Origin: Olivibacter jilunii | Lineage (GTDB): Bacteria; Bacteroidota; Bacteroidia; Sphingobacteriales; Sphingobacteriaceae | Length of the DNA: 64,000 bases | Direction: 5' to 3' | NCBI RefSeq assembly: GCF_900607235.1 | Contig: NZ_LR027850.1 | Coordinates: 574,043-638,042 of the forward strand | Shown: positions 1 through 64,000 of the stretch, one piece after another | Layout of the letters: the number at the start of each line of letters is the position of its first letter | Position numbering within the stretch: position 1 is the first letter of the stretch | The notes under the pieces: model-generated | The model's database searches: none | What the model saw: the letters and a program-made list of their open reading frames with translations, nothing else | What the model was told of the DNA's origin: nothing | Made by a program: the position numbers and the translations under genes

Positions 1-1
1 A

Positions 2-646
2 CTCGTGTTTTCAAAAACCGCGGGATTTAGGCATGACTCCATTGAAAAGGGGGCGAAAACCATCGAAGAACTTGGCGAAGATAATGGCTTTGCTACAGAA
101 CATACAGAAGATGCTTCCGTTTTTACAGAAGATAATTTGAAAAAATATAAGGCAGTTGTTTTTTTAAGTACAACAGGCGATATCTTAAATGGTGCACAAC
201 AAACGGCATTTGAGCATTATATACAGCAAGGTGGAGGATTTGTGGGGATCCATGCAGCAGCCGATACCGAATATGATTGGCCGTGGTATAACAAATTGGT
301 GGGAGCATGGTTTCTGAGTCACCCAAAGCAACAGGACGCAACCCTATTGGTGTTGGATAAAAATCATCCAGCTACTGAACATTTAGCAGATACTTGGCGC
401 AGATGGGATGAATGGTACAATTATAAAGATATAAATCCAGATACAAAAGTATTAATGAAACTGGATGAAACCAGCTATGAAGGTGGTAAAAATGGAGATA
501 ATCATCCTATTGCCTGGTATCATAACTATGATGGTGGAAGAGCTTTCTATACAGGCTTGGGACACACGAAAGAAAGTTATGATGAGGTGGATTTTCGGAA
601 ACATCTCTTGGGGGGCATTGTTTATGCAATGGGTATTAGTAAGTAG
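2..646 (+). CDS. ThuA-like domain protein, 5' end cut by window
   Basis: The reading frame is open to the left edge. The first in-window GTG falls inside the usual N-terminal strand (LVFSKTAGFRH), so the true start lies upstream. The visible ~214 residues match the ThuA (trehalose utilisation) family, a class I glutamine amidotransferase-like fold common in Bacteroidota. Family hallmarks are FSKTAGFRHDS, VFLSTTGDIL, GGGFVGIHAAADTEYDWPWY and a C-terminal YTGLGHTKESY. Substrate and reaction are unknown; ThuA domains often accompany sugar oxidoreductases and heme or PQQ sugar dehydrogenases. The gene converges on ilvA, with an inverted-repeat-rich spacer between them. The family call is firm; the function is not. 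Confidence 0.85.
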   Translation, partial: LVFSKTAGFRHDSIEKGAKTIEELGEDNGFATEHTEDASVFTEDNLKKYKAVVFLSTTGDILNGAQQTAFEHYIQQGGGFVGIHAAADTEYDWPWYNKLVGAWFLSHPKQQDATLLVLDKNHPATEHLADTWRRWDEWYNYKDINPDTKVLMKLDETSYEGGKNGDNHPIAWYHNYDGGRAFYTGLGHTKESYDEVDFRKHLLGGIVYAMGISK

Positions 647-768
647 TTGAGTAGGGAAATCGTTGAGTGGGGAAATCGTTGAGTAGTTGAATAGGGAAAT
701 AGTTAAGTAATTAAATAGTCGTTAAACTACTCAACCACTTAACTACTCAACTATTCTACAACTCAACC
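647..768. repeat. degenerate tandem and inverted repeat between convergent genes
   Basis: The spacer between the ThuA gene and ilvA is built from variants of GTTGAGTAG and GGGAAATCGTTGAGT on the left half. Their reverse complements (ACTACTCAACC, ACTACTCAAC) make up the right half. The transcript of either strand could fold into a long imperfect hairpin and may act as a bidirectional terminator. Similar words recur in other spacers of this window. Confidence 0.6.
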
Positions 769-2007
769 TTATATCAAATACTCAAACAAAGTCTGGTCGG
801 TATTAACTTCTTTGAAATCAAAACGATGTTGACGCATGCGGCTCAACAAAGCATCATAATCTTCTGCTTTATGAAGTTCGATACCTACAAGTGCAGGTCC
901 TCTTTCGCGCTCTGTTTTCTTGATGAATTCAAAACGGGTGATGTCATCATGAGGTCCCAATACTTCGTTTACAAACAGCTTCAATGCACCGGGACGTTGC
1001 GGAAAACGAACGATGAAGTAATGTTTGAGGCCTTCGTATAAAAGGGATAACTCTTTTATTTCTGCCATCCGATCGATATCATTGTTGCCTCCGCTAATGA
1101 TACAGACCACTGTTTTGCCTTTTATATCTTCTTTACAGAAATCCAAAGCTGCTACTGAAAGCGCTCCTGCAGGCTCTACAACAATGGCGTCTTCATTGTA
1201 AAGTTTCAAAATGTTCGTACATACTTTTCCTTCTGGAACCAATATTACTTTTTCTAGGATCTCCTTACAGAGCGGAAATGTCAACTCACCAATCCGTTTA
1301 ACAGCAGCGCCATCTACAAAGCGATTGATTTCACTGAGTGTTACGGGTTGCTCCGCTTTTAATGCTTCCGTCATGGAAGGGGCACCGGCTGGCTCCACAC
1401 CTAAGATTTTGATGGCAGGATTTTCGCTTTTTAAATAATTTCCAACTCCCGCGGCAAGGCCTCCTCCTCCAATCGGTATAACTACAATATCGATATCAGG
1501 CTGATCTTCCAAAATTTCGACCCCCACGGTGCCTTGTCCTTCGATAACGCGATAGTCATCGAACGGAGGAATAAAGGTCATGTTATTGGCGGCAGTGTAG
1601 GCGAGGGCCTCTTTTAAACAATCGTCAAACGTATCACCTACGAGCACAATTTCGATCTGTCCATTCCCAAACATGGTCGTTTGCGTTACCTTCTGTTTTG
1701 GAGTGATTTCCGGCATAAAAACCACCCCTTTCACGCCTAACTTATTACAAGAGTAGGCAAAGCCCTGCGCATGGTTACCCGCACTGGCGCATACGACGCC
1801 CCGTTTAAGTTGGTCATCACTTAGCGAACTTACCATATTATAAGCCCCGCGAAGTTTATAGGATCTTACCAGTTGTAAATCCTCCCGTTTTAAATAAACG
1901 TGACAAGCATATTTTTCCGAAAGCCTGGGGTGGTATACCAGCGGGGTGCGATTTATTACGCCGCTTAAACGGGTGGTTGCCGTTTTATAGTTTAATGTTA
2001 AATCCAT
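769..2007 (-). CDS. ilvA: threonine ammonia-lyase (threonine deaminase)
   Basis: This PLP enzyme converts L-threonine to 2-oxobutyrate and ammonia, the committed step of isoleucine synthesis, in the cytoplasm. The PLP lysine is K51 in SYKLRGAYN. The phosphate-binding glycine loop (IGGGGLAAG) and the SAGNHAQGFA motif are present. The C-terminal ~80 residues (HYFIVRFPQRPGALKLF onward) form a single ACT-like regulatory domain. At 412 residues it is shorter than the 514-residue E. coli enzyme with two such domains, so isoleucine feedback may differ. It is the last gene of the minus-strand ilv/leu cluster, 75 bp after leuB. Start ATG at 2007 gives the usual N-terminus. Confidence 0.95.
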   Translation of the reverse strand: MDLTLNYKTATTRLSGVINRTPLVYHPRLSEKYACHVYLKREDLQLVRSYKLRGAYNMVSSLSDDQLKRGVVCASAGNHAQGFAYSCNKLGVKGVVFMPEITPKQKVTQTTMFGNGQIEIVLVGDTFDDCLKEALAYTAANNMTFIPPFDDYRVIEGQGTVGVEILEDQPDIDIVVIPIGGGGLAAGVGNYLKSENPAIKILGVEPAGAPSMTEALKAEQPVTLSEINRFVDGAAVKRIGELTFPLCKEILEKVILVPEGKVCTNILKLYNEDAIVVEPAGALSVAALDFCKEDIKGKTVVCIISGGNNDIDRMAEIKELSLLYEGLKHYFIVRFPQRPGALKLFVNEVLGPHDDITRFEFIKKTERERGPALVGIELHKAEDYDALLSRMRQHRFDFKEVNTDQTLFEYLI

Positions 2008-2082
2008 TTCATCGGTATTACTAAAAAAGATACCAGAGCAGTCAAAATAATGACAAATCTGGTATCTTTTTGAGGCAAGCGC

Positions 2083-3144
2083 TTAAATATTCGCTGCCAA
2101 CCAGTCGCCAACTTCACTGGTTTTATAAGCTTTATTATTCTTTCCTGCCAAGTCTTCTGTTACAATCCCCTCGGCTAGCGATTTATTGACTACTGCTCGA
2201 ATGGCTGCTGCTTCTTCTTTTAAATTAAAGGCGTCTTCGAACATCATGGCAGCTGATAATACAGTAGCAAGTGGATTAGCAATATCTTTTCCTGCAGCTT
2301 GCGGGTAAGAACCATGAATCGGTTCAAAAAGGGAGGTATGAATACCGATAGACGAAGAAGGCATTAAGCCCATAGATCCCGAGATAACGGAAGCTTCATC
2401 CGTTAAAATATCGCCAAATAAGTTCTCTGTTATAATGACATCATACGAACTGGGCCATTGTACGAGGCGCATGGCAACGGCGTCAACGAATTCATAACTT
2501 ACTTCTACTTCCGGAAAGTCCTTTTCCATATCCTGTACCGTTTCTCTCCATAAGCGAGAGCTTTCCAATACGTTGGCTTTATCTACACAGCATAGTTTTT
2601 TTCTCCTGCCCATCGCCATTTCGAAGCCCAACTTGGCAAGACGTTGAATTTCTTCACGAGTATAAGTACAGGTGTCAAACGCAGTATCGCCATTATCTTT
2701 GCGTCCTCTTTCACCAAAGTAAATACCGCCGGTCAATTCGCGTAAAATCACTAAATCAGTACCCTCAATGCGCTCTCTCTTTAACGGAGAATTATCGATT
2801 AAGGAAGGAAAGGTAAACGTAGGGCGAACATTAGCAAATAGGCCTAGTTTTTTGCGCATTTTAAGCAAGCCTTGTTCGGGACGTACCGTAGCTTTTGGAT
2901 CATTGTCAAAGCGGGGGTGGCCAATCGCACCGAATAACACCGCATCCGCTGCCATACAAACCGCATGGGTTTCATCCGGGTAAGGTTCGCCGACCGCATC
3001 AATTGCCGCAGCACCTGTTAAGGCTGCTGTCCAGTTGATTTGGTGACTAAATTTCTTTGCTACTGCATTGACTACTTTTACGGCCTGGTCGATAACTTCC
3101 GGGCCAATTCCATCTCCTGCTAGAAGAGCGATATTTAAGTTCAT
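2083..3144 (-). CDS. leuB: 3-isopropylmalate dehydrogenase
   Basis: LeuB oxidatively decarboxylates 3-isopropylmalate to 2-oxoisocaproate with NAD+, in the leucine pathway. The protein begins MNLNIALLAGDGIGPEV; an upstream in-frame ATG at 3171 would add nine residues (MNFYFLINT) absent from the family, so 3144 is chosen. Family residues include the substrate-binding arginines in KMRKKLGLFANVRP and LRELTGGIYFG. The metal and NAD regions are VDKANVLESSRLWR, ENLFGDILTDE and EPIHGSYPQAAGKDIANP. Length 353 is typical. It could also act on the methylmalate intermediate if the neighbouring synthase makes citramalate. It follows the LeuA/CimA-like gene after a repeat-bearing spacer of ~207 bp. Confidence 0.95.
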   Translation of the reverse strand: MNLNIALLAGDGIGPEVIDQAVKVVNAVAKKFSHQINWTAALTGAAAIDAVGEPYPDETHAVCMAADAVLFGAIGHPRFDNDPKATVRPEQGLLKMRKKLGLFANVRPTFTFPSLIDNSPLKRERIEGTDLVILRELTGGIYFGERGRKDNGDTAFDTCTYTREEIQRLAKLGFEMAMGRRKKLCCVDKANVLESSRLWRETVQDMEKDFPEVEVSYEFVDAVAMRLVQWPSSYDVIITENLFGDILTDEASVISGSMGLMPSSSIGIHTSLFEPIHGSYPQAAGKDIANPLATVLSAAMMFEDAFNLKEEAAAIRAVVNKSLAEGIVTEDLAGKNNKAYKTSEVGDWLAANI

Positions 3145-3351
3145 AGTGTTAATTAAAAAGTAAAAATTCAAAAGTAAAAATTAAAAACCCTGAAGGGCTC
3201 ATTGATGCTTTAAGAAACAAACAAGATATCAATAATTAAAGAACCTGCCTCCCGTAGGGATGGTCAAAACTCCGATGGCTCTTGTCTTACTACTTATCTG
3301 CTTGCCGTCAGGCAGGCGTCTTATGTCTTGATACTTATATCTAAGCACACC

Positions 3352-4866
3352 CTAAATAATATTCAACATTTTTTGTGTCGCCTTGATGGCACAGACGGTT
3401 TGATCCGAGTCGAGGCCTCGAGTTACAAAGGTTCGACTGCCGGTTTCCCAGGTGATAATGGTCTCACATAGCGCATCTGAGCTACTGCCTGGTGCGATAC
3501 GAACGGTATAGTCTACTAGCTTTGGTAAACGCAGGTTCTTTTTTGCGTATACTTTAGCCAAGGCCTTCATAAATGCGTCGAATTGTCCATCACCCTGCGC
3601 ATGCTCTTCCATTGTTTTACCATCAATGCAGACAGCGATAGTAGCCGATGGACGTAATCCTTTTGCATGCGTCAAAACATATGATTCCACCTTCACTTTT
3701 TCTTCATATAGATTGCTGTCTAGTACATCAGAAATAATATAGGGTAAATCTTCTTTAGTGACGGTTTCTTTTCTATCACCTAACTCAATAACTCGTTGTG
3801 TGACTTTTTTCAGGTCTTCCTGATTAAGCTTTAATCCGAGTTCTTGCAAGTTTTTTTCGATGTTAGCTTTACCGGAAGTTTTGCCGAGCGCATATTTGCG
3901 TTTTCTGCCAAAACGTTCGGGCAGTAGGTCGTTAAAATAAAGATTATTTTTATTATCACCATCGGCGTGGATACCTGCAGTCTGCGTAAATACGTTTTCG
4001 CCGACGATTGGCTTATTTGCAGGAATTCTGATGCCTGAAAAGGTTTCAACTAGTTTGCTGACTTTATAAATCGCAGATTCTTTAACGGAAACCGTTACAT
4101 CCGGAAGAAAATCGTTCATTACTGCTACGACACTGGCCATAGGTGCATTACCGGCTCTTTCACCCATGCCATTTACTGTTAAGTGTAAGCCATTCACCCC
4201 CGCTTTCACTGCTTCCAGTACATTGGCCGTCCCTAAGTCGTAATCATTGTGCGCATGGAAGTCGATATGTTGGTCCGGATACTTATGCCGTAGCTCTGCG
4301 ATATACTGAAAGGTCTCACTCGGTGTCAATACGCCAAGCGTGTCAGGCAATAGTATCCTTTTTATAGGCTGTTTGGAGAGAAAATTTAAATATTGATATA
4401 CATATTCAGGTGAATTTTTCATCCCATTGCTCCAGTCTTCCAAGTACACATTAGTGTCAATGCCCTTTTTACTTGCTAATGCGATAATATCAGCGATTTC
4501 GGCAAAATGTTGTTCAGGTGTCTTTTTGAGCTGATGAGTGAGATGATTTAAAGACCCTTTGGTAAGTAAGTTTTGCACCTTTGCACCTGCCTTCAACATC
4601 CAATCAATAGAAATACCATTGTCTACAAAAGTCAATATTTCAATAGCTTGGAGATATCCGTTTTCCTTAGCCCAACTAGTTATTGTTTTTACCGCTTCGA
4701 ACTCTCCTTCAGAAACACGCGCCGATGCAATTTCAACTCGGTCTACCAGCAATTCTTCCAATAATAATTGTGTAATTGTTAATTTCTCTGAAATAGAAAA
4801 AGACACACCCGAGGTTTGTTCACCATCACGCAAAGTGGTGTCCATTATTTCTATTTTTCTTTTCAT
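3352..4866 (-). CDS. LeuA/CimA-type acyltransferase (second synthase, possible citramalate synthase)
   Basis: This member of the DRE-TIM metallolyase family condenses acetyl-CoA with a 2-oxo acid. It has the N-terminal catalytic signature [16 protein letters not shown], the metal-binding HAHNDYDLGTAN and the loop NGMGERAGNAPM. A C-terminal LeuA-type dimer or allosteric domain (from about residue 380, with VTVRIAPGSSSDALCETIITW) follows. It differs clearly from the canonical LeuA encoded at 7109-8620, so the two are not a recent duplication. Bacteroidota often carry this second form, annotated as an isopropylmalate synthase regulatory-domain protein. A (R)-citramalate synthase role, using pyruvate to reach 2-oxobutyrate, is plausible but not proven by sequence. 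It sits between leuD and leuB. Confidence 0.85.
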   Translation of the reverse strand: MKRKIEIMDTTLRDGEQTSGVSFSISEKLTITQLLLEELLVDRVEIASARVSEGEFEAVKTITSWAKENGYLQAIEILTFVDNGISIDWMLKAGAKVQNLLTKGSLNHLTHQLKKTPEQHFAEIADIIALASKKGIDTNVYLEDWSNGMKNSPEYVYQYLNFLSKQPIKRILLPDTLGVLTPSETFQYIAELRHKYPDQHIDFHAHNDYDLGTANVLEAVKAGVNGLHLTVNGMGERAGNAPMASVVAVMNDFLPDVTVSVKESAIYKVSKLVETFSGIRIPANKPIVGENVFTQTAGIHADGDNKNNLYFNDLLPERFGRKRKYALGKTSGKANIEKNLQELGLKLNQEDLKKVTQRVIELGDRKETVTKEDLPYIISDVLDSNLYEEKVKVESYVLTHAKGLRPSATIAVCIDGKTMEEHAQGDGQFDAFMKALAKVYAKKNLRLPKLVDYTVRIAPGSSSDALCETIITWETGSRTFVTRGLDSDQTVCAIKATQKMLNII

Positions 4867-5006
4867 TCGTAAGGTAAGTAAAAATTAAAAATTAAAAAGC
4901 CTGCAATTCAGTCGCACGAACCCAGCTCACAACCAATATCGTTAAGTTGTTAAATAGTTAAGTAGTGGTGTCAAATGAGCCTGCTCACAATTCACAACTG
5001 ATCCCT

Positions 5007-5603
5007 CTAAAAAGGCAGTGTCGAAGCAAAGTCCTGAATCTCTCCTTTTATATTCTGGAGGTAATCAATATCATCAAAACCATTTGATAAGTTGTCCTTT
5101 TTATAGGGACTAATATCAAATTTCTCCTTTTCGCCAGTTGGCAAAAGGGTAATGGTTTGTTCCGGAAGATTCACTTCCAATTCAGTTTTCGGATCGGCAA
5201 AAACAGCACTGAAGATCTTTTCTAGAAATTCAGGACTTACCTGTACGGGTAGCACGCCGATGTTAAGACAGTTGTTCTTGAAGATATCCGCAAAGAAGCT
5301 AGATACCACACAGCGGAAACCATAGTCGTAAACAGCCCAGGCAGCATGTTCGCGCGAAGAACCGGAACCAAAGTTTTTTCCGCCCACCAAAATCTTACCA
5401 CCGTAAATAGGATTGTTTAAAACGAAATCACTTTTGGGAGTATTATCCGAATTATATCGCCAATCACGAAATAAATTGTCGCCAAAGCCTTCTCGCTTAG
5501 TTGCTTTAAGAAAACGTGCAGGAATAATTTGATCGGTATCCACATTCTCGATAGGAAGTGGAACCGCTGTACTTGTCAATATATTAAATTTATCGTAAGC
5601 CAT
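5007..5603 (-). CDS. leuD: 3-isopropylmalate dehydratase small subunit
   Basis: LeuD is the swivelling small subunit of the isopropylmalate isomerase that pairs with LeuC. At 198 residues it has the bacterial length. Family motifs are VDTDQIIPARFLK near the N-terminus and GGKNFGSGSSREHAAWA in the middle, the latter contributing substrate-binding residues of the aconitase-like fold. The start codon lies 5 bp after the leuC stop, so the two subunits are almost certainly co-translated. The complex could also process citramalate if the next gene is a citramalate synthase. Confidence 0.96.
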   Translation of the reverse strand: MAYDKFNILTSTAVPLPIENVDTDQIIPARFLKATKREGFGDNLFRDWRYNSDNTPKSDFVLNNPIYGGKILVGGKNFGSGSSREHAAWAVYDYGFRCVVSSFFADIFKNNCLNIGVLPVQVSPEFLEKIFSAVFADPKTELEVNLPEQTITLLPTGEKEKFDISPYKKDNLSNGFDDIDYLQNIKGEIQDFASTLPF

Positions 5604-5608
5604 AGAGA

Positions 5609-7003
5609 TTAAATTAAAGTTCTTGGATCGGTAACAACACCGGTAACAGCAGCAGCTGCTGCTACAAGCGGACTTGCGAGCATGGTACGTGCACCCGGAC
5701 CTTGGCGCCCTTCAAAGTTTCTATTCGAAGTACTTACCGCATATTTACCGGCCGGCACCTTGTCATCATTCATTGCTAAACACGCCGAACAGCCAGGTTG
5801 GCGCAACGTGAATCCAGCTTCTGTCAGGATATCCAATAGTCCTTCTTTTTTAATCTGTTCTTCCACGATATGCGAACCAGGCACAAGCCATACGGTAACA
5901 TCCTCTGCCTTTTTCTTTCCTTTAACTAAAGAGGTAAAAGCCCTGAAATCTTCGATACGTCCATTTGTACAACTACCGACGAAAACATAATCTACTTTTT
6001 TACCAATCATGGATTCTCCTTCATGGAAGCCCATATAACCTAAGGACTTTTCATAAGTGGCCACACCGCCCTCTACTTCAGACGCATCCGGAATATGATT
6101 GGAAATACCGATTCCCATACCGGGGTTTGTTCCATACGTGATCATCGGTTCGATGCTGCCGCCGTCGAAGGTAAACTCTTTATCGAATACCGCATCACTG
6201 TCTGTTTTCAAGGTTTTCCAATAGGCCATGGCCTTATCCCATGCTTCACCTTTTGGCGTAAACTCCCGATCTTTAATGTAAGTGAACGTAGTTTCATCCG
6301 GGGCAATCATGCCGCCTCTTGCGCCCATTTCAATACTTAAATTACATACGGTCATACGGCCTTCCATGCTCATCTTTTCGAAAACTTCACCCGCATATTC
6401 AACGAAATACCCGGTAGCACCCGAGGTAGTTAATTTGGATATGATAAATAAGGCAACATCTTTAGGCGTAACACCTTTACTAAGAGAACCCGTTACGTTA
6501 ATGCGCATCTTTTTGGGTTTCGGCTGCATGATACACTGTGAGGCCAATACCATTTCTACTTCTGAGGTACCGATGCCGAATGCAATGGCTCCGAAGGCTC
6601 CGTGTGTAGACGTATGCGAATCACCACATACAATGGTCGCACCAGGTTGTGTAATTCCGTTTTCCGGTCCGATCACATGTACAATACCATTTTTTTGGTG
6701 GCCAAGCCCCCAGTGTCTAATACCGTAAGCATTGGCATTTTCTTCCAATGCCTTTAACTGATTGGCTGAAAGCGGATCAGCCACAGGAAGGTGTTGGTTA
6801 ATAGTTGGCGTGTTATGGTCGGCGGTAGCAAATGTACGCTCCGGATATAATACGCTAATACCACGGGTTTTAAGCCCTAAGAAGGCCACCGGACTGGTAA
6901 CCTCATGGATTAAATGACGGTCGATAAATAACACGTCAGGACCGCCCTCAATCTTTCGTACTACATGCGAGTCCCACACTTTATCAAATAACGTCTTGCT
7001 CAT
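5609..7003 (-). CDS. leuC: 3-isopropylmalate dehydratase large subunit
   Basis: LeuC is the [4Fe-4S] catalytic subunit of isopropylmalate isomerase, which interconverts 2- and 3-isopropylmalate. The 464-residue protein has the aconitase-type cluster ligands in [11 protein letters not shown] and the C-terminal GCSACLAMN. It also has [15 protein letters not shown] and [17 protein letters not shown], which bind cluster and substrate. The gene lies between leuA (105 bp upstream) and leuD (5 bp downstream). Confidence 0.97.
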
Positions 7004-7108
7004 TTTTATTTAGTTAGATTTTAATTTTTCTTGCTATTTAGTACTGCTCAGTTTATCGCTTTCTCGTCTCTGTTTCGTCTCACTCCGATGATAATGGAAA
7101 AAGCTAAT

Positions 7109-8620
7109 TTACACAAACTTATTTAATGCATCCAGATAAGCATTAGCCGATGCTCTTACGATATCGGTACTGAATCCATATCCCATATAGGATTGATTAT
7201 CATGGATAACACGCATATCTACTTTACTTACATCGTCACTTCCTCCATGAATAGAGTGTATATTAAATTCCTTGATTTCATTATGGCTTCCAATAATGCT
7301 TTCGATGGCTTTAATGGTAGCACTCACCGGGCCGTTACCAGATGCCGTTGCTTCCCGTTCGGTACCTTTGTAGTTCAGTTTAATGATCGCTTGCGGATCG
7401 CTTTGATCACCGGTTATAACTTGCAGAGAACTGATAGTAACGCCGTTTTTAAAATTGGTTTCTGCCTCATCACCCATTAAGCGCAACAAATCATCATCCT
7501 TAATCTCCTTCTTTTCGTCGGCAAGTGCGAGAAAACGCTGATAGGTCTGATCCAAATCGATGCGATCAATAGTATACCCGAGGCGTTCTAAATGGTGTTT
7601 AAGTGCATGCCGTCCGCTACGAGCAGTAAGGATAATCTCTGACTGATCTATACCAACATCCTCCGGATTGATAATTTCGTAATTTTCGCGGTGCTTAAGT
7701 ACTCCGTCTTGGTGAATGCCGGAGCTGTGTGCAAAGGCGTTACGTCCTACAATAGCTTTGTTAGCTTGCACAGGCATACGCATCATGCGGCTTACCATCG
7801 TGCTAAGCGGATATAATTGTTTGGTGTTAATGTTGGTCTGGAACCCGAGTGTTTGATAGTGTGTTTTGAGTGCCATGACCACTTCCTCTAAAGAGGTGTT
7901 ACCTGCACGCTCACCGATGCCGTTTATTGTGCATTCGACTTGCCGAGCACCATTTTGAATTCCCGAAAGACTATTAGCGGTAGCAAGGCCCAAGTCGTTA
8001 TGACAATGGACGGAGATAATCGCCTGATCGATATTCTTAACATTTTCTTTTAGGAAACGAATTTTAGCACCGTATTGCTCAGGTAAGCAATAGCCGTTGG
8101 TATCAGGAATATTGACAACCGTTGCACCGGCAGCGATCACTGCCTCGATCATTTGAGCTAAATATACATTGTCCGCTCTTCCGGCGTCTTCCGCATAAAA
8201 CTCAACATCCTCTACAAATTGTTTGGCATATTTCACCGCTTCCGCAGCGCGCTCAAGAATCGCTTCACGGGTACTGTTGAATTTATATTTAATATGCATG
8301 TCAGATGACCCGATACCGGTGTGGATACGGGGCCGTTTCGCATATTTTAAAGCCTCTGCTGCGCAATCAATATCGCCTTTATTTGCGCGGGTTAAAGCGC
8401 AGATGATCGGTTTGCGTACAACCTTTGATAATTCAACTACACTTTGGAAATCACCCGGACTGGAAATCGGAAAACCTGCTTCAATAATATCCACTCCCAA
8501 AGCCTGAAGTGCTTCACCGATAATGATTTTTTCGGGCGTGGTCAATTGTGAACCAGGGACTTGTTCTCCGTCACGAAGCGTGGTGTCGAATATGTATAAG
8601 TGATTAGGATTATGTAACAT
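7109..8620 (-). CDS. leuA: 2-isopropylmalate synthase
   Basis: LeuA condenses acetyl-CoA with 2-oxoisovalerate, the first committed step of leucine synthesis. The 503-residue protein carries [14 protein letters not shown], the metal motif [27 protein letters not shown] and [16 protein letters not shown]-terminal regulatory domain (from about residue 375) is expected to mediate leucine feedback. It is the canonical form, in contrast to the divergent paralogue at 3352-4866. It is probably co-transcribed with leuC and leuD. Confidence 0.95.
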
Positions 8621-8695
8621 ACTGGGTCTTTTTTATTTCTACTATATATTTAGGATAGCTGTATATGGTTGACAATAACGGTCTGTTCCATCTTT

Positions 8696-10159
8696 CTAAG
8701 CATATGCGGCTATCTTTTGTATTGTTTTTATTTCACCTTTCTCTAGCACAATTTTGTTTTCCAGACAGCTCGGTAGTTGTGTCTCGTAATGACCAACGTA
8801 AATCAATGTTTTTCCAAAGCTACAAAGTTCGTTCACAACTGCATTGAAATGTTCGGTCTGCGCGTAATCCAGGCCTTGGCAGGGCTCATCTAATATCAAT
8901 AGCGACGGATTTTTGATGACGGTTCTAGCCAATAAAACAAGTCGCTGTTTACCTAAAGGCAAGGTTGTTAACAGGCGGTCCTTACAGGTTGTTAACTCAA
9001 AGAAGTCTAATAGCTGGGTAACCCGCTGTTGTTGTTCATAGTTTAGCTGTCGAAATAAACCAATACTATCGTACAGACCAGAGGCGATCGCTTGCCACAC
9101 TTTCGCAGTTTTATCAAAGTACCAATGTAATTCAGGCGAAACAATACCTAAGTGAGCTTTAATATCCCAAATACTTTCTCCACTTCCTCGCTTGTTGCCA
9201 AAAAGATGGATCTCATTTGCATACGCTTGTGGATGATCGCCATTTATAAGACTGAGCAAGGTCGATTTACCTGAGCCGTTATGCCCTTGCAGAAGCCACT
9301 TTTCGCCTTTACGTACTGTCCAACTGATATTCTTTAATACTTCTTTTTCGCCGTATCGAACATGGATGTTTTCCATATGGACGAAAATATCGGCCGATTC
9401 CCTCGGCTCTTCTTGAAGGAAATGCGGTAAAGGCTTTTGTTCGCGAGCCACATCTTTGGATAAATTTTGAATAGAAGATAGGTGTTTTAACTTTCCATTT
9501 TCAATTTCCGCAAATCGGTTGATGCAGTTTGGTATGTTTTCATCGTTTGTGATAAGAATCAACTGTACACCTGCTTCAGCCAACTCTTCCAAAAAGTGAT
9601 TTAGCTTTTTGCGCGACGCTTTATCTAATCCGGTATACGGTTCATCAATAATTAACAGTTGCGGTTTAAGCCAGAGTGCTTTTATCAATTGTAATTTTTT
9701 ATGCTCTCCACTGGACAGTTCGATGAGCTGCGTATTTTTGAAATCGATAAAATCGAAAAGATCTAAGTATTTCTCAACTTCTTCAAACGCTAGGCTTTCC
9801 TCTTTGGCATAATGCATTAATTCAGCATATACCGTCAAGGTATCATTGCGCTGTTGTTTATTATAACGCTGCTGATAGTAGAAATTGCGATCGCCTTCCA
9901 GGTTGGTAAACTGATACCAGTTAGATACATACAGTACTCGGGCGGGAAGGGCGGAAGATTTATTGAAAAAGAATTGCATATCGCCACTTGTTTTTTCAAG
10001 TCCAGCGAGCGCTTTTCCCAATGAACTTTTTCCCGAACCACTTTTTCCACCAATAAGCCAATGCTCTCCCTGGAGGATTTGCCAATTGAGCTGATCCAAT
10101 ATAACATCATGTGCATATTGAAGACTTAAATGGGTAATATGGACGAAGGGATTAATCAT
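8696..10159 (-). CDS. double ABC-domain ATPase, ModF/PhrA-like
   Basis: A soluble 487-residue protein made of two fused ABC nucleotide-binding domains without membrane segments. The first domain has Walker A GGKSGSGKSS (residues 37-46), signature LSSGEHKK and Walker B LLIIDEPYTGLD. The second has GHNGSGKST, Walker B LLILDEPCQGLD and a degenerate signature (LPLGKQR). The layout resembles the ModF/photorepair PhrA group, whose role is poorly defined. There is no permease gene nearby, so a transporter role is unsupported. It interrupts the ilv-leu gene order between ilvC and leuA, with its own ~170 bp upstream spacer holding a hairpin. Confidence 0.85.
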   Translation of the reverse strand: MINPFVHITHLSLQYAHDVILDQLNWQILQGEHWLIGGKSGSGKSSLGKALAGLEKTSGDMQFFFNKSSALPARVLYVSNWYQFTNLEGDRNFYYQQRYNKQQRNDTLTVYAELMHYAKEESLAFEEVEKYLDLFDFIDFKNTQLIELSSGEHKKLQLIKALWLKPQLLIIDEPYTGLDKASRKKLNHFLEELAEAGVQLILITNDENIPNCINRFAEIENGKLKHLSSIQNLSKDVAREQKPLPHFLQEEPRESADIFVHMENIHVRYGEKEVLKNISWTVRKGEKWLLQGHNGSGKSTLLSLINGDHPQAYANEIHLFGNKRGSGESIWDIKAHLGIVSPELHWYFDKTAKVWQAIASGLYDSIGLFRQLNYEQQQRVTQLLDFFELTTCKDRLLTTLPLGKQRLVLLARTVIKNPSLLILDEPCQGLDYAQTEHFNAVVNELCSFGKTLIYVGHYETQLPSCLENKIVLEKGEIKTIQKIAAYA

Positions 10160-10294
10160 AGCCGAATGGGCTGGAATGCCTTTTTAATATGGTGTCGTTG
10201 TTTTAATACAAACTTATACAAATTGTTTTTTTATACTATCAAGCCTTTTTTGCAAAAAGTGCCAACCAGGCCTGTTTATGTACATTAGAAATTG

Positions 10295-10326
10295 TCCGGG
10301 CCGGTTAACTCCAAAACCGGCCCGGA
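10295..10326 (-). terminator. GC-rich hairpin downstream of ilvC
   Basis: A perfect 12-bp stem (TCCGGGCCGGTT at 10295-10306 pairing with AACCGGCCCGGA at 10315-10326) with an 8-nt loop lies just past the ilvC stop. On the minus strand the trailing U-tract is weak (CAATTT). On the plus strand it is followed by TGTTTTTTA, so termination efficiency for ilvC is uncertain. It may separate the ilv genes from the ABC/leu genes. Confidence 0.65.
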
Positions 10327-10332
10327 TGTTTT

Positions 10333-11814
10333 TTACACTGTTTTAATAGCCTTCATGGCAGTCATTGCTTTCCGTAATACTGCACCTACTTTTTCTACCG
10401 GATGGTTGCGGATAGCCTCATTAACAGCAATTAGTTCTTGGTTATCAACCGCTCCATCTTTGCCATCATTATAGTTTTTGCCGATGATGTCTGTATCAAC
10501 GGTTTTCATAAAATCAGCCAACAATGGTTTACAAGCATGATCAAATAAATAACAACCATATTCAGCAGTATCGGAAATGACGCGGTTCATTTCGAATAGC
10601 TTTTTGCGGGCAATGGTGTTGGCAATAAGCGGTGTTTCATGCAATGATTCGTAATAAGCAGATTCCGGTTTAATACCCGCTTCCACCATGGTTTCGAACG
10701 CTAATTCAACGCCTGCTCTAATATAAGAAACCATAAATACGGCATGGTCAAAATACTCTTGTTCTCCAATTTTTACATCCCCTGCAGGCGTCTTTTCGAA
10801 GGCTGTTTCACCTGTAGCGGCGCGCCAAGCCAATAAGTTTTTGTCGCCGTTCGCCCAGTCTTCCATCATGGTGCGGCTGAATTCGCCACTCATGATATCA
10901 TCTTGGTGTTTTTGAAACAATGGACGCATAATGTTCTTAAGTTCTTCAGAAACCTCAAATGCTTTGATTTTAGCTACATTGCTTAACCTATCCATCATAG
11001 CCGTGATACCACCCTGTTTTAATGCTTCTGTGATTACTTCGACACCGTACTGCACTAGTTTTGAGGCGTAACCGGGTTCAATCCCTTTTTCTACCATCTT
11101 GTCGAACGATAAGATCGAACCGGTTTGTAAAAGCCCGCATAAGATGGTCTGCTCACCCATCAAATCTGATTTAACTTCCGCTACGAATGACGAACGCAAC
11201 ACGCCGGCTTTATGACCACCGGTACCTACACAGTATGCTTTAGCTTCAGCTAAGCCCTTACCTTGAGGATCGTTCTCCGGATGCACGGCAATGAGCGTAG
11301 GCACACCAAAACCACGTAAGTACTCAGCTCTAACTTCTGAGCCTGGACATTTCGGAGCGACCATGATTACCGTAATATCTTTGCGGATCTGCTTTCCTTC
11401 TTCAACAATATTGAAGCCGTGTGAATAGGATAGGGTAGCACCTTCCTTCATTAAAGGCATAATAGCATCAATAACGGAAGAGTGTTGTTTATCGGGCGTT
11501 AGGTTACTGACGAGATCAGCTGTAGGGATAAGTTCCTCATAAGTACCCACCGTAAAGTTATTATCGGTTGCGTTTTTCCATGAATCTCTCTTTTGTTCGA
11601 TTGCTTCCTTACGAAGCGCATATGAAACATCAAGTCCACTATCTCTTAAATTAAGCCCTTGATTTAGGCCTTGAGCACCGCAGCCCACAATAACGATTTT
11701 TTTACCTTTTAATGCGCTCACGCCATCCGTAAATTCACGGATGTCCATAAATTCGGCAACGCCTAATTGGTTCAATTTCTCTCTGAGTGGTAGGGTGTTA
11801 AAATAATTTGCCAT
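10333..11814 (-). CDS. ilvC: ketol-acid reductoisomerase, class II
   Basis: IlvC isomerises and reduces acetolactate or acetohydroxybutyrate using NADPH and Mg2+, in valine, leucine and isoleucine synthesis. The 493-residue length and the closely E. coli-like stretch [19 protein letters not shown] followed by SYALRKEAI mark the long class II form with a duplicated C-terminal knotted domain. The Rossmann loop is near residue 45. The gene lies downstream of ilvB-ilvN with the DinB-like gene between. It ends inside an A/T run next to a strong hairpin. Confidence 0.97.
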
Positions 11815-11868
11815 TGTTTTATCTAATGTTTGACGATTACTGTTTTGATTTTATAACGTTTTTAGCTG

Positions 11869-12360
11869 TTAGGCATTAGCCGATAGCTTTTGTTTTTCTC
11901 CTATTATCGCTCTTTTTATAGCTGTAGCAAAGCCTAGATGTAATGCATCATGGTTTTGAAAGTAATTGATCGCGTCTTCTATACCTTTTAGTTCGAGACC
12001 GAAATGTAGTTTAGTGGGATTAAAATTATGGAAAATGCTTGCTTCTAAATCCCCCAGCAACTCATCGATAAGTGTGTAAGCCTGTTCCTTCAAGTAGTCA
12101 ATTTCATCCTGATCAATAAATTTTTCAGGTTTTGAACCTTTTTGATACTTAAGCATATACTGTTCATCTAGCTTTATGGGTAAGCCGGATAGTGTATAGC
12201 AAAGTTTTTGCTGACTCACTACAATGTGCCCGAAGTTCCAAGCAATATTGTTATTAAATCCCGAAGGGATGGTATTAAGTTCCCCGATGGTCATATTGTC
12301 CATCAACTCAATAAAATTCCTTCTTACCTGGAGGGCTATGTCGATACTGCTTATTGCCAT
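11869..12360 (-). CDS. DinB-like four-helix protein
   Basis: The 163-residue protein begins with a helix (VRRNFIELMDNM) followed by IAWNFGHIVVSQQKLCY and ends with FQNHDALHLGFATAIKRAI. These conserved helices and the spaced histidines (N-GHI..., HDALHLG) are typical of the DinB/YfiT metal-binding four-helix-bundle superfamily. No specific reaction can be assigned; some members are thiol transferases. It starts 2 bp after the ilvN stop, so it is translated from the ilv transcript. Its presence there is unexplained. Confidence 0.75.
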   Translation of the reverse strand: MAISSIDIALQVRRNFIELMDNMTIGELNTIPSGFNNNIAWNFGHIVVSQQKLCYTLSGLPIKLDEQYMLKYQKGSKPEKFIDQDEIDYLKEQAYTLIDELLGDLEASIFHNFNPTKLHFGLELKGIEDAINYFQNHDALHLGFATAIKRAIIGEKQKLSANA

Positions 12361-12362
12361 AA

Positions 12363-12953
12363 CTACATCGTAAAGACTTTATCCTGCTTATCAAGGTATT
12401 CGTTCTCAACAATTTCTTCTGCTGGTTCTGCCAGTTCAAATTGCTTTAATTTCTTGTGGAATCCTTCGCTATCTTTAATGATGGCAATGCGCGCGCTCCG
12501 AACAAATTCAATTAAATTGTATTCGGCTAAGGCTTCGGTTAACTTATCGATTTCCTCGCGATGTCCCGCAGTTTCAAATACGGTGTAGTCGTTTCGGATC
12601 ACTACAGCATGTGCACCATATTCACGTAATAAGCGTTCAATAGGCGCTTTTTCAGTTACCACACTGGTGGGAACCTTATATAAGGCCTGCTCTTGCCATA
12701 TGACCTCGTCATTGGTATTATAATAGGCTTTGAGCACTTCAACCTGTTTTTCAATTTGTCTACATAATTTTCGCACTACTTCCTCCGATTCGGTGATTAC
12801 TATCGTAAAGCGATGGATGCCATGTACTTCTGAAGGTGAAGTGTTTAAGCTCTCAATGTTTATTTTACGACGAGAAAATATGATAGCAATTCTGCTGATC
12901 ATACCAATGCTATTCTCTGTGTAAACCGTGATGGTATATTCTTGTTTTTCCAT
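12363..12953 (-). CDS. ilvN: acetolactate synthase small (regulatory) subunit
   Basis: IlvN is the ACT-domain regulatory partner of IlvB and gives valine feedback control. The N-terminal ACT domain runs from YTITVYTENSIGMISRIAIIF to about residue 75. A second ACT-like half carries HAVVIRNDYTVFETAGHREEID. At 196 residues it is somewhat longer than the usual ~160, with a lysine- and glutamate-rich C-terminal tail. It is separated from ilvB by the S23-type gene, whereas in most genomes ilvB and ilvN are adjacent. Confidence 0.92.
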   Translation of the reverse strand: MEKQEYTITVYTENSIGMISRIAIIFSRRKINIESLNTSPSEVHGIHRFTIVITESEEVVRKLCRQIEKQVEVLKAYYNTNDEVIWQEQALYKVPTSVVTEKAPIERLLREYGAHAVVIRNDYTVFETAGHREEIDKLTEALAEYNLIEFVRSARIAIIKDSEGFHKKLKQFELAEPAEEIVENEYLDKQDKVFTM

Positions 12954-12990
12954 TTTTTTAATTCAAAAGGTAAAATTCAAAAGTTAAAAA

Positions 12991-13356
12991 CTATGCAGCT
13001 TTGTTTTTTAAGATAATGGTTGCAAGGATCTTTGCTATCTCTTCAACTTCCAACATCAACGAATCTGCTTTATTTTTATCTATGTTTAATGTTTCTCTAA
13101 TTAGTTTGAGCCAATAGATTGTTTCATTGGCTGACTTTAATGCGATAATGTGAAACTTTAAAAAGTCGTTTTTCGATGAGCCCGATTTACCCTCGGCTAT
13201 GTTAGCTCCGACTGATGTAGCACTACGAACCAACTGGTCAAAGATTGAAGAAAAAGTCCTGTCAAAATTTGTGTCTTTTACAAACAAAATAATCGGTTTC
13301 GAAAAGAGAAATGTCCTTTCCTTTATATCATATATTTTGTTGACTCCAAAAGACAT
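12991..13356 (-). CDS. four-helix bundle protein (S23 / 23S intervening-sequence type)
   Basis: The 121-residue protein has the family pattern of these small helical proteins: IFDQLVRSATSVGANIAEG near residue 40, followed by FLKFHIIALKSANETIYWLKL and a final helix rich in I/L (EIAKILATIILKNK). First known from intervening sequences in 23S rRNA, such proteins occur widely as single genes in Bacteroidota with no assigned function. Here it lies inside the ilv cluster between ilvB and ilvN, flanked by AT-rich spacers (~37 and ~66 bp) with repeated AAAATTCAAAAGT words. That suggests a later insertion. It shows no rRNA context. Confidence 0.8.
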   Translation of the reverse strand: MSFGVNKIYDIKERTFLFSKPIILFVKDTNFDRTFSSIFDQLVRSATSVGANIAEGKSGSSKNDFLKFHIIALKSANETIYWLKLIRETLNIDKNKADSLMLEVEEIAKILATIILKNKAA

Positions 13357-13422
13357 TTTTTCACTTTTACCACCCCCTAAGGGGACCTTTTTATTTTTGA
13401 ATTTTTACTTTTTATTTTTGAC

Positions 13423-15174
13423 TTACTTCAACCTTATTTCACTTACACTACTTCCTTGCGGTACCATAGGGAATACGTTATTCTCTTTCCCTACCATTAC
13501 TTCCAATAGATAAGAGCCGTCATGGTTCAACATTTCTTGTAATGCCTCCCTTAAGTTAGCTCGTTGATCTATGCGTTTTCCGGGAATGTAATATCCTTTA
13601 GCCACTGCTACGTAATCGGGGCTTGTTATGTTTACAAATGAATAACGTTTGTCATGGAACAACTGCTGCCATTGGCGAACCATACCCAGGAACTGGTTAT
13701 TCAGAATCAAAATTTTAACCTTCGCACCAAATTGCATGATGGTACCCAGTTCCTGAATAGTCATCTGAATACCGCCGTCACCGATGATTGCTACCACATT
13801 GCGCTCGGGAGCTCCATACCAAGCACCTATAGCTGCGGGCAGTCCAAATCCCATTGTGCCTAAACCTCCGGAAGTAACATTGCTTTTCGACTGTTTAAAA
13901 CGGGCATAACGGCAAGCCACCATTTGATGCTGACCCACGTCGGTTACGATAACCGCATCATCATTGGCTAATTCATTGAGCACATTGATTACTTCTCCCA
14001 TCGTCATTTCACCTTCACCCGGATTCAATTCAGCATGAATGACCTCTTTTACTTCTTCCTGCTCAAGCTCACGGAATTTCTGTACCCATTCACTGTGCTG
14101 GTTGGCTTGAACTAATGCTGTAAGTAAAGGCAAGGTCTCTTTACAATCGCCCCAAACGGGTACCGTTGTTTTGACATTTTTGTCTATTTCCGCCGGATCG
14201 ATATCCAGATGAATCACTTTAGCTTGTTTCGCATATTTATCAAGTCGCCCCGTAACCCGGTCGTCAAAACGCATACCGATGGCTATGAGGACATCACATT
14301 CGTTTGTTAAGACATTGGGTGCGTAATTGCCGTGCATACCCAACATACCGACATTTAAGGGGTGATCAGTTGGCAGTGCGCTCAGTCCCATAATTGTCCA
14401 TGCAGCAGGAATGCCTGTTTTTTCGATAAACGCCTTAAATTCATTTTCGGCTTTCCCTAAAATGACGCCTTGACCAAAAAGCACAAAAGGCTTTTTTGCT
14501 TGATTAATCAGCTCTGCGGCCGCTGCAATATATTCTTTTCGAACGATTGGAGCCGGGCGATAGCTTCTTATATGGTTGCAAGAGGTATAGCCTTCATAGT
14601 CGAACAATTGCAGTTGTGCGTTCTTTGTTATATCAATTAATACAGGGCCTGGCCGGCCTGTTCTTGCTATATAAAACGCCTTTGCTAAAGCCGCTGGAAT
14701 TTCGCACGCATCCGTTACTTGGTAATTCCATTTTGTAACGGGTGTTGTAATATTAATAACATCGGTTTCCTGAAAAGCATCGGTGCCCAAAAGATGTGCG
14801 AATACTTGACCTGTAACACATACAATAGGGTTGCTATCAATCATGGCATCCGCCAGGCCGGTAACTAGGTTTGTTGCGCCCGGACCACTGGTAGCAAAGA
14901 CAACACCGGTTTTTCCCGAAGTACGGGCATAGCCTTGCGCCGCATGTATACCACCTTGTTCATGGCGCACCAATATATGTTTCAATCGGTCATTATAGTC
15001 ATACAATGCGTCATAAATAGGCATAATCGCACCCCCTGGGTAACCGAATATGGTGTCCACTCCTTCAGCAATAAATGCCTCCAATACGGCTTGAGAGCCT
15101 GAAATTTTTGTTGTTTTTGCCTTTTCCTCCTGTGCTTGCTGAGGCGTGTCTTTTGTTATTTCGAGCGTATTCAT
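13423..15174 (-). CDS. ilvB: acetolactate synthase large (catalytic) subunit
   Basis: IlvB is the thiamine-diphosphate and FAD enzyme that condenses two pyruvates, or pyruvate with 2-oxobutyrate. The catalytic glutamate is E72 in VRHEQGG. The FAD and central domain is recognisable by GMLGMHGNYAPN. The ThDP/Mg motif starts at IGDGGIQMT and runs to ILNNQFLGMVRQWQ. The 583-residue length is typical. An N-terminal polar stretch of ~22 residues precedes ISGSQAVLEAF. It lies 96 bp after ilvD, with a spacer of degenerate repeats. Confidence 0.97.
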   Translation of the reverse strand: MNTLEITKDTPQQAQEEKAKTTKISGSQAVLEAFIAEGVDTIFGYPGGAIMPIYDALYDYNDRLKHILVRHEQGGIHAAQGYARTSGKTGVVFATSGPGATNLVTGLADAMIDSNPIVCVTGQVFAHLLGTDAFQETDVINITTPVTKWNYQVTDACEIPAALAKAFYIARTGRPGPVLIDITKNAQLQLFDYEGYTSCNHIRSYRPAPIVRKEYIAAAAELINQAKKPFVLFGQGVILGKAENEFKAFIEKTGIPAAWTIMGLSALPTDHPLNVGMLGMHGNYAPNVLTNECDVLIAIGMRFDDRVTGRLDKYAKQAKVIHLDIDPAEIDKNVKTTVPVWGDCKETLPLLTALVQANQHSEWVQKFRELEQEEVKEVIHAELNPGEGEMTMGEVINVLNELANDDAVIVTDVGQHQMVACRYARFKQSKSNVTSGGLGTMGFGLPAAIGAWYGAPERNVVAIIGDGGIQMTIQELGTIMQFGAKVKILILNNQFLGMVRQWQQLFHDKRYSFVNITSPDYVAVAKGYYIPGKRIDQRANLREALQEMLNHDGSYLLEVMVGKENNVFPMVPQGSSVSEIRLK

Positions 15175-15270
15175 GTCCTTTTTGTTGTTTGTTACTCGTT
15201 ATTAGTTATTAGTCATCAGCTTTCAGTCATCGGTTGTCAGCCGTCTATATACGTGTGCAGACTTCCCGAT

Positions 15271-16965
15271 TTATTCATCGGTAACACAACCTTCTGCCGC
15301 ACTTGAAACGGTTCTTGCATATTTATATAAAACCCCTTTGCTTACTTTTAAGCTAGGTTGTTTCCAATTTCGTCTTCTTTCCGCTATAATCTCATCGGCT
15401 ACCTTTAGGGTGATGGTATTATTGACGGCATCGATTTCAATGATGTCATTATCTTCCACCAATCCGATCAGTCCGCCATCATAGGCTTCAGGTGTAATAT
15501 GACCAACTACGAAACCATGCGTACCACCGCTAAAACGACCGTCGGTAATCAAGGCAACGCTTTTCCCTAAACCGGCACCAATGATGGCAGAGGTAGGCTT
15601 TAACATTTCAGGCATTCCGGGAGCTCCTTTAGGGCCTTCATTTTTGATAACCACTACATCGCCTGCTTTTACGGTACCATTGGCCAAACCGGCTATTAGA
15701 TTTTTTTCACCGTCAAACACTCTTGCCGGTCCTTCAAAGCGCTCACCCTCTTTGCCGGAGATTTTGGCTACACTTCCCTTTTCTGCCAAGTTGCCATACA
15801 AAATCTGTAAATGGCCGGTAGGTTTGATCGGATTATCGATAGTTTGTACAATCGCCTGTTCCTTTAAATTGATCGGTTCCACATTTTCCAGGTTTTCAGC
15901 TAAGGTTTTACCGGTAACCGTTAAGCAGTCGCCATGGAGCAGGCCTTCGTTTAAAAGGTATTTCATAACAGCCGGGATACCGCCATGTTGATGAAGATCT
16001 TGCATAAGATATTTGCCGCTTGGTTTAAAATCTGCCAATACCGGTGTTGTATCGCTCATGCGTTGAAAATCATCTTGTGTAATTTCAACACCTACGCTTT
16101 TTCCCATTGCGATAAAATGCAATACAGCATTGGTGCTTCCCCCAAGGATAATAATGATGCGCAAGGCATTTTCAAAAGCCTTGCGGGTCATGATGTCGGA
16201 TGGTTTAATATCTCGCTCCAATAAGATGCGGATGTATTTCCCCGCTTCCAGGCACTCTTTTCTTTTTTCTTCACTTACAGCAGGATTAGAAGAGGAGTAG
16301 GGGAGGCTCATTCCCAAAGCCTCAATGGCAGAGGCCATCGTATTTGCGGTATACATTCCCCCACAGGCGCCCGCACCGGGACAGGTATGTTTGATGACTC
16401 CTATAAAATCTTCCTCACTAATGGTTCCTGCTATCTTCTTTCCCAGTGCTTCGAAAGCCGATACGATGTTTAAATCCTCTCCCTTATAATGTCCAGGGGC
16501 AATCGTTCCGCCGTATACCATGATCGATGGACGGTTAAGTCTTCCCATGGCCATAATAGATCCCGGCATATTTTTATCGCAGCCTGGGATAGTAATGAGG
16601 CCATCGTAATATTGTCCTCCGCAGATCGCTTCGATACTATCGGCAATAATATCGCGGCTTACCAGCGAATAGCGCATCCCATCAGTTCCGTTGCTCATAC
16701 CATCACTTACACCGATTGTATTAAATACTAAACCTACCAAGTCGTGATCCCACACGCCCTTTTTGACCACTTGTGCCAAATCGTTCAAATGCATGTTACA
16801 AGTGTTACCGTCGTAGCCCATACTTGCAATGCCGACTTGTGCTTTATTCATGTCTTCGTCCGTAAGGCCAATGCCATAGAGCATGGCTTGGGCAGCAGGT
16901 TGTGTTTTGTCCTGTGTAAACACTTTGCTGTACTTGTTTAGTTCAGTTTTTTGTTCAGTTAGCAT
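15271..16965 (-). CDS. ilvD: dihydroxy-acid dehydratase
   Basis: IlvD is the Fe-S dehydratase giving 2-oxoisovalerate or 2-oxo-3-methylvalerate. Motifs: [20 protein letters not shown] and [16 protein letters not shown] provide cluster cysteines. [14 protein letters not shown] and [20 protein letters not shown] are family signatures. The 564-residue length is normal. It is the first gene of the minus-strand branched-chain cluster. An upstream spacer of more than 300 bp precedes it, so the main promoter probably lies there. Confidence 0.97.
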
Positions 16966-17310
16966 GTCGCACTTAATATATTATTTTTCTTTATTTGATC
17001 TGCAAAATAGTATAGACCAACGGGCCTTGTTTTACTATAGGTTTTATTACTATATATTGTTTTCCCAAAATAGTAGCTTATAATTACAAAGGCAATAGCT
17101 AGTGGAGATTTATTAAATTTGATATTTTGTTTTATGAATATTGTTTCGTTCCAAATTTTATTCTGTCAATTATAGCTGCCTAACTATATAAATGGTCAAT
17201 AAATAGACTAAAACCTAATTTGGTATACGGTACATATTTATGTATGCATAATAATTTCTCACCATTTTCTTCCTAAAATTGCTAAATGGGGAAAAAAACT
17301 TGTAAAAAAG
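16966..17310. other. AT-rich spacer, probable promoter region of the ilv/leu cluster
   Basis: No gene was found here. The DNA is strongly AT-rich and separates ilvD from the atpC terminator, both on the minus strand. I looked for an attenuator leader peptide rich in branched-chain codons, a T-box and the Bacteroidota promoter TAnnTTTG on the minus strand and found no convincing example. Confidence 0.5.
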
Positions 17311-17341
17311 AAAGCCCGGTAATCATTGACTACCGGGCTTT
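17311..17341 (-). terminator. intrinsic terminator of atpD-atpC
   Basis: AAAGCCCGGTA (17311-17321) pairs perfectly with TACCGGGCTTT (17331-17341) around a 9-nt loop. The stem is extended by A-rich and T-rich flanks that also pair, so each strand has a U-tract. It lies 16 bp beyond the atpC stop and is the clearest intrinsic terminator in the window. Confidence 0.92.
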
Positions 17342-17357
17342 CTTTTTTGCTTTTTTT

Positions 17358-17612
17358 CTAGTTTTCTTCAGTTACAACACCTTCAGCAAGCACGGTAATT
17401 TTATTGTCGAGTACTTCAACCACCCCGCCTTTAATAATAATGACTTCGATATCCTTATTGTTGCGGATAATGACTTTCCCATCCTCTAACGTAGATATAA
17501 TGGGGGCGTGATCTTTCAAAATTTCGAAAGAGCCTGCACTTCCCGGTACGGTTACAGAATGGGCCTGTCCGCTGAATATTGATTGGTCTGGTGTAATAAT
17601 GTTAAGTTCCAT
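17358..17612 (-). CDS. atpC: ATP synthase F1 epsilon subunit
   Basis: The epsilon subunit of F1 couples the rotor and inhibits hydrolysis. The start MELNIITPDQSIFSG at 17612 fits the family; an in-frame upstream ATG at 17651 would add 13 residues not found in homologues. The protein is 84 residues, only the N-terminal beta-sandwich (VPGSAGSFEILKDHAPIISTL). The C-terminal helical hairpin of longer epsilon subunits is missing, which is usual in Bacteroidota. It follows atpD by 53 bp and precedes the terminator. Confidence 0.93.
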   Translation of the reverse strand: MELNIITPDQSIFSGQAHSVTVPGSAGSFEILKDHAPIISTLEDGKVIIRNNKDIEVIIIKGGVVEVLDNKITVLAEGVVTEEN

Positions 17613-17665
17613 ATATACTAGATCATGCGTACTGAACCGGATGTTCAACACGCGATACTATCATT

Positions 17666-19552
<1,887 letters not shown>

Positions 19553-20473
19553 ATGAAGAGATTATTGGTTACTGGAAGCAATGGTTTATTGGGGCAGAAG
19601 ATAACGGATATTTTACTACAAGGTCAGTTTCCGGGGTTTGAATATATAGCAAGTTCGCGAGGATCGGACAGATTTGGGACGAGCTCCCGTTATCGGTATC
19701 TTGATTTAGATATTACGCATCATGAACAAGTGGCAAAAGCTATTGAAACTTATCGTCCGGATATTATCATCAACACAGCGGCAATGCCCAATGTGGATGC
19801 CTGCGAAAGAGAGCCCGAAAAGAGCTATGAAGTTAACGTAGTTGCCGTGGCTCATCTAATAGCAGTCTGCGAACGTAAAAACATTCATTTGATTCACCTA
19901 TCAACTGATTTTGTGTTTGATGGTGAAGAAGGCCCTTATGAAGAGGAGGATATACCTAACCCAGTGAATACTTACGGCAAGCATAAGCTTGCGGCGGAGG
20001 AGTTGATACAAAAAGCAACATGCCCTTGGGCTATTGTTCGTACAATTTTGGTATATGGCGTTCTTCGGGATATGAGCCGAAGTAATATCGTGTTATGGGC
20101 GAAAGATGCATTGGAAAATGGGCAGTCGATCCGTGTGGTAAATGACCAATGGCGGATGCCCACTTTAGCGGAAGACTTAGCAAAGGCCTGTCTGACCATT
20201 GCTGAACGAAAAGCTACCGGTATATATCATATCTCGGGAAAAGACATGTTCAGCATCTGCGAGATTGTTGAGGCGGTTGCTGCGTACTATCGTTTGGATG
20301 CTTCCTTTATATGCAAAGAAAAGTCAGAAGCGCTTAAGCAAGATGCCCGACGTCCGAAAAGAACAGGTTTTATATTAGATAAAGCGTATGAAAGACTGGA
20401 TTATGTGCCTCATAGTTTTGGAGAAGGATTGAAGTTGATCGATGAACAGCTAGCAAAATTGCAGTCGTCTTAA
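19553..20473 (+). CDS. dTDP-4-dehydrorhamnose reductase-like SDR (RmlD family)
   Basis: A 306-residue extended short-chain dehydrogenase with the nucleotide-binding loop TGSNGLLGQ (residues 7-15). It has the substrate-domain stretch NTAAMPNVDACEREPE and the catalytic pair Y141-x3-K145 (YGKHK). Residues HLSTDFVFDG are typical of the RmlD substrate-binding family, which reduces dTDP-4-keto-L-rhamnose with NAD(P)H for cell-surface rhamnose. No other rml genes are adjacent, so a broader sugar-nucleotide or S-adenosylmethionine-synthase-beta-like role is possible. Confidence 0.8.
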   Translation: MKRLLVTGSNGLLGQKITDILLQGQFPGFEYIASSRGSDRFGTSSRYRYLDLDITHHEQVAKAIETYRPDIIINTAAMPNVDACEREPEKSYEVNVVAVAHLIAVCERKNIHLIHLSTDFVFDGEEGPYEEEDIPNPVNTYGKHKLAAEELIQKATCPWAIVRTILVYGVLRDMSRSNIVLWAKDALENGQSIRVVNDQWRMPTLAEDLAKACLTIAERKATGIYHISGKDMFSICEIVEAVAAYYRLDASFICKEKSEALKQDARRPKRTGFILDKAYERLDYVPHSFGEGLKLIDEQLAKLQSS

Positions 20474-20495
20474 GATGTTAATGTACTGTTAAATA

Positions 20496-20954
20496 TTAAA
20501 AGAACGATTATTTTATTCAACTTTTCTTGATAAAAGTTGAGTAAACCGAAGAGCGGAGCGCTGAGCTCATGAACTCATCTGAAAACAAACAAAAGTGAAT
20601 AAATCAAGGCTATGTGGGCTACCTTGCACCTGATGGCAAAGCATTCATGGCGCGTATTGGAGCCGTTTCACTTCCTCAATCCGCTTGCATATTACCATAT
20701 GAACAGAAGTGCAAATGCTTTGCTGCTCGTTGCCTCGGTATCCCACAAGGCCGTTCTTCCCACGCACAGTGCTAAATTGAGGGCTGAAGAAATGATACGT
20801 CCGGTTAAGAGCATCAATCGTTGGCCTTGGAAAATGTCGCCTAGGAAATTTGCGGTTTGCACGTTGATGCACTATCGTTTAAAGCAAAGTTCCAAGCGAC
20901 GAGTCTTTGGTTACTTTCTGCGGAAGAAAGTGACAAAAATAATCGTTCTTTTAA
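20496..20954 (+). mobile_element. MITE-like repeat element, copy A
   Basis: A ~459 bp element bounded by a perfect 19-bp terminal inverted repeat (TTAAAAGAACGATTATTTT at the left; its complement ends at 20954). A nearly identical copy lies in opposite orientation at 24492-24948. Internally it has a hairpin motif (TTACTTTCtgcggaaGAAAGT). It contains an open frame of 115 codons (20612-20959) that is conserved only because the DNA is. No transposase is encoded. Nothing else is seen in the 20474-21081 interval. Confidence 0.75.
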
Positions 20955-21081
20955 CATAAACACCTTCATCTACATATTAAAGACGATTTCCTTGCGGATA
21001 TAATAATACACTATGAGATAGTCACAATTTATTTTTAGGTTTGCAGCCAAATTACGAAAAGTCAACAGTACCTCTTATCAA

Positions 21082-21867
21082 ATGGCAATTAAAAGGACAC
21101 CGAAAAAGAATCAATTTCGGAATAAAAGTTCGTATAAACATAAAAATAGTAAAACCTTTCCTGTTAAAGATCGACTGCTAACGCTTCTTCAACAAAGAAA
21201 ATTCGGGGTTTTCTTAGCATATGTGACCTTGTACTTTATTATTATTACAGGTGGCTGGGTGCTGATTTTTCGTTTTGTCAACCCACCTTTCACCTTGCTC
21301 ATGTTACAACGAGGCGTTGAACGCAAATTTGATGGAAAGGACTGGAAGTTGGAAAAGCGTTGGGTAAGCTATGACGAATTGTCTGACAATTTAAAACGAG
21401 CAGCAATTGCCGGAGAAGATGCTAATTTTATGCAACATGTCGGTTTTGATATCAAAGCGATACGAGAGGCTTATAAAAAGAACCAGGCAGGAAAGGCAAT
21501 GCGAGGGGGGAGTACCATTAGCCAGCAAACCGCAAAAAATGTTTTCTTATGGCCCGGTCGTTCTTGGCTCCGAAAAGGTTTTGAAAGTTATTTCACGATG
21601 CTAATTGAATTATTGTGGGGTAAGAAGCGAATCTTGGAAGTTTATCTCAATGTGATTGAAACCGGCGACGGGCTTTATGGTGCACATGCAGCCACTCACG
21701 CGTATTTTAGCAAAGCGCCCACATCACTTACAAAAAAACAAGCCGCCTTGATCATCGCTGTACTGCCAAATCCCCGACGTTGGTCGCCAGCCAGACCCAC
21801 TTCTTACATTAATAGAAAAGCGAATGCGATTGTTCGCTATATGGGACACAGCAGCATTCCCGATTAA
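21082..21867 (+). CDS. mtgA: monofunctional biosynthetic peptidoglycan transglycosylase
   Basis: This GT51 glycosyltransferase polymerises lipid II into glycan strands at the inner membrane. A basic cytoplasmic N-terminus (residues 1-40) is followed by one membrane segment (about 42-65). The catalytic domain has the essential glutamate E112 in AAIAGEDANFMQHVGFD. Further GT51 motifs are RGGSTISQQTAKNVFLWPGR and KKRILEVYLNVIETGDGLYG. There is no transpeptidase domain, so it is MtgA rather than PBP1. Its stop codon overlaps the convergent next gene by 4 bp. Confidence 0.94.
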   Translation: MAIKRTPKKNQFRNKSSYKHKNSKTFPVKDRLLTLLQQRKFGVFLAYVTLYFIIITGGWVLIFRFVNPPFTLLMLQRGVERKFDGKDWKLEKRWVSYDELSDNLKRAAIAGEDANFMQHVGFDIKAIREAYKKNQAGKAMRGGSTISQQTAKNVFLWPGRSWLRKGFESYFTMLIELLWGKKRILEVYLNVIETGDGLYGAHAATHAYFSKAPTSLTKKQAALIIAVLPNPRRWSPARPTSYINRKANAIVRYMGHSSIPD

Positions 21868-22319
21868 GCAAATACACGGGCATGCCAACTATCTTTAAAC
21901 GGAACTTCCCACTTGGTTTTCAAATCCTCCCCGTTATCCACTAAGTTGTTAAAAACCATGGTATCTTCGTTAATTTGTCCAGTCGCAAACAGCTGCTCGA
22001 AAGTTGCACGGGGTACTACCTGAATCTCGTCTCCCTTGCGATAAGCGATTTGCATCCGATCAAATAAGGAGATGTTTAACTCGCTTTCCAGCTCTTTCAG
22101 TAGATGAACTGATTTATCAATTGAGCAGCCGCTTGGCAGCACCTGCGATAAGTCGACACTTATAATGATAAATAAATGATATCGGATTTCGACCCTTGCT
22201 GTCAGTTTTTCTTTGTGTGCTTTCCATTGATCGGTAAAAGCTTCCAATTTATTGAGTATACGTGCTTCTTCCCCTTCTGAGAAAGATTTAGCCGCTTGAT
22301 ATATCCAAATTCGTTCCAT
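21864..22319 (-). CDS. conserved Bacteroidota protein of unknown function
   Basis: A 151-residue soluble protein without signal peptide. It begins MERIWIYQAAKSFSEGEEARI and contains HLFIIISVDLSQVLPSGCSIDKSV and DTMVFNNLVDNGEDLKTKWEVPF. Proteins with these blocks are widespread single-copy genes in Bacteroidota, often labelled ABC transporter ATPase in databases. No P-loop, signature or Walker B motif is visible, so that label is not supported. Conserved cysteine and aspartate residues (GCSIDKS) could form a site. It converges on mtgA with a 4-bp overlap of stop codons. Confidence 0.75.
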   Translation of the reverse strand: MERIWIYQAAKSFSEGEEARILNKLEAFTDQWKAHKEKLTARVEIRYHLFIIISVDLSQVLPSGCSIDKSVHLLKELESELNISLFDRMQIAYRKGDEIQVVPRATFEQLFATGQINEDTMVFNNLVDNGEDLKTKWEVPFKDSWHARVFA

Positions 22320-22481
22320 GGTTACAAATTCAAAAGTAAAAAGTAAAAATTCAAAAGTGAAAAGCCTGCCGACCCTACGGATAGTACTTCACTACTCCCT
22401 ATTAACTACTCACTAATTAACTACTTAACGATTCAGGTACTTCGCTGTTCACTAATTCAAAAGTAAAAATTCAAAAGCAAA

Positions 22482-22500
22482 CCTGCCTACGGTAGGCAGG
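22482..22500. repeat. short GC-rich palindrome in repeat-bearing spacer
   Basis: CCTGCCTACGGTAGGCAGG is a perfect 19-bp palindrome in the AT-rich 22320-22557 spacer. The spacer otherwise consists of variants of TTCAAAAGTAAAAA and ACTACTTAACTACTC. Related words (CCTGCC, GTAGG, GGCAGGC) occur near 3244 and 3300-3320, so it is probably a dispersed intergenic repeat unit. Confidence 0.6.
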
Positions 22501-22557
22501 AAGTAAAAAGGCAATTCATCACTCATCGCTCATCATTCATAATTCATCACTACTCAA

Positions 22558-23265
22558 CTACTCCCCAAAAACCTCAAAACGTTCCCAAAATCCATCTCTG
22601 GGTAAAGAGGCAAAAATCTTCACCTCTTCCTTTTTCACGGGATGTTCAAAAACAAGCTTTCGGGCATGCAAGCAGATGCTCTTCTTTAAACTTCCACGAG
22701 GGTATCCATACTTATTGTCACCCACGATTGGGCAATTTAGTGAAGCTAGTTGAACGCGGATTTGATGAGGGCGGCCTGTAACCGGATTCACCTCAACTAA
22801 GTAATAACCATTCAGCTCACCAATCAACTTATAATGCAGTTCCGCCCGGAGGCTTCCCTTTACTTCATGATCATAAGCCTTCGTTACATTTTTACCTGAA
22901 TTTTTTACAAGCCAGTGAACCAAAGTTCCGGCAGTTTGAGCAGGCCTGTTACGAACTACTGCCCAATAAGTTTTATGCATCTCCCTGCTTTTGAACATCT
23001 TATTGATTCGGTCGAGTGCCTTACTCGTTTTTGCAAATAAAATGACCCCGCTTACCGGGCGATCCAGGCGATGCACTACACCGAGAAATGCGCCGTTTGG
23101 CTTATTGTATTTTTTGGCAAGATATTGTTTTACCTTTTCATCCAGCGGTTCATCTCCTGTGTCATCCACTTGTACGATATCACCCGCACGCTTATTAACA
23201 GCGATCAGGTGATTATCCTCGTAAAGTATATCGCTATCCGTGATGGGTCGATTTGCATTACTCAT
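22558..23265 (-). CDS. RluA-family RNA pseudouridine synthase
   Basis: The 235-residue enzyme isomerises uridine to pseudouridine in rRNA or tRNA. The catalytic aspartate is D68 in VVHRLDRPVSG. Other motifs are YEDNHLIAVNKRAG at the N-terminus, VNPVTGRPHQIRVQLA and CPIVGDNKYG. No S4 domain precedes the catalytic domain, so it resembles the short RluA/TruC/YjbO-type group rather than RluC or RluD. The target nucleotide cannot be inferred. Confidence 0.9.
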   Translation of the reverse strand: MSNANRPITDSDILYEDNHLIAVNKRAGDIVQVDDTGDEPLDEKVKQYLAKKYNKPNGAFLGVVHRLDRPVSGVILFAKTSKALDRINKMFKSREMHKTYWAVVRNRPAQTAGTLVHWLVKNSGKNVTKAYDHEVKGSLRAELHYKLIGELNGYYLVEVNPVTGRPHQIRVQLASLNCPIVGDNKYGYPRGSLKKSICLHARKLVFEHPVKKEEVKIFASLPRDGFWERFEVFGE

Positions 23266-23339
23266 ATAACATGCAAAGTTAGGAAAACGTTTTAAGTTAT
23301 ACGTTGTATGTTATAAGCGTTTATATACTAGTGGGGATA

Positions 23340-24326
23340 TTACTTGTTTTTTCCTTTGTTTTCAGCACCGGGTTTAGCGATGGATTCGCGCATATCCGTA
23401 TCGGCTTGTATATTTTGCATTTTATAATAGTCCATTACCCCTAAATTTCCGCTCCGAAAGGCCTCTGCCATGGCAAGCGGAATCTGTGATTCAGCCTCGA
23501 TTACTTTCGCACGTGCCTCTTGTGCTTTTGCACGCATTTCCTGCTCGGAAGCTACTGCCATTGCTCTTCTTTCTTCGGCTCTGGCATTAGCAACTTTTAA
23601 ATCAGCCTCCGCCTGATCCGTTTGCAATTTTGCACCAACGTTTTCTCCAATATCAATATCGGCAATGTCAATGGAAAGGATTTCGAAAGCAGTACCACTG
23701 TCTAGGCCCTTTTCCAGCACTGTTTTAGAGATTCTATCAGGGTTCTCCAAAACTTCTTTGTGATTATTAGCGGAACCGATTGTGGTAACAATACCTTCGC
23801 CCACTCTTGCTAAGATTGTTTCTTCGCCTGCACCTCCAACCAATTGGTTAATATTTGCACGCACCGTTACACGAGCTTTGGCGACCAGTTGTATCCCATC
23901 CTTTGCAACTGCTGCGACAGGAGGTGTATTGATTACACGTGGATTTACCGACAACTGAACGGCGTCAAATACATCCCTACCGGCTAGATCAATAGCTGTT
24001 GCTAATTTAAAATCAAGAGGAATATTAGCTTTATCAGCAGATATTAGTGCTTTTATCACATTATTTACATTTCCACCAGCCAAATAATGGGTCTCAATAT
24101 CATTAGAAGTAATGTTTAACCCTGCTTTGGTTGAGGTAATCATGGCATTAACCACTAAAGAAGGTGATACCTTGCGTAGCCGCATAAGTACTAGATTCAG
24201 TAGATTGATACGTACTCCCGAAAGTTGTGCCGTAAACCATAAGTTCACCGGTAATATATAAAGGAGCAAAAACAGCGCTATGATAGCTCCTACAATCATG
24301 AGTATGGGAGATAAAGACGGATCCAT
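23340..24326 (-). CDS. floA: flotillin-like protein FloA
   Basis: A bacterial flotillin of the FloA (YqfA) type that organises functional membrane microdomains. Start [13 protein letters not shown] at 24326 matches homologues; an in-frame ATG at 24395 would add 23 unrelated residues. A membrane-inserting hydrophobic segment (residues ~8-30) is followed by the conserved [19 protein letters not shown] and [23 protein letters not shown] coiled-coil region rich in EARAKV and [18 protein letters not shown] comes next. The length of 328 residues is typical. Confidence 0.93.
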
Positions 24327-24491
24327 AAGTTTAATAGTTTTGAGGTTAAGCCCTAAAGATAAGGTTTTACACCCTGACTGAGAAATTAATAGCACAATTT
24401 TAGTTGTTTGGCTTTCTAAATGCGTCTATTTTAATGGTATTGAAATTGCTTCCGTGGCCTTCGGATAGTAGTATTCAATCGAATGTTAAGA

Positions 24492-24948
24492 TTAAAAGAA
24501 CGATTATTTTTGTCACTTTCTTCCGCAGAAAGTAACCAAAGACTCGTCGCTTGGAACTTTGCTTTAAACGATAGTGCATCAACGTGCAAACCGCAAATTT
24601 CCTAGGCGACATTTTCCAAGGCCAACGATCGATGCATTTAACCGGACGTATCATTTCTTCAGCCCTCAATTTAGCACTGTGCGTGGGCAGAATGGCCTTG
24701 GAGGATACCGAGGCAACGAGCAGCAAAGCATTTGCACTTCTGTTCATATGGCAATATGCAAGCGGATTGAGGAAGTGAAACGGCTCCAATACGCGCCATG
24801 AATGCTTTGCCATCAGGTGCAAGGTAGCCTACATAGCCTTGATTTATTCACGCTTGTTTATTTTTAAAGGTGTTCATGAACTCATCACTACGTTCTTCGG
24901 TTTGCTCAACTTTTATCAAGAAAAGTTGAATAAAATAATCGTTCTTTT
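24492..24948 (-). mobile_element. MITE-like repeat element, copy B (inverted)
   Basis: This is the reverse-oriented partner of the element at 20496-20954 and nearly identical over its length. The left end carries TTAAAAGAACGATTATTTT and the right end AAAATAATCGTTCTTTT (inverted repeat of 17 bp here). It differs by scattered substitutions and a short divergent patch near the outer right end. Together the copies flank a 3.5-kb block (mtgA to floA). Apart from this element nothing is seen in 24327-25124. Confidence 0.75.
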
Positions 24949-25124
24949 CTTTATTGCAATTATCTAGAGTTTTCGGAAGAAAAAGCGTTACTTGATAATT
25001 TCATATAGAAAAAAGCTAAGAATGTTGAAGAACAAAACGTCAAAAAGCTTCACTTTTGTAACTTGTCCTTACCTTTATGACTTAGTCACTTCGGTGGTGA
25101 CGAGATGGGTACTAACTAATTACA

Positions 25125-26693
25125 ATGATGCAAAACCTTCCGATTATAGATTTGGTAATCATCGCCTTTTATTTGTTAGCTATGGTATTGGTTGGCGTTT
25201 GGTTTTCGAGAAAGAACAAAAATGCTGAACAGTTCACAAAAGCGGCCGGGCTAATTCCCGGTTGGGCGATCGGTTTATCTATATATGCAACTTTTTTAAG
25301 TAGTAATACCTTTTTGGGCGTGCCTGGAAAAGCCTTCGGTAGTAATTGGAACTCCTTTGTGTTTAGTCTGTCAATGCCATTGGCTGCTTGGATTGCTGTT
25401 AAGTACTTTGTTCCGTTCTATCGCAGCTCGGGAGAAGTATCCGCCTATACGCATTTGGAGCATCGTTTTGGGCCTTGGGCAAGAACTTATGCCGTGGTTT
25501 GTTTTCTGCTAACACAACTTGCTCGGATGGGCTCCGTATTTTTTGGCATTGCGCTCAGTTTGCAAGCACTTACGGGCTACTCAATGGAAGCTATTATGTT
25601 AGTTACGGGTATTTGTATTATCATCTATACGGTTATGGGTGGGATAGAAGCTGTTATATGGACAGAAGTGGTACAGGGCGTAATTAAAACACTTGGAGCC
25701 GTATTGATTATTTATTTGATTGTTTCCAATATGCCAGGGGGAATCCCCAAGATTGTGGAGATTGGCCAAACCAATAGCAAGTTTAGTTTAGGTAGCTTCG
25801 CTCCCGATTTTACAAATTCGACATTTTGGGTGGTACTGCTGTATGGTTTTTTTATAAACCTAAATAACTTTGGGATGGACCAAAATTATGTACAGCGTTA
25901 TCATACGGCATCGTCGCCTCGTGAAGCCAGTAAATCCGTTTGGTTGTGTGTTTGGATCTATCTTCCGGCATCTCTGTTGTTTTTTATTATTGGAGCATGC
26001 TTGTTTGCTTATTATGAGATTAATCCAGCGCTAATTGAACCGATAAAATTGCAAGTTGCTGCAGAACGTTTGGGTGCAGCGGCGTCATCCCACGACCTGT
26101 CAGCATTGGCTGCCACTTTAACACCGGCAGATTATGGGGATAAAGTAATGCCCCATTTTATGGTAACTAAAATTCCGACGGGGCTGATAAGCCTCATAGT
26201 TTCGGCTATTTTATCAGCGGCCATGAGCACGATCAGTTCGGGAATGAATGCTTCGGCGACTGTTTTTTCGGTAGATATTTATCAACGGTATATAAGGAAA
26301 GATCAAGATGATAAACAAACCTTACGCTTATTGCACGTGGCTACGGTTGTTTTTGGTCTGCTAGGAATGGGGACTGGAATTATGATGATCGGTGTAAAAA
26401 GCATTTTAGACATCTGGTGGCAACTATCGGGAATATTTGCAGGAGGTATGTTGGGCCTCTTTTTATTGGGAATTCTAAATAAGCATGCCGGAAACAGTGA
26501 CGCGATTTTGGCAACCATTGTAGGCATACTGGTAATTATCTGGACGAGTCTCTCGTATTTAATTCCGGCAGATTATCCTTATCTCAAAAGCACCTTGCAC
26601 GCTAATATGATCATTGTTGTTGGCACATTGACGATCTATTTGGTAGGGACGTTCGCTGCTTATCTTCGTGGAAAGGAGGGAGTCGTTAATTAG
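25125..26693 (+). CDS. sodium:solute symporter (SSS / SLC5 family)
   Basis: A 522-residue inner-membrane symporter with about 13 hydrophobic segments. SSS hallmarks are WFSRKNKNAEQFTKAAG after the first helix, the YTVMGGIEAVIWTEVVQG motif and AILSAAMSTISSGMNASATV, which lines the Na+ site. The family imports sugars, sugar acids, sialic acid and similar solutes with Na+. The gene leads the plus-strand block whose next gene is a DapA/NanA-fold aldolase. Uptake of a sugar-acid product of the downstream hydrolases is therefore a reasonable inference. The substrate cannot be read from sequence. Confidence 0.92.
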   Translation: MMQNLPIIDLVIIAFYLLAMVLVGVWFSRKNKNAEQFTKAAGLIPGWAIGLSIYATFLSSNTFLGVPGKAFGSNWNSFVFSLSMPLAAWIAVKYFVPFYRSSGEVSAYTHLEHRFGPWARTYAVVCFLLTQLARMGSVFFGIALSLQALTGYSMEAIMLVTGICIIIYTVMGGIEAVIWTEVVQGVIKTLGAVLIIYLIVSNMPGGIPKIVEIGQTNSKFSLGSFAPDFTNSTFWVVLLYGFFINLNNFGMDQNYVQRYHTASSPREASKSVWLCVWIYLPASLLFFIIGACLFAYYEINPALIEPIKLQVAAERLGAAASSHDLSALAATLTPADYGDKVMPHFMVTKIPTGLISLIVSAILSAAMSTISSGMNASATVFSVDIYQRYIRKDQDDKQTLRLLHVATVVFGLLGMGTGIMMIGVKSILDIWWQLSGIFAGGMLGLFLLGILNKHAGNSDAILATIVGILVIIWTSLSYLIPADYPYLKSTLHANMIIVVGTLTIYLVGTFAAYLRGKEGVVN

Positions 26694-26730
26694 CCAATTA
26701 GTTAATTAGCCAATTAGTTAATTAGCCAAT
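26686..26730. repeat. 16-bp tandem repeat overlapping a stop codon
   Basis: TTAATTAGCCAATTAG is repeated 2.8 times head to tail from 26686 to 26730. The first unit contains the TAG stop of the symporter gene. Unit number could vary by slippage without changing the protein. Confidence 0.85.
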
Positions 26731-27083
26731 TTGATAATGAGAGGCTAGTGCGACCGAAAGCTGATAGCTGATCTCAGAAGGCTTGATAATTAGCCAATGG
26801 TTAAAAAGTTGAGTAGGAAAGTAGTTAAGTAGTGATGAATTATAAATGATGAACGATGAATAGCTTATAGCCTACGGCTTAAGGCTTATTGCCTATAGGT
26901 TACAGCTTATTGCCTCATACGCTAATATCCTATAATTTACAGCAAACATATTATAAGAAACATCTTTAAAGCGGGAATAACTTTGCTATTGTTCTAACCA
27001 TTTATTTGCATCTTGTTATGAATGCTGAAGAACTCATATTAAGGTCGCAAATCGGATAGCCAAAAAAGAACTAATCTATAGAA
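26731..27083. other. spacer with degenerate short repeats
   Basis: No gene is supported. The interval holds imperfect repeats (GATGAATTATAAATGATGAACGATGAA, GCTTATAGCCTACGGCTTAAGGCTTATTGCC split by indels) and then a unique AT-rich 100 bp before the aldolase start, where a promoter could lie. Confidence 0.5.
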
Positions 27084-28025
27084 ATGAAACAGAAAGAAAA
27101 GGGATTTATCCCCGTTATGCTTACGCCTTATCTCGAGAATGGGGAGATAGATTTTGACGGGCTTCGCCAGCTAACGGAATTTTATATATCGGCTGGCGCG
27201 TCGGGTCTTTTCGCGAACTGCCAGTCGAGTGAAATGTTTGAACTTTCCGCAGAAGAAAGCTTACGGGTTATTCGGGCGGTGGTAGAACAGGTAGATGAAC
27301 GCATTCCGGTCGTGGCAGCCAGTTCTGTTAAAGGGAATATTGCTGTCCAAGCAGATTTTGTTCGCCAGGTATATTCGTTAGGCGTAGATGCCGTCATTCT
27401 GATAACAGGTTTAATTGCTGCTGAAGACGAAAGCGACGCTGTGTTCGAGGAACGTATATTTGAACTGTTTGAATTAACCGAGAACATTCCATTAGGCTTT
27501 TACGAATGCCCTGAACCCTATAAACGTGTCCTTCATCCTGATCAATTGGGGCGCTTCGTTGCTTCCGGAAGGATTATCTATCACAAAGATACTTGTTTGG
27601 ATATTAAACAAATTCAATCTAAACTGGCTCAGGTTAAAAATCCTGACTTCGGCTTATATGACGCTTACATGGTACATGCTGTTGAATCGCTAAAAGCAGG
27701 TGCTGCCGGTTTGTCCTGTATACAGGGTAATTATTTCCCCGAGCTGATTGTTTGGCTATGTCAGCATTGCAATGATCCTGGTTTTTCAGAACAAATGGCG
27801 TCGGTGCAGCAGTTTCTAACCGACAATATGGATGTTATGCATCATGTATATCCTATTGTTGCAAAATATTTTTTACAAAAAAGGGGATTGAATATATCCT
27901 TGTATAGTCGGAGAAAAGCTGGAAACTTCGATGCGCAAGTTAAATTGGCAATCGATAAACTATACAAAGATTATACGATATTAGCTAAGCAGCTCGATAT
28001 CCCTACCGATATTGCTTTGAGCTGA
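27084..28025 (+). CDS. dihydrodipicolinate synthase / N-acetylneuraminate lyase family aldolase
   Basis: A 313-residue class I aldolase of the DapA/NanA TIM-barrel family. The Schiff-base lysine is K168 (IIYHKDT) and the catalytic tyrosine Y140 (LGFYECPEPYKR). The usual G-S/T-T-GE loop is altered to ANCQSSEMFELS (residues 44-55), so it is neither a canonical DapA nor a canonical NanA. The true reaction is probably cleavage or synthesis of a 2-keto-3-deoxy sugar acid. It has no signal peptide and acts in the cytoplasm. Its place between a symporter and pectin-type hydrolases suggests catabolism of an imported sugar acid. Confidence 0.85.
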   Translation: MKQKEKGFIPVMLTPYLENGEIDFDGLRQLTEFYISAGASGLFANCQSSEMFELSAEESLRVIRAVVEQVDERIPVVAASSVKGNIAVQADFVRQVYSLGVDAVILITGLIAAEDESDAVFEERIFELFELTENIPLGFYECPEPYKRVLHPDQLGRFVASGRIIYHKDTCLDIKQIQSKLAQVKNPDFGLYDAYMVHAVESLKAGAAGLSCIQGNYFPELIVWLCQHCNDPGFSEQMASVQQFLTDNMDVMHHVYPIVAKYFLQKRGLNISLYSRRKAGNFDAQVKLAIDKLYKDYTILAKQLDIPTDIALS

Positions 28026-28050
28026 ACATAGCGTGATCAAAACGAAAATA

Positions 28051-29619
28051 ATGCGAATGATGATACTGAAACGAAGAGATAGATATACACTGTTATTGCT
28101 TTTATTCTGCGTCGGTTTGGGCTTTTCGTCTTTTGGACAAGCCAAACCTTTCGTGTTGACAACGGAAGCTTTAAAACGAGACGTGGCATATTTTAATAGC
28201 ATTGATAGTGAAGCAGTCGTCAACTTCGTGTCCAATAGCCAATCGTTTGAATGGTTGGCGAAAAATATTCCCCTATTTGAATGTCCTGACTCAGCCATTC
28301 AACAAATATATAATTATCGGTGGTGGAGTTTTAGAAAGCACTTAAAGGAAACACCCCATGGCTTCATTTTTACGGAATTTATTGAACCGGTTAAACACGA
28401 GGGAAAATATGGTGCGATCAGTTGTGCATTGGGGCATCATATCTATGAGGGAAGGTGGCTAAGAAATCAAGAATATATCAGACAATATATCGATTTCTGG
28501 TTGATCAAAGAACCAACATTTAAACCTTCAAAATTTCATTCCTTTAGTAGCTGGTTGAGTGATGCTGTGTATAATTTATACCTGGTGCAACAAAATAAAG
28601 AGCAATTGGTGAAATGGCTACCGTTATTGGATAAAGACTATGAACGTTGGGAACGTGAGCGTCAATTGCCCAGCGGACTATTCTGGCAGTATGATGTAAA
28701 AGACGGGATGGAAGAATCCGTAAGTGGGGGAAGAAGAGTACAAAATAGGCGACCAAGCATCAATAGCTATATGTTTGGCAATGCGCAAGCCTTATCGAAA
28801 ATGGGTAAACTGTTCCAAATAGATAGTTTAGTTGATAAATATAATCGCAAAGCAAGTATACTTGAAAAGTTGGTGGTTGACAGCCTTTGGGGCTCCGAAG
28901 GTGATTTTTTCCGTACACGTTATCCGGATGGTCAACTTGCCGCACGCGAGGCCATTGGATTTATTCCCTGGTACTTTAACTTGCCCCCCGATCAAGTCGA
29001 GTTTGCGAAAGCTTGGCTACAACTTACCGATACTGCAGGTTTCCAGGCGCCTTGGGGTTTAACCACCGCCGAGCGAAGAGAGCCTACTTTTCGTACACGT
29101 GGTACCGGACATAGTTGCGAGTGGGACGGCGCCATCTGGCCTTTTGCCACTACCCAGACGCTGAAAGGACTGGCAAATTTGCTCACGAATTATAGAAATC
29201 GAGATGGCATAGATCGTAAGCTATTCTATGAAAAGCTGCATCAATATGCGCGCTCGCATCAAAAAAATGGGAAACCATATATTGGCGAGTATCAGGATGA
29301 GAAAACCGGATACTGGTTAAAAGGAGATAATCCGCGGAGCACTTTTTATAACCACTCCGGATTTTGTGATTTAGTGATTAATGATCTTATAGGCTTAAAG
29401 CCGGGAAGTACGAATCGCCTAAGCATTAAACCACTTGTACCGGATACATGGGATTGGTTCTGTTTGGATAACCTCGTCTATCATGGTCGAACATTAACCG
29501 TTTTATGGGATAAAACCGGCAAAAAATATGGCAAAGGCAAAGGACTTATCTTGTTCGTAGATGGCAAACGTGTTGCCTCCGGCAAAAGCCTGGGCGAACT
29601 GACCGCTAAAATCAATTAA
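28051..29619 (+). CDS. secreted (alpha/alpha)6-type glycoside hydrolase, MGH1-like
   Basis: The protein has a signal peptide (YTLLLLLFCVGLGFSSFGQ) and a helical-toroid body rich in W/R/E motifs: IYNYRWWSFRKH, NSYMFGNAQAL, GTGHSCEWDGAIWPFATTQTL and FYNHSGFCDLVINDLIGL. These resemble trehalase/GH63-like (alpha/alpha)6 enzymes, the group annotated as MGH1-like or GH family unassigned. Candidate catalytic acids are in CEWDGAIW and KDGMEES. A small beta-sandwich tail follows. ATG at 28051 is preferred to the GTG at 28033. It is 3 bp from the GH28 gene. Substrate unknown, probably an oligosaccharide of the pectin set. Confidence 0.7.
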   Translation: MRMMILKRRDRYTLLLLLFCVGLGFSSFGQAKPFVLTTEALKRDVAYFNSIDSEAVVNFVSNSQSFEWLAKNIPLFECPDSAIQQIYNYRWWSFRKHLKETPHGFIFTEFIEPVKHEGKYGAISCALGHHIYEGRWLRNQEYIRQYIDFWLIKEPTFKPSKFHSFSSWLSDAVYNLYLVQQNKEQLVKWLPLLDKDYERWERERQLPSGLFWQYDVKDGMEESVSGGRRVQNRRPSINSYMFGNAQALSKMGKLFQIDSLVDKYNRKASILEKLVVDSLWGSEGDFFRTRYPDGQLAAREAIGFIPWYFNLPPDQVEFAKAWLQLTDTAGFQAPWGLTTAERREPTFRTRGTGHSCEWDGAIWPFATTQTLKGLANLLTNYRNRDGIDRKLFYEKLHQYARSHQKNGKPYIGEYQDEKTGYWLKGDNPRSTFYNHSGFCDLVINDLIGLKPGSTNRLSIKPLVPDTWDWFCLDNLVYHGRTLTVLWDKTGKKYGKGKGLILFVDGKRVASGKSLGELTAKIN

Positions 29620-29622
29620 AAA

Positions 29623-31176
29623 ATGCGCAGCTTATATCTTTTACTTTTTTGTACATTATTTTCTTTCGTTGCACAAGCACAATTGGCGTTGAATGTGTTG
29701 GATTTCGGCGCGAAAAACGATAGCTCGGCATTAGCCACTACGGCGATTAAAGAAGCGATTGCAAAAGCCTCACAAGCCGGTGGTGGCACCATTTATTTTC
29801 CTCCGGGAACCTATCTTACCGGTCCTATCCACTTAAAAAGCAATATTACCCTTTTCATTGAAGCAGGTGCAGAACTTTGCTTCAGTGATAATTTCGACCA
29901 TTACCTACCCATGGTGCCAAGCCGGTGGGAGGGAACCATGGTTACCAATTTTTCTCCTTTCATTTACGCGTATGAAGCAGAGAATATCCGCATTACCGGA
30001 AGAGGAACGCTTAATGGGAATGGAAAGAAATGGTGGGCTTACTCTGAAGTTCATGTAAAGAACTCGCCCGAATCAAAATGGCAGAAAGAATTTCATAAGT
30101 TGAATAAGAATGTACTGCATCCGGATTTACCAGGGTGGGTGGAACGTGGTTTTTTGAGGCCTCCCTTTATCCAACCCATGTATTGTAAAAACGTGCGCAT
30201 AGATGGTATTACCATCAAAAACTCGCCATTTTGGACGGTCAATCCCGAGTTTTGTGATAACGTAACGATCGATGGAGTTACCATTAATAATCCCCCATCG
30301 CCTAACACCGACGGTATTAACCCGGAGTCGTGCAGCAATGTCCATATATCCAACTGCCACATTAGCGTTGGCGATGATTGCATTACGATTAAGTCAGGAA
30401 AAGACCGTTCAGGAAGAAAAGAAGCTCGTCCCGCTGAAAATTATACCATCACCAACTGTACCATGCTATCAGGTCACGGAGGTGTTGTCATAGGCAGCGA
30501 GATGTCGGGTGACGTAAAAAAGATCGTCATTTCGAATTGTATTTTCGATGGTACGGATCGTGGTATCCGCATAAAAACAGCGCGCGGAAGAGGAGGTGTT
30601 GTTGAGGATATCCAAGTAAGTAATATCGTCATGAAAAACATCAAACAGCAAGCCATTGTGCTGGATATGCAGTATGCCAAAACGGATAGGGAGCCGGTCT
30701 CCGAACGAACCCCTAGGTTTAGCAATATCCACTTGAGTAACATTACTGCGCAAGGTGAGCAGGCGGGCTATTTAAATGGACTGGAAGAGATGCCTATTGA
30801 AAATGTATCGTTCAGCAATATGGTGATGGAAACAAAAACAGGTTTCGATATCCGGGCGTCGAAAGGCATTGTGTTCTCCAATGTATCCGTTAATCCCTCC
30901 TCCGGACCGGCAATTGCTGCTACCAATGTTAGCGGTTTACAGATCAATGGGTTGCGGACCGCTGCCGGTTTTAGCGGGAGCGCAACATTGAAATTCAATA
31001 ATGTAAAACGTGCTTTTATTGCCAATTGTTTGATCATGGAACCCATTAAGACATTTCTCGAAGCGAGCGGTAATGAGACGGAGGCTTTACTCTTGAAGGC
31101 GAATGACCTACGTCTTGTTCAAAACCCTTTATATATAAGCGATGCTCCTGAAAACGCCGTCACCCTAGAAAAATGA
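29623..31176 (+). CDS. GH28 polygalacturonase-type hydrolase
   Basis: A secreted right-handed beta-helix enzyme of family GH28, acting on galacturonic-acid linkages of pectin. A signal peptide (LLLFCTLFSFVAQAQ) precedes the helix. All catalytic motifs are intact: D230 in NTDG, D251-D252 in GDD, H285 in GHG and R316-x-K318 in RIK. The 517 residues suggest an exo-acting bacterial form, given the extra loops (SEVHVKNSPESKW). The exact bond may be GalA-GalA or GalA-Rha; sequence alone does not decide. Its stop overlaps the start of the GH95 gene (ATGA), showing translational coupling. Confidence 0.92.
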   Translation: MRSLYLLLFCTLFSFVAQAQLALNVLDFGAKNDSSALATTAIKEAIAKASQAGGGTIYFPPGTYLTGPIHLKSNITLFIEAGAELCFSDNFDHYLPMVPSRWEGTMVTNFSPFIYAYEAENIRITGRGTLNGNGKKWWAYSEVHVKNSPESKWQKEFHKLNKNVLHPDLPGWVERGFLRPPFIQPMYCKNVRIDGITIKNSPFWTVNPEFCDNVTIDGVTINNPPSPNTDGINPESCSNVHISNCHISVGDDCITIKSGKDRSGRKEARPAENYTITNCTMLSGHGGVVIGSEMSGDVKKIVISNCIFDGTDRGIRIKTARGRGGVVEDIQVSNIVMKNIKQQAIVLDMQYAKTDREPVSERTPRFSNIHLSNITAQGEQAGYLNGLEEMPIENVSFSNMVMETKTGFDIRASKGIVFSNVSVNPSSGPAIAATNVSGLQINGLRTAAGFSGSATLKFNNVKRAFIANCLIMEPIKTFLEASGNETEALLLKANDLRLVQNPLYISDAPENAVTLEK

Positions 31177-34004
31177 GCTGGATAAAACTATATCGATTCT
31201 TTTGCGTCTTTTGCTTTATTGTGTTCATAAGGGGAAATCTGTATGGACAGGATTTAACACTATGGTATCAGCATCCCGCTAATACCTGGACGGAAGCACT
31301 TCCCGTTGGCAACGGAAAATTGGGTGCCATGGTATTTGGGGGGGTACAAGCGGATCGTATTCAATTTAATGAATCCTCGTTATGGACGGGTGGTCCCAGA
31401 AACTATAATCAACCCGGCGCAAAGAATTATCTCGGTGAGATTAGAAAGCTATTATCTGAAGGAAAGCAGCAAGCTGCGGAAGAGCTGGCTGGGCGTCATT
31501 TCATGGGAACTAAGTCTATTTCCGATCCACCCGAACCTTGGCTAACGGCCGTAAGAGCAATTGAGCAACAGCCTAAAAATCCTTCACAAGAACATTTTGA
31601 AGATAAGACATGGAGAGAAATGCGTGTCCCGTCGCGAGACGGCTGGGAAAAGGAAGGTTTTCAGGGACTTGATGGCGCCGTTTGGCTCCGGACTACTTTT
31701 AACGTTCCGAAAGAATGGATCGGGCGGGAATTAGTTGTCGACTTGGGGAAAATACGGGATCAGGATTTTACCTATATTAACGGTAAATTGATCGGCACTA
31801 CTCATGATGCAAATCAAGGAAGGCTATATACCATTCCCAAAGATTTAGTAAAAGCACAAAATCAAATTGCCATCCAGGTGATCAATTACGATGACAAAGG
31901 TGGTTTGGTAGGCTATAAAGATCCCAGTCGGAAATTAAGCGTATTTCTAAAGGAAAATACGGCAGATGAATCAGTTTATTTAACGGATACGTGGAAATAC
32001 TGGATACAAAACGATGAAGCACCTCGGGTAGGAAAATACCAGGAGTCATATCAGCCATTCGGTGATTTGCTGCTGGATTTTGGGTCTCAGGCACCGTTTA
32101 GCAATTACAAACGCACACTTGACGTAGAACAAGCGATTTGCAAAACAAGTTACGTACAGAATGGTGTGTCTTTCGAACGAACCTATTTCTCCAGTGCACC
32201 CGATGCGTGTTTAGCAATTCACTTAACAGCTGATCGACCTCGGCAAATTAGTTTTGATGCATCCTTAGCGTCTCCCCATAAGACTTATAACGTGGAAAAA
32301 GTTGACGATTCCACCATTCGGATTTCGGTTCAGGTTAAACAAGGAGTTCTAAGAGGCGTAGGATTCTTGCATGTAAGGCATGAAGGAGGAGAACTCCATG
32401 TCGGAGACGGAAAAATTAAAATATTGGGTGCTAATCAAGCAACCTTATTCCTAACGGCGGCCACAAATTATAAAAGCTATAACGACGTGTCGGGTGATGC
32501 TGAGGAGATTGCCAAATCGCAACTAAACAAGGTTAAAAATAAGTCGTACGATGTGATACGACTGGCACATATACAAGACTATCAACAATATTTTACCAAA
32601 TTTTCATTAAAGTTTGAAGCGGACGAAGCTTCAAACTCGCTCCCTACTGATCAACGGATTGCACAGTTTGTAAAATCGCGTGACCCGAATTTATTGGCCT
32701 TATTTGTCCAATATGGAAGGTACTTGTTGATATCCAGTTCGAGATCCGGTGGATTGGCGCCTAATTTGCAAGGCATATGGAACGATTTACTGACACCACC
32801 TTGGGGAAGTAAATACACCACCAATATCAATGCGGAAATGAATTATTGGTTAGCGGAGAATACCAATCTTTCTGAGCTGCAAGAGCCCCTTTTTCAAATG
32901 ATTAAGGAGCTTAGCGTTGTAGGGCAGGAGACGGCAAAAACGTATTATGATGCACCGGGTTGGGTGCTACATCATAATACAGACCTATGGCGAGGAACCG
33001 CTCCAATTAATAATCCTAATCACGGAATATGGGTAACTGGCGGAGCATGGCTCTGTCAACATTTATGGGAGCATTTTCTTTATACCCAAGATGAAAGTTT
33101 TCTACGTGAGCAAGCTTATCCCATTATGAAAGCTTCGGCTTTGTTTTTTGATCATTTTTTGGTTAGCGATCCAAAAACCGGATGGCTGATTAGTACGCCA
33201 TCAAATTCTCCGGAACAAGGAGGCTTGGTGGCGGGGCCAACCATGGATCATCAGCTAATCAGGCAATTGTTTAGAAATGTCGCTTCCGCTGCTGTGATTC
33301 TTGATATAGATAAGGAATTTGTACAAAGGTTATCGGAAAAAAGCCAAAAAATCGCTCCCAATCAAATAGGAAAACATGGACAGTTGCAAGAGTGGTTGGA
33401 AGACATAGATGATCCTGATAATAAGCACCGGCATGTTTCGCATCTTTGGGCGGTGTATCCGGGTAGCGAAATTAACTGGCAAGACAGTCCTAAATTAATG
33501 AATGCCGCTAAAAAATCATTGATTTTTAGAGGTGATGGCGGGACAGGGTGGAGTTTGGCATGGAAGATCAACCTTTGGGCCCGTTTTAAAGATGCGGAGC
33601 ACGCTTATAAAATGGTCAGCCGATTGCTGAGTCCGGAGGAAGCAGGAGGGGGTGTTTATCCTAATCTTTTCGACGCACATCCTCCCTTTCAAATCGATGG
33701 CAATTTTGGAGGTGCAGCCGGTGTGGCGGAAATGCTTTTGCAGAGCCACCTCGGCAGCATTGATATTCTTCCAGCATTACCAAAAGCGCTGTACGCAGGT
33801 GCTGTTAAAGGAATTCGTGCAAGGGGCGGTTTCGAATTGAGCTATCAATGGCAAAATGGACTATTGACCCATTTGGAAGTGTTCTCGCACGCAGGCGGGA
33901 AGTGCTCCCTTCGATATCGAGACAAAGAAATCCAATTTCAAACTGAAAAAGGACAAACATATTATTTGGATAGCAGTCTAAAACTCAATAGAAACTCCAA
34001 ATGA
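31173..34004 (+). CDS. GH95 alpha-L-fucosidase / alpha-L-galactosidase with inserted beta-sandwich
   Basis: A secreted 943-residue GH95 enzyme. It has the family N-terminus (LTLWYQHPANTWTEALPVGNGKLGAMVFGG), GLAPNLQGIWNDLLTPPWGSKYTTNIN, the Asn-Ile-Asn followed by AEMNYW, and the C-terminal HPPFQIDGNFGGAAGVAEML. In the N-terminal domain about residues 150-260 hold an insertion resembling a carbohydrate-binding or GH2-type jelly roll (AVWLRTTFNVPKEWIG, YINGKLIGTTHD, IAIQVINYDD). GH95 enzymes cleave alpha-1,2-fucose or alpha-L-galactose; in rhamnogalacturonan-II loci the latter is known. Translationally coupled to GH28. Confidence 0.9.
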   Translation: MSWIKLYRFFCVFCFIVFIRGNLYGQDLTLWYQHPANTWTEALPVGNGKLGAMVFGGVQADRIQFNESSLWTGGPRNYNQPGAKNYLGEIRKLLSEGKQQAAEELAGRHFMGTKSISDPPEPWLTAVRAIEQQPKNPSQEHFEDKTWREMRVPSRDGWEKEGFQGLDGAVWLRTTFNVPKEWIGRELVVDLGKIRDQDFTYINGKLIGTTHDANQGRLYTIPKDLVKAQNQIAIQVINYDDKGGLVGYKDPSRKLSVFLKENTADESVYLTDTWKYWIQNDEAPRVGKYQESYQPFGDLLLDFGSQAPFSNYKRTLDVEQAICKTSYVQNGVSFERTYFSSAPDACLAIHLTADRPRQISFDASLASPHKTYNVEKVDDSTIRISVQVKQGVLRGVGFLHVRHEGGELHVGDGKIKILGANQATLFLTAATNYKSYNDVSGDAEEIAKSQLNKVKNKSYDVIRLAHIQDYQQYFTKFSLKFEADEASNSLPTDQRIAQFVKSRDPNLLALFVQYGRYLLISSSRSGGLAPNLQGIWNDLLTPPWGSKYTTNINAEMNYWLAENTNLSELQEPLFQMIKELSVVGQETAKTYYDAPGWVLHHNTDLWRGTAPINNPNHGIWVTGGAWLCQHLWEHFLYTQDESFLREQAYPIMKASALFFDHFLVSDPKTGWLISTPSNSPEQGGLVAGPTMDHQLIRQLFRNVASAAVILDIDKEFVQRLSEKSQKIAPNQIGKHGQLQEWLEDIDDPDNKHRHVSHLWAVYPGSEINWQDSPKLMNAAKKSLIFRGDGGTGWSLAWKINLWARFKDAEHAYKMVSRLLSPEEAGGGVYPNLFDAHPPFQIDGNFGGAAGVAEMLLQSHLGSIDILPALPKALYAGAVKGIRARGGFELSYQWQNGLLTHLEVFSHAGGKCSLRYRDKEIQFQTEKGQTYYLDSSLKLNRNSK

Positions 34005-34042
34005 AGATTTAATTGTTGGTGCAATGTTGGTGAAGACCGTCA

Positions 34043-34064
34043 CAGGCTTAGCGATCTAAGCCTG
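34043..34064. promoter_or_regulatory. perfect 9-bp hairpin between GH95 and GH2 genes
   Basis: CAGGCTTAG and CTAAGCCTG form a perfect stem around a CGAT tetraloop, 39 bp after the GH95 stop. There is no U-tract on either side, so it is not a standard intrinsic terminator. It may stabilise or process the mRNA, or be a remnant of an intergenic repeat. Confidence 0.55.
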
Positions 34065-34126
34065 CCGACGTGTCTCTTTGCAAAGAACCAATGTAGAGTT
34101 CGCCAAATCATGAAACGATTTTAACA

Positions 34127-37100
34127 ATGCAAAAGATTAGACTGGGACTTTTCTGGATAGGTATATGCTTTAACTTATATGCGCTTGCGCAAGAGCCGCG
34201 TAAGCAGTATGACTTAACGGATAATTGGGTGAGTACCATGCATGAAACCGATTCGTTGGCCTTTAGCGGCTTTGAAAAAGACGGATATAACTCGGTAGAT
34301 TGGCTTTCTGTGCAGGTGCCACATAATTGGGATACTTATGCCGGTTATCGCCGACTACTTCATGGCAATACACATGGTTATGCTTGGTATAGAAAAAAGT
34401 TTCGAGTTGAAAACGAAGGTAAGGATAAGCGTTATTTTCTTTATTTTGAGGGCGTGGGAGCTTACGCAACGGTATGGTTAAATGGTAAGAAAATAGGATA
34501 TCACGCAGGTGGCCGCACTACCTTTACATTAGACATCACAGACGCAGTGCGATTTGACAAAGATAATATTCTTGCTGTAAGAGCAGACCATCCGGCTGCT
34601 ATACGGGATTTGCCATGGGTATGTGGTGGCTGCTCGGAAGAACGTGGCTTCTCCGAGGGCTCGCAACCCTTGGGAATCTTTAGACCGGTGCATTTATATG
34701 TAACAGATCCCGTTCGCATTGAACCTTTTGGTGTGCATATATGGAATGATACCACCGTTACTTCCAAATACGCGAAGCTGTTTTTAAACACGAGCTTTAA
34801 AAATTATGGTGTGGAAGCAAAAAACGCAGTGATTATGCAACAGATAAAAGATCAGGGAGGAAATGTAATTGCAGAAGAGCGTCAACAAAGAACAATTGCC
34901 GGTGAGAGCACCGAAGAAATCCGGCAACAACTTGAGCTGAAGAACTTCGTCCGTCTATGGTCGCCCCAAGATCCTTATCTCTATACGATTACCTCACAAA
35001 TAAGTATCGATGGTAAAGTTGTGGATCAGGTGGAAACACCTTATGGCATTCGCTGGATAAGCTGGCCAATAGATCGAAAAGGAAGTGATAAACGTTTTTT
35101 TATTAATGGTAAGCCTTTTTTTATTAATGGAATCGCTGAGTATGAACACATGTTGGGGGGAAGTCATGCTTTCAGCAATGAACAAATAGATGCCCGTGTT
35201 AATCAAATCCTAGCGGGGGGCTTCAATGCTTTTCGGGACGCGCACCAACCACATAATCTGCGTTATCAGGAACACTGGGATCGTTTGGGGATACTGAGTT
35301 GGACCCAAATGGCGGCACATATTTGGTTTAACAACGATTCATTTAAGGCGAATTTTAAAAAGTTACTCACCGACTGGGTTATCGAGCGGAGAAATAGTCC
35401 GTCTGTAATTTTGTGGGGCCTGGAAAACGAAAGTACATTACCGGAAGCCTTTGCTCGGGAATGTACCGAACTGATCCGGAATTTAGACCCTACTACCTCT
35501 TCGCAAAGAAAGGTAACTACCTGTAACGGTGGAAGTGGAACGGATTGGGATGTGCCCCAAAATTGGACCGGAACTTATGGTGGTGATCCCGAGGTGTACG
35601 ACCAAGATTTAAAAAGGCAAATTTTAGTAGGGGAATATGGTGCCTGGCGTACCATCGACTTTCATGCCGAAAAACCGTTTACGAAAACGAGCGCCAATAC
35701 AGAAGACCGAATGCGTGAGTTAATGGAAACCAAAGTAAGACTTGCCGATAAGGTGAAGGACAGTGTTGCGGGTCATTTCTTTTGGCTATTCAATTCCCAC
35801 GATAATCCCGGTAGAGTGCAGGGAGGCGAAGGAATCCGAGAGCTAGATCGTATTGGCCCCGTAAACTACAAAGGGCTCTTCACGCCCTGGGATGAACCTA
35901 CAGATGCTTATTATATGTATCGGGCAAACTTTGTAGATCCGCGAAAGTCGCCGATGGTCTATATTGTTTCGCATACCTGGCCCAATCGTTGGGAAAGTCC
36001 CGGAGAAAAAAATGACATCACTGTTTATTCGAATTGTGACGAAGTTGAACTTTTTAATGATGTGAACGGATCGTCACTAGGAAGAAAGAAAAGGGAGGGA
36101 ATGGGCAAGCCATTTGTGTGGAATAAGGTGCCGATTATGTTTAATGTATTGCATGCAAAGGCTTATGTAAAAGATAAAGTAGTTGCGGAAGATCTCATTG
36201 TTTTACAGGGCTTACCGCAAGCGCCCGCCTTTAATCGCTTGTATACAGATGATGAAAAAGTAAAAGACACGAACGGGTACAAATATATTTACCGAGTAAA
36301 CTGCGGGGGACCAAGGTATGTAGACCAACAAGGACATGTTTGGGAAGCTGACCGCCCATTAACGGCTGATGACAGTTGGGGATCTTCTTCCTGGACCAAC
36401 GGTTTTGATAATTTGCCTGCAACTTTTGCAAGTCAGCGGCGTACTTTTGACCCCATAAAGGGGACCGGCAATTGGTCGCTTCTGCAAACCTTTCGATACG
36501 GGAAAGACAAATTGGGTTTTCAATTTCCCGTGCCGGACGGGGATTACCTAGTGGAACTGTATTTTATCGAACCTTGGTTTGGCACCGGAGGAGGGATGGA
36601 TTGCAAAGGATGGCGTTTATTCGATATCGCCATCAATGGTGCTATTGTGGATAGCCATGTTGATATATGGAACGAAGTAGGGCATGACCAGGTATTGAAG
36701 AGAACGTATGCTGCAAAAGCAAAGAACGGACGCATTGTCATTAACTTTCCAAGGGTAGCAGCTGGTCAGGCGTTGGTTTCAGCTATCGCCATCGCTGCGA
36801 AGGAAAAAATAAAAGCAGCTGCACCTTCACCACTTCTTATTCAGCAAGCAAGATTTGATCCTGATTCCGTAGATTTGTCGCCATCAACTTGGCTTGACAT
36901 CGGAGACGAAGTCTTTTCCGGAAAAACCGACTATTTTACGGTAATTCCGCCAGCGCTATTTGGCGCTACCTGGCTGCGCTTTCCTGCCAATCTGACGGGC
37001 CAACAAAAGTCGCTTTCCTTTAATGTATCGAAGGATGCTGACGTATATGTTCTGCTGCCAAAAGATAACCGTAACGTTTACAATAGCTTAGCGGATTATG

Positions 37101-37663
37101 AAGATACACAAATGAAAATAGCAAGCGGAGGACCTACCCCGTCAATCTGGAAAATCTACCGAAAACGTTTTAAGGAGAATAGCTTTGTGCATCTTTCGTT
37201 TGGAAAAAATAATCTGCCATTAGCGCCCGTAATGGTTGTACCGGTAAGTAAGCTCCAATCAGCACATGATCTGAAAACGTCAATAACCTATAAGCCTAGC
37301 ACCGCAACGCGTTCCCGTGGAACAACAGCTATCCGTTATTTGGAAAAGGAGGCGATCAAACTCCCTGCGAACGGACCCGCTCAGATTGATTGGACGATCA
37401 AGACGGGCGTAGCCGATACCTATAGTATCACCTTGAGGTATGCCAACAACCTAAAGCAGCCCATAAAGGGGAAATTGACGCTACGAACGTTAGATGGGAG
37501 CCTATTGCACGAAGAAAATACGCTTTTTACCCCTTCACGTGCTGGGAAGTGGAGTTATTCATACAGCAATACCGCTACCATGATCAATGCAGGGCAGTAT
37601 GTTGTAACGCTGACACTGCCTCAATCGAACGGTTTAGTTATTTCAAATCTTGACATTCAATAA
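34127..37663 (+). CDS. GH2-family hydrolase with malectin domain
   Basis: A very long (1178 residues) secreted GH2 protein. The sugar-binding jelly roll (VPHNWDTYAGYRR, WYRKKFRV, YATVWLNGKKIGYHAGG) and immunoglobulin-like domain lead to a TIM barrel. The acid/base is E435 (GLENES) and the nucleophile E503 (VGEYGAW). A malectin domain runs from about residue 719 (YRVNCGGPRYVD) to 890. A further beta-sandwich follows, ending in a carbohydrate-binding-like domain (SYSNTATMINAGQYVVTL). GH2 covers beta-galactosidase, beta-glucuronidase and beta-galacturonidase; activity is not assignable. The malectin module probably binds the polysaccharide. Confidence 0.88.
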   Translation: MQKIRLGLFWIGICFNLYALAQEPRKQYDLTDNWVSTMHETDSLAFSGFEKDGYNSVDWLSVQVPHNWDTYAGYRRLLHGNTHGYAWYRKKFRVENEGKDKRYFLYFEGVGAYATVWLNGKKIGYHAGGRTTFTLDITDAVRFDKDNILAVRADHPAAIRDLPWVCGGCSEERGFSEGSQPLGIFRPVHLYVTDPVRIEPFGVHIWNDTTVTSKYAKLFLNTSFKNYGVEAKNAVIMQQIKDQGGNVIAEERQQRTIAGESTEEIRQQLELKNFVRLWSPQDPYLYTITSQISIDGKVVDQVETPYGIRWISWPIDRKGSDKRFFINGKPFFINGIAEYEHMLGGSHAFSNEQIDARVNQILAGGFNAFRDAHQPHNLRYQEHWDRLGILSWTQMAAHIWFNNDSFKANFKKLLTDWVIERRNSPSVILWGLENESTLPEAFARECTELIRNLDPTTSSQRKVTTCNGGSGTDWDVPQNWTGTYGGDPEVYDQDLKRQILVGEYGAWRTIDFHAEKPFTKTSANTEDRMRELMETKVRLADKVKDSVAGHFFWLFNSHDNPGRVQGGEGIRELDRIGPVNYKGLFTPWDEPTDAYYMYRANFVDPRKSPMVYIVSHTWPNRWESPGEKNDITVYSNCDEVELFNDVNGSSLGRKKREGMGKPFVWNKVPIMFNVLHAKAYVKDKVVAEDLIVLQGLPQAPAFNRLYTDDEKVKDTNGYKYIYRVNCGGPRYVDQQGHVWEADRPLTADDSWGSSSWTNGFDNLPATFASQRRTFDPIKGTGNWSLLQTFRYGKDKLGFQFPVPDGDYLVELYFIEPWFGTGGGMDCKGWRLFDIAINGAIVDSHVDIWNEVGHDQVLKRTYAAKAKNGRIVINFPRVAAGQALVSAIAIAAKEKIKAAAPSPLLIQQARFDPDSVDLSPSTWLDIGDEVFSGKTDYFTVIPPALFGATWLRFPANLTGQQKSLSFNVSKDADVYVLLPKDNRNVYNSLADYEDTQMKIASGGPTPSIWKIYRKRFKENSFVHLSFGKNNLPLAPVMVVPVSKLQSAHDLKTSITYKPSTATRSRGTTAIRYLEKEAIKLPANGPAQIDWTIKTGVADTYSITLRYANNLKQPIKGKLTLRTLDGSLLHEENTLFTPSRAGKWSYSYSNTATMINAGQYVVTLTLPQSNGLVISNLDIQ

Positions 37664-37945
37664 CGAGTACATTTTGATGCTTTTATTAAGTCCTTTTTTC
37701 CGCAATCGATTCCGGTGATTTTGGATCTCAAGCTATGCTAACATCCTATAATAAGTAGATAATAATCGCTAAAAAATTACACAGGTAAGCGTTGATATTT
37801 GCATTACTAACCATAAGGAAATAGTACAAATTATAGATCTGTTCCACAAAATTAACAGTAAAAGGGAGAGTGAATAATTTTTTCCTTGTATAAAAAATGT
37901 CATAATAACACTACTGTTTTTTGGACTTTAACCAAATATATTACC

Positions 37946-38617
37946 ATGAATGATTCTAAAAAATGTCTCAGAATATGCTCGGTTATCATGCTGTTCTTGG
38001 TGATCCTATTGCCAAAGCTGTATGCTTTTGAACAAGACGACTATACCCAAGTTATTACCAAAAGAGCACAGAAGATTGTTGACAAACTGAATTTAAAGGA
38101 CGCGAAACGTTTGGCGGTTCGGACGATTATTGTACGGCAATATCGCGATTTAAATACGATTCATACTGAATTGGAACAGAAAGAGCAATCCTATAAGGCA
38201 AGTTTAGCGAAAGAAGATGCTAAACTGCAATCAGAGAAAGCTTACGAGATTGCCCAAGCAAAACTAGCCAAACTTCACGGAAAGTACCTGAAGCGTTTGG
38301 GGAAGGAGCTCAATGAAGAACAGATTGAGCAGGTAAAAAATGAGATGACCTATAATGTGTTACCGATTACCTATAAAGGCTATCTTGATATGCTTCCCAG
38401 TTTAACGGAAACGCAAAAAGCACAGATTCTCAGCTATCTTACCGAAGCAAGGGAAAAGGCAATGGATGCAGGTTCATCAGAAGCCAAGCATGCTTGGTTT
38501 GGTAAATACAAGGGGAAAATCAATAACTATTTATCAAAGGAAGGCGTGGAGACCAAGATTGCCAGACAAGTATGGGAGAAAAAACTAAAAGAAAAACAAC
38601 AGAGCCAACGAAATTAG
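37946..38617 (+). CDS. DUF3826-like secreted helical protein (first paralogue)
   Basis: ATG at 37946 gives a clean signal peptide (CSVIMLFLVILLPKLYA); the in-frame ATG 60 bp upstream would add a polar stretch. The mature part, about 190 residues, is strongly helical and charged (DAKRLAVRTIIVRQYRDLN, AKLAKLHGKYLKRLGKELNEEQIEQVKNEM). A conserved block TYKGYLDMLPSLTETQKAQIL follows. The same block pattern (TKGYEAIVPDLTAKEREVI) is in the protein at 60147-60833. This matches DUF3826 as I know it, a family found in polysaccharide-utilisation loci with no known function. The gene lies directly before susC (50 bp). Confidence 0.7.
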   Translation: MNDSKKCLRICSVIMLFLVILLPKLYAFEQDDYTQVITKRAQKIVDKLNLKDAKRLAVRTIIVRQYRDLNTIHTELEQKEQSYKASLAKEDAKLQSEKAYEIAQAKLAKLHGKYLKRLGKELNEEQIEQVKNEMTYNVLPITYKGYLDMLPSLTETQKAQILSYLTEAREKAMDAGSSEAKHAWFGKYKGKINNYLSKEGVETKIARQVWEKKLKEKQQSQRN

Positions 38618-38667
38618 GTTTAAACTGATTTCGCCTTAAACTAACCGAAAATACATAACCAAACCTT

Positions 38668-41600
38668 ATGAACGTACTATTAAAAAAAACAGTTATTGCC
38701 GCGAGCAAATTTGTTTTGTGGGCGCTGGTAGGTTGTAGCATCTTAACTATATCAAAATCGTGGGGTGCATCAACAGCAAAGACGTCTAAGGTCGCAAATA
38801 GCGCGACGGCAGCACGGATCAACATTCAGGGAACCGTAAAAAATGAAAAGGGAGAGCCTCTTCCCGGTGTAAGCATCAAGTTAAAGGGGAGCAAAACTAC
38901 TAGCACGACTGACCAGAACGGTGTTTTTCGAATGAACTTACCCACAGGGAATGAAGTTTTGATTTTCAGTTATGTGGGATACAAATCGAAGGAAGTGGCG
39001 TTGGGTGGCCAGCGCTCAATCGAAGTCATTCTACAGGAAGATAATAGCGCATTAGATGAAGTAGTTGTAGTAGGGTACGGTTCGCAGCGAGCTAAAGATG
39101 TGACCGGGGCGATCGTTTCAGTGGACGTTAAGAAACTTGCTGATATACCCGTTGCCTCAGTTTCTGAATCACTAAGAGGGCAGGTTCCTGGATTGAATGT
39201 TACGGGAGGTAGTACCCGACCGGGAGCCATGGCTACCTTAAGTGTCCGGCAACAATTTAATTGGGGCAAAGATGGCGGAAATGACTATCCATTGATCATC
39301 ATTGACGATGTGATTCAGGTGGATCCGCAAAATGGCAAGCCTTCTATGGAAAGGTTCAATATGCTCGATGTTTCAGAAATTGAAAGTATAACGGTATTAA
39401 AAGACGCCAGCGCTGCCATCTATGGCTCCCGTGCATCCCAAGGGGCCATTGTTGTAAAGACAAAAAGAGGCCAAGTGGGCGCGCCGCGGATTTCCTATAG
39501 CGCTAAGTTTCAAACAAACGATGCCGTAAGCCATGAGAAAGTAATGAACGCTCGGCAATATGGGGAATTTGCCAATAAGTTTGGCAGGGCGCTCGGTTGG
39601 AACGACAATTATTTCTATTCAGCGGCAGAACTGTCGCAAATGGAATCACTGAATTACGATTGGTTAGCGAACGACTGGCGGGCTGCCCATACCATGCAGC
39701 ACTCATTGGACGTTAGCGGAGGTTCTGAAAAAGCAACCTATTATACAGGTGCTTCTTACTATACACAGGGTGCCAATCTGGGATCGCAGGACTTTAATAG
39801 GTGGACTTTCAGGGCGGGTACCGAAGTGAAGGTAGCAAGTGACCTGCGCTTGAGCGCTACGATAGCTGCGGCTAATACCAATTTGGAGCGCTCCTTTACA
39901 AAGATCAATTTTAGCGACGGATATGCTGTCGGTGGTGAACAGAATGATTATAGCGTATTACTGCATATGCCTAAATACATTCCGTGGATGTATAATATAA
40001 ACGGCGTCGACCAGTATGTCTCTCCTGCGTTAGGGCCCAATAAGTTGGGAAATGTATCGGGCAATAATTCCCTAAGTAATTGGAACTATTATGATATGTT
40101 GAATAATGGTTCCAAGACCACCAATAAGGATTTTAATTATAATGCCAATTTCTCTTTGCAATACGATGTGCCTTTCCTAAAAGGACTCTCGTTCAAATTT
40201 AATTATGGAATTATTCAATCGTCAGGCAATACAGAGCAGGTTCAGATGCCGCTATTGTTAGCACGGGCTCGTAACATTAATACGGCAGATAACCATTTAT
40301 ACTCTAGCACCACTCAATGGGATGATCCGGTACTTAATCGGGCCAATTCCCGCGTTACTTATGACAACACAACTTCCAAGAATGAACAGCTGAACTTCTT
40401 TGCCAATTATAACCAAAAATTTGGCGACCATGATATTGGTGCCATGTTCAGCGTTGAAAAAACAACCGCCGGATGGGAAGACCGGTACCAGATTTACGAT
40501 AACCCAACGAGAGGAGTATATAACGGGACTTCTATATCTGCCGGAACCTTAAACACGTCTAACAGCATCACCTATCGTACAGAAAGTGGAACACTTTCTT
40601 ATTTGGGACGTGTTAATTATAGCTATAAGAGCCGATATCTTTTACAATTTGTATTTCGTACCGATGCTTCCACAAAGTTTGCACCCGAGAATTACTGGGG
40701 CTTCTTCCCTGGCGTTTCTGCAGGTTGGGTTGTATCGGATGAGAATTGGTTCACAGAACATGTTGCCTGGATGAATTATTTGAAGGTGCGCGCTTCTGTC
40801 GGGATTACCGGAAATAACAATGTAAATCCATGGAAATGGACTCGCTTATATACAGCAGCGACCGATAAAGGAATGGCCTTTGGAAGTAACGGTGGGATGT
40901 ATACGATCGGTATAACACCGGATGCTGACCCTAATCGGGACCTTCGTTGGGACCGCACCGTGCAGCGCAATCTTGGTTTAGACATGTCTTTCCTGAAGTC
41001 ACAACTTAGCATGTCTCTTGATGGTTATTACAATACGACTACCGACATGTTAACGGATATGTCCGGAGCTATCGGAGTACCTATCTCTGTGGGAGGGGCC
41101 TTTGCTGAACAGAACTACGCAGGTGTAAAGGCTTGGGGAACCGAAGTATCGGTTACCTGGAAGAGCCATGTCAATGAGGTGAACTACTCCGTAGGTATGA
41201 ACTTCGGTTTAGGTAATTACAAGACCACGCGATACTTCGATCAACCATTTGATTATCCCTCTGAAATGACTACGCGGCGCGCCGTGGGTAATACCGGATA
41301 TGGCAATCCTGTTTGGGGATATAAAACATGGAAGCACACATCCGGAGGCGACGGTATGTTACGTACCGATGCAGACATTGATGCCTATTGGAACTATTTG
41401 ACGGAAAATGCGAATAATTCGGGTATTGAAGGGGCTGAACCTAATTTTATGGGTATTACCGATAAATCGCAGATGAGAAAGGGAATGCTGGTGTATGAGG
41501 ATGTTCGAGGTGCATTGGATGAAAGTACACAGACCTACGGCGGTCCAAATGGCGTCATAGAAAAAGATTCCGGACAAGATTGGGAAATTCTGAAAAAGTC

Positions 41601-42084
41601 AAACATGACTTATGGCATCACCACCAATTTGACTGCGGGATGGAAAGGTATTTCGTTTCAAGCCCAAATTTCAACCTCCTGGGGAGGAGCCAACTACTTG
41701 GATTATGTCAAGCAGGGTACCAGCAGCACAAACGCGTTGTGGTCGCAGTCCATTTATCTGACCGATATGTACGATCCGGAAACGAATCCGAATGGTAAAT
41801 ATCCCAATATTGCCTATTACGATGATTTCGGTGGAACAAATTCCGACTTCTTCTTGCTTCCTACATTTAGAATGTTTGTCCGTAATTTGAGCATCGGCTA
41901 TACCCTGCCAAAGAAGTGGCTAACAAAGGCAAAGGTAGATAATGTACGGATTTTTCTTTCGGGAAACAATCTTTGGGATTTATATAACCCCTACCCGAAC
42001 AAATACCGTAATATGTATGATTCACCGGGCTTGGGTTATCCAACATTACGAACTTGGTCTTTGGGTATAAATTTAGGCTTATAA
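38668..42084 (+). CDS. SusC-family TonB-dependent outer-membrane transporter
   Basis: A 1138-residue outer-membrane receptor. An N-terminal signal region is followed by a carboxypeptidase-regulatory-like domain (about 50-130, INIQGTVKNEKGEPLPGVSIKLKG). Next comes DEVVVVGYGSQRAKDVTGAI at the TonB box/plug start, the plug (VLKDASAAIYGSRASQGAIVVKTKRG) and a 22-strand barrel ending in LRTWSLGINLGL. It imports glycans released by the surface enzymes, gated by the SusD partner 20 bp downstream. No STN domain precedes the regulatory domain, so it is not an anti-sigma-linked transducer. Confidence 0.96.
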   Translation: MNVLLKKTVIAASKFVLWALVGCSILTISKSWGASTAKTSKVANSATAARINIQGTVKNEKGEPLPGVSIKLKGSKTTSTTDQNGVFRMNLPTGNEVLIFSYVGYKSKEVALGGQRSIEVILQEDNSALDEVVVVGYGSQRAKDVTGAIVSVDVKKLADIPVASVSESLRGQVPGLNVTGGSTRPGAMATLSVRQQFNWGKDGGNDYPLIIIDDVIQVDPQNGKPSMERFNMLDVSEIESITVLKDASAAIYGSRASQGAIVVKTKRGQVGAPRISYSAKFQTNDAVSHEKVMNARQYGEFANKFGRALGWNDNYFYSAAELSQMESLNYDWLANDWRAAHTMQHSLDVSGGSEKATYYTGASYYTQGANLGSQDFNRWTFRAGTEVKVASDLRLSATIAAANTNLERSFTKINFSDGYAVGGEQNDYSVLLHMPKYIPWMYNINGVDQYVSPALGPNKLGNVSGNNSLSNWNYYDMLNNGSKTTNKDFNYNANFSLQYDVPFLKGLSFKFNYGIIQSSGNTEQVQMPLLLARARNINTADNHLYSSTTQWDDPVLNRANSRVTYDNTTSKNEQLNFFANYNQKFGDHDIGAMFSVEKTTAGWEDRYQIYDNPTRGVYNGTSISAGTLNTSNSITYRTESGTLSYLGRVNYSYKSRYLLQFVFRTDASTKFAPENYWGFFPGVSAGWVVSDENWFTEHVAWMNYLKVRASVGITGNNNVNPWKWTRLYTAATDKGMAFGSNGGMYTIGITPDADPNRDLRWDRTVQRNLGLDMSFLKSQLSMSLDGYYNTTTDMLTDMSGAIGVPISVGGAFAEQNYAGVKAWGTEVSVTWKSHVNEVNYSVGMNFGLGNYKTTRYFDQPFDYPSEMTTRRAVGNTGYGNPVWGYKTWKHTSGGDGMLRTDADIDAYWNYLTENANNSGIEGAEPNFMGITDKSQMRKGMLVYEDVRGALDESTQTYGGPNGVIEKDSGQDWEILKKSNMTYGITTNLTAGWKGISFQAQISTSWGGANYLDYVKQGTSSTNALWSQSIYLTDMYDPETNPNGKYPNIAYYDDFGGTNSDFFLLPTFRMFVRNLSIGYTLPKKWLTKAKVDNVRIFLSGNNLWDLYNPYPNKYRNMYDSPGLGYPTLRTWSLGINLGL

Positions 42085-42104
42085 CACACCATTATTTGAT
42101 CATC

Positions 42105-44063
42105 ATGAACAAGAAGATATTGATTTTTGCAATGACCGTACTTACAATAGTCGGATGCAAGAAAGATTTTTTGGAGGAAATGAAAAGTTACGATAAATAC
42201 GACGACAGTATTTTTGAGAACGAACTCCAAACAGGTTGGTATATCGACCGGATGTATAACTATTATTTTGTGAGTTACCGAAACCCGCTACAGCAGGTAG
42301 TTGGATTGTATAAAGACGATCGGTCAAGAATGACAGAAGAAATAGGAGGCACGGTGGGCGACTATATCAATCCGACTAAGACTTTACAATTAGCCTCACA
42401 AGCCGACGGCTATTATGGTAACTCGGTAACGGCCAGTGTACAGAATAATCCCTACACTCGCATACGATTTGCAAACTTCCTGATCGGCAGAATCGACCAG
42501 TCGGGGCAAGGACTGTCAGACTCCTTTAAAAGATCCGCCAAAGGACAGATGTATTTCTTAAGGGCCCTACAGTACTTCGATCTTGTTAGGGTTTATGGAG
42601 GTGTACCTTTGGTAACTACTGTCCAAGAAAATAGTGCTACTGATGAAACCATTCGAGAGCCAAGAGCTACCTCGTCGGCATGTTTTGAGCAAATCGTGAA
42701 GGACTTGGATTCGGCGGCCGCACTGTTGCCGATGCGATGGGACGGCGAAGCAAACAACTATGGGCGACTTACCGCAGCAGGTGCACTGGCTATGAAAAGT
42801 CGTGTTCTATTGACGGCTGCCAGCCCATTGTTTAATAAAGATTGGGATAACCCAGCTAATGAACGTTGGCAAAAGGCCTTGGAAGCCAGCCTGGATGCAG
42901 AAACAAAATTGACCGGCGCAGGCTATGGATTATTTGGTTCAAATGCAAAGGATTGGGCGGAAATGACCTTTAGAAATGACAATTCGTTTAATCCGGAGGC
43001 ATTGATGGTTTTTTTACTATCAAATACTTCCACCGGTTCCGCGGGCTATAATAACGGATGGGAAAATCAGGTTCGTCCAGCTTCTTATCGAGGAGGTGGA
43101 GGTCTGGCTGCGCCCAAAGAGATGCTCGATCTTTTTCCAATGGCCGATGGTTCGCGTCCTAATGCCGACAATTATGTAGACACCTTCTTCTTTGTAAACA
43201 GAGACCCTCGGTTCTATCGAACATTCGCTTTCTCCGGATCAAAATGGGGAATTAAGGGTAACGAAAATAAATCGACCTGGTTCTATAGATGGAAAGACAA
43301 TGAAACATCTACCAAGGTGACCTATTATGCGAATGACCAAACCAATAGCCCTGCACTAGTTCGCAAAATGTCCGATCCTGCGGCAGATAGCACCGGCTTT
43401 GCTTTTTCCGGTACGGATATCTTTGAGTATCGTTATGCGGAGCTGTTGCTTAATATAGCAGAATGTTATGCTGCTCGAGGAGAGATTGGAAACGCGGTGA
43501 ACTACCTGACCAAAATTCGTCAACGGGTTGGTATTCCCTCGGCGAATAATTACGGAATAGGCATGCCGACCTCTAAATACGCTGCTTTGGAGGCATGTTT
43601 ATACGAACGAAGGGTAGAACTGGCTTATGAAGGAAAGCGCTTTTGGGATATACAACGTTGGATGCTTTATGATAATATCCAGGAAAGTGGCAATTCGGTA
43701 CAGAAGCTAGGCTTGAGCCCGATAAATGGTACGAAACGTACAGGCTATTACTGGCAATCAAAAACCTTTGGTAGGGATCCGCTGACCAATGCCGATAGAA
43801 ACATCCTGATTGATCCTGATGCTGCGAACTTTAATGAAGAAATCGCCAAGCTAAAGGCAATTTATCAAAACTACTTTGTGATGACACCATTAGACCAAGA
43901 ATGGGATCGCGTAAACAATGCACCCGTTACCATCCTATTCCGTCCCAACTATTACCTATCCGGGCTTTCGGCAACGGTGTTGAGTAACAACTCTTGGCTG
44001 GCGCAGACAAAAGGCTGGTTGGATTATTCCGGGGCTAGTGGTACTTATGACTATCAGCAATAA
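42105..44063 (+). CDS. SusD/RagB-family surface glycan-binding lipoprotein
   Basis: ATG at 42105 gives the lipoprotein signal IFAMTVLTIVGC with C18. The upstream in-frame ATG at 42054 overlaps susC and would bury the signal. The 652-residue mature protein has the tetratricopeptide-like SusD fold: FLRALQYFDLVRVYGGVPLVTT near residue 160 and the C-terminal FEYRYAELLLNIAECYAARG with YERRVELAYEGKRFWDIQRW. SusD caps the SusC barrel and binds the target glycan. It is cotranscribed with susC. Confidence 0.95.
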   Translation: MNKKILIFAMTVLTIVGCKKDFLEEMKSYDKYDDSIFENELQTGWYIDRMYNYYFVSYRNPLQQVVGLYKDDRSRMTEEIGGTVGDYINPTKTLQLASQADGYYGNSVTASVQNNPYTRIRFANFLIGRIDQSGQGLSDSFKRSAKGQMYFLRALQYFDLVRVYGGVPLVTTVQENSATDETIREPRATSSACFEQIVKDLDSAAALLPMRWDGEANNYGRLTAAGALAMKSRVLLTAASPLFNKDWDNPANERWQKALEASLDAETKLTGAGYGLFGSNAKDWAEMTFRNDNSFNPEALMVFLLSNTSTGSAGYNNGWENQVRPASYRGGGGLAAPKEMLDLFPMADGSRPNADNYVDTFFFVNRDPRFYRTFAFSGSKWGIKGNENKSTWFYRWKDNETSTKVTYYANDQTNSPALVRKMSDPAADSTGFAFSGTDIFEYRYAELLLNIAECYAARGEIGNAVNYLTKIRQRVGIPSANNYGIGMPTSKYAALEACLYERRVELAYEGKRFWDIQRWMLYDNIQESGNSVQKLGLSPINGTKRTGYYWQSKTFGRDPLTNADRNILIDPDAANFNEEIAKLKAIYQNYFVMTPLDQEWDRVNNAPVTILFRPNYYLSGLSATVLSNNSWLAQTKGWLDYSGASGTYDYQQ

Positions 44064-44104
44064 ACTGTAATTGAATGTTATGTTTAACCTTTTATTAAAT
44101 AAAT

Positions 44105-44500
44105 ATGAAAAAGCAACAAATGGTGAGAGGGTTGGTAATATTTAGCTTTATTTTACTCGCTAGTTTTAAGAGTAGTTACGCGCAGAACGTAGAGATTCCT
44201 ATTATTTTGCCCTACACAGGTAATTTCAACAATTGGATTATTACATTCACAAGTGGCAGTGACACTTATACTTTCGAAACAAATGATGACACCTTTGATT
44301 CGGGCGTTATAGGGATGCTCCCAAAGGGAACCTATACCGTTAATTTTGACTGTCCATACTTTGGTAGTGAGAATTTTGATATTCGTGTTTATAATGGTGG
44401 CGAAATAGTGCGGCAGGGAATAACCTCTTCTAGGGATCTTACCCTATACAATGTTGTTATTGGTGATGAACCGCTTATTCAAATAGATGCCGGTTATTAA
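44105..44500 (+). CDS. small secreted beta-rich protein of unknown function after SusD
   Basis: I do not recognise this 131-residue protein. It has a clear signal peptide (LVIFSFILLASFKSSYAQ), is not a lipoprotein, and the mature 105 residues are beta-rich and aromatic (IPIILPYTGNFNNWIITFTSG, GTYTVNFDCPYFGSENFDIRVYNGG). The composition suggests a small beta-sandwich, possibly sugar-binding. It starts 41 bp after susD and ends before a strong terminator, so it is the last gene of the DUF3826-SusC-SusD unit. It sits where SusE/SusF-like binding proteins usually lie, but is much smaller. Confidence 0.7.
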   Translation: MKKQQMVRGLVIFSFILLASFKSSYAQNVEIPIILPYTGNFNNWIITFTSGSDTYTFETNDDTFDSGVIGMLPKGTYTVNFDCPYFGSENFDIRVYNGGEIVRQGITSSRDLTLYNVVIGDEPLIQIDAGY

Positions 44501-44570
44501 AATGCATCAAAACGACTGATAATAAGTTTCTTCTTTTTTGTAATACATTAGTTTAATTTTTGGTGATACG

Positions 44571-44608
44571 CGGCACAATCTTAATGATTGTGTCGCTTTT
44601 TTGTTTTT
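44571..44608 (+). terminator. intrinsic terminator after the SusCD unit
   Basis: CGGCACAATC (44571-44580) pairs with GATTGTGTCG (44586-44595), with one G-U pair, around a 5-nt loop. A T-rich run (CTTTTTTGTTTTT) follows. It ends the transcript that includes SusC, SusD and the small secreted protein. Confidence 0.88.
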
Positions 44609-44897
44609 AGATGATAGACGGCGAAATGAGCATAGGATATTGACTAGATCTATTAGCAGAAAAGTAGCGTTATCTGCCGATTTTTAAAGCCTTGATTGCA
44701 ATAACAACTAAATAATTGAAAAATGTCCTTCTGTATGTAATAAATTCGTGAAAGATAATATTGTATAATATCGCGTCAATATACTATAGAATATTTCGTG
44801 TCATCTTGACGATATTTGATACTGTATATTTAACCAAGGTTCCTTACTTTCGGGTAGGGTAAACAAAAGCTAACCTTTAAGTAAATGCTATAAACTA
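44609..44897. other. AT-rich spacer upstream of the PL1 gene
   Basis: No gene is seen. After the terminator, ~290 bp of AT-rich DNA precede the pectate-lyase gene, so a separate promoter for the second half of the locus is likely here. I could not define a consensus promoter with confidence. Confidence 0.5.
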
Positions 44898-46559
44898 ATG
44901 AAGAAGTTTTTTTTAGTGCTACCCTTTTTTATTGGGATCGTTGCAACAACATATGCCCAATACCCAAAAATACCACAAGATGTCAAGCGGAAGAGTGACT
45001 CGATGATGAAGGCCGCAGCATGGCAATCTGAAATTGCTTGGCAAAAAGCCCTGCCTATTATTGAAGAAGAAGCAAAAAACGGGAAACCCTATGTGCCTTG
45101 GGCATCGAAGGCCATTGATTTGCCACAGGCCGATATTCCGGCATTTCCCGGTGCTGAGGGCGGCGGAGCCTATTCTTTTGGTGGTCGCGGTGGAAAAGTA
45201 ATTGTAGTTACGAGCTTAGCAGACAGTGGCCCCGGTACATTGCGGGAGGCTTGCGAACAAGGTGGGGCACGCATCGTCGTATTTAATGTTGCAGGAATTA
45301 TTCGTTTAAAAACACCTTTGATTATTCGCGCTCCGTATATCACCATCGCAGGTCAATCTGCGCCAGGAGACGGGGTTTGTGTCGCCGGGGAGTCTGTTTG
45401 GATTAATACGCATGATGTAATTATCCGTTTTATGCGTTTCCGCAGAGGCGAAACATGGGTTGGACGAAGAGACGATGCCATTGGCGGCAATCCGATTGGC
45501 AATATTATGGTTGACCATGTTTCAGCGAGTTGGGGATTGGATGAAAACATGTCGATGTATCGCCACATGTATAATGATAGTACCGGGAAAGCGATGGAGG
45601 AAAAGCTTGGAACCGTAAATATTACCATTCAAAACTCAATTTTCTCAGAAGCTTTAGACACCTGGAACCATGCTTTTGGTAGTACCCTAGGTGGCGAAAA
45701 TTGTACGTTTATGCGGAATTTATGGGCAGATAATGCAGGTAGAAATCCTTCCATTGGCTGGAATGGTGTTTTCAATTTTGCTAATAATGTAGTATTCAAC
45801 TGGGTGCATCGTTCAACGGATGGGGGCGATTATAAGGCCATGTATAACATTATCAATAATTATTACAAGCCCGGTCCACTCACACCGAAGGACTCGCCGG
45901 TGGGCTATCGCATCATTAAACCGGAATCGGGTAGAAGCAAATTGCCTTACGTAGTATTCGGTAGATTGCATGTAGCCGGAAATATTGTTGAAGGGAATGA
46001 ACGTGTTACCAAAGATAATTGGGATGGCGGCGTACAAATTGAAGGAAAAGATGGAAATGAAATGAGTTTGGAAACTGCCAAGACCTATTTTGCCAAAATG
46101 AAGTACGACAAACCGCTTCCTATGGCTAAAATCAGCATTCTGCCTACTAAGGAAGCTTATAATTATGTGCTTGACAATGTCGGTGCGACACTTCCAAAAA
46201 GAGATCCGGTGGATACACGCGTTATAGAGCAGGTTAGAACAGGAAAGATAAACTATTTAAAAGATGTAAAATTGCCTGAAACGCAATTTGAACATCGTCG
46301 ATTGCCAATTGACTCCTATAAACAAGGTATTATTACCGATATTAGTCAGGTAGGGGGCTATCCTGAGTACAAAGGGACGCCTTATAAGGATAGTGATAAG
46401 GATGGGATGCCGGACGAGTGGGAAAAAAAGAATGGTTTAAATCCCAATGATCCAAGTGACGCATCGAAATATACGGATAATGGTTATACGAATATTGAGA
46501 ATTATTTGAATAGCCTGGTAGATGTAAAGACGGTGAAGCCGGTTTTAGCAAAGAATTAA
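44898..46559 (+). CDS. PL1-like pectate lyase
   Basis: A secreted right-handed beta-helix protein of the pectate lyase (PL1-like) family, expected to cleave polygalacturonate by beta-elimination with Ca2+. A signal peptide (LVLPFFIGIVATTYAQ) precedes a linker and the helix start FPGAEGGGAYSFGGRGG. Family residues include VTSLADSGPGTLREA and DHVSASWGLDENMS. At residues 498-509 a DSDKDGMPDEWE motif marks a thrombospondin type-3/dockerin-like Ca2+ site in the C-terminal tail. The 553-residue length fits Bacteroidota enzymes found in pectin loci. It follows the SusCD unit as the first gene of a new transcript. Confidence 0.88.
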   Translation: MKKFFLVLPFFIGIVATTYAQYPKIPQDVKRKSDSMMKAAAWQSEIAWQKALPIIEEEAKNGKPYVPWASKAIDLPQADIPAFPGAEGGGAYSFGGRGGKVIVVTSLADSGPGTLREACEQGGARIVVFNVAGIIRLKTPLIIRAPYITIAGQSAPGDGVCVAGESVWINTHDVIIRFMRFRRGETWVGRRDDAIGGNPIGNIMVDHVSASWGLDENMSMYRHMYNDSTGKAMEEKLGTVNITIQNSIFSEALDTWNHAFGSTLGGENCTFMRNLWADNAGRNPSIGWNGVFNFANNVVFNWVHRSTDGGDYKAMYNIINNYYKPGPLTPKDSPVGYRIIKPESGRSKLPYVVFGRLHVAGNIVEGNERVTKDNWDGGVQIEGKDGNEMSLETAKTYFAKMKYDKPLPMAKISILPTKEAYNYVLDNVGATLPKRDPVDTRVIEQVRTGKINYLKDVKLPETQFEHRRLPIDSYKQGIITDISQVGGYPEYKGTPYKDSDKDGMPDEWEKKNGLNPNDPSDASKYTDNGYTNIENYLNSLVDVKTVKPVLAKN

Positions 46560-46587
46560 GATTATCGCTGGTTGCGATTGGTTTAAT

Positions 46588-49500
46588 ATGGTTTATTGTG
46601 GTTTTAGTAGTTGGTTAGTGTGGTCCCTTACCTTTGCGCTCTGCTTAGGTAAGGGTAACACGCTTTATGCCCAAGACGTACTCGATTCGCCGTTGAAATG
46701 GGAAAGCAATCAATTAGTATATACGGCAGATAGTTTGGGCAATCGTATTCCTGATTTTTCCTACAGTGGATATAAAGGAGGGGAGGAAGCGATCCCTTTG
46801 GTGGAAGCAAAGGCCTTGGTTAAACATCAAACGTCCGATGCAACGGCTACTATCCAGTCGGCCATAAACTACGTTGCTCAATTGCCGCTTGATCAAAATG
46901 GATTTCGAGGTGCTATATTGCTTGAAAAAGGTACTTATCAAATTGATGGCAGTTTGGTGATTCCCGCTTCGGGCATCGTCTTACGTGGCAGTGGCGCAAC
47001 GGAGAATGGAACCGTATTGATTGGCACCGGTATAAGTCGGGAAACCTTGATCCGAATTGTCGGAGTAATGGATAGTACGCAAAGCCATACACAGAAAATT
47101 AAAACGAAATATGTACCCGTGAATGCCATGGCATTCGAGGTGACAAATAGTAAGTCTCTTAAACCGGGCGATGGAATCACCATTCATAGGCGCTCGTCAG
47201 CGGCTTGGATTAAAACCCTAGGGACTGATCATTTTGGAGGTGGTATTACATCCCTGGGATGGAAACCCGGGCAGCGGGATATCTATTGGGACCGGAAGAT
47301 TACAAAAGTTGAAGGAAACAAAATTTACATTGATGCGCCTATTACGACGGCGCTGGATCATCGCTATGATACAGCAGCAGTTAGTGTCTATCAATGGAAG
47401 GGACGAATTGGGCAAATCGGTATTGAAAATATAAGTTTGGAGTCGAGCTTTGAAGCTTCCAATCCTAAAGATGAAGATCACCGATGGACGGCCATAACAA
47501 TGGAAAACGTAGAGGATGCTTGGGTTCGGCAAGTCAATTTTAAACATTTTGCAGGCTCAGCAGTTTATGTAGCAGAAACAGGTAAACGGATAACCGTAGA
47601 GGATTGTAAATCGACAGACCCTATATCAGAGATCGGCGGGCAGCGTAGAAATACTTTTTTTACCAATGGGCAACAAACCCTATTTCAACGCCTCTATGCT
47701 GAACATGGTTATCACGATTATGCAGTAGGCTTCATGGCGGCAGGGCCTAACGCCTTTGTGCAATGCCAAGCAGTACACCCTTTCAGTTTTAGCGGAGCGG
47801 TTGATAGTTGGTCATCTGGGAACTTGTTCGATTGTATGAATATTGACGGTCAAGCCCTGCGTTTTTCCAATTTGGAACAGGACGGGAATGGGGCCGGCTG
47901 GGCGGCCGCGAATAGCGTGTTTTGGCAATGTTCGGCTGCTCGCGTAGAATGTTATCAACCTCCGACGGCTCAAAATTGGGCTTTTGGAACTTGGGCACAA
48001 TTTGTCGGGAATGCTTATTGGGAACAATCTAATGAGCATATTAAACCCTACAGTTTGTATTATGCGCAGTTAAGTCAACGGTTGGATGATCGTGCTGTCG
48101 GACGAGCAATTTTAATGCCCGAAGAAACGGAGGCATCCAGCAGTCCCTCGGTAGAAGTTGCCGAGGAGTTAACCCAATTAGCTGGCAAGCCCAAACTGAC
48201 ATTGAGTCAATTTATTGATCAAGCTAGTGAACGCACCCCTATATCTTTAAAGTCCAAAGAAGCCAAGCTGATTATTGCGGTTTCACCGAAAGCCGAAAAT
48301 TCAATTACTTCATCGCCGTCGACTATACATATAGAAAATGGTTGGCTTGTAGGTAAAAAAGGTGTACTAACCGGAAAGCGGCAGGATGTGCAATGGTGGA
48401 ACGGCAGTGCACGGCGCTACGGGCTGGAAAAAGCCCGCCCACATATCACCCGTTTTGTTCCCGGACAGGTAGGAAATGGCCTGACGGATAATTTAAAGGG
48501 CGTTGTCGACACCTTGAAGAATCAGCAGGTTGTTGCGTTTGAACATAATTATGGGCTTTGGTACGATCGGAGAAGAGATGATCATGAACGTATACGTCGT
48601 ATGGACGGCGATGTATGGCCTCCGTTTTACGAATTACCCTTTGCCAGAAGCGGTGAAGGACTCGCTTGGGATGGTTTAAGTAAGTATGATTTAACTAAAT
48701 ATAATAAGTGGTACTGGTCGAGATTAAAAACTTTCGCCAACCTCGCAGAAGCACAGGACATCTTGCTCGTTCATCAAAACTATTTCCAGCATAATATTAT
48801 TGAAGCGGGCGCCCATTATGCTGATTTTCCATGGCGTACAGCAAATAATATTAACCAAACAGGTTTTCCTGAACCTCCACCCTATGCCGGCGACAAGCGG
48901 ATTTTTATGGATGCCCAATTTTATGATGTTAGTAATCAACATCGGGCGGCTATCCACCGTGCCTATATCAGGCAGTGTCTAAATAATTTCAAGGAAAATA
49001 AAGGCGTACTGCAGTTAACGGGCGCAGAGTATACCGGACCGTTGCATTTCGTTCAATTTTGGCTGGATGTCATTGAGGAGTGGGAAATAGAAAACAAGCA
49101 GCAGGCGCTAATCGGGCTGAGCACTACGAAAGATGTACAGGATGCGATATTGGCCGATGCAAAGCGTAATAAAATCGTCAAGGTGATTGACATCCGATAT
49201 TGGTACAAACAGGCCGATGGTAGCACTTATGAGCCCAAAGGGGGGCAGCATTTGGCACCACGACAGCAGGCGAGGTTGTTCAAACCGAAGAAAACATCCT
49301 TCGAGCAAGTTTATCAGGCTGTTTCCACTTATCGGGAACAGTACCCTGATAAGGCAGTGATCTATTCGGCAAACGGCGCAGAAAGTAATGGCTGGGCGGT
49401 ATTCATGGGAGGAGGTTCATTGGCAAGCATTCCAAACTCACTACCCAGCGGCTTTTTATCCGCTGCTTCACAGATGAAGCCACAAGCAAGTGAAAAAGCA

Positions 49501-49725
49501 GGGATGTATATGCTGCAAGGAGAATTTGGAGAGCGAATTATTTACGCTGACGGCTTAAACGAACTGGAAGTCGATCTGTCCAACAGTAAGGGGCGATACA
49601 TCGTGCTTTACCTCGATCCGGTAACTGGAAAGGTTAAGGGAAAGCAACACTTACAAAGTGGTAAAAAACAACGAATTCAACTAAGAAATACTAACCAAAG
49701 CATTGTGTGGATACACCGTGCTTAA
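46588..49725 (+). CDS. 1045-residue secreted beta-helix protein with C-terminal domain of unknown function
   Basis: Signal peptide (LVWSLTFALCLGKGNTLYAQ). The first ~480 residues read as a pectate-lyase-like parallel beta-helix (ATIQSAINYVAQL, GTYQIDGSLVIPASGIVLRGSG, IENISLESS, TFFTNGQQTLFQRLYAEHGYHD). From about residue 615 a different domain follows, with NYGLWYDRRRDDHERIRRMD, ARSGEGLAWDGLSKYDLTKYN, LLVHQNYFQHNIIEAGAHY and IDIRYWYKQADG. This C-terminal part resembles a Bacteroidota domain of unknown function (possibly DUF6298, from memory). The invariant-looking acidic and histidine residues suggest an enzyme, perhaps a new glycoside hydrolase or lyase. It lies 28 bp after the PL1 gene. Confidence 0.75.
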   Translation: MVYCGFSSWLVWSLTFALCLGKGNTLYAQDVLDSPLKWESNQLVYTADSLGNRIPDFSYSGYKGGEEAIPLVEAKALVKHQTSDATATIQSAINYVAQLPLDQNGFRGAILLEKGTYQIDGSLVIPASGIVLRGSGATENGTVLIGTGISRETLIRIVGVMDSTQSHTQKIKTKYVPVNAMAFEVTNSKSLKPGDGITIHRRSSAAWIKTLGTDHFGGGITSLGWKPGQRDIYWDRKITKVEGNKIYIDAPITTALDHRYDTAAVSVYQWKGRIGQIGIENISLESSFEASNPKDEDHRWTAITMENVEDAWVRQVNFKHFAGSAVYVAETGKRITVEDCKSTDPISEIGGQRRNTFFTNGQQTLFQRLYAEHGYHDYAVGFMAAGPNAFVQCQAVHPFSFSGAVDSWSSGNLFDCMNIDGQALRFSNLEQDGNGAGWAAANSVFWQCSAARVECYQPPTAQNWAFGTWAQFVGNAYWEQSNEHIKPYSLYYAQLSQRLDDRAVGRAILMPEETEASSSPSVEVAEELTQLAGKPKLTLSQFIDQASERTPISLKSKEAKLIIAVSPKAENSITSSPSTIHIENGWLVGKKGVLTGKRQDVQWWNGSARRYGLEKARPHITRFVPGQVGNGLTDNLKGVVDTLKNQQVVAFEHNYGLWYDRRRDDHERIRRMDGDVWPPFYELPFARSGEGLAWDGLSKYDLTKYNKWYWSRLKTFANLAEAQDILLVHQNYFQHNIIEAGAHYADFPWRTANNINQTGFPEPPPYAGDKRIFMDAQFYDVSNQHRAAIHRAYIRQCLNNFKENKGVLQLTGAEYTGPLHFVQFWLDVIEEWEIENKQQALIGLSTTKDVQDAILADAKRNKIVKVIDIRYWYKQADGSTYEPKGGQHLAPRQQARLFKPKKTSFEQVYQAVSTYREQYPDKAVIYSANGAESNGWAVFMGGGSLASIPNSLPSGFLSAASQMKPQASEKAGMYMLQGEFGERIIYADGLNELEVDLSNSKGRYIVLYLDPVTGKVKGKQHLQSGKKQRIQLRNTNQSIVWIHRA

Positions 49726-49738
49726 CAACCGACATATT

Positions 49739-51142
49739 ATGATAAAATTTAGCAACTATGCTTTCATATTGGCCTTTTTCTGCTTTATGAGTTGTACTAA
49801 CAAACAGAAGAAAGAAGATTCTCTTCCACGTTTGAAAGTGTCTGAAAATGGGCGTTACATTGTGACGGAGGATGGTAAGCCCTTCTTTTGGCTAGGAGAT
49901 ACCGGCTGGTTATTATTTAGTAAGCTTACCAAAGAGGAAATCGACCGATACTTAGAAGATCGGCAAGAGAAGGGCTTTAATGTGATTCAAGTGATGCTAT
50001 TGCATACATTGAAAGCTAAAAATACGTATGGCGATTCCGCCCTCATAATGGGGAATGTAGCAAATCCAGCGATTGGAGATACAACCGGGCAAGATAGCAC
50101 CCAGCTAGCCTATTGGCAATTAGTGGATTACACGGTTAAAAAAGCGGCCGAAAAAAGCATATACCTGGCTTTAGTGCCGGTTTGGGGCACCAATGTAAAA
50201 GAGGGCGGGGTAAGTAGCGAGCAGGCTAAAACCTATGCTACTTTCTTGGCCGAGCGCTATGCATCGGCACCTAATATCATTTGGTTAAACGGGGGCGATT
50301 TGAAAGGAAGTGATTCAATTGACGTTTGGAAAACGATTGGAAATACCTTAAATCAACTCGATTCTAATCACCTTATTACCTTTCATCCTCGAGGGCGCAC
50401 TACTTCATCTGAATGGTTTCATCAAGAATCATGGCTTGACTTCAATATGTTCCAGTCGGGCCATCGGCGCTACGACCAAGACACCTCTGCAAATGAAACC
50501 AATCATTATGGTGAGGATAACTGGCGTTTCGTAAAAGGTGATTATCAACTAACACCTACAAAACCAACAATAGATGGCGAACCATCTTATGAGGGGATTC
50601 CGCAGGGTCTGCACGATCCGAAAGAACCGAGATGGACAGATAAAGATATACGTCGTTATGCTTACTGGTCGGTATTCTCCGGTGCTTTCGGCTTTACCTA
50701 TGGTAATAACTCGGTGATGCAGTTTCTAAACGAAAGCGATAACGATTCAACTGCAGCTTACGGTGCCACAGAATTATGGAGAGATGCTATAAAGAATCCA
50801 GGAGCCGGACAAATGCGTTATTTAAAGGAACTGATGTTATCAAAATCCTTTTTAGATCGCGTGCCCGACCAATCATTATTGGCAGAAAATGGAGAACGCT
50901 ACGATTACAAAGTCGCAACCCGAGGTAAAGATTATGCGTTGATCTATACCTATAATGGAGGAACTATTAAGGTTAATCCTGTAAAATTATCAACGGGCAA
51001 ATTGAAAGCATCTTGGTTCGATCCGCGTACAGGTGTCTATACCGCAATTGGCGAGGTACAAAATACAGATGGACAAAGCTTTGAAGCACCAGGCGGAAAG
51101 AAGGAGGGGAATGATTGGGTATTGGTTTTAGAGGCGATTTAG
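49739..51142 (+). CDS. GH140-type hydrolase (apiosidase family) lipoprotein
   Basis: A 467-residue lipoprotein: start at 49739 gives the signal FILAFFCFMSC with C19. It is preferred over the ATG at 49703, which overlaps the preceding gene. The catalytic TIM barrel (N-terminal VSENGRYIVTEDGKPFFWLGDTGW) and C-terminal beta-domain follow the DUF4038/GH140 pattern. D187 in IWLNGGD and E281 in IDGEPSYEG sit where the family has its catalytic acids. The known GH140 enzyme of Bacteroides thetaiotaomicron cleaves apiose from rhamnogalacturonan-II. Here the lipid anchor suggests action at the cell surface or inner leaflet of the outer membrane. Confidence 0.85.
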   Translation: MIKFSNYAFILAFFCFMSCTNKQKKEDSLPRLKVSENGRYIVTEDGKPFFWLGDTGWLLFSKLTKEEIDRYLEDRQEKGFNVIQVMLLHTLKAKNTYGDSALIMGNVANPAIGDTTGQDSTQLAYWQLVDYTVKKAAEKSIYLALVPVWGTNVKEGGVSSEQAKTYATFLAERYASAPNIIWLNGGDLKGSDSIDVWKTIGNTLNQLDSNHLITFHPRGRTTSSEWFHQESWLDFNMFQSGHRRYDQDTSANETNHYGEDNWRFVKGDYQLTPTKPTIDGEPSYEGIPQGLHDPKEPRWTDKDIRRYAYWSVFSGAFGFTYGNNSVMQFLNESDNDSTAAYGATELWRDAIKNPGAGQMRYLKELMLSKSFLDRVPDQSLLAENGERYDYKVATRGKDYALIYTYNGGTIKVNPVKLSTGKLKASWFDPRTGVYTAIGEVQNTDGQSFEAPGGKKEGNDWVLVLEAI

Positions 51143-51204
51143 CTTTGCCAGTTGTAAGTTATAAGTTGTAGGTTTTGAGTAGCCGAAGGTTAAAAGTTTA
51201 AAGC

Positions 51205-52122
51205 ATGAGACTGTTTAAATACGTAATACTGACTATATTGATAGGACTGTTTTCCGCTTGCTCCAAAGATATATATATGTTTAGTTCTTTTCATGAGCCG
51301 GCGGATGCGGGATTACGGTTGTTGTATAGTGAAGATGCTTACCACTGGAAAGATTTGAACCATGTATTTCTTAAACCTACGGTGGGTACCCAAAAGGTAA
51401 TGCGTGATCCCTCCATAGTTCGAGGCCCGGATGGCCTGTTTCATTTGGTCTGGACCTGTAGCTGGAAAGGCGACAAAGGTTTCGGTTATGCAGCATCGAA
51501 AGATTTGATCCATTGGTCGGAACAACGCTTTATACCGGTTATGGAACATGAGCCGGAAACGGTAAATGTATGGGCACCTGAATTGTTTTATGATGATGAG
51601 GAAAAGCGGTACATCATTATATGGGCTTCCACTATTCCTTATCGTTTCGAGAAGGGCGTGGAAGAAGAGAAAAACAATCACCGAATGTACTATACCACTA
51701 CAAAGGATTTTAAAAACTTTACGAAGGCACAACTCTTTCTTGACCCTGGGTTTAGTGTCATTGATGCCGTGATTGTCAAAAGAAAACCGAAAGATTATGT
51801 GCTGGTGCTTAAAGATAATACAAGGCCAAATCGTAATTTAAAGGTGGCTTTCGCTGAAAAAGCTTTAGGACCTTATCACGATGTTTCCCAACCCTTTTCA
51901 GGTGAAAAAACAGAAGGACCGAGTGTGGTTAAAGCAGGAGAAGATTATCTGATTTATTTCGATTCATATGGTGATAAAAAATATAAAGCCGTAAGTACAA
52001 AGGATTTTAAGCAATTTAAAGCGATCGACGACGAGGTCAGTATTCCTGAAGGGCATAAACATGGTACCATTTTCAAAGCAAGCAAAGGCGTTTTGAAGGG
52101 ATTGAAAAAGGAAGTGGAATAA
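51205..52122 (+). CDS. GH43-like five-bladed propeller lipoprotein
   Basis: A 305-residue lipoprotein (signal ILTILIGLFSAC, C19) with a GH43/GH32-type five-bladed beta-propeller. Motifs: RLLYSEDAYHWKDLN, VMRDPSIVRGPDGLFHLVWTCSW, VNVWAPELFYDDEEKRYIIIWAS, SVIDAVIVKRK and KTEGPSVVKAGEDYLIYFD. These correspond to the catalytic region in which RDPS, DA and EGP carry the acidic residues. It is close to subfamily 34-type proteins (arabinofuranosidase or galactofuranosidase). The N-terminal blade is short and starts with FHEPADAGL, so an inverting mechanism is likely but the substrate unknown. Confidence 0.8.
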   Translation: MRLFKYVILTILIGLFSACSKDIYMFSSFHEPADAGLRLLYSEDAYHWKDLNHVFLKPTVGTQKVMRDPSIVRGPDGLFHLVWTCSWKGDKGFGYAASKDLIHWSEQRFIPVMEHEPETVNVWAPELFYDDEEKRYIIIWASTIPYRFEKGVEEEKNNHRMYYTTTKDFKNFTKAQLFLDPGFSVIDAVIVKRKPKDYVLVLKDNTRPNRNLKVAFAEKALGPYHDVSQPFSGEKTEGPSVVKAGEDYLIYFDSYGDKKYKAVSTKDFKQFKAIDDEVSIPEGHKHGTIFKASKGVLKGLKKEVE

Positions 52123-52404
52123 GAAGGGATGATATGACTGCTTTCGTTGTACCTCCCCGCAGTGACGATACTATGTACGTCCTTGCAAACCGAAGCGATT
52201 GGTTATGACGTGGGAGTGAAGCAATCTTAACTATATCGTTTTCAGGTGTAACGATTGCCATAAAAGAAAATTACTATCGGAAAGTTTACCTAAGAAGGTT
52301 TTGCTAGGCAGTCACTGGTCGTCAGCGATAAATCCGGCCTAGAAATATCCGGATAGAAGAGGCTAAGGAATGGCAGAAGTTTTCATAGGAGATTTCAAGC
52401 CGGG
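52123..52404. other. spacer between GH43-like gene and propeller gene
   Basis: No gene is seen. The interval is less AT-rich than other spacers and has no clear terminator or promoter. It leads into the repeat fragment at 52405. Confidence 0.45.
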
Positions 52405-52488
52405 AGTTTATTCACAAGTGTTTGTTTCAAAAGGTGTTCATGAGCTCCCTTTGGTCGGTTTTGGTACCTTTTTGCGGAAACCTCGAGC
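52405..52488. repeat. diverged fragment of the MITE-like element
   Basis: TTTATTCACAAGTGTTTGTTT, interrupted by small changes, then AAAGGTGTTCATGAGCTC and TTGGTACCTTTTTGCGGAAA parallel the element copy at 24840-24900 and the GGTTACTTTCTGCGGAAG end. Similarity is partial and was judged by eye. Confidence 0.45.
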
Positions 52489-52586
52489 CTGTAGGCGAGA
52501 AGCTTGAATGCCTTAAAAACTGACAAATGATGAAAAAAAGGTACACGTCATTGGTAATAATGATTGCTTATAAAAGAATCTATAAA

Positions 52587-54446
52587 ATGATATTCAAACT
52601 AAAAACAACAATATTAGTATTTAGCCTCTCCTATCTACTTCAAGTAGGAAAGGCAGCCGCTCAGGACACAGTAAAATACATCGGCACCACCTTATCCAAT
52701 GTAGATTACCATCACGGTCAGTTAAGTCCGGCCGTTGGCGTACACAATATTCAGGTATTTAGAGCTAATAGAGAGCACCCTGAATTGGCAGGAGGACATA
52801 ACTGGACCTACAATCATCAACCCATGCTTGCTTATTGGAACAATCAATTCTTTTTGGAGTTTTTGAGCGATCCCATTGGTGAGCATATTCCACCAAGTGA
52901 AAGTTTATTACAGACATCGAAGGATGGTTATCAATGGTCAGATCCCGTGGTAGTCTTCCCGCCTTATAAAATACCCGATGGTTGGAAGAAGAAAGGAAAT
53001 GATAAGGTTGCCAAAGACCTCTACGCCATCATGCATCAGCGCATGGGTTTTTATGTGTCAAAGAGCGATCGCTTATTCGTGTTAGGCTATTACGGCGTGG
53101 CCATGGATGCAAAGGATGATCCGAATGACGGAAATGGCATCGGGCGGGTGATTCGTGAGATATACCGAGACGGTCGTTTCGGTCCAATTCATTTTATCCG
53201 TAATAATGCTTCCTGGGATAAAAAGTTATCAGCCTTTCCGTTTTTTACCGAAAGTAAGGACAAAGGATTTGTGAAAGCCTGTGAAGAGCTGTTGGCACAG
53301 CCCCTGATGATGCAGCAATGGGTAGAGGAAGCAGATCGGGACGACCCCTTAATTCCATTGAAACGCGCTATTAAAGCATTCAATTACTACCACCTTCCGA
53401 ATGGGCAGGTGGTGGGCTTATGGAAGCATGCATTGACTTCGATTAGCACCGATGGAGGTAAAACCTGGGCGTATGATCCGCTGCGCGCACCGGGATTTGT
53501 GAACAGCAATGCCAAAATATGGGGCCAGCGCACAGAAGATGGGCGCTATGCTACGGTGTACAACCCTTCTGAATTTAGGTGGCCACTCGCGGTTTCCACT
53601 AGTGATGATGGTCTTCACTATAAGGACTTATTATTAGTAAATGGTGAGATTTCATCTATGCGCTATGGCGGAAACTATAAATCTTATGGTCCGCAGTATG
53701 TGCGTGGAATTGTGGAAGGTAATGGTAATCCCCCGGGGCAGGCCATGTGGGTGTCTTACAGTATGAATAAGGAAGATATGTGGGTAGCCCGTGTCCCTGT
53801 TCCGATTACTTCCGAAGTCACGCAACCGATCAAAGAAGTCTTTAGTCGGATGACGGATGGTAAAGAATTAAACGATTGGAACCTTTACAGTCCGCTTTGG
53901 GCACCTGTTCAGATCGAGAAGACCACTAATGGAAACAAGGTTTTGGCTTTACGGGATAAAGACCCCTACGATTATGCAAAGGCAGAACGAGTAGTACCTG
54001 AAAGCAAAAAGTTGTCGGTAAAATTTACCTTGGTTCCACAGCAGGTTGACCATGGACTCCTCCATATAGAATGCTTGGATGCAAAAGGACAGGCCGCTGT
54101 ACGTTTGATATTGGACAAGGATAGCCTCTTAAAAATCAAAGCAGGTTATCGAGATTCCAAGTTAAGTACTTATCAGGCAGGTGACGCTTTACAAATTGAA
54201 TTAAAACTCGATGTAAGCAGTCGCTCGTATACGGTTGCTGTCAATGGTGAGCAGAAAGGAACAAAAATATTTTTCGCGCCGGTAGCTAGTATTAGTCGTG
54301 TGGCCTTTCGAACAGGCGAAGTGAGGCGTTTTCCCGATGCAGATACACCAACAGACCAAGACTTTGACCTGAAAAATCCGGGAGATCCGGTGAAAGAGGC
54401 GGTTTATTATATTCAAGACTTCAGTGCTGAACCCTTAAGTAAATGA
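52587..54446 (+). CDS. sialidase-fold beta-propeller protein with C-terminal lectin-like domain
   Basis: ATG at 52587 precedes the signal peptide TTILVFSLSYLLQVGKAAAQ; in-frame ATGs at 52527 and 52560 would add a basic extension. The mature protein (about 595 residues) has Asp-box-like repeats (SLLQTSKDGYQWSD, SISTDGGKTWAYD, AVSTSDDGLHYKD) typical of sialidase/BNR propellers. A concanavalin-A-type beta-sandwich follows from about residue 425 (LSVKFTLVPQQVDHGLLHIECLD). Databases usually call such proteins exo-alpha-sialidase, but the arginine triad is not evident. Propeller families acting on rhamnose-glucuronate or ulosonic acids are alternatives. Confidence 0.65.
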   Translation: MIFKLKTTILVFSLSYLLQVGKAAAQDTVKYIGTTLSNVDYHHGQLSPAVGVHNIQVFRANREHPELAGGHNWTYNHQPMLAYWNNQFFLEFLSDPIGEHIPPSESLLQTSKDGYQWSDPVVVFPPYKIPDGWKKKGNDKVAKDLYAIMHQRMGFYVSKSDRLFVLGYYGVAMDAKDDPNDGNGIGRVIREIYRDGRFGPIHFIRNNASWDKKLSAFPFFTESKDKGFVKACEELLAQPLMMQQWVEEADRDDPLIPLKRAIKAFNYYHLPNGQVVGLWKHALTSISTDGGKTWAYDPLRAPGFVNSNAKIWGQRTEDGRYATVYNPSEFRWPLAVSTSDDGLHYKDLLLVNGEISSMRYGGNYKSYGPQYVRGIVEGNGNPPGQAMWVSYSMNKEDMWVARVPVPITSEVTQPIKEVFSRMTDGKELNDWNLYSPLWAPVQIEKTTNGNKVLALRDKDPYDYAKAERVVPESKKLSVKFTLVPQQVDHGLLHIECLDAKGQAAVRLILDKDSLLKIKAGYRDSKLSTYQAGDALQIELKLDVSSRSYTVAVNGEQKGTKIFFAPVASISRVAFRTGEVRRFPDADTPTDQDFDLKNPGDPVKEAVYYIQDFSAEPLSK

Positions 54447-54447
54447 G

Positions 54448-57234
54448 ATGAAGAGGCCTATTGTATACATTTGCTTTCTATTTGGCTTACTTTGCCTTTT
54501 TTTTACTTCCCAGGCCCAAGAAGCAAAACGCCTTTACCTATCGGGCACAGGGAAAGACAATCGAGTAAATTGGGAATTCTATTGCACAGGCGGAGCTCAT
54601 GCAGGGAAATGGACTTCTATTCCCGTTCCGTCCAATTGGGAGTTGGAAGGTTTTGGGAACTATAATTATGGCTTTGATAAAACCGAGCAGGTTGGGAAAG
54701 AGGAAGGTTTATATAAATATCGCTTTCCGGTTCCTAAAAAATGGAAGACGCAACATATTAACATCGTGTTTGAAGGCGTGATGACGGATGCCGAAGTGAA
54801 GGTTAACGGCCAGCTGGCCGGTCCCATTCACCAAGGCGCTTACTACGCTTTTAAGTACGATATTTCGAAACTTTTGCATTACGGAAAAGAGAATGTGCTC
54901 GAGGTGAAAGTATCTAAACACTCCGCCAATGAGTCGGTAAACGCAGCAGAGCGGAAAGGCGACTTCTGGATTTTTGGTGGTATCTTCCGCCCCGTATGGC
55001 TAGAAGTGTTGCCCCAACCGCATATAGCACGCGTTTCGATCAATGCCTTAGCAAATGGTGCCTTCGAATCCCTTGTAAAAGTTAATGGACAAGCTGACCG
55101 GATACAAGCACAAATTTATACACTGGAAGGTAAGGCCGTTGGCAATGTCATGCAGCAATCACTGGCTGGTGATCAGGCGCAGATCAGACTGAAAGGCCAT
55201 ATCGAAAAGCCTTTGTTATGGTCGGCCGAATTCCCTCATCGTTATGAAGTCGTGTTCGACTTATATGATAAAAACAAATTGATCCATCGGGTTAAGCAGC
55301 GATTTGGCTTTAGAACGGTGGAAGTAAAGCAGCGAGATGGTATCTACGTCAACGGGGTAAAGATGAAATTTAAAGGAGTTAACAGACACTCCTTTTGGCC
55401 CAGCTCAGGAAGGACAACCAGTAAAGCCTTAAGTATCGAAGACGTTGAGCTGATGAAAGCTATGAATATGAATGCCGTCAGGATGTCACATTATCCGCCA
55501 GATGATCATTTCCTGGAAGTCTGTGATTCGCTCGGACTTTATGTAATGGATGAATTGGCGGGATGGCACGGGCATTATGACACCTCAACAGGTACCAAGT
55601 TGCTAAAGGAGATGATGATTCATGATGAAAATCATCCATCCATCGTGCTATGGGCCAATGGAAACGAGGGCGGCCATAACTTTGATTTAGATAGCATTTT
55701 TCTACAAGAGGACAGGCAGCAACGCCCTGTTGTACACCCTTGGCAATTATTCGGCGGGATCGAGACGCAACACTACCGAGAATATAATTATGGCATTGGG
55801 AATTACGATCATGGGAAGGATATTGTGATGCCTACCGAGTTTCTCCATGGCATGTACGATGGCGGTCACGGTGCCGGATTAGAAGACTATTGGAAACATA
55901 TGTGGTCAGAACCGCTTTCAGCGGGCGGGTTTTTATGGGACTTCGCCGATCAAGGCGTGGTACGAAAGGATAAAAAGGATTCCATCGATACCGATGGCAA
56001 TCGTGGTGCCGACGGTATCGTGGGACCCTATCGGGAAAAGGAGGGGAGCTTCTACGCCATTAAAGAAATATGGAGTCCTGTATTTATCGAGCGCAGGGAA
56101 ATTACACCCGCCTTCGATGGTGTCTTGTCCATTGAAAATCGCTATGCCTTTACCAATCTCAACCAATGTTCCTTTACATGGAAGTTGAAGACTTGGTCGG
56201 GCGATGGGGTGGCTACTGATTCTGTTAGTGGAACCATAACATCGCCGGATATTAAACCATTTGAAAAAGGAACCTTACATATAACACTTCCCCAAAACTG
56301 GCGAAATTATCAGGTCTTGTATCTTACAGTCCGCGATCCTTATAAAAAAGAACTGTTTACCTGGTCGTTTCCCGTGCAAATTCCAAAGGAAGTGGCCAGC
56401 CAATTAATTAAAGAAGAGGGAACGAATAAAATAACCCATGAAGAGCGGGATAGCTTACTTCTCGTGCATATAGGAGCGCTGCGCTTGACCTTGAATAAGC
56501 AAAATGGCCAATTGTTACAGGTGACAAATGGAAAAGGAACGATCCCTTTCCATGACGGTCCCGTTCTGCAGCAAGGCATAAATAACTTTGGCAATTTTCA
56601 ATTACATCAGGACGGAGCCAAACTCGTTTTTGCTTCTACGTTCGACAAAAAAACAAATTACAATACATTGGAGTGGACTTTCTTCCCTTCGGGATTGGTG
56701 AAACTTTTTGTACGTTATTTTCCGGGGGATTATTTCACCGATTATGTTGGCCTGAATTTTTCACTTCCCGAGAAGGAGATGTTGCGTGTTACTTATATGG
56801 GTAGAGGACCCTATCGCGTGTGGAAAAATAGGATGAAGGGGCAAAGTTTGGGCGTATGGGACAAAGCATATAATACGAGTGAAACGGGCGAGGCACCGTG
56901 GTTGTATCCTGAATTTAAAGGTTATCACGCGAATCTATACTGGGCGCGTATCAAGACTAAAAACCATTCCTTTAAAGTAATAACTCCCGATGAAGATATC
57001 TTTCTGCGACTGTACACACCTGCGTTTAAGGAAGACCCGTGGAAAAATTATGATCTCGTCTTCCCTTCGGGTGATATCTCCTTTATGCAAGGAATTTCAG
57101 GAATTGGGACGAAAACCCAAAAACGGGAAAATACAGGCCCCATGGGTATGAAAAACATATTTTACGACTATGAAAAGGATCCTACACGTGCAAAAGAGTT
57201 GACCTTGTATTTTGATTTTAACGAGCAAGAATAA
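54448..57234 (+). CDS. GH2-family beta-galactosidase-like hydrolase
   Basis: A secreted 928-residue GH2 enzyme with the full lacZ-like layout: signal peptide, jelly roll (IPVPSNWELEGFGNYNYG, GVMTDAEVKVNGQLAG, FWIFGGIFRPVWLEV), Ig-like domain, TIM barrel and C-terminal sandwiches. The acid/base is E407 (ANGNEGGHN) and the probable nucleophile E464 (MPTEFLHG). The spacing of 57 residues is shorter than in LacZ. Substrate recognition stretch: KGVNRHSFWPSSGRTTSKA. Activity on beta-galactoside, beta-glucuronide or beta-galacturonide is open. One base separates it from the previous stop, so it is tightly coupled. Confidence 0.88.
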   Translation: MKRPIVYICFLFGLLCLFFTSQAQEAKRLYLSGTGKDNRVNWEFYCTGGAHAGKWTSIPVPSNWELEGFGNYNYGFDKTEQVGKEEGLYKYRFPVPKKWKTQHINIVFEGVMTDAEVKVNGQLAGPIHQGAYYAFKYDISKLLHYGKENVLEVKVSKHSANESVNAAERKGDFWIFGGIFRPVWLEVLPQPHIARVSINALANGAFESLVKVNGQADRIQAQIYTLEGKAVGNVMQQSLAGDQAQIRLKGHIEKPLLWSAEFPHRYEVVFDLYDKNKLIHRVKQRFGFRTVEVKQRDGIYVNGVKMKFKGVNRHSFWPSSGRTTSKALSIEDVELMKAMNMNAVRMSHYPPDDHFLEVCDSLGLYVMDELAGWHGHYDTSTGTKLLKEMMIHDENHPSIVLWANGNEGGHNFDLDSIFLQEDRQQRPVVHPWQLFGGIETQHYREYNYGIGNYDHGKDIVMPTEFLHGMYDGGHGAGLEDYWKHMWSEPLSAGGFLWDFADQGVVRKDKKDSIDTDGNRGADGIVGPYREKEGSFYAIKEIWSPVFIERREITPAFDGVLSIENRYAFTNLNQCSFTWKLKTWSGDGVATDSVSGTITSPDIKPFEKGTLHITLPQNWRNYQVLYLTVRDPYKKELFTWSFPVQIPKEVASQLIKEEGTNKITHEERDSLLLVHIGALRLTLNKQNGQLLQVTNGKGTIPFHDGPVLQQGINNFGNFQLHQDGAKLVFASTFDKKTNYNTLEWTFFPSGLVKLFVRYFPGDYFTDYVGLNFSLPEKEMLRVTYMGRGPYRVWKNRMKGQSLGVWDKAYNTSETGEAPWLYPEFKGYHANLYWARIKTKNHSFKVITPDEDIFLRLYTPAFKEDPWKNYDLVFPSGDISFMQGISGIGTKTQKRENTGPMGMKNIFYDYEKDPTRAKELTLYFDFNEQE

Positions 57235-57235
57235 C

Positions 57236-60001
57236 ATGCAAAGTAAGCGTTTATTGGTTTTTCTTTTCTGTACTTTATGGTTTTTTCCGGCAGTTTTTGC
57301 CGAGATGACCGATGTGCGGTTAAGCGATCTACGCTGTGAATCGCTAACTAATCCATTGGGGATTGATCAAGAGGTTCCGCGACTGAGTTGGCAGCTAATC
57401 GGCAGTAAACGGGGTCTGATGCAAACAGCTTATCAGATACAGGTGGCGTCTTCTTTGGATTTATTGAAACAAGGATACGCCGATCGATGGGATTCAGGTA
57501 AGGTATTAAGTGATAGTAGTATACAAGTACCCTATAACGGAGAAAAACTGAATAGTCGCGATCAATGTTATTGGCGGGTGAAAATTTGGACAGATGATGG
57601 AGAGACTCGGTGGAGTGAACCTGCTTATTGGACTGTCGGTCTTTTGCGATACAATGATTGGAAAGGTAGATGGATTGGTCTCGATCGATCCTTTGATTGG
57701 GACCGTGAAGATCAATTCTCCAGGTTATCGGCGCGCTATTTCCGCAAGGAATTTCAAACGGATAAAAAGGTCAAACGGGCAATGGTTTATATCATAGGAT
57801 TAGGCCTGTATGAACTTTATATAAATGGTGAAAAGATAGGAAAACAAGTACTAGCCCCAGCTCCTACTGACTATACGAAGGAAGTAAAATACAATACTTT
57901 TGATGTAACTCAATACCTTAATCAGCGCGGTAAGCATGCGCTTGGCGTTATATTAGGCAATGGTCGTTTTTACACCATGCGGCAAGCCTATAAACCATAT
58001 AAAATAAAAACGTTCGGCTATCCAAAGATGCGTTTGAATCTTGATATATGGTATGAGGACGGCACGAAGGAAACAATCAGCACGGACGACACCTGGAAAG
58101 TGACTGCGGACGGCCCCATACGAACCAACAATGAATACGATGGTGAAGAATATGATGCACGGAAAGAGTTGCCTGGTTGGCATCAGGTAGGGTATGACGA
58201 TCAAACTTGGCTCAAAGCGTCTTTTGTACAGGAACCAGGCGGTATGCCTCGTGCACAACTCAATGAACCTATGCAAGTAATGGATACCTTGCGACCGAAA
58301 ACGATTCGTCTACTTAATAAAAATACTTATATCGTCGATATGGGGCAGAACATGACCGGTTGGCTGAAAATCCGGGTAAAGGGCGCTTCCGGAACGGCTG
58401 TAAAAATGCGTTTCGCCGAATCCCTTCAAGCAGATGGGAGCTTGTTTGTTGCTAATTTAAGAGACGCGAAAGTAACGGATGTATACACCTTACGTGGCGA
58501 AGGAACGGAATATTGGGAACCACGCTTTGTTTATCATGGCTTTCGATACGTAGAAATAAGCGGCTATCCGGGGGAACCTACCTTAGACGATTTGCAAGGC
58601 TTAGTTGTTTATGATGCCTTGGCAACTACCGGCAGCTTTACAAGCGACCGGCCAATCTTGAATGCGATTTACCAAAATGCATGGTGGGGGATTGCGGGAA
58701 ATTACAAAGGCATGCCGGTTGACTGTCCTCAACGGAATGAACGACAGCCCTGGCTTGGTGATCGTACAACAGGTTGTTATGGAGAGAGTTTTTTGTTTGA
58801 TAACGCGAAGTTATATGCCAAATGGCTGGACGATATTCAGGGTGCTCAACTGCCGGACGGAAGCATCCCGGATGTAGCACCTGCTTTTTGGCGCTATTAC
58901 AGTGATAATGTAACTTGGCCGGGAACCTATTTGACCGTTGCCAATATGCTGTACCAACAATATGGGGATGTATATGCTATCAGGAAGCATTATCCATCCA
59001 TGAAACGATGGATACAGTATATGTGGGAAAATTATGAAGAAAATGGATTGATCACAAAGGATAAGTATGGTGATTGGTGCGTGCCACCGGAATCTAAAGA
59101 ACTGATCCATTCCAAAGATCCATTACGTCAAACGGAGGGCATGTTATTGGCCTCGGCAAGCTATTATCAGCTGTTGCGACTGATGCAAGGCTTTGCGGAT
59201 ATTGTAAACAATGAGGTCGATAAGCAATTCTTTGAGGCCAAAGCAGCGGATATAAAGGAAGCTTTTAACCAAAAGTATTTGAACAAGAGTTTAGGACAGT
59301 ATAGTAATAATACGGTGACGGCAAATTTACTTCCTCTTTATTTCGATATGGTTCCAAATGAATACCGAAAGCAGGTTTTTGAAAATATCGTTACCAAAAT
59401 TACGAAGGAGAACAAGGGACATATCAGCACGGGTGTCATTGGTACGCAGTACTTAATGAGAGGACTTAGCAATCAGGGGCGTGCTGACCTAGCCTTTCAG
59501 TTGGCAACAAACACCAGCTACCCCAGCTGGGGATATATGGTGGAAAAAGGTGCAACGACGATTTGGGAACTATGGAATGGTGATACCGCAAATCCTTCCA
59601 TGAATTCCCAAAACCACGTGATGCTATTGGGTGATTTACTGATCTGGTATTATGAACATTTAATTGGCATAAAAGCAAATAAACCAGGTTTCAAGCAAAT
59701 TGTTATGAAGCCCGATTTCAGTCTCCCGCTCATGCAGGTAGAAGGAGCCCATCGTTCAGCATATGGACAGATCCGGAGCAGCTGGAAAAAAGGAAAAGAT
59801 AAACTGCAATGGACTATTGAAGTACCGGGCAATACAACCGCGCTGGTTTATTTTCCAACATCAGATCAAGAAAAAATCCGTGAACATGGAGAAGGAATAG
59901 AAGGTCTGGAAGGCCTTCGATTTGTGAAAAAAGAAAATGGCCATAGTGTATTTGAGGTGGGAGCCGGAACGTATCAGTTCAGTGTTGACTTAGTTGAGTG
60001 A
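57236..60001 (+). CDS. GH78 alpha-L-rhamnosidase
   Basis: ATG at 57236 follows the GH2 stop by one base; the ATG at 57212 overlaps that gene. A signal peptide (LLVFLFCTLWFFPAVFA) is followed by the GH78 N-terminal beta-domains (TDVRLSDLRCESLTNPLGID, LSWQL, YFRKEFQT). The (alpha/alpha)6 catalytic barrel holds general acid E502 in CPQRNERQPWLGD and base E778 in TIWELWNGD. A C-terminal beta-sandwich (AYGQIRSSWKKG) ends it. The enzyme cleaves terminal alpha-L-rhamnose from pectin or related glycans; the 921-residue length is typical. Confidence 0.94.
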   Translation: MQSKRLLVFLFCTLWFFPAVFAEMTDVRLSDLRCESLTNPLGIDQEVPRLSWQLIGSKRGLMQTAYQIQVASSLDLLKQGYADRWDSGKVLSDSSIQVPYNGEKLNSRDQCYWRVKIWTDDGETRWSEPAYWTVGLLRYNDWKGRWIGLDRSFDWDREDQFSRLSARYFRKEFQTDKKVKRAMVYIIGLGLYELYINGEKIGKQVLAPAPTDYTKEVKYNTFDVTQYLNQRGKHALGVILGNGRFYTMRQAYKPYKIKTFGYPKMRLNLDIWYEDGTKETISTDDTWKVTADGPIRTNNEYDGEEYDARKELPGWHQVGYDDQTWLKASFVQEPGGMPRAQLNEPMQVMDTLRPKTIRLLNKNTYIVDMGQNMTGWLKIRVKGASGTAVKMRFAESLQADGSLFVANLRDAKVTDVYTLRGEGTEYWEPRFVYHGFRYVEISGYPGEPTLDDLQGLVVYDALATTGSFTSDRPILNAIYQNAWWGIAGNYKGMPVDCPQRNERQPWLGDRTTGCYGESFLFDNAKLYAKWLDDIQGAQLPDGSIPDVAPAFWRYYSDNVTWPGTYLTVANMLYQQYGDVYAIRKHYPSMKRWIQYMWENYEENGLITKDKYGDWCVPPESKELIHSKDPLRQTEGMLLASASYYQLLRLMQGFADIVNNEVDKQFFEAKAADIKEAFNQKYLNKSLGQYSNNTVTANLLPLYFDMVPNEYRKQVFENIVTKITKENKGHISTGVIGTQYLMRGLSNQGRADLAFQLATNTSYPSWGYMVEKGATTIWELWNGDTANPSMNSQNHVMLLGDLLIWYYEHLIGIKANKPGFKQIVMKPDFSLPLMQVEGAHRSAYGQIRSSWKKGKDKLQWTIEVPGNTTALVYFPTSDQEKIREHGEGIEGLEGLRFVKKENGHSVFEVGAGTYQFSVDLVE

Positions 60002-60048
60002 TGAGTGATGAGTGATGAGTGCTGAATGATGAGTGATGAATGATGAGT
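59999..60048. repeat. degenerate GATGAGT heptamer array
   Basis: GTGATGAGTGATGAGTGATG continues as imperfect 7-8 bp units (GCTGAAT, GATGAGT, GATGAAT) to 60048. It begins within the GH78 stop codon (TGA of the tandem unit). Likely slippage-prone intergenic repeat, followed by GAGTTGTGAG variants to 60075. Confidence 0.75.
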
Positions 60049-60146
60049 TGCGAGTTACCCGTTGTGAGTTGTGAGAAAGGTTTGTGTGACTGAAAGCTGA
60101 TTGCTGATAACCGAAATCCGATAGCTAATAAAAATAAATTGTAGAG

Positions 60147-60833
60147 ATGAACCAATTAAAAAACATCAAGATCTTAAGTTTCCTGTTTGCTTTGTTGCTA
60201 TTCGCCTTTGCGAGTTATGGCCAAGATGATGCTGCGCGTTTAGCAAAGTCGGATGCCGAGCAGCTTAAGAAAGCGCAGGAATGGGTTGGAAGTTTGGCAC
60301 TGGACAACAAAACGAAAGAAGAACGTTTAGTACAAGTGGTAGTCAGGCACCTAAAGGCCGTACGGGATTGGCACAATGGTCACCCGTTTACGGAGGTACC
60401 GGCGGGTATCAATCCCGCGACGGGAAATAAGTTAAGTGAACTCGATCGGCAAATCATTGCGGATAGTGCCATGCCGACAGAAGTTCATCAACAGTTAATG
60501 GACGGTTTGCGAAAAGATTTGACTGAAGAGCAGGTAGCGACTATTCTGGATAAATACACGATCGGCAAAGTTGCTTTTACAACGAAAGGTTATGAAGCGA
60601 TTGTTCCCGATTTAACAGCGAAAGAACGGGAGGTGATCAAGCAAAACCTCGAGCAAGCACGGGAGCAGGCGGTGGATTACAAAAGTATGAAGCAGATATC
60701 TGCTGTTTTCGAGATTTACAAAACCAAAATTGAACAGTATTTCAATGCAAATGGCCGGAACTGGCGTCAACTATTTAAAGCCTATGTCGACGCGGCAAAG
60801 GCGAAAAAAGCAAAGGAGAAAAATAATGGTTAA
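60147..60833 (+). CDS. DUF3826-like secreted helical protein (second paralogue)
   Basis: A signal peptide (ILSFLFALLLFAFASYGQ) leads to a ~205-residue helical protein with the conserved blocks ERLVQVVVRHLKAVRDWHNGHP, LTEEQVATILDKYTIGKVAFTTKGYEAIVPDL and LEQAREQAVDYKSMKQISAVFEIYKTKIEQYFNANG. It shares these with the protein at 37946-38617, though the central NPATGNKLSELDRQIIADSAMP segment is only here. Function unknown; the family recurs in polysaccharide-utilisation loci. The next gene overlaps its 3' end by 8 bp with an AAGGAG ribosome-binding site inside this gene. Confidence 0.72.
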   Translation: MNQLKNIKILSFLFALLLFAFASYGQDDAARLAKSDAEQLKKAQEWVGSLALDNKTKEERLVQVVVRHLKAVRDWHNGHPFTEVPAGINPATGNKLSELDRQIIADSAMPTEVHQQLMDGLRKDLTEEQVATILDKYTIGKVAFTTKGYEAIVPDLTAKEREVIKQNLEQAREQAVDYKSMKQISAVFEIYKTKIEQYFNANGRNWRQLFKAYVDAAKAKKAKEKNNG

Positions 60834-61971
60834 AATGATGAAGATTAGTTTATTAACCTTGCTTATGCTCGGTGTATTTATAGGCGCGCATGCCCAAGAA
60901 AAGCAGCCGTGGAAACAAGGCATCCTGAAAGAAGAGTTTTTGTATGAGAAAGCGGCTTTTCCATCGTGCCATTCAGCAACTATGGCAGAAACGCCTAGCG
61001 GTTTGGTAGCAGCTTTTTTTGGTGGGACCAAGGAGCGTCATCCCGATGTGGAGATTTATGTTTGCCGCTTTGAAAACGGCACTTGGACGGCTCCGGTTTC
61101 GGCTGCAGACGGCGTACAGGCAGAAGGTAAGCGCCTACCTACCTGGAACCCCGTGCTCTATCAAATTCCGGGCGGCGATTTACTTTTGTTTTATAAAATC
61201 GGTCCTAAACCCTCAGCGTGGTGGGGGATGCTAAAGCGCTCGAAAGATGGTGGAAAAACCTGGTCGGCTGCCGAAAAGCTACCAAATGGCCATATCGGTC
61301 CGGTGAAAAATAAACCCGTCTTACTCGATAACGGACAACTTTTTTGCCCCAGCAGCACCGAAGGTAACGGCTGGAAAATCCATTTCGAAGTAACGCCGGA
61401 TTTTGTGAAGACTTGGCGTAAAATTGGCCCTTTGGCCGCGAAGGATAGTATTGACGCGATCCAACCAAGCATCCTCGTACATGGTAATCGCACTTTACAG
61501 TTGCTTGCGCGTAGTCGCAATAGGGCTTTAGTGCAATCATGGTCGACCGACAACGGCGAAACCTGGTCGCCACTCGAAAAAACAAGCTTGCCGAATAATA
61601 ACTCAGGAACCGATGCGGTAACGATGGCCGATGGTCGCCATGTATTGGTTTATAACCATGTACTTCCTCCGGGAAATCTGGCAAAAGGCCCCAGGACACC
61701 TTTAAACGTATCGGTATCAAAAGACGGAAAGAGCTGGTCGGCCGCCCTGATACTAGAAGATTCTCCCATTAGCCAGTATTCCTATCCTGCCGTGATCCAA
61801 ACGAAAGATGGTTTGCTGCACTTTATTTATACTTGGAGGCGACAAAAAATAAAACATGTTGTCGTTGATCCAAACGAACTCAAGCTGTTGCCTATTCAAA
61901 ATGGAGAATGGCCGAAAGTAAAGGGGTATACAGCTCCTAAACTAGAAGAATACAAGAAAGAGGAAGATTAA
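60826..61971 (+). CDS. sialidase-like (BNR-repeat) six-bladed propeller protein
   Basis: Start ATG at 60826, preceded by AAAGGAG at the right distance, gives a signal peptide (LLTLLMLGVFIGAHAQ). The longer frame from 60730 is an overlap artefact. The mature ~350 residues have Asp-box motifs (SKDGGKTWS, STDNGETWS, SKDGKSWS) and the BNR_2-like blocks FPSCHSATMAETPSGLVAAFFGG and HPDVEIYVCRF. Database labels are exo-alpha-sialidase. In this pectin setting the substrate could be a non-sialic ulosonic acid or another acidic sugar; the arginines expected for sialic acid binding are not clear by eye. Coupled to the DUF3826 gene by overlap. Confidence 0.78.
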   Translation: MVKMMKISLLTLLMLGVFIGAHAQEKQPWKQGILKEEFLYEKAAFPSCHSATMAETPSGLVAAFFGGTKERHPDVEIYVCRFENGTWTAPVSAADGVQAEGKRLPTWNPVLYQIPGGDLLLFYKIGPKPSAWWGMLKRSKDGGKTWSAAEKLPNGHIGPVKNKPVLLDNGQLFCPSSTEGNGWKIHFEVTPDFVKTWRKIGPLAAKDSIDAIQPSILVHGNRTLQLLARSRNRALVQSWSTDNGETWSPLEKTSLPNNNSGTDAVTMADGRHVLVYNHVLPPGNLAKGPRTPLNVSVSKDGKSWSAALILEDSPISQYSYPAVIQTKDGLLHFIYTWRRQKIKHVVVDPNELKLLPIQNGEWPKVKGYTAPKLEEYKKEED

Positions 61972-61973
61972 CA

Positions 61974-63371
61974 ATGACAGGTCGAATTTCGTTTATACTA
62001 CTCATATCGCTGATAATAAGTCAGCTATGTTTTATGCGATCAACTCGCGCGCAGGACAGCGATCGTCAATACCGGATGCCACTTAAAGACGTACTGCAAC
62101 AAATTGAGGCTCGCTTCGGTGTCAAGATCAAATACAACGAAAATCAGGTAAAAGATCGAAACTTAACCTATGCCTTATGGCGGTTTAGACCAACGGTAGA
62201 TGAGACCCTATCTCAGGTCTTAGCGCCTCTGGACCTAAAAGTGAATAAGGAAAAAGAAGGTGTTTATAAGTTAAAAGAGTACGAATACTACCGTTGGCCT
62301 GTGCAAGAAGGTTGGGAGAAACTGGATACGCTGGCCGCTCGATATCGCAACAAAGCAAGTTGGGAATTAAGGAAAGACAGCCTTAGAAAAGAATTATGGA
62401 GCGCATTAAAATTAAGTCCATTACCCGCTAAGCCTGTCTCGAAACCGATAGTTACACCTGTACGGAAAATGGATGGTTATACGGTTCAGAATATTGCCCT
62501 TGAAATATTACCAGGAGTCTATGTGAACGGATCCTTATATCGGCCAATGAAAGCAAAGGGAAAAATACCCGTCGTTTTAAGTCCGGACGGACACTGGCAA
62601 GGCCATCGATTCCGTAAAGATGCACAAATCCGTTTTGCCATGACAGCTAGAATGGGAGCGATGGCCTTCAGTTACGATTTGTTCGGCTGGGGCGAATCCG
62701 GTTTACAATTTAAATACGAGGATCATCGAAAGAGCTTGTCGCAAACCGTACAGACACTGGGAGCCGTACGTATTCTCGATTATTTGTTAAGCTTGCCCAA
62801 TGCAGATACTTCGCGGGTAGCTATCTGCGGAGGCTCCGGCGGTGGCAGTCAAACCGTGTTGATGGCAGCCCTTGATCCCCGTATTAAATTAAGCATTCCT
62901 GTCGTTTCACTGTCCTCCTACTTCTATGGAGGATGTCCTTGTGAAAGCGGCATGCCAATCCATTTGTGTGGTGGCGGAACGAATAATGTGGAGCTTGCAG
63001 CTATGGCCGCACCTAATCCACAGCTTGTTATATCCGATGGTGGGGATTGGACGGCCCATATGCCTGAGCATGATTTGCCTTATTTGCAAAAACTATACAG
63101 TTATTACGGGAAGCGAGAACTGATGGAGAATATCCATCTACCGCAAGATGGACATGATTTCGGTTTTTCCAAGCGGAAACCGGTATATGATTTTATGATC
63201 AAACATTTCGGTTTGAACGAAAAAGCCGTGAAAGATAAACAGGGAAATTACGACGAAAGTAAATGTACGATCGAAGATGAAAAGGCACTTTATGTGTTTG
63301 GGAAGAATGGGGAAAAACTTCCTGGAAATGCCTTGAAAGGTTATGAAAATTTAGAGAAGTTGTTTCAATGA
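61974..63371 (+). CDS. STN-like domain fused to an acetylxylan-esterase-like alpha/beta hydrolase
   Basis: A secreted 465-residue protein starting 2 bp after the previous stop. After the signal peptide (ILLISLIISQLCFMRSTRAQ), residues ~35-100 (MPLKDVLQQIEARFGVKIKYN, VDETLSQVLAPLDLKV) resemble an STN / DUF4974-type domain, normally found in TonB receptors and FecR anti-sigma factors. An alpha/beta hydrolase follows with nucleophile S288 in ICGGSGGGSQT, H394 in PQDGHDFGF and probable acid D355 or D358. It is related to the acetylxylan esterase / methylesterase group that includes pectin methylesterase-like CE19 proteins. It is likely to de-esterify pectin. Confidence 0.8.
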   Translation: MTGRISFILLISLIISQLCFMRSTRAQDSDRQYRMPLKDVLQQIEARFGVKIKYNENQVKDRNLTYALWRFRPTVDETLSQVLAPLDLKVNKEKEGVYKLKEYEYYRWPVQEGWEKLDTLAARYRNKASWELRKDSLRKELWSALKLSPLPAKPVSKPIVTPVRKMDGYTVQNIALEILPGVYVNGSLYRPMKAKGKIPVVLSPDGHWQGHRFRKDAQIRFAMTARMGAMAFSYDLFGWGESGLQFKYEDHRKSLSQTVQTLGAVRILDYLLSLPNADTSRVAICGGSGGGSQTVLMAALDPRIKLSIPVVSLSSYFYGGCPCESGMPIHLCGGGTNNVELAAMAAPNPQLVISDGGDWTAHMPEHDLPYLQKLYSYYGKRELMENIHLPQDGHDFGFSKRKPVYDFMIKHFGLNEKAVKDKQGNYDESKCTIEDEKALYVFGKNGEKLPGNALKGYENLEKLFQ

Positions 63372-63382
63372 AATTAATTTGT

Positions 63383-63487
63383 GTTACTTTCTTCCGCAGA
63401 AAGTAACCAAAGACTCATCGCTTGGAACTTTGCTACAATGGTAGTGCCTCAACCTGCAAACCGCAAATTTCCTAGGCGATATTTTAG
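63383..63487. repeat. truncated end of the MITE-like element (third copy)
   Basis: GTTACTTTCttccgcaGAAAGTAAC hairpin followed by CAAAGACTCATCGCTTGG and TGCAAACCGCAAATTTCCTAGGCGA matches one end of the two complete copies. The outer terminal repeat and the rest of the element are absent, so it is a decayed fragment just after the esterase gene. Confidence 0.75.
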
Positions 63488-63787
63488 TAGAACGGAGGGT
63501 TTTTGCAGATATCTAATAAAATAAGTGACTAACAAATAACCCGTGTTGTGAAAAAGATTAATACTTCTGGTTAAAAGCAGATGCCTTGGTATACGAAAAT
63601 GTCGCCTCCAAAATTTACATTGTGCAATGGGAAGCACTAACGATCCTGTAAATTTTGCAGCGACGAGTTTTTTTGAATACTTTTTTTGCGGAAAAAAAAG
63701 TATTTGGCGGTGTCGCTGCCATTAAGCGACAAACAAAATGCTCTTAACCCTAATATTTCAACTTTGTTATCAGTAAAATCCAGATTT
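63488..63787. repeat. repeat-derived region with strong A/T hairpin
   Basis: No gene is supported. Inverted words AAAATTTACA and TGTAAATTTT flank 63611-63657. A 12-bp hairpin (AATACTTTTTTT at 63676-63687 with its complement at 63693-63704, GCGGA loop) resembles the end of the MITE-like element in layout (CGACGAGT, then a TTTCTGCGGAA-like hairpin). The hairpin probably also ends the upstream transcript. Confidence 0.55.
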
Positions 63788-64000
63788 ATGAAATCAAGAA
63801 TAAGTCGAAGAAAATTTTTACACCAAGCCACTGCGGTGACCTTGGGAACAGCTTTATTACCTAATACAATCTATGCATCCTCTAAAAGCCCTTATAAAAT
63901 AGGCGTAATAGATTTGATGATGCTGAAAAGGCAAAAAATCAGCGCACTTGATTTAACGCATGAATTGGGGGCAGATGGCGTGGAGGTTGATATGGGTGGC
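63788..64000 (+). CDS. Tat-exported TIM-barrel sugar isomerase/epimerase-like protein, 3' end cut
   Basis: An open frame runs from ATG at 63788 to the right edge (71 codons). It begins MKSRISRRKFLHQATAVTLG, a twin-arginine signal (SRRKFL) with a following hydrophobic stretch and a cleavage-like site. The mature start IGVIDLMMLKRQKISALDLTHELGADGVEVDMGG is the first strand and helix of a xylose-isomerase-like TIM barrel. This family of Tat-exported sugar phosphate isomerase/epimerase-like proteins is common in Bacteroidota catabolic loci. Function unknown; the C-terminal part lies outside the window. Confidence 0.8.
   Translation, partial: MKSRISRRKFLHQATAVTLGTALLPNTIYASSKSPYKIGVIDLMMLKRQKISALDLTHELGADGVEVDMGG

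Follow-up and report, generated by a model that had tools for sequence, protein, structure and literature searches.

A probable RG-II locus of Olivibacter

The window, a stretch of 64,000 nucleotides from Olivibacter jilunii, carries with a probability of about 0.9 part of a large polysaccharide utilisation locus (PUL) for rhamnogalacturonan II (RG-II). RG-II is the most complex plant pectin, and most of what is established on its degradation comes from a single gut species. PMC12282258 agrees on this focus, and RG-II PULs in broader environmental niches are already published there. We find the same RG-II core in many other Bacteroidota, with enzymes that are mostly unfused.

Twenty genes lie at 25125-63371, all on the + strand (Table 1), and they include SusC/SusD, GH28, GH95, two GH2, GH140, GH78 and PL1. 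A first-pass annotation had described about 38 kb of co-oriented genes, and every gene type it named is present on this strand. The named families have a Pfam match above the family cut-off, with the exceptions of PL1 and the GH43-like protein (Table 1). The PL1 protein scores 135.9 bits to NCBIfam PelZ, under the cut-off of 840. PF16586, tried as a model for GH140, is a different family (DUF5060) and gave no match. True starts of several genes are downstream of the listed open reading frame starts. The symporter, the aldolase, GH142, DUF6298 and both DUF3826 genes had been overlooked in the first-pass annotation.

Table 1. Genes of the locus within the window.
Gene product	Position	Strand	Evidence
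sodium:solute symporter (SSF)	25125..26693	+	Pfam SSF 145.6 bits
aldolase, DHDPS/N-acetylneuraminate lyase family, probably cytosolic	27084..28025	+	Pfam DHDPS 93.3 bits; no signal seen
GH142-type protein, separate gene, likely start 28051	28033..29619	+	PDB 5mqr (BT_1020) residues 632-1101, E 3e-160
GH28	29623..31176	+	Pfam 168.5 bits
GH95	31173..34004	+	Pfam GH95 catalytic 592.4 bits
GH2 with malectin domain	34127..37663	+	Pfam
DUF3826 protein a, likely start 37946	37886..38617	+	Pfam DUF3826 206.6 bits
SusC-like TonB-dependent transporter	38668..42084	+	Pfam
SusD-like lipoprotein	42105..44063	+	Pfam SusD_RagB 139.1 bits
small exported protein, no family	44105..44500	+	no Pfam match
PL1-type pectate lyase	44898..46559	+	PDB 9buj (pectate lyase), E 1e-42; no Pfam match
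DUF6298 protein	46588..49725	+	Pfam 814 bits
GH140, putative apiosidase	49739..51142	+	Pfam Apiosidase 389 bits
GH43-like lipoprotein (BT_3657-like)	51205..52122	+	only BT_3657-like N-terminal domain above cut-off
GH143-type protein, separate gene, likely start 52587	52527..54446	+	PDB 5mqr residues 23-605, E 4e-237; Pfam Beta-prop_BT_1020 411 bits
GH2	54448..57234	+	Pfam
GH78, putative alpha-L-rhamnosidase	57236..60001	+	Pfam
DUF3826 protein b, homologue of BT_1017 C-terminal module	60147..60833	+	PDB 6goc residues 454-656, E 7e-77
BNR_2 sialidase-fold protein	60826..61971	+	Pfam 303 bits
putative RG-II pectin methylesterase, homologue of BT_1017 catalytic part	61974..63371	+	PDB 6goc residues 23-455, E 9e-129

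The statement that nearly all products are exported also holds. When the N-terminal sequences are scored by a crude hydrophobicity script, 18 of the 20 look exported, the other two being the symporter, a membrane protein, and the aldolase, which has no signal. The same script gives credible lipoboxes for SusD, GH140 and the GH43-like protein; a lipobox that it flagged in SusC was discounted.

We infer the enzyme activities of the locus from characterised homologues. SusC/SusD would bind and import RG-II pieces, the galacturonan backbone would be opened by exported PL1, GH28 and the BT_1017-type methylesterase, and side chains would be trimmed by GH140, GH78, GH95, GH2, GH142, GH143 and others.

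SusC/SusD are accompanied by GH140, GH143, GH142 and a BT_1017-type pectin methylesterase, and these enzymes bear out the earlier reading of an RG-II-type locus. GH142 and GH143 had been reported as not recognised, the latter having been read as a plain sialidase fold; both are present, by their matches to BT_1020 (PDB 5mqr). GH106 and GH141 are indeed absent from the window, as had been noted, but are encoded in the same genome outside it: GH106 on contigs C5, C11 (two proteins) and C19, and GH141 on C5. Synteny with Olivibacter domesticus, in which gene order connects contigs C3 and C5, links the locus to C5, and GH141 sits on the part of C5 that is syntenic with the locus continuation in that species. 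One GH106 is on C5, past the stretch where synteny was testable; GH106 and GH127 are found further along. The locus extends past the window end. A "partial or alternative" RG-II system, as had been suggested, is therefore not needed, because the window cuts the locus; a partial system is ruled out by the presence of GH142 and GH143 together with the continuation beyond the window.

Split enzymes and conservation around GH143

Families, gene order and co-occurrence are direct observations, as is the splitting of two enzymes that are single-chain in Bacteroides thetaiotaomicron. The first is BT_1020, a single polypeptide in that species. Its N-terminal module has near full-length homology to the product of 52527-54446 (residues 23-605), and its C-terminal module to that of 28033-29619 (residues 632-1101), so the two modules are here separate genes, 23 kb apart. 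We take the GH143 label to belong to the N-terminal half and GH142 to the C-terminal half, each with its substrates. Fusion of GH143 and GH142 is seen in four of 80 GH143 loci (L068, L069, L078, L080). They are unfused but at most 10 kb apart in 20, and in the other 56 GH142 is absent within 10 kb of GH143.

The second is BT_1017 (PDB 6goc), one polypeptide in B. thetaiotaomicron, whose catalytic part and DUF3826 module are both found here as two genes with the BNR_2 gene in between. Esterase and DUF3826 are fused in L068 and L069, and probably in L171, judging from the length of the esterase (656 aa). The BT_1017-type esterase is presumably CE19. A G-X-S-X-G-G nucleophile motif is given for it in PMC7939467. 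The Olivibacter esterase carries this motif as GGSGGG, and its Ser288 is invariant in 21 sequences. Several Asp and His are also invariant in this alignment, and are candidates for the catalytic Asp and His.

With the extent and most of the gene list that we assume for it, RG-II PUL 1 of B. thetaiotaomicron has GH143, GH142, GH140, GH95, GH28, GH78, GH2, PL1, the BT_1017-type esterase, DUF3826 and SusCD in common with the present locus. In contrast to PUL 1, GH143/GH142 and esterase/DUF3826 are unfused here, the locus starts with a symporter and an aldolase, and DUF6298 and BNR_2 are often near GH143 in the surveyed loci. Activities of BT1001, BT1012, BT1017, BT1018 and BT1021 from PUL 1 are given in PMC7939467.

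The survey covered 80 GH143 loci from named genomes and counted matches of at least 100 bits within 10 kb, contig permitting; both flanks were nearly whole in 67. The most common neighbour is the GH43-like protein (76 loci), followed by DUF6298 (70), GH140 (67), PL1 (62), GH78 (59), BNR_2 (50), GH2 (46), the esterase (35) and GH142 (24), where the PL1, GH78 and GH2 matches may be paralogues. It is very improbable that the locus serves homogalacturonan or RG-I generally and has merely borrowed RG-II-type enzymes: PL1, GH28, GH78, GH2 and GH43-like proteins serve other pectins too, but GH143, GH142, GH140 and the BT_1017-type esterase are clustered here, and DUF6298, GH140 and GH43-like genes accompany GH143 at the above frequencies.

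DUF6298 and BNR_2 proteins

DUF6298 seems to be an uncharacterised enzyme family specific to RG-II digestion; the name was not found in an open literature search. It is present in 15 of 296 phylum genomes, and all 15 are among the 17 with GH143. Within 14 named control genomes, GH143 occurs only in Bacteroides ihuae, and so does DUF6298. Across the sample, the presence of the family follows that of GH143 with hardly an exception. It is a testable target.

The AlphaFold model of the DUF6298 protein (mean pLDDT 83.6) has a predicted architecture of beta-helix, TIM-barrel-like domain and beta-sandwich. Homology of this barrel to GH140 is not established, because a profile comparison aligned just 63 C-terminal columns (probability 23). 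In the Foldseek list, GH140 BT_1012 appears among other barrels (query TM 0.24, target TM 0.49) and ranks after phage depolymerases and further beta helices. The 50 VIA-align matches shown are to beta helices, and are uninformative on the barrel. Of the sequences available for the AlphaFold alignments of this study, 44 out of 62 and 27 out of 34 were used.

As for the BNR_2 protein, its predicted structure (mean pLDDT 88.3) has the sialidase beta-propeller fold of GH33, and aligns to sialidase NanI with a VIA Z of 35.7 and an rmsd of 2.3 over 310 residues. The top Foldseek match is 5hx0, for which function is not assigned, with sialidases next. In an alignment inspected by eye for the arginine triad and the Tyr/Glu pair of sialidases, Tyr318, Arg229 and Arg290 are invariant, and neither the Arg near the N-terminus nor the Glu of the pair was recognised. 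The protein is a possible Kdo hydrolase. A sialidase-like neighbour of the symporter-aldolase cluster in L177 matches the BNR_2 protein at 31 bits, and because this is weak it gives the Kdo hydrolase no support.

Symporter, aldolase and a possible fate of Kdo

The symporter and aldolase that start the locus are candidates for a possible use of Kdo once it has been set free, and are testable targets too. Our boldest reading, offered tentatively, is that they are the entry of a dedicated pathway of Kdo catabolism, through uptake, a Kdo aldolase, a fucose-isomerase-type D-arabinose isomerase and a ribulokinase to D-ribulose 5-phosphate. BNR_2 might then be the Kdo hydrolase, and DUF6298 a family of uncharacterised enzymes restricted to bacteria that degrade RG-II; taken together, this is rather doubtful. 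The steps are put forward with much lower confidence than the RG-II locus: the symporter would import a 2-keto-3-deoxy sugar acid that has been released, most probably the Kdo of side chain C, the aldolase would cut Kdo into pyruvate and D-arabinose, and fucose isomerase would turn D-arabinose into D-ribulose. If true, genes would be assigned to Kdo use in bacteria of plant matter. A phrase search of the open literature for Kdo catabolism gave no match.

The symporter is proposed to import the released ulosonic acid (Kdo, perhaps Dha). Of 30 loci with the aldolase, 27 have a homologue of the symporter at most 1.5 kb from it. In the aldolase, Tyr140 and Lys168 are invariant in 27 aligned sequences, and by eye they are equivalent to the tyrosine and Schiff-base lysine of the DHDPS/NAL family. 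The best match in the PDB has only 61.9 bits. N-acetylneuraminate lyase (NanA) belongs to the same Pfam family, and the Tyr and Lys were placed by eye, but scores of the aldolase against models and chains of NanA are low, at 40-52 bits, and its loop reads NCQSSE against what we take to be GGSTGE in NanA types. Kdo is cleaved by NanA and human NPL (PMC13220900), and is made from D-arabinose and pyruvate by a Lactobacillus lyase (PMC4016182). Bacterial lipopolysaccharide contains Kdo as well (PMC13220900), so a pathway for Kdo does not have to serve RG-II.

The search for the aldolase took 50 of the 80 surveyed loci, chosen mainly from isolates whose contigs are long, and covered 49 genomes. It is missing (E 1e-20) from 22 of these 49, among them the nearest relative, Olivibacter sp. 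XZL3. Within the phylum sample, it is missing from 10 of the 17 genomes with GH143 and present in two of the 279 without. These two, and the many GH143 genomes without aldolase, are consistent with a serious competing possibility, in which the substrate of the pair is a different 2-keto-3-deoxy acid, such as one derived from galacturonate, and the pair occurs with RG-II loci only because those are pectin loci. A distant relative (40%) in G211 lies beside genes that by eye resemble an altronate-type dehydratase and a semialdehyde dehydrogenase, which also favours it. On the contrary, the aldolases with an isomerase gene at most 4 kb away are 51-63% identical to that of the window, and in 17 of 27 aldolase genomes the aldolase is within about 45 kb of GH143, on the same strand in 16 of the 17.

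Cleavage of Dha from side chain D is unlikely. The symporter would then import Dha, and the products would be pyruvate and a four-carbon acid aldehyde. The aldolase is 25 bases upstream of GH142, whose BT_1020 counterpart presumably removes arabinose from Dha, and GH142 adjoins the pair again in O. domesticus (L098) and Spirosoma telluris (L165). However, 14 of the 36 genomes that carry the aldolase have a fucose-isomerase-like gene at most 4 kb from it, with a kinase also in two of the 14 (L177, where it scores as ribulokinase, and L166, recognised by eye). This suggests a neutral aldose product, which is not expected from Dha.

Returning to Kdo, the isomerase-like family (P0005) has Pfam matches (E up to 0.001) to PF02952 in 14 of 14 members and to PF07881 in 8 of 14. 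Scores are near the cut-off of 29.3 bits, with 30.3 for P0005 and 27.1 and 24.6 for two others. P0005 itself has no PDB sequence match (E 0.01) and no NCBIfam match, and hhalign against canonical FucI gives a probability of 1.7 with very shallow profiles.

Among 58 genomes, all 15 carriers of the isomerase-like gene have the aldolase. Fifty of the 58 are the own genome together with those of the GH143 set, and 8 were added as aldolase carriers; 12 of the 15 are among the 50. That the isomerase-like protein is tied to the aldolase was rejected, as only 3 of 11 carriers in the 296 phylum genomes have the aldolase. Where the aldolase is missing, the isomerase-like gene is, by eye, near sugar ABC transporter-like genes in L213, L214 and L215, and in L214 also near an FGGY-type kinase-like gene; no such set was noticed at the remaining aldolase-free loci among L213-L220. 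Both the own genome and O. domesticus are without the isomerase-like gene and carry FucI, that of the own genome scoring 1063.6 bits (cut-off 850).

Probable RG-II locus and gene content

The window corresponds to C3:574043-638042 (C3 being one contig of the Olivibacter jilunii genome, G000), within a genome of 6.7 Mb. Upstream of 25 kb, 10 of the larger ORFs were scanned and relate to amino-acid biosynthesis and other housekeeping functions. From 25125 to 63371, 20 genes follow on the plus strand, with several intergenic gaps of only a few bases. Pfam, NCBIfam and PDB searches bore out the gene types listed there by the first-pass annotation. Its statement that GH142 and GH143 were not recognised does not hold, as both are present by their match to Bacteroides thetaiotaomicron BT_1020. 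Taken together, homology and gene context support well the assignment of this block as a probable rhamnogalacturonan-II (RG-II) locus. RG-II loci of environmental bacteria are already in print, as reported in PMC12282258. Identity of the GH143 protein to its counterparts is 91% in Olivibacter sp. XZL3 and 85% in O. domesticus. The small protein found 3' of SusD looks exported and has no Pfam match.

Features of the window with their matches
Feature	Position	Strand	Match
30-base repeat	20901-20930	-	
30-base repeat	24516-24545	+	
Symporter	25125-26693	+	
Aldolase	27084-28025	+	DHDPS family
GH142-type	28033-29619	+	PDB 5mqr (BT_1020) residues 632-1101, E 3e-160
Small protein	44105-44500		
DUF6298	46588-49725	+	
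GH143-type	52527-54446	+	PDB 5mqr (BT_1020) residues 23-605, E 4e-237; Pfam name BT_1020-like
DUF3826 protein	60147-60833	+	PDB 6goc (BT_1017) residues 454-656, E 7e-77
BNR_2 protein	60826-61971	+	
Esterase	61974-63371	+	PDB 6goc (BT_1017) residues 23-455, E 9e-129
30-base repeat	63387-63416	+	

The RG-II locus is not confined to the window. Beyond it, contig C3 continues for 5.7 kb to its end, with genes for a TIM-barrel protein, GH28 and GH78. Homologues of this GH28 and GH78 (71% each) lie on one O. domesticus contig, where the next genes are homologous (48-86%) to those opening contig C5 of our genome, in the order GH130-like, GH2, regulator, GH141, SusC, SusD, two more, Gfo/Idh-like, symporter and GH78-like. 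GH106 and GH141, not recognised by the first-pass annotation, are indeed outside the window, but the genome carries both. GH106, GH127 and a DUF5703 protein (L093:6042-8441) are found on C5, about 33-44 kb from the contig start and outside the synteny-compared stretch, with further GH106 on C11 (two proteins) and on the 5.4-kb contig C19. The latter (5351 bases) carries a full-length GH106 gene and the first part of a GH78 gene.

Split and fused forms of two RG-II enzymes

In B. thetaiotaomicron, BT_1020 and BT_1017 are each bimodular, whereas each corresponds to two separate genes in the window, as the separate matches to their parts indicate. We take the 23-605 half of BT_1020 to be GH143 and the 632-1101 half to be GH142. 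BT_1017 is described as an RG-II pectin methylesterase whose activity resides in the part preceding DUF3826 (PMC7939467).

Among 80 GH143 loci, GH143 and GH142 share a single reading frame in four (L068, L069, L078 and L080) and are separate genes at most 10 kb apart in 20, eight with gaps of up to 158 bases or a 4-base overlap and 12 with 6.7-8.8 kb. GH142 was not found within 10 kb of GH143 in the other 56, a flank being clearly shortened by a contig end in 13 of the 80. Since several genomes have a more distant GH142 on the same contig (e.g. G002, G129, G187) and a whole-genome search found it in 11 of 14 genomes, we read these 56 as having GH142 not near, rather than absent. Genome G287 encodes a second, divergent GH143-like protein (L173:8633-10522, 40% identical to ours) and additionally a fused form, of 1109 aa. 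Two Sinomicrobium loci (L043, L047) have a GH143 reading frame of 905 aa, around 290 above the usual, with no GH142 fusion.

DUF6298 and BNR_2 proteins

DUF6298 is present in 15 of 296 genomes of the phylum, namely in 15 of the 17 GH143 carriers and none of the 279 without GH143 (Fisher p 2e-23, or 4e-22 excluding our genome, with kinship ignored and 6 of the 17 from one genus). No paper on this domain was found in the open-access library searched. The AlphaFold model (44 sequences aligned) has a mean pLDDT of 83.6. It contains a right-handed beta helix at about residues 36-480 (VIA Z 28.6 to an alginate epimerase/lyase, 27.2 to a polygalacturonase), and ends in a sandwich. The part between them resembles a TIM barrel, and Foldseek matches it to GH140 and GH5 structures with modest scores. 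Two residues that do not vary across the 44 sequences, Glu739 and Glu814, could be the catalytic pair, parts of the barrel being of low confidence.

The BNR_2 protein has a clear sialidase fold by structure comparison, and a homologue is near GH143 in 50 of the 80 loci. Kdo hydrolase would be a natural guess for its function, because Kdo, like sialic acid, is a ketoside. We did not assign it to GH33, because the sialidase arginine triad is incomplete by eye.

Possible use of Kdo

We give a probability of about one in three to the symporter and aldolase serving Kdo use via an isomerase and a ribulokinase. The aldolase would split Kdo into pyruvate and D-arabinose, a fucose-type isomerase would convert the latter to D-ribulose, and ribulokinase would yield D-ribulose phosphate. 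Kdo is suggested as substrate because these three enzymes in series fit its breakdown. Published accounts describe Kdo cleavage by NanA-type lyases (PMC13220900), D-arabinose as a substrate of L-fucose isomerases (PMC6894278), and Kdo and Dha in plants as known so far from RG-II only (PMC12168206).

The aldolase (E <=1e-20) occurs in 27 of 49 genomes with GH143 loci, and 27 of 30 aldolase loci have a symporter homologue no more than 1.5 kb away. In 17 of these 27 genomes the distance from the aldolase to GH143 is about 45 kb or less, and 16 of the 17 have both genes on the same strand. In the phylum sample, 7 of the 9 genomes (out of 296) with the aldolase at E <=1e-30 have GH143 (Fisher p 1.8e-8; 2.4e-7 excluding our genome). 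Symporter aside, the aldolase is the only block product with no recognisable signal by crude prediction. A fucose isomerase family protein is within 4 kb of the aldolase in 14 of 15 isomerase carriers among 58 genomes, these being 14 of the 36 aldolase-positive ones. Two Sphingobacterium genomes have a kinase gene between isomerase and symporter; the one in L177 exceeds the NCBIfam ribulokinase cut-off of 428 with 651.9 bits, and the one in L166 was identified by eye. In the tree, the window aldolase groups with support in a set of 19 rows, of which 8 are isomerase-linked.

Against this, the Kdo reading may be wrong, or not bound to RG-II. Kdo is also part of bacterial lipopolysaccharide, as stated in PMC13220900. 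Among relatives with a GH143 locus, the closest, Olivibacter sp. XZL3, lacks the aldolase at E 1e-20, as do 21 others of the 49 genomes. Within the phylum sample, 10 of the 17 genomes with GH143 are without it. In 10 of the 27 genomes, no aldolase copy lies on the GH143 contig at a distance of 45 kb or less. The isomerase family occurs without the aldolase in 8 of 11 carriers of the phylum sample, and profile and PDB comparisons did not confirm the family assignment. Our own genome has no gene of this family, so that its canonical FucI would have to serve.

Other observations

On C5, five genes (L092:9997-15752) comprise two solute-binding-protein-like, two CaiB-type CoA-transferase-like and one Gfo/Idh-like, the CaiB and Gfo/Idh labels being assigned by eye. 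They are 52-69% identical to a set adjoining the symporter-aldolase-isomerase cluster of Flavobacterium daejeonense (L163), and are perhaps involved in catabolism of another RG-II sugar.

The 30-base repeat has exactly three copies in the window, two of which flank the RG-II block; none appeared in 100 shuffles at up to 3 mismatches. One further copy each was found in the examined parts of C5, C11 and O. domesticus.
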